A DNA stretch of 32,490 nt from Ectocarpus siliculosus. Taxonomy: Eukaryota > Sar > Phaeophyceae > Ectocarpales > Ectocarpaceae. The notes beneath the pieces were generated by a model, which did no database searches, had not been told where the DNA came from, and worked only from the letters and a program-made list of their open reading frames with translations. A program made the translations under genes and the position numbers. Shown here in pieces: positions 1-32,490 of this stretch; the first letter of the stretch is position 1, and every line of letters begins with the position of its first letter. The stretch is taken from contig FN649749.1 of NCBI GenBank assembly GCA_000310025.1, forward strand, positions 1,979,014 to 2,011,503, read 5' to 3'.

Positions 1-13
1 TAAACGTAAGGGT

Positions 14-29
14 GGGGGGGGGGGGGGGG
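14..29. repeat. poly-G run at the left edge
   Basis: An uninterrupted run of 16 G residues. A similar 20-G run closes the window at its right end. Such tracts can form G-quadruplexes and are frequent assembly break or collapse points, so the true length is uncertain. Confidence 0.9.
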
Positions 30-303
30 CGGAGACGCGCACTTGCTGGCCCGTCGAAAGATGAAAAAACAGGAGTCATTCACGTTGACCTTCACATGTC
101 ATCTCCACTAATCCTTCTCGACACCGTGCTACAGCATAACAGCCTGCTCTTCATACTTGGTAATGCGGCGGTGATACGCGGGCAAGATCGATGTACGCCT
201 CTGGGGGACAGGGGGGCGCGGAGGCGAGGTTTGTCCCATGGGACGATGCATTTTTCCCTCCACGACAAGGCAGCGAGAAATTAAGTGTTGCGACATCCCT
301 CAC

Positions 304-1989
304 CTGGAGGTCCTTCATCGAAATCAGGCAGGCGTCGTTCGGTCGAAGGCGCCCCATCGCGATGTACATGTAAATGCGGTCCACCGACACGGTCTCGAAC
401 GACTCATCGGCCCTGGCCCCATACGAAACGCAAAAAAAAAAAAAAAAGGAAAAAAAAAGGAGTGTACAGCAGCGGGGGGGGAATGCACATCAGCGGGGCG
501 CACTCACTCATGTTTTGCATGTCTTAGCGGATAGGTCGTTGACCACGCGTCCTCGACTGGACGGAGCATTGTTGCCACAGGACCGATCACCGATGGCCGA
601 ATTGTTATTTGTAAGAGCCTGATGTACGTAGGAGTGTCCAAGGAGAGTGTAATGGTGGGGGCCTGGGGGCGTCGGCATGTTGGCACGCGCGTTTACCCTC
701 ATTTCGCGTTCCTACATCCGTAGGCTAACCTTTTTGCATGTTGCTTCCTCGTGTCTGTGTGTGCGTTTTTCGCTCGCGTTTGTTGCCAAATTTCAATTCG
801 CTTGTGTGCCAATTCAGCGACACCGGGCCTTCCGCAGGACAACCAAAGCTCGCACGAGGTGACATTCGCGGCCAAACAGCAGTAGTCGGGTCCCAATCGA
901 GTGCGTACTTCTACTTGGCGAGGTGCCCTGCTTCGCAGTCAAGTGGCACACAAATGCCGTCGTGTGTGTGTGTGTGTGTGTGTGCCAGTGCTAACGATGG
1001 ATTTCGACCAAAATGAAGCGACCGACGCGTTGCTTTCGCTCGACACTGAGGACGGCGACAGCAGCTCCATCGTCGTGCATATATGAATGGTGCGGTTTGA
1101 GTAGTCAAAGATAAGGCCGCGGTGGTGGGTCGGATACACCAAGATACGCCGAAGACTTGTGTTCTCTCTGCTTCTATCAACAACAGCTGCTGTGCGTACA
1201 GCTGCAGGTGCTCGTTGCCAAGAAGTTGGGAGACAACGGCCAACATTGCTCAATTTCCGCGTTTTGAGGCAGAAAGGGCTCACTTGTGGGTAGGTTGCAC
1301 GCGCAGTCGCAACAGCGAGTAGAAGGGGAACCAGGCACACACCGGCGCTGGGAAGATGGCCACCAAACAGCATACTGACTGTCGGAGTCGCGGTACTGTT
1401 TCGTACGCACAACAGCGGTGTAGACTAACGCAACAGGCAATAGAGCGTGTGCATAAGAATCTGTTGCACAATTTGTATTGAAGCAACAGCGAGTTCAAAC
1501 ATCAACGCCGCCATGCGAGCTCATGCATGTCATAATCCACTGGAGGCCACAGCGAGTCCGGTCATGGTACAGAACATGCATACAAGTAGTGTGGTGAGCG
1601 TACACATGCTGCTTTTTCCTCCCCTCAGCACGTGCCTCTCTCGCGTGTTCGACGCTTGCTCACCCATTCTTGAACCCACGCTTGGGAATCCTTCGGTGGA
1701 AAGGAGTCTGGCCTCCCTCGAACCCTATCCTCTTAGTCCCCTTGCGCGCCTTGGAGCCCTTGTGCCCCTTGCCGCACGTCTTCCCAGTGCCCGAGCCGTT
1801 GCCCCTGCCAACGCGCTTGCGATCTCTCCTGGCCCCATCGTTTGGAGCAAGGTTGTTGAGCCTCAAGGGCGGCGCGAACGAGGCAGCAGCTGCCGCGCTG
1901 AGCCCACGGAAGGAGAGCAACGACCCCGGTGATGAGAGCGCACCCTTGGAACAAAGAGCTGCCGAGCAGCGAGCAAGCAGCGTCGCCAT
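304..1989 (-). CDS. mrpl15: mitochondrial ribosomal protein L15 (uL15m), 5' part, two exons
   Basis: Component of the large subunit of the mitochondrial ribosome, encoded in the nucleus. Exon 1 is 1989-1664 and exon 2 is 412-304. Exon 1 starts at ATG 1989 and gives 108 residues. The first ~40 are Ala/Ser/Leu/Arg-rich without acids, as in a mitochondrial presequence. Then come [14 protein letters not shown], the Gly/Lys-rich [20 protein letters not shown] block and [17 protein letters not shown], all diagnostic of uL15. It ends at donor GG|GTGAGC (phase 2). Exon 2 begins after CCAG|GG, which restores Gly, and encodes [19 protein letters not shown] followed by SMKDLQ, then donor CAG|GTGAGG (phase 0). 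That segment matches the mitochondrial L15 pattern (GRIDP then a DL block), arguing against a plastid copy. The C-terminal part is not visible and should lie left of the window. An in-frame upstream ATG at 2046 would add 19 residues; I prefer 1989 because it starts the presequence-like stretch. The intron is 1,251 bp. Confidence 0.92.
502..572 (+). repeat. dispersed repeat, copy 1 (paired with 17247-17315)
   Basis: The segment containing CTCATGTTTTGCATG, then GACCACGCGTCCTCGA and GGACGGA, recurs at 17247-17315 in the same orientation. Both copies follow a G-rich tract. This copy lies inside the intron of the L15 gene. The family is not recognised; it looks like the degraded end of a mobile or repetitive element. 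Confidence 0.7.
962..984. repeat. (GT)n microsatellite
   Basis: About 11 GT dinucleotides in the intron of the L15 gene. Confidence 0.9.
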
Positions 1990-3577
1990 GCCCACGAAAT
2001 GGGCGCCACTATTAAATAGCTGGCGGCTGGCGGCGCTGCGCGGCACAATTTGGCTCAGAAACCATAGGTAGGGATAATCTGGGCTATTATATTTTTTTTT
2101 GCGAAAGCCGCAGAATCATTGCGTGGTATCCCTACCCCGTGTGCTTCCCTCTACAATTGTCCGATCTGCGGGGACTCGGACCCTACCACCGCAAGTGGTA
2201 CAGGTACCTCTCACCACCGGACCAGTCAGCAGTACATGGATTTTAGAAGGTGCTGAGCAGAGGTCGGGGCGTTTTTCTCGTATATGCTCACACTTCACAC
2301 AACAATAGAGACAGACGTGAGACGTTGTGTTCGGAAATGGACCCCTTGTATGTAACCCCCCGCCAAAGATATTTTTGAAGTCGAAGTCCCACAGCCGTAC
2401 TCAGCGTGCATGCGCTCGTGCGCTCTACTTTGCGTGCAAAGAGATGTTACACTTTGACTTTCCACCCCCTCCGTCTTGCTTTCGTCGTGTCGGGGTGCAC
2501 CACAGGTTGTTGCAGCATGCAGCAAAATTTCGCTGGGAGACGTTGAAAATACGAAATACAGCAGCAGCAAGTAAGTAGTGGGGGGCCAAGTGTAGCGGCC
2601 CCCACCTACAGCAGTGTCACGACGAGATGTTGCCGCTATAAAAGGCAGTTCGCTAAACCGAACTACCAGTTATATTGCTGTTATACTACCGGGGGTGCGG
2701 CGGTGCGACGTGGTTTTGTGGTCACTAAACAGGGCATGGCGCTAAACAGGGACAAACCGCCCCCCCCACCGTAAGCAGTTCTGCGGCTGAGAACGCATAA
2801 TAATAACCGTGTAGAGACGCAAAGCCTCCGCCTTGTGTGCCCTTTTCGATTGGCGATCTCCGCATACACTATAATATTGCTTTTTTATCCCTCTGGCGTT
2901 GCTGTTGTCAGCAGCCACAACTCGACAAAGATGGAGCACGCCACTACTTGCTACAATACACGATACCAGACGAGATACTTGAACACGATACAGAAGCAGC
3001 GACCTTCCCGTCATTTCTGCACGCTCGGCCAGAGATTTCGAGACCACCGTCTGCCTTCTGCTCGGAGAGACTAACCCAACCGTGTCGCCTTCTGGAAAAC
3101 ATGACAAAAAACAGCTGGCAACTACAAAGAAGAACGGAAAAACCTCTGCAACACAAGAATGCCAGGCCGCCCCGTCCTCGTCAGCAGTACAAGCCCACGC
3201 CTATCGTTTCAGGAGTTCAAGAGGCATTCCCATCTCCCCCCTCTCCCCCCTCTCCCGGTCTCTCTGGTTCTTACTCCATGTTCAACTAGAGACTTTTCAT
3301 TGAGCGATGGGCTTTTGCTCGTGCTCGGTGGTTGCTGGTACATACTGCTGCGGCCACAGACACTACACCGGTACAGCATCATTCGTCTAGAAGCACTCCC
3401 TCCGACAACAGAGCAATCGAAAACCACTACAAGGCCGCTACCCACCCCCACCATCTGCCGTTTCGACCGAACCGGCACCGTTTCTATGTGTCGCCGTTCT
3501 TTGTGGCCCATCCCTTCCCTGCACGCGGTTCTTAACCCAGTTTTTCTAAAAACATTTTATGATCATGTTGTAAAATT
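1990..3577. other. intergenic stretch between L15 and the helicase exons
   Basis: Holds the presumed upstream region of the minus-strand L15 gene, with a T-rich TATATT tract near 2087-2100. A plus-strand TATAAAAG lies at 2637-2644. About 200 bp after that is a 150-codon plus-strand ORF (2837-3289) that starts MPFSIGDLRIHY, ends Pro/Ser-rich and resembles no family I know. I cannot tell whether the TATAAAAG and this ORF form a small gene or are chance. One TACAGCAG motif occurs at 2607. Confidence 0.4.
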
Positions 3578-4307
3578 TTAAGTTGCTGCTTGCATGTACG
3601 TGCTTGTCTCGATCGTGTCCGGCAGCTCGGGGATGTCCACCTCGAAGCGGGACTGCACTTCCTCCAGCTTCTTGGCGTCAGACTCCGTCGATACGAACGA
3701 AATAGACAGGCCCTTGGTGCCGAATCTGTCGAACGGAAAGAGGGAGACACACAGAGAGAGCGAGTGTTTGCGTGATACAGATAGAACAACGAATTGTTGA
3801 GCGCAAAAGATACAGCGACAAACATCGGCCTGATCGGTACTGCAAGCTGTTGGCAGTATACACACTTCGATAAATGAGGAGAAAAAAAAAAGACGCATGT
3901 GTCACGGCCTTGCGGCAGTCAACATCGGCTTGAAGAAAAACTGATGCCACACCTACACACACCATTGGTGCCGTTCGAAAAACGCGTACTACAACTAGGA
4001 CCACGCTGGCCCTGTGCTACTGATTTCATTATTTAATATATGCCACTCCCGGCCGTCCATTGCGGCTTACTCTCACAGACAAGGTCCGATCCAGACTCCC
4101 TGCTGAAAACAAAAAAGAAGCCGGTTCTATTCTCACCGTCCTGCGCGGCCCACACGGTGGAGGTACTGGTCCGAGCCGTCGTCGCCGTCGGGGAAGTCGT
4201 AGTTCACCACGATGTTCACGCTCTCGATGTCGATGCCGCGGCCGAAGAGGTCGGTGGCCACCAGGATGCGCTTCTCGAAGTTCTTAATCTGCTTGTAGCG
4301 GTTTGTC
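3578..4307 (-). CDS. UAP56/DDX39-type DEAD-box RNA helicase, last two exons only
   Basis: C-terminal end of an ATP-dependent RNA helicase of the UAP56/Sub2/DDX39 group, which acts in spliceosome assembly and in mRNA export through the TREX complex in the nucleus. The penultimate exon is 4307-4137 (acceptor CTACAG|GAC, donor GACG|GTGAGA). It carries motif V as [15 protein letters not shown] and motif VI as [10 protein letters not shown]. The last exon is 3725-3578 (acceptor CGACAG|ATT). It continues [20 protein letters not shown], then [10 protein letters not shown], and stops with TAA. The phases join to restore Arg before FGTKG. The FGTKGL and ELP tail features separate UAP56 from other DEAD-box proteins. 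Compared with animal or plant UAP56, the loop before motif VI ([13 protein letters not shown]) is about three residues longer. The intron is 411 bp. Motifs Q to IV are not found upstream on this strand, so this is either a fragment or a gene interrupted by rearrangement or misassembly. Confidence 0.85.
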
Positions 4308-4365
4308 CTGTAGGGAATGCGACAACAAATATTTACAGGATGAGGCCGGCGTAGAGTTGAGCTAC

Positions 4366-4436
4366 ATGCGCTCGGCACTTCTTGTTGAACTGCTTCTTGT
4401 TAATAGCGGTTTGTCCCGCAGGGCATGCCACAACTA
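4366..4436 (-). pseudogene. dead tandem copy of the helicase exon start
   Basis: About 117 bp upstream (in gene orientation) of the real exon lies a diverged copy of its acceptor region and first ~40 coding bases. Both contain GGACAAACCGCTA preceded by a GTTGT-GCAT-CCCT stretch. In this copy the acceptor CTACAG has become CTGCGG, and the reading frame hits TAA two codons after the matching Arg-Tyr. It can be neither spliced nor translated like the real exon. Inferred origin: a local tandem duplication followed by decay. Confidence 0.65.
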
Positions 4437-4946
4437 GAGGGTGTACGCAAAACTGAGCTACGAGGCCTTGGGGCAGAAAACTCTTATGCAGATAAATAGA
4501 CACGACGTCGTTCTACACATGCACCACGTAGTGTGACATAACAAGAAGTCATATCCTTTGCACCATCTTTGAAGGACTGGTGTACCACCCACAGACGTAC
4601 CAACGACTTGTTTTGCGGTGCTTGACTTGGCATCAGTCTGTTCCCTGCGTGTTGTTTGTCTGCCATCCCTCCCCCCCTTGCCTCTTACCCCCTTCCCGTG
4701 TCACGTCCTTCGGTTCCATAAAGTTAGCACCTTGCAAATAATGGTATGTTCGTTCGGCCCTCATCCCCCCACCCAGAAATGTTTTCGTCTCACACGCAGT
4801 CATTGCGTATTCAATTACTGATGGATCAACTCGGGCAGTTTGATTGCCAAGTTTATCATAAACATGCAACTACACACGTATGGATGCCAAGAAAACGGAG
4901 CACGTGTGATGCGCACGGGGGGGGCATCTATCTGTGCATTGCTCAC

Positions 4947-5043
4947 CGGAAGCCGATCATGTACGCCACGTCATGCTCCATGAACACCCGGCGCGGTCCC
5001 TTGGGGTTCAAGCCATCAGGCGCGCGGGGGGGGCCGCAGAGAA
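4947..5043 (-). CDS. putative exon, unknown protein (ends ...EHDVAYMIGF)
   Basis: In minus frame this segment reads about 31 residues including GLNPKGPRRVFMEHDVAYMI. It is bounded by a plausible acceptor AATAG|TTC at 5044 and a good donor TTCCG|GTGAGC after 4947 (phase 2). Without splicing a TGA follows at once. The amino-acid make-up is protein-like, but I do not recognise the family. The donor phase would allow splicing to the helicase exon at 4307, restoring the Arg in front of TNRYKQ. Whether that join happens is unknown; it could equally be an exon of a separate gene overlapping the region. Confidence 0.4.
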
Positions 5044-5164
5044 CTATTCAACAAGCTGATACCTTGCCGTGTAGGACGTTATTGCCCAGCGGATGGGCAC
5101 GCGGCGGGGGGTTGGTGCGGGTGACGGTGATCCACAAACACAAGAAGAAAAGAAAAACGAGGAG

Positions 5165-5270
5165 AAACTGAACCCCAAGCTGGCTGTTTTCATATTTGTT
5201 GATGATTGTTGGTTTCTTTGCATGCAATCGATCACGGTCTTGAGATAGTACGGATCAACCTTCGGTTGTC
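5165..5270 (-). CDS. putative exon, unknown protein (VDPYYLKTVIDCMQRN)
   Basis: Acceptor GTGCAG|GACAAC at 5271. Its first two bases complete a Gly codon left by the exon ending at 5502, so the two are phase-compatible. The reading is QPKVDPYYLKTVIDCMQRN, then Gln/Ser/Asn residues. The 3' end is not settled: no strong donor is visible before a pyrimidine-rich stretch near 5165. Function not recognised. Confidence 0.45.
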
Positions 5271-5501
5271 CTGCACCTATCAAAATGGTGAGAGCCAGAC
5301 CAAACGGCGTTTGAAACAGCGTAAGAATTAGCACTGAGGAACAACGCTGCAAGATTATTTTCAATAATTTTTTTACAAGGGCGTGGCAGAACACAAATAT
5401 TTGTGGAGGACGGCATGTTGTGGGCTCTGCCGGTACGTGGCAGTATGGCAGTACCAAAAACATAATCCATCCCTGTTACGACGCCTACTGTCTGTACATA
5501 C

Positions 5502-6470
5502 CTGTGATTTTCTGCATCGCAGCACACTTGGGAGTGATGAAGAGACTGTCGAACGGGAACACGCCTGGACCTCCCTTTGGTGCTTTCACACCGCCGGCAT
5601 GGTGGACGATGTTCTTGTCGATCGTCTTCTTCAGTTGGTCGATGAAAGCGAGCTGCGCAGGCGACACCCGGTCGCTGTCATCGGCACCACTTGCCCCCCC
5701 CTCCACCTCGGGGGGTCCTGCCCCGCCACCTCCTCCGGCGCCGTGACCTCCAACCGCTCCTCCTCTCGGTTGCTGTTCTCCGCGCACTCCAGCTCCTCCA
5801 GTCCCCTCCCCGCGCCCACCCCGCTCGCACAGGTTGGCGGCTTCCACGGCCTTGACGTACGCCGGTAACTGGTGCTGCTGGTGTTGACGCACTCGCGCCC
5901 ACTGCTGTCGCCGCCACGACTGCGTCTGCTGCTGCTGCCAGCTCTGCTGCTGTTGCTACCCCTCCAGCTCCTTGTTGCGGCGGCGGTGGTGGTGGGGCTG
6001 CTGCTCCCCCTTGCGAAGAAGCATGGCGAGCTTTTCCCTTCCCTTTACTCGACCCTCGCGGTTGTTGTTGAGGTGGTGCTGCGGGTCGTGGCGCTCCTTC
6101 ATGACCCGGTCCGCTGCTGCTGCAGTTGGGCGATCCACCAGCAGCGTTTCTGGCATCTGTGCTGCTCTCCCCGACGCCCTGACCTTCATTTGAACTCACA
6201 TTGTTTCCCTCCCCACCCTGAGCACCACCTACTCGTGGGCGCTTCGAGGTCGACCCTCCTGACAGCCACGACTGCATGCCTCGCGCCTGCTGTGCGATGT
6301 CTCTTGCAGGCTGCTGTCTTTTCTGATTGTGTCCTCGCGCCGGGTCTTTTGGACCCGGGTCCGGGCCTCGACCCTTCGTTGCGGCCCATGGCGGTGGGTG
6401 CTGCTCCCACGGGGGTGGGTGGTATGCGCGTGGGTTCGCGTGGCGCGTAGGTGAGCTTGCGGTAGCATTG
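5502..6470 (-). CDS. putative long exon(s), Gly/Pro/Ala/Gln-rich protein with a conserved-looking tail
   Basis: Minus-strand open reading begins after TACTGCAG at 6471 and reads Pro/Gly/Ser-rich, low-complexity sequence (for example PPPWEQHPPPW, SKRPRVGGAQGGEGN, PPPPPPQQ). Near 5955-5850 the coding frame changes. Below it a second frame reads LPAYVKAVEAANLCERGG, a Gly-rich stretch, then QLAFIDQLKKTIDKNIVHHA and GVFPFDSLFITPKCAAMQ, and ends at a clean donor CACAG|GTATGT (phase 1). The switch could be a very short intron (GTAGCAAC near 5958 to one of several in-phase CAG acceptors, about 80 bp) or a single-base indel in a CAG-rich tract. Predicted mostly disordered with one ordered C-terminal segment. 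Family not recognised; a nuclear regulatory protein is only a guess from composition. Confidence 0.5.
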
Positions 6471-6780
6471 CTGCAGTACAGCAGTGCAGTCGGCACAAAA
6501 AGCGCGGGTCAACCACCTCGTGCTACCCTAACCCGCCAATCACGAGCTGTCGTTTTTAAGTCGTTTTTAAGAATCAGTCCGGAAGGACCTGCTTTGGACC
6601 AATGGAATTGCGTCGTTTTTAAGAAATCATCCCTACCCATCGTCCCTGATTTGACCCAACAAGGGACTCCGCAACTACGAAACTGATGGTGAGGGGGAGC
6701 ACAACCCCCCCGCCGCATGATGCATCTCGTCTTTATTATGTGACTCACGATCTGCGGTGTAGCAGTGTAGACTACCGTGC

Positions 6781-6810
<30 letters not shown>
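6781..6810. repeat. (CT)n microsatellite
   Basis: About 15 CT dinucleotides in a non-coding stretch. Confidence 0.95.
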
Positions 6811-6812
<2 letters not shown>

Positions 6813-6819
6813 CTCTTTA

Positions 6820-9198
6820 ATTAACGCACACCACGCATGACCGAATCTGCGGCGCTATCGCGACCTCCACGTTTCAAACGCACGGCGTGGTGTACGCGAT
6901 GGTGGAACATTTCATGGTTCAAAATCTTGAAATCTGAATCTTCCCAGCAACGGCAGTTTGCAATGTAGGATGCCCACCACCCCCCACCCCCCACTACATG
7001 TAGGCGGCTGCGGTACAGCCGCGCACACAAGGCGGCTACTACCGGTTCGCCACGTTGTGCGTGCATCATCCTGTGGTAGTTAATTCTGGTGCACACACGT
7101 TGCAAGGTCGTTGCCTCTCTGTGCCAGATGCGCGCATCTGGTGCGTGTCGATGCCTGAGACTATTTAGTGCGTGTGTATCCACTCGATAGATGAATCCAA
7201 TCCGCCCGGAGGAAGGTGACACCGAGAGCAAAAATATCCATCTTGACACACCAGTCGATGCACGAAAAGGTGGGTACTGGATGTCTCAATTGTATTCGCT
7301 GCCATCGGCATGCGGGTCGCTTGCCTACCCGCATATATGTCAAATGTGCCGGTTGATCGAACGTCGTCTGTTGGTTCAGCAGCAGCGGCAACTACAGTAC
7401 TACAGCAGTACCCTGCAACAACAGCACAACACGCAGGACCGCACATGCACCTCAAGAGGCGAATACAGACCCCTGGGTTTGGACACACACATGCGTAGCC
7501 CCCTCGGCCGCCTCTCTGGCGTGTGCGTGCATCAAGCGATCAACAACCTGATGACAATACGCCGAACAATAAACGGCAGAAGACACACAAACGACACACG
7601 CACCGCACGTCGCTAGACTGTTACATGCATACACTTGTAGTACCACAACGCGCAACATCCAGCCAAAGGTGAAACAACGGACGTGCGTAAGCACCGTGAA
7701 TCCAAGCTATTACAGGGTAAACACGGCCATACGGGCTAATAAGTACAACATCGGGGCGTGGCTTTGGCCATATCGAGGAACATGATATTACTCTTGTCTT
7801 TACAGACTACAAACGGAGGGACCCGCACCGCTCGCCACCATCTTGTACACAAATCTGCAGGAGAGCACATCATCAGTAGATAGCTCACACCGCAGGCAAG
7901 ACAGCCTTCGCCACACCGTGCCGCCTGAACCGCATTTGTTCGGAAATATAGGGACCATCGAGAAAGTCATGCTACATAGTATTCGGATGGTCCTTGTATT
8001 TCAAAACAAAGTGGAACACACACACTCACGGCTTAGCGCGTTCGATGCAACTCTGACAAATCGAATTTGCTTTCCTAGAGCTCGGCATCGCTGCAACAAC
8101 ATCAAAAGACCGCGAACAGATCGGCGAAACACCAAACTACGTGACAGCCTTGTACCGCACCGTGCGAAGAATAAAACAGAGGTCTAAACGACACAAAAAC
8201 TCCAATACCACAGGACGCCTACACCGCACAGGCATGATCAACCAACAAAGGTCAACCAAAATTCAGACAAGTCCTACATCAACAAATAAAAAGTATGTAC
8301 GATAAGCGGCATGAGGTTTCCATGCAGGCACGCATGCATCCACCATGGCCGGGGTACGGGTGCATGAAAAGGAGCAGCACTCAAAAACAAATCTAGGGCT
8401 TGCAAGCCCGTTATCAAAGGCGAAGTACACGCTCCGAGGTCCCGTACCGCCCACAACAAAGAAGCACAGAGGTTCTAGCGTGCTCCGTCTAGGATATACA
8501 CAAAAATACACACAACACAAAGCGTTAACAACGTCGGCGTAGGAATTAAAAGGTGATTGGTGAGGCATTACACCCACCAGGAAAATTTTGCAAAACGAAG
8601 ACGCACGACCCACACCCTTTTACTGGCAACGGTACACCTTAAGCGGGTACTGCGCAACGGAAACCTTTCCAGCCGGTTTCCCTCCACTCACTCAAAAGAC
8701 TTCAGCACATCCCTTTCGGCTGTGGTTATATCTCGAACGGGCATTATTCTTTCTGTGAGATCATGCACACTTTCTAGAAACCTAAAGCAGTAGACGTGGC
8801 GAGAGAGGATCCTCAGTAAGAACGAATCGATCCCCTCGACAACAGGTGCAAAACTAAAAAGTACAAAAATAAGCTGACCCTAAAACAACGAATTCCCTAC
8901 AAGAACTAATCGGATGCCCCGTACCGGTAAGGTGTTCGCCTGGAGACATGGCCGGACATGTCACCCTCTGTCATGAATCTGCGGATACCCCGTGACGTGA
9001 CAACAGCTTGAGTCGAATCAACCGTTCGCTGCCACGGCGGCTGCATCTACCTCATCGGCCAAGCAGAACTAACCCCCTTGGCGCCGTGCAGGCATAATCC
9101 TGGATGAAATCAGAACGAGGCAAGAGAATAGGCATTCCGAGAAAGCGTCGAGGGGGACACAAATGGAGGGTCAAGATCCAGATGCAGCGCCCGCACTA
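6820..9198. other. about 2.4 kb with no recognisable gene
   Basis: I see only short, unconvincing ORFs here, the longest being 114 to 142 codons with no family resemblance. It holds a TACAGCAG motif at 7401 and a dispersed repeat copy at 8726-8780. It could be a long intron of the minus-strand gene complex or an intergenic region. Confidence 0.4.
8726..8780 (+). repeat. dispersed repeat, copy 1 (paired with 27624-27682)
   Basis: Contains TATATCTCGAACGGGCA, then TTTCTGTG-GAG and a TTTC-TAG-AA end. The same ordered blocks occur at 27624-27682 in intron 1 of the UBL3-like gene. A short diverged dispersed repeat of unknown family. Confidence 0.55.
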
Positions 9199-9200
9199 AA

Positions 9201-9451
9201 GAACTTGGCAGCTACGAACTATACAGTTGAGATCTTGGCAGTTAAGAACTTGGCACTTGAGAACCTGGCAGTTAAGAACTTGGCAGGCAGTTGAGAACCT
9301 GGCAGTTAAGAACTTAAGAAAGCTAAGAACCTGGCAGTTAAGAACTTGGCATGTAAGAGCTTGGCAGTTAAGAACTGGGCAGTTAAGATCTTGGCAGTTG
9401 AGATCTTGGCAGTTGAGATCTTGGCAGTTGAGAACTTGGCAGCTAAGAAGT
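9201..9451 (+). repeat. 15-bp minisatellite, unit TTGGCAGTTAAGAAC
   Basis: Roughly 16 imperfect copies of a 15-bp unit, with GTTGAGATC, GCTAAGAAG and similar variants and a few indels. Because 15 is divisible by three, the plus strand reads as a repeating Leu-Arg-Thr-Trp-Gln pentapeptide and the minus strand as a repeating Ala-Lys-Phe/Ile-Leu/Ser-Thr type. The surrounding reading is short and repeat-driven, so I treat it as a minisatellite rather than a gene. Confidence 0.9.
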
Positions 9452-9550
9452 TCATGCTCAACATTGTATCGAACAGAAGAACTTGACTACCGTCCAGGAG
9501 CCCAACCCTACACACCACCAAAACCAATACAACGGCCATTGGTACACTGG

Positions 9551-9640
9551 TAGCCCACAAGAGGAACTAAGAACCCCAGCCTCGGCCGACGGTATCAAAG
9601 TAGAGGTTCTTAAATGCGGGCACTATCTGCATGGTGGCAG
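9551..9640 (+). repeat. dispersed repeat, copy 1 (paired with 24609-24695)
   Basis: Shares TAGCCCACAAGAGGAAC, CCAGCCTCGGCCGA and TATCAAAGTAGAGGTT in the same order and orientation with 24609-24695. It lies immediately after the 15-bp minisatellite. A degenerate element fragment. Confidence 0.75.
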
Positions 9641-9949
9641 CGCGTGAGGGAGGTCGTCGCACGAGGCATGTGCAAAACCTACATTACAGCTGCACAGGCA
9701 AGTAAAGAATGTTGCCCCTTCGCAAAAAAGTGATGGTTGCACACATTCTCCAATCCACAAAAAAGGCGTCTCCGTCTCCATTTTGAGCCAGCTATGTAGA
9801 TCGTCTTGCGAGAGTGAGCCCTTTGGGCACCGGTAACCATCGCCAAATCCCTTCGCCGAACTGATGTTGCCTACGCGTGTCGCGATGGGATTGGGTGGCT
9901 GCTGCCAAGAAGTTTTGGGAGTTGGTCTCAAGAACCACCACTGGCCTGT

Positions 9950-10242
9950 GGCATGGCCGACGAGAATACTTGTGCCTACTGCGTTGCGTACAGACGAATT
10001 AACGCGTTATTTGGGGACAACAAACGCCCTTCTGTGACGGTTCCGCAGAATCATGAAAACCTCTGAGCCGCTCTCATGTCCGCGCTCGCCGTCCATGGCC
10101 GGCATTATATTTTTGTCTACCGTATACAGACGGATTGACACGTTTGTTTGGTTTGGGGTCAACAAGCCCGTTTCTGCCGCGGCTCCGCAGAAATGTTCTG
10201 GGCCAGTCTCTCACCTTCGCACCCGCGGTCCAGACCCTAGCA
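9950..10242 (+). repeat. tandem duplication, period about 141 bp
   Basis: Two diverged copies. CATGGCCG occurs at about 9953 and 10094; each is followed by a TACAGACG-ATT-ACACG-type block, a TTTGGGG-CAACAA block and a GG-TCCGCAGAA block. They lie just downstream (minus orientation) of the last phase-matched exon at 10281. No coding role is visible. Confidence 0.6.
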
Positions 10243-10280
10243 ACAGAGTTTCATGGCGACCTAGATGGTGCCAGGTCCAC

Positions 10281-11833
10281 CTGTAGCTCGGCGGGGAGCA
10301 GAGGCACCGCCAGAGGCTTTGGCGCTTCGCTAGCTTCAACCTCGGCGGCGGCTCCACCGACAACAGCAGCGGCCGCCGGTGCAGCTGTACCACCAGCAGC
10401 AGCAGCAGCAGTAGTATCAGCAGCGACAGCAGCAGCAGCAGTCTTGTAGACCCGACCTTCCGTCGTTACTGGAGGGGGCGGCGGGGGCGGGATTGGTCAG
10501 TAGGCACTCGTACTGCAACCCACCAAATAAAAAAACAACTAATTTACATCCGATCTTCAAGTTCAAAGTCTCTTCTCGCAACCGGGTAGAGTTACTTGCC
10601 AGCCTTTTTTCGTCTCGCGCTGCCCCATGTGCCCGGAAAATTCACCAGCACGATTCATATAATACCTTCTGGGGGGAAGTTAGCCTGTGACCACGGGAAT
10701 CGACCACGCCAAGTGTTGGACTAGTACGGACAGAAGAAGGTACTGGGTGGAGAGAACGGAACGGTATAAAATGTAAAGACAACAACAACAACAACAACAA
10801 CTACAACTGTTCAGAACAGGGATACGTAGGTTATAGCTTCTAAGAGTGACACTCGTGCCCAGAGGTTTCACCGGCACTACCATACCGGAGCACCGGCACT
10901 ACTTCAACCTCCACTAAACAGGGACCTCTGCCGTATCTCGTTTTCCTCATGGCCTGACCGTTGCATACTGCGAGCGAACAACACGACGCCAGGGAACTCC
11001 TCAAAACAAACACCACACATGTCCTCACTGGAGAGAAGACGCTTGGGGTATTTCGGCTTGCGTTGCATCTGGAGCAATGTTGCCGGGGTGGAGGGTTAGG
11101 TGAGGGCTGATTTGAAGTGAAGACAAAAAAAAAAAAAAATGTTGCCGAGGTAGGCCGAAGCTACAATTATAACTACACCACGTGCGCGGCAACGAGGTCG
11201 CGTCAAGGGTCACGCACGGCTGTGCCGACGAAACGAGCTTGGCGGGATACGCAAGGCCTACTTTGGGGCTGCCTCGTTTTCGGCCGCCACCGCGACTATC
11301 GCAATCGACATTAACGCTAAAACCATAGGCGATTAGCACACAGCGGCATGAAGCGGCGGAATCGGAAGCATGCCCAGGAGACAACTCCAAGCTCAGCGAA
11401 AGAAAGAGCCGTTGTCGAGACTCGAGCGCGGTGTTGCGTCTTGAACCACGCACCGACATCTCTTGGTTCTTTTTTTATTAACACCTTGGCACACTGCAGG
11501 TGATGCACCAAACCGCCTTGTGCGGGCGAGCACGACTAAGGATCGCTAGAGCTCGTTAGAAAAAATCGCGGAAACTGTGTCCCAGAGTTGTTGGACATTG
11601 AGAGAAAATACTACCATAGAGGCTTTGCACGCGCTGTGATCAAGAGGCCAATTGACCACGGACGCCTTGCCCACTTCCAAAATACCACACATACGCGCGC
11701 AGGATTCACTTCTAGAAAGCGCCGTATGCGGCATAGATGTAGAGACACGTTGGAGACATGAGATGGTCCCAAGTTGCACTCACGTTTCGGCGGTATCATG
11801 GATGCTTGTGGGAGGACAGGCACTTGTAGCCGG

Positions 11834-11871
<38 letters not shown>

Positions 11872-13755
11872 AAAAATATTGTGTAATTGTTGTAGTTGTT
11901 GTTGTTGCTGCTGATGTTGTTGCTGCAGGTGATGCCTCCACTGCTGAAACAAAAGCTGTTGCCCCTGCTGTTGATGAACGTGCTGCGGGTGCTGCTGCGG
12001 ATGATGCTGCGGATGCTGCTGCTGCGGATGCTGCTGCGGATGCCGGTGCTGCTGTTGATAACGATCGTGCTGCTGTTGAAAACGATCTTGCTGCTGTTGA
12101 TAGCGATCTTGCTGATGATGATGATGATGATGCTGCTGCTCCTGGTGGTGGTGCCGATGGTGGTACTGCTGCTGCTGCTGCTCCTGCTCCTGCTCGTGCT
12201 GATGCCGTCCAGACTGCTTCAAGCCGACATGGCCACACCACCTGTCCCACGTCGCCACAAAAATGCCGTAGCTGGGGGTCGGGGTCCAACGCCTCGAGTT
12301 CTTGGGTTGCTCCGCCACGCTGTCCTGCCGCCGCCTCTCCCAATCACGCACGAAGAGGTCATAAATGGCCTGCACCGCAGTGAATTACAAAAAAAATAAT
12401 CACAACAGTGCTTGTTTCGTCAAGAAGACTATTTGGGGACATTCTTTCCGTGTGCGGAACTCCACAGGGCTCCGCAATAAAAAAAATCCATCCCGAAGAA
12501 AAACGAGATGAGTAAAACCAAAATACATTGTAGCCTGAACCGGACGAGACACCCTAACTACCCTGGGAAAATGTTCCGGCATACAAGTGATTCCTCCGGA
12601 GTAGGCTCGTGAGAGCATAGCAGTGTCGGCAAGGGGTGATGCAAGATGTGAAAAAAAAAACGGCAGAAAGAGGACCAGCCCACAGCTGGCAAGAAGAAGT
12701 AGCGCTTTCCTTCCCGGCATCGGCATCAGCGGGCAAGAAGAAAATTCTAAAAAGACTACTAAGAATGGGATTTGTGGTTCGTCGTCGATTTCTGTTTGGC
12801 CAACAAAACCTTAGAGGTCGAAAACAAAATTGTGCTGCCTCCATCCGAGGGATGACGGTTCAATCGGAAACGAGGCATCCTCGCACCTTCGTCGAATGGT
12901 ACGACATCTCTATGCCCCCGGTTGCTTTCGAGAGAGAGGGATTGTGACACGCAGATAATTATTGGTGAAAAACCTCGGTCGAATAAAAATAAAACAGGAT
13001 TTAGGGTTTGTCGCAGAGTTTTGATTGGTCAAAAAACCTACGGGCGAAAAAAAATGGTGCAGCATCCTTCTGCGCAATGACGGTCCACCGGGACAAAAGA
13101 CATCCTCGCACCTTTCTCGAAGGGTATGACATCTCTACCCGGTTGCTTTCCCCTAGCGGCTGCCAGTGGCTCGCCAGGTCCGTGATGAACGCTTGGATGA
13201 CCTTGGATGCCTCGCACGGCAACCTGACCAAAAACATGTTGAGAAAAACAGAAAAAATTAGGGCGATGTCATCATCATCAACCGGGAGAAAAAAGGGGGT
13301 ATGGACGAATATACATGTGTGCGTAAAAAAAAACCACAACAACGACAACAACAGCGACAACAAAAGCAACAGCAGCAGCAGCAGCAGAACGAGATGCTAG
13401 CGTAGCATTGAGTGTGATACTTCCTAGTTTGTACCACATGAGGTTCTTGATAACCAATACAACAACCCTTACCCATACTAAAATAACACAGTAACCCTTA
13501 CCCATGCCAGAACATGACAACCCTTACCCATACCAACACAATAACACACAACAACACTTACTGGTGGTTGGAGTAGTCGGCCCCGATGCCGGTACGTGGT
13601 GCGGTGGTCCTGCTGTACCATCGCTCCGTTGCCGTGCTGTACCACCAGCCGTCCGGCACTGGTTCCCTGTCGCAAGAGCGGGTGGATGTGATGCCGCTAT
13701 CGAATCGGAACAGCGAGTAGATACGATGGCGCCTTTCTTGAGTCGCTGCTATTTT
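10281..13755 (-). CDS. Gln/His-rich and Ala-rich protein of unknown function, four internal exons
   Basis: Four exons splice without frame conflict: 13755-13562 (acceptor CACAG|AAA, donor CCACCA|GTAAGT), 13223-13139 (GGTCAG|GTT, AACCGG|GTAGAG), 12369-11784 (GTGCAG|GCC, CGAAAC|GTGAGT) and 10468-10281 (CTCCAG|TAA, CTACAG|GTGGAC). They total 1,053 nt, exactly 351 codons. In order they encode an ordered-looking start (RIYSLFRFDSG, PDGWWYSTATERWYSR), LPCEASKVIQAFITDLASHW, AIYDLFVRDWERRRQD and SYGIFVATWDRWCGHVGL. About 140 residues dominated by Gln and His follow (several poly-Gln runs), then an Ala-rich segment ending APKPLAVPLLPAELQ. Both ends are open, so start and stop lie elsewhere. I do not recognise the family. 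Poly-Gln plus poly-Ala is common in transcription and chromatin regulators, but that is only a compositional hint. The exon-4 donor is the weakest boundary. Confidence 0.6.
10469..11783. other. intron of the Gln-rich gene
   Basis: A 1.3-kb intron by the exon model. It contains an (ACA)n tract near 10780-10802 and a pyrimidine-rich run just before the acceptor at 10469. I see no separate gene in it. Confidence 0.5.
11836..12195. repeat. CAG/CTG and related triplet tracts inside the Gln-rich exon
   Basis: Long runs of CTG on the plus strand (CAG on the coding minus strand), including about 12 uninterrupted copies near 11836-11871, interspersed with GGATGCTGC and GATGAT units. They encode the poly-Gln and His-Gln stretches. 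Such tracts are prone to length change. Confidence 0.9.
12790..13150. repeat. tandem duplication spanning an exon 3' end and its intron, period about 221-228 bp
   Basis: The block from about 13020 to 13150 is repeated, diverged, at about 12795-12930. It runs from TTGGTCAAAAAAC through GACGGT-CA, CATCCTCGCACC and CGACATCTCTA to the CCGGTTGCTTT at the exon end. A third partial copy of the TTGGT-AAAAACCT start lies near 12962. The duplicated unit includes the last bases of the 13223-13139 exon and its donor. In the downstream copy the donor is lost (AACCGGGGGCATAG instead of AACCGGGTAGAG). Confidence 0.7.
13461..13535 (+). repeat. short tandem repeat AACCCTTACCCAT x3
   Basis: The 13-mer AACCCTTACCCAT occurs at 13464, 13493 and 13519 (periods 29 and 26 bp) in the intron just downstream (minus orientation) of the donor at 13561. 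Confidence 0.8.
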
Positions 13756-13759
13756 CTGT

Positions 13760-14910
13760 GATGTGTGCTTTCCGCCGTGGCCACCCCCAAAAGAGAGTCA
13801 CGCCGTTACGTAGAAACCCGGCCTACTCCCTTCAAATGCCTTCGTTTCAAGGTATGCGGTATACTACGGAGCTTGATATTGTTGTCTGCCGTGCCCCCCT
13901 CCCACACGAGGAGCTACACACGGCGCCACTACATCGAGGGCTTGACAGTTACAACAATCGAGGCTCAAGACTTTCAGAGGCGTAAGAAGCAGAGACGGCA
14001 GACCCCTCGCGGTGTCTGGGTAGAGTTAAGGAGGACTTCCCCACACCGGAAAGCTGCAGAAGCCAAATCCTCACGCTACGGAGACTAAATGATGTGCTAC
14101 CACTCTGTTGTGTAGTAGAAGGACCAATGTGGTGCTCGCGCTTGTATCCGAAAGGTTCGAATGGTCCATACATACATCTCCGAGCAGAGTGGTACCTCAC
14201 TCACGCCTCTTCGGTCTGAAGGGGTCTCGCCAAATTCCACCCGGGAAAACTAGATAATTCGTGTCTTTATCCCCCCACCAAGAGTTAAACAGCAGTACTG
14301 TACCTCGAACCTGGAGAAGGTGACGGCGCAAGCCTAGCGGATATCTTAGCGATCGATGATGCCCTTGGTGCCCGTGAGTAAGGCCTGCTGAAGCCATGCA
14401 TCCACACAATGCTAATCAGCTATATAGCAGGAAAAAAACAACAACTTCTTCGAAGGACGAGAGCAACGTGACCTTCGCAATCATCCAAAAGAAGTGGACA
14501 CGCCCCAGCCTGTGTGGCCCATGAATGTTCATTCTCTTTTCACGAGCAGTCGGGGGACGATCTCCTAGCGGGGGGAGCATCCTTACGTGCACCAAAAAAA
14601 GTAAAAAAAAAGAGGCTAATCTGCTGCCACGGAAATCGATTCGCATGGCACAGCATACTAAAAAGTTTAGCTGTAGAGGACCTGCCAAGCGTTCAACCTC
14701 TAGACAAAAACCAATAAATGAAAAATTCAAAAAAAAACACGCACGGGTCGTCCGGCAAAGCAAGGGTGGTGGCACGCCGAGATGAGAGCCCACGACGACG
14801 CCGCAAAAAAAAACATCAAATGAAACGGAAAAAAAAAACACGGGCTGGTCGTACAAGTAAAAGGGTGGCACAAACTGAGAGCACAAGACGGGGCCGCAAG
14901 GGGGACGACC
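13760..14910. other. about 1.15 kb without a resolvable exon
   Basis: Lies between the strong donor at 14917 and the acceptor at 13756 on the minus strand, so it is probably intronic. It contains several A-rich runs and no ORF that I would defend. Confidence 0.4.
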
Positions 14911-14917
14911 AACTCAC

Positions 14918-15707
14918 CGCCTCTTGGTCCCTTGGAGGAACTCCTGTACGGCCGACTCTACCACACCCGCCGGGATTCCGGTGACGGCGCTGAAGAACAG
15001 GGGGCACACCGGGAGGGAACTCCGCCCCCCTGTGATGTAGAACAGGCTGCCGTCTCTCGAGAAGCAGCCCTTGAGGTAGGCCTTCCTCCGCGCCGCGCAA
15101 ACTATGATGCCGCCTGCGTCATCCCCGCCGCCGTTGCCATCAGGAGGAGGGGGCCCGTGGATGGAAGAAACGCCGGCGGGGACCCCGCTTCGGGCCTGCG
15201 CGAGCTTCTCGAGCGGCCACTGCTTGCTGCACCGCCGCAGGCAGCAAGTCCTCACGGGCCGGCCCCCTCGTCGAGTGGCCTGCTCGCGCCCTTGCAGGCA
15301 CCCCGCCGCTATCGCCGCCGCCGCCGCCGCCGCTCCCGACCGGCCGGTGCCGTTCTGCGACGAACGAGCTCGGTCTACGGCCAGGGGCCCGCCGGCCGCA
15401 TGCCCCGGCGGCGGAAGCGGTGACCTTGACTGCGTCTTCGACGCGTCGTCGTGGTCGTCGTTGTCGTACATGTAGTACGGCCAGTACTGAGAATCGTCTG
15501 CGAGGTCTTCTAAGGCCACTATCCCTCCCTCCTCCCTTGACGTACTACTACTCTGCTGCTGTACTGCTGCCGCCGCCGCCGCCGCCGCCGCCGACGCTGA
15601 CACCGCCGCGCTGTTGTGAAGCCCAAGATGCTTTGCGGCGACAGCGGCGGCGGCGGCGGCGGGGGCGCTCTTAGGTCTAACATATTTTACGGGCGGTAGT
15701 CTAGATG
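14918..15707 (-). CDS. putative long exon, Ala-rich/acidic/Pro-rich protein, unknown
   Basis: Open minus frame of about 260 codons. It ends at a near-perfect donor AGGCG|GTGAGT (phase 2) and starts at an uncertain acceptor (GCCCAG at 15708, with other AGs just after). The reading passes through poly-Ala tracts, an acidic stretch EDLADDSQYWPYYMYDNDDH, Pro/Gly-rich sequence, then an ordered-looking end: GGIIVCAARRKAYLKGCFSR, DGSLFYITGGRSSLPVC and GIPAGVVESAVQEFLQGTK. The codon pattern and the strong donor support coding. I do not recognise the domain. It may be an upstream part of the gene at 10281-13755, but the linking exon is not settled: the phase-0 acceptor used there does not match this phase-2 donor directly. 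Confidence 0.6.
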
Positions 15708-15845
15708 CTGGGCGTAGGCGGTGGAGGAAAAGCGGTGGCTCTTTCATTACCGCTTCACCCCAACAAAGGAGCCGGAACTGCTGTACAGTGGTACAAATGA
15801 GCACCGGGAGGGGGCGATGATACCCGCAACACACGGAGACCTTAC

Positions 15846-16030
15846 CGTTGGCTCAGCGGGGCTCGCTAACGGCGACGTGGAGGCGTTCTCCGGCGGCGCC
15901 CGTGGCGCAAAGAACGGCATGGCGACCGAAGGGATGCTTCTGTCCAAAGGTGGGGGTGGCAGTGGTACCCCGAGGCTTTGGTCTTGCCGCGCCGTGCCAT
16001 GGGCGCCCAGGAGCTGCCATCACACAAAAC
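15846..16030 (-). CDS. putative exon, Pro/Ser/Ala-rich, unknown
   Basis: A minus frame reads LGVPLPPPPLDRSIPSVAMP and FFAPRAPPENASTSPLASP, then reaches a good donor CAACG|GTAAGG after 15846. The 5' boundary is not determined. Low-complexity sequence similar in style to the neighbouring exon at 14918-15707; the obvious acceptor phases there do not fit without choosing a less typical AG. Confidence 0.35.
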
Positions 16031-16102
16031 GAAGAGAACCAACCGTAGAAATTGAAGCGCAACGCAGAAACGAGAGGGCGTGGACCCGGGCTTAGCTCTT
16101 AG

Positions 16103-16104
16103 AT

Positions 16105-16138
<34 letters not shown>
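16103..16138. repeat. (GA)n microsatellite
   Basis: Imperfect GA repeat of about 36 bp, with one AAAG interruption. Confidence 0.9.
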
Positions 16139-16409
16139 CTTGACCTACGCCAAATGGAACGAAAAACGGGGAGCAAGCGTCAGGGTGCTCAGCGGAGTAT
16201 ACGTCACGCAAAAGCGAAAACGTTCAGCCTTGCCTGTGAGAATTTCTTCTTGTCCTGTCAAGCAAAGGCACTTTTCTTGCCCCCCACACAAACTTCACCA
16301 TCAGGGCGCCAACCACCGAGGAACGCCTGAGTACCTGCTAAACCCATCGAAGATTTTCTTCATCGAGCGTGTATGCCAGGATCATCGCTACACCCCCATC
16401 ATGTCTTGC

Positions 16410-16598
16410 TCAAAACGCCTCTCTGGTGAAACGTCTTCCTACGACATTCCCGCCCTGGACGCCTCTTTCACCAGAGCTAGACTTCATGTTCATCTTCCCC
16501 GGTTGCACCCACAGAGAAATAAACCCGTCCACAGACAGGGCCCTCTCAACAGTACTCCGGAAAGAATGCATGAGCACCACAGGTAACCCCCCCACCAA
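16410..16598 (-). CDS. putative exon, unknown (RSTVERALSVDGFISLWVQP)
   Basis: A minus open frame reads PVVLMHSFRSTVERALS, DGFISLWVQPGKMNMKSS and further. The residue make-up is protein-like and differs from surrounding low-complexity DNA. A candidate donor AGCTCTG|GTGAAAG lies within it, so the coding part may be shorter than the open frame. No family recognised. Confidence 0.3.
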   Translation of the reverse strand: MVGGLPVVLMHSFRSTVERALSVDGFISLWVQPGKMNMKSSSGERGVQGGNVVGRRFTREAF

Positions 16599-16839
16599 AC
16601 AGTGAGTGTAGGTTTCGAACGCTGACCGTACTGCACGTGATGCATCTTGTTGTTGATGATGTTGTCTTCACAAAAAAAAACGTTCCGATCTCTCTACCCA
16701 GTACCTCCATCTGTCCGCACTTGAGCAAAATGCTTCATAGCACGAGGTTTCGACACGGCAAGCGACCCGCATGCTACATACGTCAATACCGTAGAAACTC
16801 GCCTGCGGCCGGTCAAGACGGTGCGGCCGCTGCCCCTCC

Positions 16840-17150
16840 CCCCGGAACCCTCCCTTCCGAATGGCCGTAACCGGTCCCCTCCTGCCTTGGCCCGTTGCTA
16901 CGCCAGCCGGCAACATCGACGACGAGCAGCCTTGTTGTTGCCCGACTTGTCGAAGCACCTCCCCGCTACCCGCCACCCGCCAGGGCCCATCAGATGCCGA
17001 CCCCGTCCCTCGCAGGGCCTGCCACTCCAGGTGGGCGGGCGCCAGCAGGGATTGGAGAGTCTGCCCGGCCTGAGCGTCCCCCTCAGCGGCTGCGGCGGAG
17101 ACGGGAGGCCCGCACGTTGTAGCGGTCGGCGGGGTAACGGCCTGCAGCAC
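16840..17150 (-). CDS. putative exon, Ala/Gly-rich, unknown
   Basis: A minus frame reads SAAAAEGDAQAGQTLQSLLA, PAHLEWQALRGTGSASDGP and VLRQVGQQQGCSSSMLPAGV. It is GC-rich with no stops over 300 bases, but in such GC-rich DNA open frames are common. Boundaries not set. It may be an upstream exon of the minus-strand complex to the left. Confidence 0.3.
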
Positions 17151-17154
17151 CGGC

Positions 17155-17440
17155 GGTGGTGGTGGCGGTGGTGGTGGTGGCCGAGGGAGTAGCAGTCGCT
17201 GTCGGGGCTTTGTCTGGGAGGAAGGGGCGACGGGGGGGGGCGACGGGTACTCATGTTTTGCATGCCTTGGTTGTTAGACCACGCGTCCTCGAGAGGACGG
17301 AAGGGTGCACTGATATCCGTGCATGCCGGAGTCGTTAGACCATTGACCTAGCATCCCTACAAGGCCGTGACGGAGCACGGCTGGGTATTCACCGGATCAG
17401 GGCGGGGTGGGGGGTGGGGGGTGGGGGGTGGGGATAGAAG
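17155..17440. repeat. G-rich simple sequence region
   Basis: A (GGT)n tract at 17155-17181, a G run near 17234, and a (GTGGGGG)n tract at about 17405-17434. The repeat copy described at 17247-17315 lies between them. Confidence 0.8.
17247..17315 (+). repeat. dispersed repeat, copy 2 (paired with 502-572)
   Basis: Shares CTCATGTTTTGCATG and GACCACGCGTCCTCGA with the copy in the L15 intron, again just after a run of G. Confidence 0.7.
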
Positions 17441-19010
17441 GAGAACGAGGCCCTCGTGGTAAGGCGCGTGTGCTCGCAATCAGGGGCCATTGTGGCTGAT
17501 GTGCCTTGACTCGACGAGATGTGACTCGCGGACGCAGCTGTACGTTCGATTCAACATGCATACACCGCTGCTGCTGCTCTTTCCGAAACGCTCAAAACGA
17601 TACCAACCTAGACGCCCCCCCCAACGGTAGCTTCCTCCCGCCCCACAACCGTAAGAGTCCCCTCTTTTCTTTCGCTGACAGACGACGCAAATCAACCGTG
17701 GTCGAGAACAGCACTGTCCGGTTCGGTCATACATCTACCACGAAGCCACACCGTAAACGGCGGCCGCGTCGCAGGGGCCGTAAGATATTACTCTTCTCGT
17801 ATTCCGTTCAAGGAAGCTAGCTGCGCAGGCGTTCTGGGAAAGAAAAGGGATCGGTCTATAGCTGGGGTCCGCACAGAATGGATCGGTGAAGGGTGGGCTT
17901 ACGGACGCGTTCTACACTCTCGTGAGACCGCAGTTGCGTTTACTGCTGTGCGATGTGGCAACAAGGCATTGACCTCCAACATTCTCTCTTCTCGTCAAGC
18001 GGGAGGACAATCGTAGCAACAGTGCCGCTACAGCAGTACGTGCATAGCTGCTGTTCGTAGGCTCGATTTCGGTTTTGTGCTTCACGCGCATGCAACCCCG
18101 CCTCTAGTGCTGTTGCGATCCGTAGATCTCTCGATCTCTGCATGTCCTTAGCGCATCGCCGGGCGTTAATGGTGGCATGACGTTTTTTCGACACACAACG
18201 TTGTTGCTGCCGTTGCCTCAAGTGTTCGTATGACCCACCCCTTCGCAACAAAGCCGTGCGTCTCGAGCTACGTGTTGCTCGTTTCTCAATGCATTCCCAG
18301 CGTCAACTTTTTGCACCGTCTTAAGAGTGGCCGTTTGTCGGGAGGGTTAAAATCAGCTGATACCTTTATCTCTGTGTGCGTGTGAGACCGTTCCACCTAT
18401 TCTGGCACCAGCCGACACCCCGTTTTCGGTGTACGTTTCTGACGTATCGGCAGGGGGGGGTACAGCAGTATGTGTACCGTGGACAAAATATCACCCATCC
18501 TTCGTCAGCATACGGGGAGAGGAGGATGCTTGAGACGAGGAGTGCAGCTGTTGTTGCTGTGCCTGCTTCGCCAACCGTTCTACAGGTAGCGCCTGCACTC
18601 AAGACTTTCTTAGCAGTTGAGAACCTCATGTCGTATCAAACGTAAGAGCTTGAGCACTGTTTCCTAATCCCGGTCGAGAACCCCCTACACTAAAACCTAT
18701 ATGTATATGTATCATTTCGCCTGTTTTTGTGCTTCGGGACATATTTCGCGGGCGTAAGTCAATCTTTTCTCACGGTTCTTTCTCATGGGCACGCACGAGG
18801 GTCGTCGGTACATTACCGCGCACGCCCGAGGACCGCGACCCACCCGTGGCGCGTGTGCTTGACGCCCAAAGTTGAAAAACTGGCTCTATACCCCGGGGAC
18901 GTGTTCCACGGGAAGAAAGACTTCCCAAGAAATGCAAAAACATTTATTGCTTTCGAAAAAACAGAAGAATCAGAGCACACAAGTCCCACAGAGCATGGGC
19001 AGCACCACGG
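17441..19010. other. about 1.6 kb with no recognisable gene
   Basis: Short unconvincing ORFs only. TACAGCAG motifs at 18029 and 18461, the latter directly after a G8 run. No RNA gene recognised. Confidence 0.4.
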
Positions 19011-19013
19011 TAC

Positions 19014-19412
19014 TACATTAATACACAAGAGCAAGTGATCAACACAGCGGATTACAGCAGCAGCAGCAGTAGGACCTGCATCAAAGACGCCGCTAAAACA
19101 CACACGAACTAACTAACGTACACGCGAACAGCCGTCGCAGCAGCAGGAGGAGGGCCTGCAGCAAAGATGCCACTAAGGCACGCACAAACTAACATACACG
19201 CGAACAGCAACACCGTATGAATACACAAGAGCGAGTGGTCTTACGCAGCGGATTTAAGCAGCAGCAGGACCTGCAACAAAGACGCCGCTAAAGCACACAC
19301 GAACTCACATACACGCGAACAGCAGTCGCATCAGCAGCAGGACGACAGCAGGAGGACTTGCAAGAAAGACGCCGCTGCAGCACACACACGAGCTCACGTA
19401 CAGGCGAACAGC
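19014..19412 (+). repeat. medium-period satellite, about four units
   Basis: Four diverged units, each with CAGCAGCAG, then GGACCTGCA-CAAAGACGCC, then CTAA-GCACACACGAACT and TACACGCGAACAG, starting near 19053, 19137, 19256 and 19330. A higher-order component, ATACACAAGAGC-AGTG followed by CGCAGCGGATT, precedes units 1 and 3 (19021 and 19221), giving a dimeric repeat of about 200 bp. Confidence 0.85.
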
Positions 19413-19551
19413 AGTCTGTGAGAAACAAAAAATACACCGCCCATGGAGCAAGTTGAATGGGTAGTCTTTCTGTGTGTGTATTTATTTTTCCTTAATTAAG
19501 TTCCACGCAAATTCTGCACGTTTGTATTGATTTCCTAAAGAGAGCTTTAAG

Positions 19552-20312
19552 TCCTGGAATTCGTTGAATCTTTACGTTCTAGAGAAATAGATCGTGATAC
19601 GATTTGTTAAATGCCGAGGATCTACTGCCGTGTCTTTGCAGGCAGGAGGTTGGTCCCCATTTGTCCGATCACCGATGATGCAATCAGCGGTGGTAGTAAT
19701 AGCAGTCAGTCAGGAATACAGGAAGGCATCACAACATACATAGCGATGTGTGTAGTACGTTCAAAAAAGTGGAGTTCCGCTCGAGTTATTGATTGTGTGA
19801 ACCGTTCGCCCTTCATTCCGAACATTCATTTCGGAGTGAATCTTTCCAGATTGTTGGTGAACCTTTCGCCCTTCCTTGAGGATGAATCTTTGAAGCTCAC
19901 ACAAAATGAGGAATACGTTGTTTGTGAATAATGCCGCTCCCATACATATGTAGCTGAAATGAAGTGCTAATGCGGCCAGTCCCGGTATAGTAGGTAGCTG
20001 CTCAGAAGAGTGCGCCGATGGGTATGCGTACACACGTTATAAAGCATGAAGCTACTGGATCATGGAAAGAAAGAAAAAAAAAAAGTCAACATCGTCTATT
20101 AGATTGCTCCGAGTACTATTCCCTGATTTAGTTTTTTGAGTGGTGAACCTTTCGCCCTTGCGTTGGATCTTTACAGGTCACGCATAATATAAAATATGTT
20201 TTCGGTTATTCGGTTTCCATGTACATAGATAGATACTTCAGAGTAGATCAAATGAACTTCTTGATGCAGTCACGGTCGGTCTTAACGAAGAAATCAGATC
20301 TCGAAATCACAT
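19552..20312. mobile_element. unclassified repeat element, copy A (related to 23437-23930)
   Basis: Contains in order GGAATTCGTTGAATCTTTA, a repeated GAACC-TTCGCCCTT motif (three times), a block CTGAAATGAAGTGCTAATGC ending AGCTGCTCAGAAGAGTGCGC, CGATGGGTATGCGTAC, CTACTGGATCATGGAAA, and a 39-bp segment at 20274-20312. All but the TTCGCCCTT motif recur at 23437-23930 in a different order, and the 39-bp segment is inverted. No transposase is visible. A 106-codon plus ORF at 19611-19931 reads through the repeated motif and is not convincing as a gene. Confidence 0.6.
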
Positions 20313-20329
20313 TCAGATTTGGTTATAAG

Positions 20330-21020
20330 ACCGGAAGATCCACAGAGCTCTTTCGTTGATTGGCTGAAATGTTGTGGAACCCGTCGAATCTTGAGGACTT
20401 AAAACAGGACGCCCCAAAACCAAATCGGGATGTGAAAAAATGTGAAATCATTTAATCGGATCCCGATTTGGGTGAACAGCGTCCATAGTTGCAGGACCAC
20501 AGTCTACTCGCATGCACGGCGCGTGCCCACCTACCCCCACCCACACGAATTCCATCCACCGCCGAGCACAGACGAAAGAGAGAGCACAAAAAGCCAACCC
20601 AAAGGGGGGATGACTGCGCATCGTTGTTGCACGTGACTGGTGCCGAAAAAAAACGTGTGTGTGATGTGTTGGTCTGTGGGGCAATCTCCCGTGGGTTGTC
20701 GAACTTCAAATGCACAGACGAAATGGCGGCTTTCCGTCGAACGAGCCTCGATTCAAACTCTCACATGCATATAGGCATCGTGTCAGTACCGCACAGAGGC
20801 CATGTACGCGTTGGTGTGTGCTTGTCGGGAGCGATAACTCCCCATGTGGTGTGGCCACGTCATAACAGTACGTCACAACAGCAATCTGGCAGTTGGCAAG
20901 CGGCGGACCTCTCGGGTTGTTCGCGGTGGACTGCAGAGATTCGTTTCCATTTTGCAGATCTGCCGTTAAGACACACAGGCCATTTCTGTCCAGATTGGGT
21001 AGATCCGACTCTTTTATTCT
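20330..21020. other. about 700 bp without a recognisable gene
   Basis: Contains a 179-codon plus ORF (20489-21028) with no family resemblance and ordinary-looking mixed composition. I do not call it a gene. Confidence 0.35.
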
Positions 21021-21039
21021 TATATTGAAACAAGGGCGA

Positions 21040-21600
21040 TCGACGGCGACGATCGACGGAGCGACGGCGGCGCGATCGATGAAGGCGGCCCAAGCCCGCC
21101 CGATCGACCGACCGACCGACCGACCGACCCAACCCTACCCNNNNNNNNNNNNNNNNNNNNNNNNNNNNNNNNNNNNNNNNNNNNNNNNNNNNNNNNNNNN
21201 NNNNNNNNNNNNNNNNNNNNNNNNNNNNNNNNNNNNNNNNCACCAAACACAACCCGACCCCAAAACACAACCCGACCAACCGACCGACCGACCGACCCGA
21301 CCCGACCCGACCCGACCCGACCCGACCCGACCCGACCCGACCCGACCCGACCCGACCCGACCCTATACCCTACGCTATACTTCACCCAACCGAATCCAAC
21401 CCAAAAGACAACCCAACGCCAACCCGACCGACCGTCCGACCGACGAACCAAACCCACCCTCTACCTCCAACTCACCCCAACCCGCCCCAAAACGCACCGC
21501 GACAAACCGACCGACCAAACCCACCCTACCCAACCCAACCTTGCCCAACCTAATACTCAACCCAACTCGACCGACCGACCGACCGACCGACCGCGCCACG
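21040..21600. repeat. CGAC / ACCCG / CGACC simple-sequence region around a gap
   Basis: Left flank ends in (CGAC)n; right flank starts with (ACCG)n, then about 13 copies of CGACC at 21295-21361, then C-rich degenerate CCAACC/CGACC sequence and a further (CGAC)n near 21570-21591. ORFs here are repeat artefacts. Confidence 0.9.
21141..21240. other. assembly gap (100 N)
   Basis: Exactly 100 N, the usual placeholder for a gap of unknown size, inside the simple repeats. Distances across it are not reliable. Confidence 0.99.
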
Positions 21601-21609
21601 GCAGCAACG

Positions 21610-22780
21610 GGATGAAGAATATTTCCAAAGAACGCCAAATGGATGGATGGGTCTTCTTCCCGATGAAAGATTCTTCTTCCGTTTTCACGGCAAGAACACC
21701 GCATCCATATCCATCCTCGACTCTTATTCTTTTTTGTGAAGTTGTAGCTAAAAAGTAGCCTCGCCACGTCTGTCTGTCGTTCGCTCTTGATACTGCTGCA
21801 TGACTTCGATCTACCTATCTATCTATTAATGATGCGCGAGACGTGTGTGTGCTGTATACACGGAGGGGTTCACAGGGAGGGGCCGGGATCTATCAATTAG
21901 TTAGCCAGCTACTTTTTTCTAGTCACCGAAGAACGGACAATCTACAGTACATCGATCATGTGTCCTTTCTTCCCGAATTACTTTTGAACACGGTGAACAG
22001 CGCTTTATAATGCGGTATGCATCCATCCTCAACTTTTATCGGTTTCGTACCCAGAAGCGGCCTAGCCGGGGCTGCTGTTGTTGTTGTTACTGCTGTACGA
22101 TATCTCTCCATCTATCTACATGTATGTCTATCCTGTTTGTGGGAGGCATGTGCTGTGTACAGCAGTAGTAGTGCACGCAGAGAACGGGATCTTTCTTCCT
22201 GCATCAATTGCCTGCACATGAATGATGATGACTCCATCTATCCTAATGTAGACTATGTGTGAGAGGAATGTCATGTCATGTGCCAGGCACATGAAATCCT
22301 TTTCGGCGAATCTTCTTCAGTTTTCAAAACATGAACTCTTCTTGTTGTGTAGCCAACGCGGCCTCGTGGGTCTGCTGTTGTTTATATTTACTACTATACG
22401 CTGTGTGAAGTCTCTCTACACTGCTGTAAGACTGGTACCACTATTTTATGATTTGGCAGGAATAAATACACTGCTGTACACGCAAGAATCCGTCGGAAAG
22501 CCACACCTACCTACTACCTCTCTCTCCCCGACACACAGCAACCCATTTATTTTGAAACGAATAAGGGACTACGTACAGCAGCAGCTAGAGTACACTCTGT
22601 AGTATAGTATTCAGGAACAGGCAGGCAGAGGTAGGTACAGAGCACGCTGCTTTTCGTATAATATGCATGTGCATACAGCAGTGCATACAGCAGTAGATGT
22701 CACCTTTCCTTTCAACGGATGGACTTTTTTTTTTGTGCCCCCCTCCTACATACCGCTGTTGCATATATGTATGTACTTTT
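21610..22780. other. about 1.2 kb without a recognisable gene, rich in TACAGCAG motifs
   Basis: No defended ORF. Seven TACAGCAG/CTGCTGTA motifs (22090, 22158, 22421, 22471, 22574, 22674, 22686) lie within 600 bp, the densest cluster in the window. Confidence 0.5.
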
Positions 22781-23335
22781 CTGCGAACATCTCTGCGAAC
22801 AATCGCGGCCGCTCTGGGCGCGAGACACGGCGTGCCGCACCTTGCGTGCCTCGGTCTCTCTCCGCGCGAAAGGAGAGCGCTGGATGGGTAGCCGTGAGGT
22901 TGTTCTAAGACAGACAGGGACCTCAACGGCACAGCACAGCAGCAGCAGCGCACCCGAAATAAACCGATTTCACCTTTTTTTTTGTGTACCGCAGAGCCGG
23001 TTGCGGCGCCACCCCCGCAGACTCACCGCGCCATGACCACGGCCGCGCTGGGCGCCAGACGCGGCGGGCAGTGTCTTTTGTGCCTCGGTCTCCCTCGACG
23101 CGAAAGAAAAAAGCACTGGATTGATTCGTAGCCGTGAGGTTTCTAGACTATAACAGACAGAGCACAGCCCCCCCCAAAAACGATTTGACCTATTCTTTGT
23201 GTAGCGCAGCCGGTTGCTCCGCGACCTCCGCACGCACACTGCGCCACCGTCGCGGCCGCGCTGCGCGCTGGGCGCGAGACACGGCGCGCAGTACCTTGCG
23301 TGCCTTGGTCTCCCTCCTCGCGAAAGAGCCGGAGG
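22740..23335 (+). repeat. three-copy GC-rich tandem repeat, period about 210-235 bp
   Basis: Each unit carries CGCGGCCGC-CTGGGCGC, then GACACGGCG-GC, TTGCGTGCC-TCGGTCTC, CGCGAAAG, and (units 1 and 2) GTAGCCGTGAGGTT with CAGACAGAG-type tails. Landmarks are near 22806, 23041 and 23250. Units 2 and 3 are preceded by AACGATTT-ACCT then TTGTGTA-CGCAG and CCGGTTGC. Function unknown; possibly a degenerate element amplified in tandem. Confidence 0.75.
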
Positions 23336-23436
23336 CTGAAACATCGAACAGCGCGTTTTTGAAAAGGGACGACAAGAACAACGACGACGACGACGACGAC
23401 AACAACGGCCTACAAAGTTTTGTTTTATAGGTACAG

Positions 23437-23930
23437 ATGTGATTTCGAGATCTGATTTCTTCGTTAAGACCGACCCTCAGCCTCAGGTAACAGAAGGGGT
23501 ATGCATATAGGTATGCATATAGGTACCTGGTGTGAAGACTCCGCTGATGGGTATACGTACGTTCTAAACCCACCCATGGGCTGGACTGGATCATCTGAAA
23601 AAAATCATCCAAAATCACAACACGACCGTTCCTCCTCTTAGATTCCTCGGAAAAAAAAATAGATTGAATCTTTCTTCATCAACGATCCTTTTCTGAATGG
23701 GTATAGGTACATTAATCTATATCCAAAATCACATTTGAGCTCAAGTCCTATTGTTGGAATTCGTTGAATCTTTATCTGTTCGTTTGCGTGTGCAAACTAA
23801 TGATTGAATCGCTATTGCCGATTAGCCGCCAGGGGCCGCGGCTGAAATGAAGGGCTAGTGCAGCTAGTTCCAGGGAACGGCAGGTATAGTAGAGGTAGCT
23901 GCCCAGAAGAGTGCGCAACGTCCACCAGTG
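23437..23930. mobile_element. unclassified repeat element, copy B (related to 19552-20312)
   Basis: Starts with the exact reverse complement (39/39) of 20274-20312, then GATGGGTATACGTAC, GACTGGATCATCTGAAA, TTGGAATTCGTTGAATC, and the block GAAATGAAGGGCTAGTGCAG ending AGCTGCCCAGAAGAGTGCGC. Segments match copy A but the order and one orientation differ. The OTU-like ORF relic lies just to the right. Confidence 0.6.
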
Positions 23931-24197
23931 TTCGACATTCAACTACCTGGTCACGGTTGCACCAACGACAGCCACAATAACAATAACCAAGGCGACCGTG
24001 ATGACCAAAACAACGGCAACAACAACGGAAATGACGACGGCAATAACCCTTTTCCAGTGGCTCCGGCAGCAACGGGTCCTGGCATAATGTCGACGAAATT
24101 GGTGATGGTGCATGCCTACTGCGATGTATCGCCCGTCGCGTCTTCCATGATCCTAGCATGCACTCTTCGGTCCGAGGGCAACCCATCGACCACATAA
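23928..24197 (+). CDS. Asn/Asp-rich ORF, possible 5' part of the OTU-like relic
   Basis: 90-codon open frame immediately after repeat copy B. It starts DIQLPGHGCTNDSHNNNNQG, is dominated by Asn/Asp/Gly in the middle, then PFPVAPAATGPGIMSTKLVM and HAYCDVSPVASSMILACTL. It overlaps the next ORF out of frame. Whether a frameshift or a lost intron joins them cannot be told. Low-complexity content makes a chance ORF possible. Confidence 0.3.
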   Translation: MFDIQLPGHGCTNDSHNNNNQGDRDDQNNGNNNGNDDGNNPFPVAPAATGPGIMSTKLVMVHAYCDVSPVASSMILACTLRSEGNPSTT

Positions 24198-24463
24198 CGA
24201 ACAACCTTCATATCCCCACCCCAGGCTCAGGTCAAAATACCTTCTTCCAGAGCATCTCAGCGGGAATAAATTCAAAACACGTTCAAGTAGCCGGTCATCC
24301 TCAGCAAACCTACCAAAGTGTCGCACACTACCTTCAACTCATGGCAAACCCAACCACCTACGGAACGGGAACAGAGATTGTAGCTGCCCAACAGCAGTTG
24401 TACAACATGAACATCAAAATTACACTCGTTGGTCAACCGTACCCGCCTCCACCGTCCGATTGA
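24158..24463 (+). pseudogene. OTU-like cysteine protease domain relic
   Basis: 101-codon frame resembling the OTU deubiquitinase fold. GQNTFFQSISAGI (residues 25-37) fits the OTU catalytic Cys block (usually DGNCLFRAIS), with Thr where Cys is expected and no Asp. YLQLMANPTTYGTGTEIVAA (58-77) and QLYNMNIKITLV (80-91) fit the block normally written YL..M...TWGG..ELQALA..FNVNI. The catalytic His end is not seen. Family knowledge: OTU domains are carried by several transposon groups as well as by cellular proteases. The missing Cys, the lack of a start in good context and adjacent repeats suggest a dead transposon-borne copy. The assignment rests on pattern memory only. Confidence 0.4.
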
Positions 24464-24608
24464 TACGTGCGATTTATTTAACGGCCACGAGCACTACCGC
24501 ACGCTCACGATACACAACCCCTAAATTAATTTCCATTTCCTCTTGCGTCGCCCTCGGGAGGCCATTGAACCTACACCCCGAAGGGGAGCCTTGTATATAT
24601 AAAGCATT

Positions 24609-24695
24609 TCTAGCCCACAAGAGGAACCAACCGCAACGACAACACCAGCCTCGGCCGAAACTATCAAAGTAGAGGTTGCGGGCGTTGTCTGTATC
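24609..24695 (+). repeat. dispersed repeat, copy 2 (paired with 9551-9640)
   Basis: Same ordered blocks (TAGCCCACAAGAGGAAC, CCAGCCTCGGCCGA, TATCAAAGTAGAGGTT) as at 9551-9640. It lies about 150 bp after the OTU-like ORF and could be the 3' end of the same element family. Confidence 0.75.
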
Positions 24696-25000
24696 CCTTG
24701 ATGCTGCTGCTTGGAGGGACGTTCGGGCTAAAAGGAACCAGCAGCCCCAAGGCGTGGTCAAACGGAGGACGCCACAGCAGTTGCTGGGCGATGCTAGGCC
24801 AAGAACTACACGCGGCGGCAGTGCGACGAGGAGCACACGCACACACGCAAGTTTGTACGGCAGGATGCCAACAAAGCAGCACTAGACCGTGGTCGGTCGT
24901 CAAAGCAGGGTGCCGAACCGTCAACAACCCTTCGGTGCTGTTTCCAAGGTGGCTGCAGTTGTATCGCTTTGCAGTGATCTTCGCAGGGTTTTTCGAGTAT

Positions 25001-25060
25001 TAAGCAAACATGTTGGATAAAGTATGCAATCGGGGAAGATGGATAGGGTTATAGGGATAG
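25001..25060 (+). repeat. dispersed repeat with telomere-like end, copy 1 (paired with 29263-29330)
   Basis: Shares TTAAGCAAACAT-GGATAAAGTAT-AATC with 29263-29330. Both continue into GATAGGGTTA-type sequence, degenerate here. Confidence 0.7.
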
Positions 25061-25446
25061 TGTTAATATTTCCTCATAAACTTGACTTATCGCGAAGGCG
25101 TCCTTTCTTCCAGGAGCCTTGCGTTGGGGGTATGTAGGCACGTAGGCACTACTTCCCTACACCTAAGAAAGTGTTTCGCATGTACAGTAGGCATTTTTGT
25201 CCCGAAAAGCAGGGCATGGAAAGCTGCACCTCCAACTGCATCCACCGCCAATCAACTGGTACTGCTGTCGAGCGAATAGTCCCAGGGAAAAATACAACAG
25301 GTGGTGCGCCAAATTCTTTATTTCTGTTGGTGCGGGAGGCAACCACCACAAAAAAAAAACAAAGCATACAATGTACCATTAGTCTACTGCAAGCGCTGTA
25401 TTTCCGTACCTCCAAAAAATTGAATTTCGCACCCATAATTACATAA

Positions 25447-25746
25447 TTACTGCAGTTGTACGAAGTCCTCAAGCAGAATTCGAAACATCGGAGAATGAAT
25501 CACATTCATGCACACCTGTGGTTGACGGCGGTCTGGCCGTTGCAGTGCCGCAGCCACCGACAGTAGTTGAGCCCCCGACACCTCAGCGTGGGCAGCTCCA
25601 ACGACACCAGGGCTCCTGCTGGGGGGCCCCTCGCTGCAGCCGATAGTAGTGTTGTTGCCGTGGTCGGTACCCAGCGCTGCGGCTTGCTCCATGATGTCCG
25701 TTGCCTTCCGGAGCGACCTTGTCGCCTCGCGGGGGTGTGCGCACAC
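25447..25746 (-). CDS. putative exon, unknown
   Basis: A minus frame reads RSLRKATDIMEQAAALGTDH, GAAHAEVSGAQLLSVAAALQ, then a possible donor CCACAG|GTGTGC near 25515; without it the frame continues QVCMNVIHSPMFRILLEDF to a TAA-type stop. Composition is plausible for coding, but the second minus frame is also open, so support is weak. Confidence 0.3.
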   Translation of the reverse strand: MCAHPREATRSLRKATDIMEQAAALGTDHGNNTTIGCSEGPPSRSPGVVGAAHAEVSGAQLLSVAAALQRPDRRQPQVCMNVIHSPMFRILLEDFVQLQ

Positions 25747-26405
25747 ACCTCAACGGTAAATGTAAATCCCACTGCCTCTGTGCCTTGACTTGACGAAAAG
25801 CACACCTTTACTCACGTGTCGCTTTTTTCAAACGAATGCGTACAGCGGGGACGTCTGGTGACCGCGGCTGAATCAACCAAATACAGATCAGTGGATTGAT
25901 TGCTGCTGTGTGAGAGTGTTGTTCTCGGATCGCATGAAGAAACCGCACACAAAGACATCAAAGGACGCGCTCAGAGGTCCTCCGGCTCTGTCAAGGATCT
26001 ATTCTCCTCCTCCTCCTCCACCTCCTCCTCCAATGCTTTTCGGTCTCTGCCTACTGTTGTTCTCTAAGCGCAGCGCGCAGCAAGCAATCGAGGAGCTTGT
26101 CTGCGTTGGAGGCGGCTACCTTACTTGAAGAAGCACGTACCCCAATATGATGCGGACAAAATATCGTACATGTTGCGGGGCCCCGTGCGACCGTGGGTCG
26201 TGTGTGATTGCTTCGTGTACAGCAGCGTCGTCGGTCTCTCTCCCCCACACAGCAGCAGCAGCCGGCTGGCATTTCCCAACGCGAATCCGCACAATCACGC
26301 GCCTCCTTTCCCTGCAGTCGCTGCTATCTTAGGGAGAGAGCGAGGGTTCCCAGCTGCGTGGTCGCAGCCTGAAAAAAAAATATCAAGCACGAGTAAGAAC
26401 AGACA

Positions 26406-26765
26406 ATGGCATCGACAGCAGGTGCAACAACGTTAGGGACAGCAGCAGGGGCGGGAGGAGCAGCACTGAGGCTCAAGTTTATCTTCGCGAACCATGACGG
26501 GGTGGTGGTAGAGTTCGAGACAGAGCCCACCACGCTGGTCAAGGACTTGAAGGTGGCGCTGATGGGACGATGGCCGACAGGTAAGCGGTAAGCAGCAGCT
26601 GCGAAGAGGCTGGTCGTCGTCCCATTTGTATACTGCTATTTAGTATCCGTAGTCTACAGACAGCAGCCGCAACAAGGAAGCCCTTGGGCTGTACTGAGTC
26701 CAGTGCACATATGTACATCTCGGGGATGCGGAATCCTGCTCTCGGAGAGATGGGCCGAGAGGGTA

Positions 26766-26797
<32 letters not shown>

Positions 26798-29700
26798 GTG
26801 TGTGTCTCTCTCTCGCTCTCTCCCGTGTTGGGAACCGCGGGTCGCGGGACGTTGTGGAAGGGCCGTCGGGTGGTGTGTATTGATTCGATATACAGCAAGT
26901 ATCAAATGCAGTGCAAAAAGCGACCAGCACACATCGGTCGTCGTCGGAGGATGAAAAAGTGTGAGCCTGTGGGAGTTGGGAAAAAAGAGTGTTGTTGAAC
27001 GGCAGCAGCAGCAGCAGTGTCAGACGACTAGGTGACGGACTGTGTGTGAGAGAGCCGCGGCAGCAGTTCCACCGCGGCCGGTGTACACAGCAGGACTCGG
27101 AGATGTCGCCGCCGGAAATATATCCATAATAAATCCATAATGAAGAAACCTTCTGTAATTTACCGCCCGCCGCGGCATGTATGTAGCATCCTGTTCTTCG
27201 AGACACGAAACACGGCTGTTCCGAGGAACTTTCGGCCATCAGAACGTGGTCTGGAAGGTTCTGCGCAATGTAGACCAACAGATGGTGGCTTTTAATCAAG
27301 GGGTGCTTTGGAGACTGTGTAGTGTCGTGGGTTGGTCGGCGGAAGAGACCATTGCTTGCATCCTCGAAAAGAAGGGGGCGGGTCATGCGTCAGAAACGTC
27401 AAAAGAGCAAGACCTTGGGACCAAGATATTTCTTTGCGACTAAACAGCAGTCCTCAAGTCAACTCAAGTGGTTGATTTTTTCTTCGTGCTCTCTTCGAGA
27501 TGTAGTGGTATACCGTGCTGATCTTTCTTCCGCCCAGAGCACAGCAGCAGCAGCACCGCCCCTCTTCCTATGTGTACAAAGGATGATGAGCATAAATTTC
27601 GTCAACATCAATAATAAACTGCTGTGGGTATATCTCGAACGGGCAGTCTTTCTGTGTGAGAATATTCATATTTCCTAGTAAATACAGCAGCCTTCCCGAA
27701 AGCATCAAGAGAAGGTCTATGATAGACCAGCAGCCCTCCTCATTAGGTGGGGCACGTTTCCCTTACAATACATACTCCGTACAGCAGTATTGTCTTTTAC
27801 TCTTGTCAGGAGTCCAGGTTGGCGGCGCTCCCGTCCTCGGAACACAAATTAAATTCTCACCACTGCCTACTTCAACACATGTCGATTGGAGTACCCATCT
27901 TGAGTCGGTGTACGTCGTTTACTATATGCTACAGCTCTGTGTAGTGTAGGTTTTCTCGGAAAGGTCACGAGTTTCCGTCGCGCAGATAGACGCCGGAGTA
28001 ATCCCCCCCCCGCCTTGCGGAGTGATCGAGAGGAGTACTGTAGGGGATCAAAGGGCGACAATACCGAAAGGATTTTCAACAGTTTCTGCGCACAGCAGTA
28101 CACCGAAACTAGCATCGCCAGGAGTGCCGAAAAGAACGACCCGCCACCCAACATCTTCCCAGCATATCCTCTACACCTCCCCAGCAAAACATACAGCAGT
28201 CAGATGCACGAGATAGCTACCTAACTACTGCTGTATCTGTTTTGTCGAGCCTGTTACCCATGAGATATCGCTCTGTGCTGCTCGGGGAACGGTAGAAATA
28301 TAAGTTGGTCGCCGTACAACACTATTAATTCATTTCTGACCTACTACATACCACGGGCTCGTACCAGTGCAATGGATGGGTTTGTCGCAAAGGTTCCATG
28401 TAAGAACACGAATTTCGCGCCGCTTCTGGAGTGTGACAAGATTGCCCACAGAAAAAAGATAACACAACAGCGGCAATTTTTTCAGGGTACACCTTGGGAA
28501 AATTCTCGGTGTTTTTTTCCCACCGTGGTGGGCGGTCTCGGTACTGGCGGTAATTACCGCCACTTCTCGGTGGTACCGGGAACCGCCTAAAAAGAACCGC
28601 CATATTGCAGTACCGCCGTACTGCAGTACCGCTAAAATGGTACCGCCGTACTGCGTACCGCCAAAATAGCACCGCCATACTACAGTGCCGCCGTAACAGT
28701 ACCGGTATGTCGCCCGACTCGTGTGAGGTTCCCGTCGCACCTGGGAGATACGCAGTCTAGTGGAGTTACTGTGGACGATGATATGCGTATAACGGTGGTT
28801 CGAGTCCAGCTGCCCTACCTTTCTTTCATAGTTTTTCTTTTTTTCTCGTTCATTTTTTTCTTTTTTTTATTTCATCAATGTGGTCCAACGAATCCATCTC
28901 TATCGAAGAAGAGAGCCTAAGATAGATTAGCAATGAATCCAGAGCGTTAGCGAAAATTCTGTTTTTCCACGATTTCCCGAGCAGCACACAGTGATATCTC
29001 CCCCGTGGGTAACAGGGTCAACAAGACAGTTTGGTAGCCGTCTTGTGTATCTATCTGCATGTTACGCTGGGAAGGTGTAGAGGGAAGAGGTTGGGTAGTT
29101 GGTTCGTCGGGTGTGTGAATATGGGCACCCTCACGGAATGGTGTGCATTTGATATACCCAGACATGTCAGGTAGCAAAGTATCGTTGTTTCAATGTGTAG
29201 GGGGGCACGGGAGAACATTTTTACTCCTCCTCACTGTGTGGTCTACTCAGCAGAATTGATTAAGCAAACATATGGGATAAAGTATTGAATCCGTTCTTTA
29301 GGGTTAGGGATAGGGTTAGGGTTAGGGATAGCGTCTGCGTGCTCCCTCCCTATTCTTTCTCTAGATACTCTTAAAATCCTGCGTAGGCACCCACGCCGCA
29401 AGAGAGAATAGAGGTTCGCCGGGTGATGGGGCGCCCAAGGGCACCGAATGTAGTTTGGCATCGCCATATTATATATTTTGTTTGATATTCTGGTCTCCCG
29501 CGACCGCCGAAGGCGGCCGAAGGCGATGCCGCCATATTTCAGTACCGCCAGGTGAAAACCGCCATATTTTGGTGATACCGGGACCGCCGAAGGCGGTGCC
29601 GCCATATTTCAGTACCGCCAGAAAAATACCGCCATGTTTGGCAGTACCGGGAACCGCCGAAGGCGGTACCGCCATATTTCAGTACCGCCAGAAAAATTCC

Positions 29701-32407
29701 GCCATATTTGGCAGTACCGGGAACCGCCAAAGGCTGTACCGCCGGCAAACGAAGTACCGGGATCCGCCGAAAAGAGTACCGCCACATTGAAGTACCGCCC
29801 CGCCTGTATCCGCCTAAAAAAACGGTACCGAGGTGTACCCTGAAATTTTATTATTAGTGTACCGGGACATCAGTGGTTTTCGGAGGGGAAGCACGCGGGC
29901 GAAGCCCGCGAATACATCTCTGAAGCCCTTTGGTTGTGTTAGGCATGCATACACGCACACATTAAAAGGAGGGCCGCACGCGCTTTCAAAATCTAGCACC
30001 TCTTGCGATGAAGGAAAGGAAACACCAGACAGAGCAAAGGTGTCGTCACCGCGGCAGCAAAGAAGCAACCGTTCATTTGCCCGCCCAGAAAAGTATGCGG
30101 GTCTTCTTCCATCTACGAAGTGTGTATGTTCATGTTGTCTGAAAATGATTGATGATGATTGCCCCAGCGAACAAGAAATCAGACAGATGCCAGAGCGTCA
30201 TCATCATCACACGTTTCCTCAAGTGGTCTGGCGCGCGGCCAACATGGAAACGCGCAGGGATGGAGATCACGGGGGTGGGGGCACTCGCTCGACATAACAA
30301 GCGCGTGTGCGCGCGGGTGATGCTGCTACTCTCCTCTCCCTCCTCGCCCTGCTCCTGAGCTAGTTCTCCTCTTGGTCCTGCTACGGTGGTACTTATCCTA
30401 CAACTCAGTGTGGATCTTGACGTTCGTCGAGACACTTCTGGTTCTTCCTGCGGTGGGCGTGTGGCACATTGCAGCTCGCAGGCTCCTGGCTGTTCGAATT
30501 ATATGTCCTGCCAAAACCAGGCAAATACGAAATGCCCAAAAACAAAAACAAAACTCACACACACATTTATATTCGGTGCCCCGAAAGCGGGGCAATTGCA
30601 AAAATGTCTCGAACGTAGACAAGGCTCCAAGTTAAGATAGAGAAAGCTGATTGGCGGACGCCAAGTTACATCTGTCCCGCCGCCTATATTGCCGAAATGA
30701 GCCTCGCGAAAAAATGAAAACGTACTACTGCTGTAACACCCTCTTGTGCTGTTTTTACCCCTTTCGCTTGACTTTGGCTCTGTTGTTGAAGGTGTCGAAC
30801 CGGTGCAAGATTTGAGTCACGTGCGACTAGTCTGCATGGGGTTCGGGATACTACCGGATGCGAAGAGCCTCACTGGTGAGCTCCTCCCACCAAGCCAGGG
30901 AAGTTGCGCACGTTTGCTCCTGTACAAGAGACTGCCTTCGGCCTATTCCCAGCGCTCATGCGGACATGCTCACCCCCCTCCCCCCGCCGCCGCCGTAGGC
31001 TTGGTTCTTAATCGATCAAGAATGGTCGATAGATATTGGTTGTGTTGTTTTCTAATTTTCTCTCAGGCGTTGGTCATTTTAAATGCTTTGGTCGACAACG
31101 CATGCACGGGTGGGTAAAGAGCTTAGCTGAGTACATATTTGAGTAGTGTTTGACGCTCGGCAGATATATACCACGCTGAGAAATTCATTCTGCGTGCCCC
31201 CCACCGACTGGAGCTCTTCGGTCAGAGGTGAGGAAATGCCGTGTACAGGGTAAGGCAGAAGCTGCGAGCGATGACGAGTTGATGATGGAACGGAGACAAT
31301 GAACTTTCTTCCAATATGCAAGTCTACGTTTTTTCTTTCTTTTTCCTAGTATGACCCAACGAATCCATCTCTATCTAAGAAAAGAGTCTAAGACAGATTA
31401 GCAATGAACCCATAGCGTCAGCGAAGGCTGCCTGTATTTCCACGATTTCCCGAGCAGCACACAGCGATATCTCCCCTGTGGGTAACAGGCTCAACAAGAC
31501 AGTTTGGTCTACCTTTGCTCGCGTGCTGCCTTCTTCTTTTTTCAGAATGCAGAGTGCCACATTTCGACGCACACCCGACGCCCGTAAACGTGGCAATTCG
31601 GCCAAAAAACATCCAAGTGCCGCAATCCGGTGAGTTGTTTTCGTCGAGTATGTCCCGAGTTTTTTCGGGGGGAGGTAGATTTCCCCCCACGGTTGTGGGC
31701 CCTTTTTCGCGCGTGTACGTGTCCTTCCCAATACCTAAGATTATCAAATTCAGTAAGTGTATACCCAAGGGTACACGAAAATTCTCCCATACGGTCCAAT
31801 CTCGGAGATTTGCGGGGAGGGGGGGGGGGGGATTCCGGTAGTCAAATTCCTACATGAACAGCTTATGGTCTCCACGCGGGATTTGAGCCACCTTGCTTGA
31901 TTTTTTCTGTACTGTGATGGCGGGAAGCCGTGTCTTTGCCCTTTTAGGATACGCATTTTTTAGGTGTACAGCAGTATTAACTGAGTAAATTGAGGTTGTT
32001 TTTTTTTTGTGAGCAGCAACGTCAACAATAACGTTGTGACCTCGGTTGTTTTTGTCGCAGACAGCTACCCTAGATTTAGCATTTTCTGAAATATTCCAAT
32101 ATTTACCAGCAAGGCCTTCCTGGTATGTGTGAGCGCGCTCTGATTGGTCGGGGCCGAGATTGAGCTGTGTCTCTTAGGCCTTTTTTCTTGTTTTCCTCGT
32201 CAACAATTTGACATTCTTGTTTTCCTCATCAACAGTGTTGACATGACACCTCTTTCCCTTCGCTGCTTTCGTGTTTGTGCCGATCCCTCTGCGGCGGCGC
32301 GGGGTTTTGATTGGTCGGGGCGGTCGGCCCGCTCAGACGGGGGGCACGCTGCAAAGCAAAACCCGGGGGGGTCGCGGAGGAATCGAGGCTGCTGCACGGT
32401 GTCCTAG
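26406..32407 (+). CDS. membrane-anchored ubiquitin-fold protein (UBL3/MUB family), complete, four exons
   Basis: Exons are 26406-26580, 30792-30875, 31546-31629 and 32337-32407: 414 nt, 137 residues plus stop. Boundaries are CAG|GTAAGC, TTGAAG|GTG, CTG|GTGAGC, TTTCAG|AAT, CCG|GTGAGT and CTCAG|ACG. All introns interrupt codons after base 1, and the split codons restore Gly59, Glu87 and Asp115. Residues 1-20 are an Ala/Gly/Thr-rich leader. The ubiquitin-fold domain runs from LRLKFIFANHDGVVVEF through LVKDLKVALMGRWP, HVRLVCMGFGILPDAKSL and CRVPHFDAHPTPVNVAIRP. The HPTPVNVAIRP strand and the VRLVCMG-GILPDAK block are typical of plant MUB and animal UBL3. A basic linker leads to GCCTVS: CTVS is a CAAX box for prenylation, and the Cys before it is a likely palmitoylation site. 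Family knowledge: these proteins sit on membranes and recruit ubiquitin E2 enzymes (plants) or sort cargo into vesicles (animals); they lack the C-terminal Gly-Gly. Intron lengths are 4,211, 670 and 707 bp. Confidence 0.93.
26766..26822. repeat. (CT)n microsatellite
   Basis: Interrupted CT repeat in intron 1 of the UBL3-like gene. Confidence 0.9.
27624..27682 (+). repeat. dispersed repeat, copy 2 (paired with 8726-8780)
   Basis: TATATCTCGAACGGGCA followed by TTTCTGTG and a CCTAGTAAAT end, parallel to the copy at 8726. A TACAGCAG motif begins at its right end (27683). Confidence 0.55.
28540..28715 (+). repeat. GTACCGCC-rich array, diverged
   Basis: Dense TACCGCC, CCGCCATA-T and GTACTGCAGTACCGC elements, related to the better-preserved array at 29503-29760. 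It lies in intron 1 of the UBL3-like gene. Confidence 0.75.
28743..28815 (+). promoter_or_regulatory. tRNA-like Pol III internal promoter (A and B boxes)
   Basis: A perfect B box GGTTCGAGTCC at 28798-28808 lies 40 bp after an A-box-like TAGTGGAGTTA at 28758; the surrounding GTCTAGTGGAGTTA resembles a tRNA D arm. From GGGAG to GCCC is 73 nt, tRNA size, and T-rich runs follow. The acceptor stem pairs poorly and the T stem has one mismatch, so it is not a functional tRNA. It fits a tRNA pseudogene or the head of a SINE. Confidence 0.4.
28881..29033 (+). repeat. 150-bp dispersed element, copy A (paired with 31353-31509)
   Basis: Shares CCAACGAATCCATCTCTATC, AGATTAGCAATGAA, TTTCCACGATTTCCCGAGCA, GATATCTCCCC-GTGGGTAAC and TCAACAAGACAGTTTGGT with the copy in intron 2. 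It follows the tRNA-like promoter and a T-rich run, so the unit could be a SINE body. Confidence 0.85.
29263..29330 (+). repeat. dispersed repeat with telomere-like end, copy 2
   Basis: TTAAGCAAACATATGGGATA-type start as at 25001, ending in TTTAGGGTTAGGGATAGGGT and further TTAGGG units (29298-29329). An interstitial telomere-like tract inside intron 1 of the UBL3-like gene. Confidence 0.75.
29503..29760 (+). repeat. 70-bp tandem array with perfect ACCGCC-GAA-GGCGGT hairpins
   Basis: Unit starts at 29503, 29583, 29653 and 29723 (periods 80, 70, 70). Unit 1 carries a 10-bp internal duplication. Each unit has ACCGCCGAAGGCGG (stem 6, loop GAA), CCGCCATATTTCAGTACCGC, an A-rich spacer and a CCGCCAT-TTTGG-AGTACCGG half. 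The last unit is mutated at the hairpin (AAGGCTG). Confidence 0.9.
31353..31509 (+). repeat. 150-bp dispersed element, copy B
   Basis: Second copy of the element at 28881-29033, here in intron 2 of the UBL3-like gene and ending only about 36 bp before the exon 3 acceptor. It may therefore carry or overlap the branch-point region. Confidence 0.85.
32187..32246 (+). repeat. two-copy 30-bp tandem repeat in intron 3
   Basis: CTTGTTTTCCTC-TCAACA followed by TTGACAT, twice in succession. A separate TGATTGGTCGGGGC duplication sits at about 32140 and 32308, the second just before exon 4. Confidence 0.8.
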
Positions 32408-32460
32408 CCCTATAGCGATATACGGTACGGCCCTGTGCAGTAGCTGCTCGGACGACAAGA

Positions 32461-32480
32461 GGGGGGGGGGGGGGGGGGGG
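32461..32480. repeat. poly-G run at the right edge
   Basis: About 20 consecutive G, interrupted from the window end only by GAAGACACCC. Confidence 0.9.
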
Positions 32481-32490
32481 GAAGACACCC

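Follow-up and report, generated by a model that had tools for sequence, protein, structure and literature searches.

The window, as we call the whole 32.5-kb stretch of DNA analyzed here, carries on its minus strand at 3581 through 4339 what sequence similarity identifies as pieces of a split UAP56/DDX39/SUB2 RNA helicase gene (matches at 4136 through 4339 and 3581 through 3760; best E values 1.5e-18 and 7.8e-15, respectively), and these pieces mark the window as eukaryotic. Two further frames were named by eye: a ribosomal-L15-like frame within 1663 through 2115 (minus), for which Pfam returned no match, and a ubiquitin-fold-like frame from 26408 (plus). A Pfam search over five open frames gave as its sole match a sub-threshold OTU cysteine protease assignment for 24047 through 24463 (plus; E = 0.0013, 19.7 bits vs. 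a cut-off of 23.3), and an Rfam search gave no match at gathering scores. The stretch at 24611 through 24677, downstream of the OTU-like frame, has a copy at 9551 through 9608, so the frame may belong to a mobile element; in viral_contigs, seven stretches fitted its pattern and none was a relative.

Repeats of several kinds accompany these frames. Minisatellites of GTACCGCC and CAGTACCG units lie at 28552 through 28707 and 29516 through 29799, and a 15-base tandem repeat, AAGAACTTGGCAGTT, runs for 16.3 copies at 9199 through 9449. Short interstitial TTAGGG units (29298 through 29331) fall within a stretch copied at 24999 through 25063. Together with the composition and the CAG tracts, TTAGGG units point to a brown alga as a possible source. 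CCGAC/CCGA repeats (21096 through 21593) flank a 100-base run of N (21141 through 21240), perhaps an assembly gap in the repeat. Searches of viral_contigs with the minisatellite word and with a conserved stretch of a dispersed repeat found nothing related.

Against this background, one short word recurs. The first-pass annotation had reported the octamer TACAGCAG as strongly enriched and mostly outside CAG tracts, and both statements hold. Counting both strands, there are 25 exact copies (17 plus and 8 minus; Table 1): all 23 positions listed earlier (16 plus, 7 minus) are exact, and the copies at 2557 (plus) and 13610 (minus) had been missed. One hundred dinucleotide-preserving shuffles contain a mean of 0.60 copies and a maximum of 4. 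Markov models of orders 1 through 5, trained on hold-out sequence in which all copies of TACAGCAG, ACAGCAGT, and CAGCAGTA were masked and microsatellites kept, predict 0.83 to 4.15 copies of TACAGCAG, 1.08 to 3.68 of ACAGCAGT (29 observed), 0.79 to 4.62 of CAGCAGTA (23 observed), and 0.03 to 0.22 of the 10-mer TACAGCAGTA (10 observed). The octamers thus exceed expectation ∼5- to 30-fold, depending on how strict the model is, and the 10-mer by a larger factor. Against the excess, the in-sample expectation for TACAGCAG climbs from 0.9 at order 1 and 4.4 at order 3 to 15.7 at order 5 and 22.3 at order 6, the last two approaching the observed count; the climb arises because high orders include the word's own 6- and 7-mers. 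Masking runs of 1- to 3-base units, which, counting the 100-base N gap, removes 5.5% of the window, leaves 20 of the 25 copies. Among 8-mers with at least eight copies in the masked window, ACAGCAGT ranks first by z under orders 1 through 3 and fourth under order 4, behind three CCGAC-type words. The over-representation is confirmed as real, with all counts coming from one 32.5-kb window of one genome; within it, the sequence behaves as a highly iterated word, far above Markov expectation, dispersed, and without extended homology.

Table 1. Positions of TACAGCAG and of further ACAGCAGT sites in the window
Feature	Position	Strand	Basis
TACAGCAG	465..472	+	exact match
TACAGCAG, CAG runs on	2557..2564	+	exact match; absent from first-pass list
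TACAGCAG then T	2607..2614	+	exact match
TACAGCAG then T	6477..6484	+	exact match
TACAGCAG then TA	7401..7408	+	exact match
TACAGCAG	13610..13617	-	exact match; absent from first-pass list
TACAGCAG within 312-aa open frame	15556..15563	-	exact match
TACAGCAG then T, within 312-aa open frame	15778..15785	-	exact match
TACAGCAG then TA	18029..18036	+	exact match
TACAGCAG then TA	18461..18468	+	exact match
TACAGCAG heading CAG run in tandem repeat	19053..19060	+	exact match
TACAGCAG then TA, inverted pair with 22158	22090..22097	-	exact match
TACAGCAG then TA, inverted pair with 22090	22158..22165	+	exact match
TACAGCAG then T	22421..22428	-	exact match
TACAGCAG then T	22471..22478	-	exact match
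TACAGCAG, CAG runs on	22574..22581	+	exact match
TACAGCAG then T, 12-base tandem duplication with 22686	22674..22681	+	exact match
TACAGCAG then TA, 12-base tandem duplication with 22674	22686..22693	+	exact match
TACAGCAG	26218..26225	+	exact match
TACAGCAG, differs from repeat copy 8719-8790	27683..27690	+	exact match and alignment
TACAGCAG then TA	27780..27787	+	exact match
TACAGCAG then T, inverted pair with 28228	28192..28199	+	exact match
TACAGCAG then TA, inverted pair with 28192	28228..28235	-	exact match
TACAGCAG then TA	30728..30735	-	exact match
TACAGCAG then TA	31967..31974	+	exact match
ACAGCAGT without leading T	876..883	+	
ACAGCAGT without leading T	5901..5908	-	
ACAGCAGT without leading T	14289..14296	+	
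ACAGCAGT without leading T	17942..17949	-	
ACAGCAGT in tandem repeat copy	19319..19326	+	
ACAGCAGT in tandem repeat copy	19408..19415	+	
ACAGCAGT within OTU-like open frame	24391..24398	+	
ACAGCAGT without leading T	24774..24781	+	
ACAGCAGT without leading T	25261..25268	-	
ACAGCAGT without leading T	27444..27451	+	
ACAGCAGT without leading T	27618..27625	-	
ACAGCAGT without leading T	28092..28099	+	

The word is better stated as ACAGCAGT than as TACAGCAG, and it is often extended to TACAGCAGTA. Among the 29 ACAGCAGT sites, 17 are preceded by T and 15 followed by A, with little information farther out. Copies of TACAGCAG had been described as mostly followed by T or extended to TACAGCAGTA; T comes next in 17 of 25 and TA in only 10, so that "most" is true for T and not for TACAGCAGTA. 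The core is sharp: no single-base change within TACAGCAG or ACAGCAGT has more than 5 copies (range 0 to 5), compared with 25 and 29 for the words themselves, and changes to the outer bases are better tolerated (ACAGCAGC, 25 copies, in which CAG may run on; AACAGCAG, 16; CACAGCAG, 11; GACAGCAG, 9; GCAGCAGT, 9). The motif TAC-N4-GTA occurs 44 times, 20 of which come from the word itself as counted on each strand; other spacings give 10 to 20 (0 through 3 and 5 through 10) or 26 (11 and 12). TACAGCAGTA is not self-complementary, and so lacks the perfect palindrome of a HIP1-type word, and palindromic relatives are rare (TACAGCTGTA at 0 places and TACTGCAGTA at 1 place in the window).

Merging TACAGCAG and ACAGCAGT gives 37 sites (25 plus, 12 minus), which lie closer together than a uniform scatter would place them (nine gaps <100 bases; mean expected 3.9, p = 0.009), with a dense cluster at 22.0 to 22.7 kb. 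A 6.2-kb stretch (7410 through 13607) has neither octamer and two copies of CAGCAGTA, at 10404 and 12164. The density of ACAGCAGT in the window is 0.89 per kb. Pairs of the 10-mer no more than 30 bases apart were found in 113 stretches (the best 80 of the 113 listed) and 7 stretches of viral_contigs and in 33 of genome_contigs; ACAGCAGT is denser than in the window in 9 of these 153 loci (densest, L118), which form no control for density because each was chosen for holding two copies.

The copies had been placed outside exons, with a splicing signal as one possible role. The noncoding placement holds for 23 of 25 copies of TACAGCAG, which lie outside nine coding pieces picked by eye, and is qualified by the copies at 15556 and 15778, inside a 312-aa minus-strand open frame that is a candidate exon at most. 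Between 1 and 17.3 kb, where the UAP56 pieces and the ribosomal-L15-like frame are both on the minus strand, the copies at 465, 2557, 2607, 6477, and 7401 are on the plus strand and those at 13610, 15556, and 15778 on the minus; none of the 25 falls between 3581 and 5700, the region of the UAP56 pieces. Occurrence on both strands makes a signal at the RNA level, and with it the splicing role, unlikely, in a comparison that used partial coding pieces rather than a full exon map.

Beyond the word, the sites have little in common. The in-register identity of their flanks (20 + 20 bases) averages 10.23 of 40 between pairs of sites, and random points give 10.03; the highest value, 23 of 40, belongs to a pair in the 19-kb tandem repeat. 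With the core masked, BLAST of the 100-base flanks matched overlapping neighbors, the 19-kb tandem repeat, and four other stretches of 14 to 16 bases. Flanks at chance identity mean that one repeat consensus does not account for the word, a possibility that the first-pass annotation had raised. Nor were the paired inverted ends and common body of a terminal-repeat transposon found. There are three inverted neighbor pairs <120 bases apart (22090/22158, 22471/22574, and 28192/28228). DNA folding of four stretches, each spanning paired copies, gave z = -2.4 for both 28192/28228 and 22090/22158, -2.3 for the direct pair 2557/2607, where the stem is chiefly a G/C run between the copies, and -0.35 for 22674/22686.

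Several sites lie in repeats whose copies can be aligned within the window. The copy at 28150 through 28310 (minus) has a 12-base stretch including TACAGCAGTA at 28228 that is absent from the copies at 28950 through 29100 and 31420 through 31570; these two agree with each other around the gap and are 86% alike, vs. 71% and 82% to the third copy. A 4-base gap lies ∼30 bases from this site in the same alignment. Site 28192 shows a 3-base gap relative to the 28950 copy (the 31420 copy aligns poorly there), and site 19053 a 6-base gap relative to the copy at 19200 through 19340. At 27683, the copy at 8719 through 8790 has TAAAGCAG in place of TACAGCAG, a substitution, with a 1-base gap immediately before and a 6-base gap immediately after. 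In the 19-kb family, two of four copies have ACAGCAGT and the rest have ACAGCCGT and ACAGCAAC. Each of these differences could be a gain or a loss.

The core of the word is a CAG doublet, and CAG/CTG tracts are common in the window; CAGCAG is the commonest 6-mer after AAAAAA (152 vs. 166; both strands, N runs apart). Isolated CAG doublets have A and T as flanks (A_T) in 29 of 79 cases, vs. 38 of 930 for single CAGs. Flanks of TA on both sides occur 10 times against 0.31 expected from the singles, the highest ratio among triplet doublets with the flank pair seen at least four times. The 29 A_T doublets are a mild excess over the ∼23 given by the doublets' own flank totals, which argues that each flank is preferred and the two are weakly coupled. 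In 41 of 79 doublets, the bases directly adjoining on the two sides are complementary (permutation mean 29.2, p = 0.0006), nine of the 41 being G_C, the frame of a CAG tract; complementarity of the flanking dinucleotides is not significant (13 vs. 8.8, p = 0.08). Raw counts for 11 other triplet doublets between A and T reach no more than four copies each. Against an in-sample second-order model, three AGC/AGT mixtures are in excess (GCAGCAGT, 9 vs. 1.5; AGCAGTAG, 8 vs. 0.8; GCAGTAGT, 5 vs. 0.6), due in part to overlap with the word; 13 of the 20 in-register mixture words have three or fewer copies.

We tentatively favor, while judging it a little short of probable, the view that the word arises as a by-product in neutral DNA, where CAG/CTG triplets would mutate in a context-dependent way. 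A mutation process typical of the lineage would make short CAG/CTG doublets, preferentially between A and T and best with TA on both sides. The near-palindrome TA-CAGCAG-TA could fold on itself through TAC/GTA and GC pairing, leaving two A-A mismatches, and such pairing could aid slippage or template switching at these places; CAG hairpins pair with A-A mismatches. Arguing for this process are the CAG core and the abundance of CAGCAG, the preference for A_T and TA_TA flanks, complementary first flanking bases, the AGC/AGT mixtures in excess, repeat-copy gaps of 12, 3, and 6 bases, and the closeness of neighboring sites; we infer a slippage or hairpin step, which way the repeat copies changed, and neutrality. 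Against it stand the 4-base gap near 28228, the 1-base gap and the substitution at 27683, the scarcity of most AGC/AGT mixtures and of other A_T-flanked doublets, and the dinucleotide result. Plain slippage is a poorer description, as some gaps near word sites are not multiples of three, two units are preferred, and the series is not graded: the counts of TA(CAG)nTA for n = 1 through 5 are 5, 10, 0, 0, and 1, without the graded unit numbers inside identical TA flanks that mark a CAG microsatellite. A plain CAG microsatellite was set aside on this ground and because 20 of the 25 copies lie outside runs of three or more units.

A rather unlikely alternative is that an abundant sequence-specific DNA-binding protein recognizes the word, which selection would maintain on both strands at ∼1 per kb; the protein might be an architectural or general regulatory factor or act in replication or recombination. 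The sharp core suits such a site, as do occurrence on both strands, chance-level flanks, and information largely confined to ∼10 bases, the size of a protein site. Aligned repeat copies, however, mostly do not retain the word; the palindromes TACAGCTGTA and TACTGCAGTA are not favored, unlike the usual homodimer site; and ∼1 per kb plus the cluster at 22.0 to 22.7 kb is, in our judgement, dense for a regulatory site.

It is improbable that the word is a very short element or filler of ∼10 to 12 bases with TACAGCAGTA, copied to new places, for example when breaks are repaired from a fixed template. An element of this kind, very short and spreading, had been proposed earlier, and the 12 bases at 28228, missing from two mutually agreeing repeat copies, give that proposal its footing, together with unrelated flanks and the strong preference for two CAG units. 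Only one site shows this pattern; one deletion may be common to the two copies that lack the 12 bases, the only possible target duplication is two bases (AG, by eye), and other sites show differences of 3 or 6 bases or substitutions. Highly doubtful is a last alternative, that the copies are remnants of old repeat families (e.g., mariner-like ends, TA-CAGCAGT) with only the ends still alike: some copies are within repeat-derived DNA and two inverted pairs fold better than most shuffles, but flank identity is at the random level and the 28192 to 28228 stretch aligns to a copy that lacks the word at both ends, which rules out a 44-base element bounded by this pair.

Fixed short words at such density are known in bacteria (HIP1 and uptake words); to our knowledge, they are unusual in eukaryotes outside repeats. 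A literature search covering titles and the starts of abstracts, with subscription journals mostly outside its range, returned nothing, among the matches listed, on the word in brown algae or other eukaryotes. In Neisseria and Haemophilus, DNA uptake sequences of ∼9 to 12 bases lie on either strand at ∼1 per kb and in some places form inverted pairs; the present word resembles them in length, density, use of both strands, and occasional inverted pairing, whereas uptake sequences serve bacterial transformation. PMC4390886 describes HIP1 (GCGATCGC) as an 8-base word at high frequency in cyanobacterial genomes that is linked to two orphan DNA methyltransferases. The likeness lies in a fixed 8-base word at high frequency; HIP1 is a perfect palindrome of cyanobacteria, whereas ACAGCAGT is a quasi-palindrome in eukaryotic DNA, and the methyltransferase link is one reported for HIP1. 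That the word is a eukaryotic counterpart of HIP1 or uptake words, a ten-base word spread at ∼1 per kb in nuclear DNA by a dedicated process (templated micro-insertion or binding-protein selection), is in our view distinctly unlikely. Should the excess extend genome-wide, it would point to a DNA-binding factor of very high abundance or else to an unknown mutation route by which one word is written repeatedly.

Tc1/mariner elements leave footprints such as TAC(A/T)GTA and TACATGTA, which likewise have TA on both sides of a few bases, and TACATGTA is present at four places. This palindrome (365, 6995, 15467, and 22117) has a strand-summed count of 8 vs. 0.5 expected (first-order model, masked sequence). 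A mariner footprint as the source of the word was rejected: two CAG ends would give TACAGCTGTA, with 0 occurrences. CAG/CTG microsatellites and cryptically simple DNA share the CAG doublet core, and tracts occur in the same window; the word differs from them in its preference for two units and for A_T or TA_TA flanks, which plain slippage does not predict.
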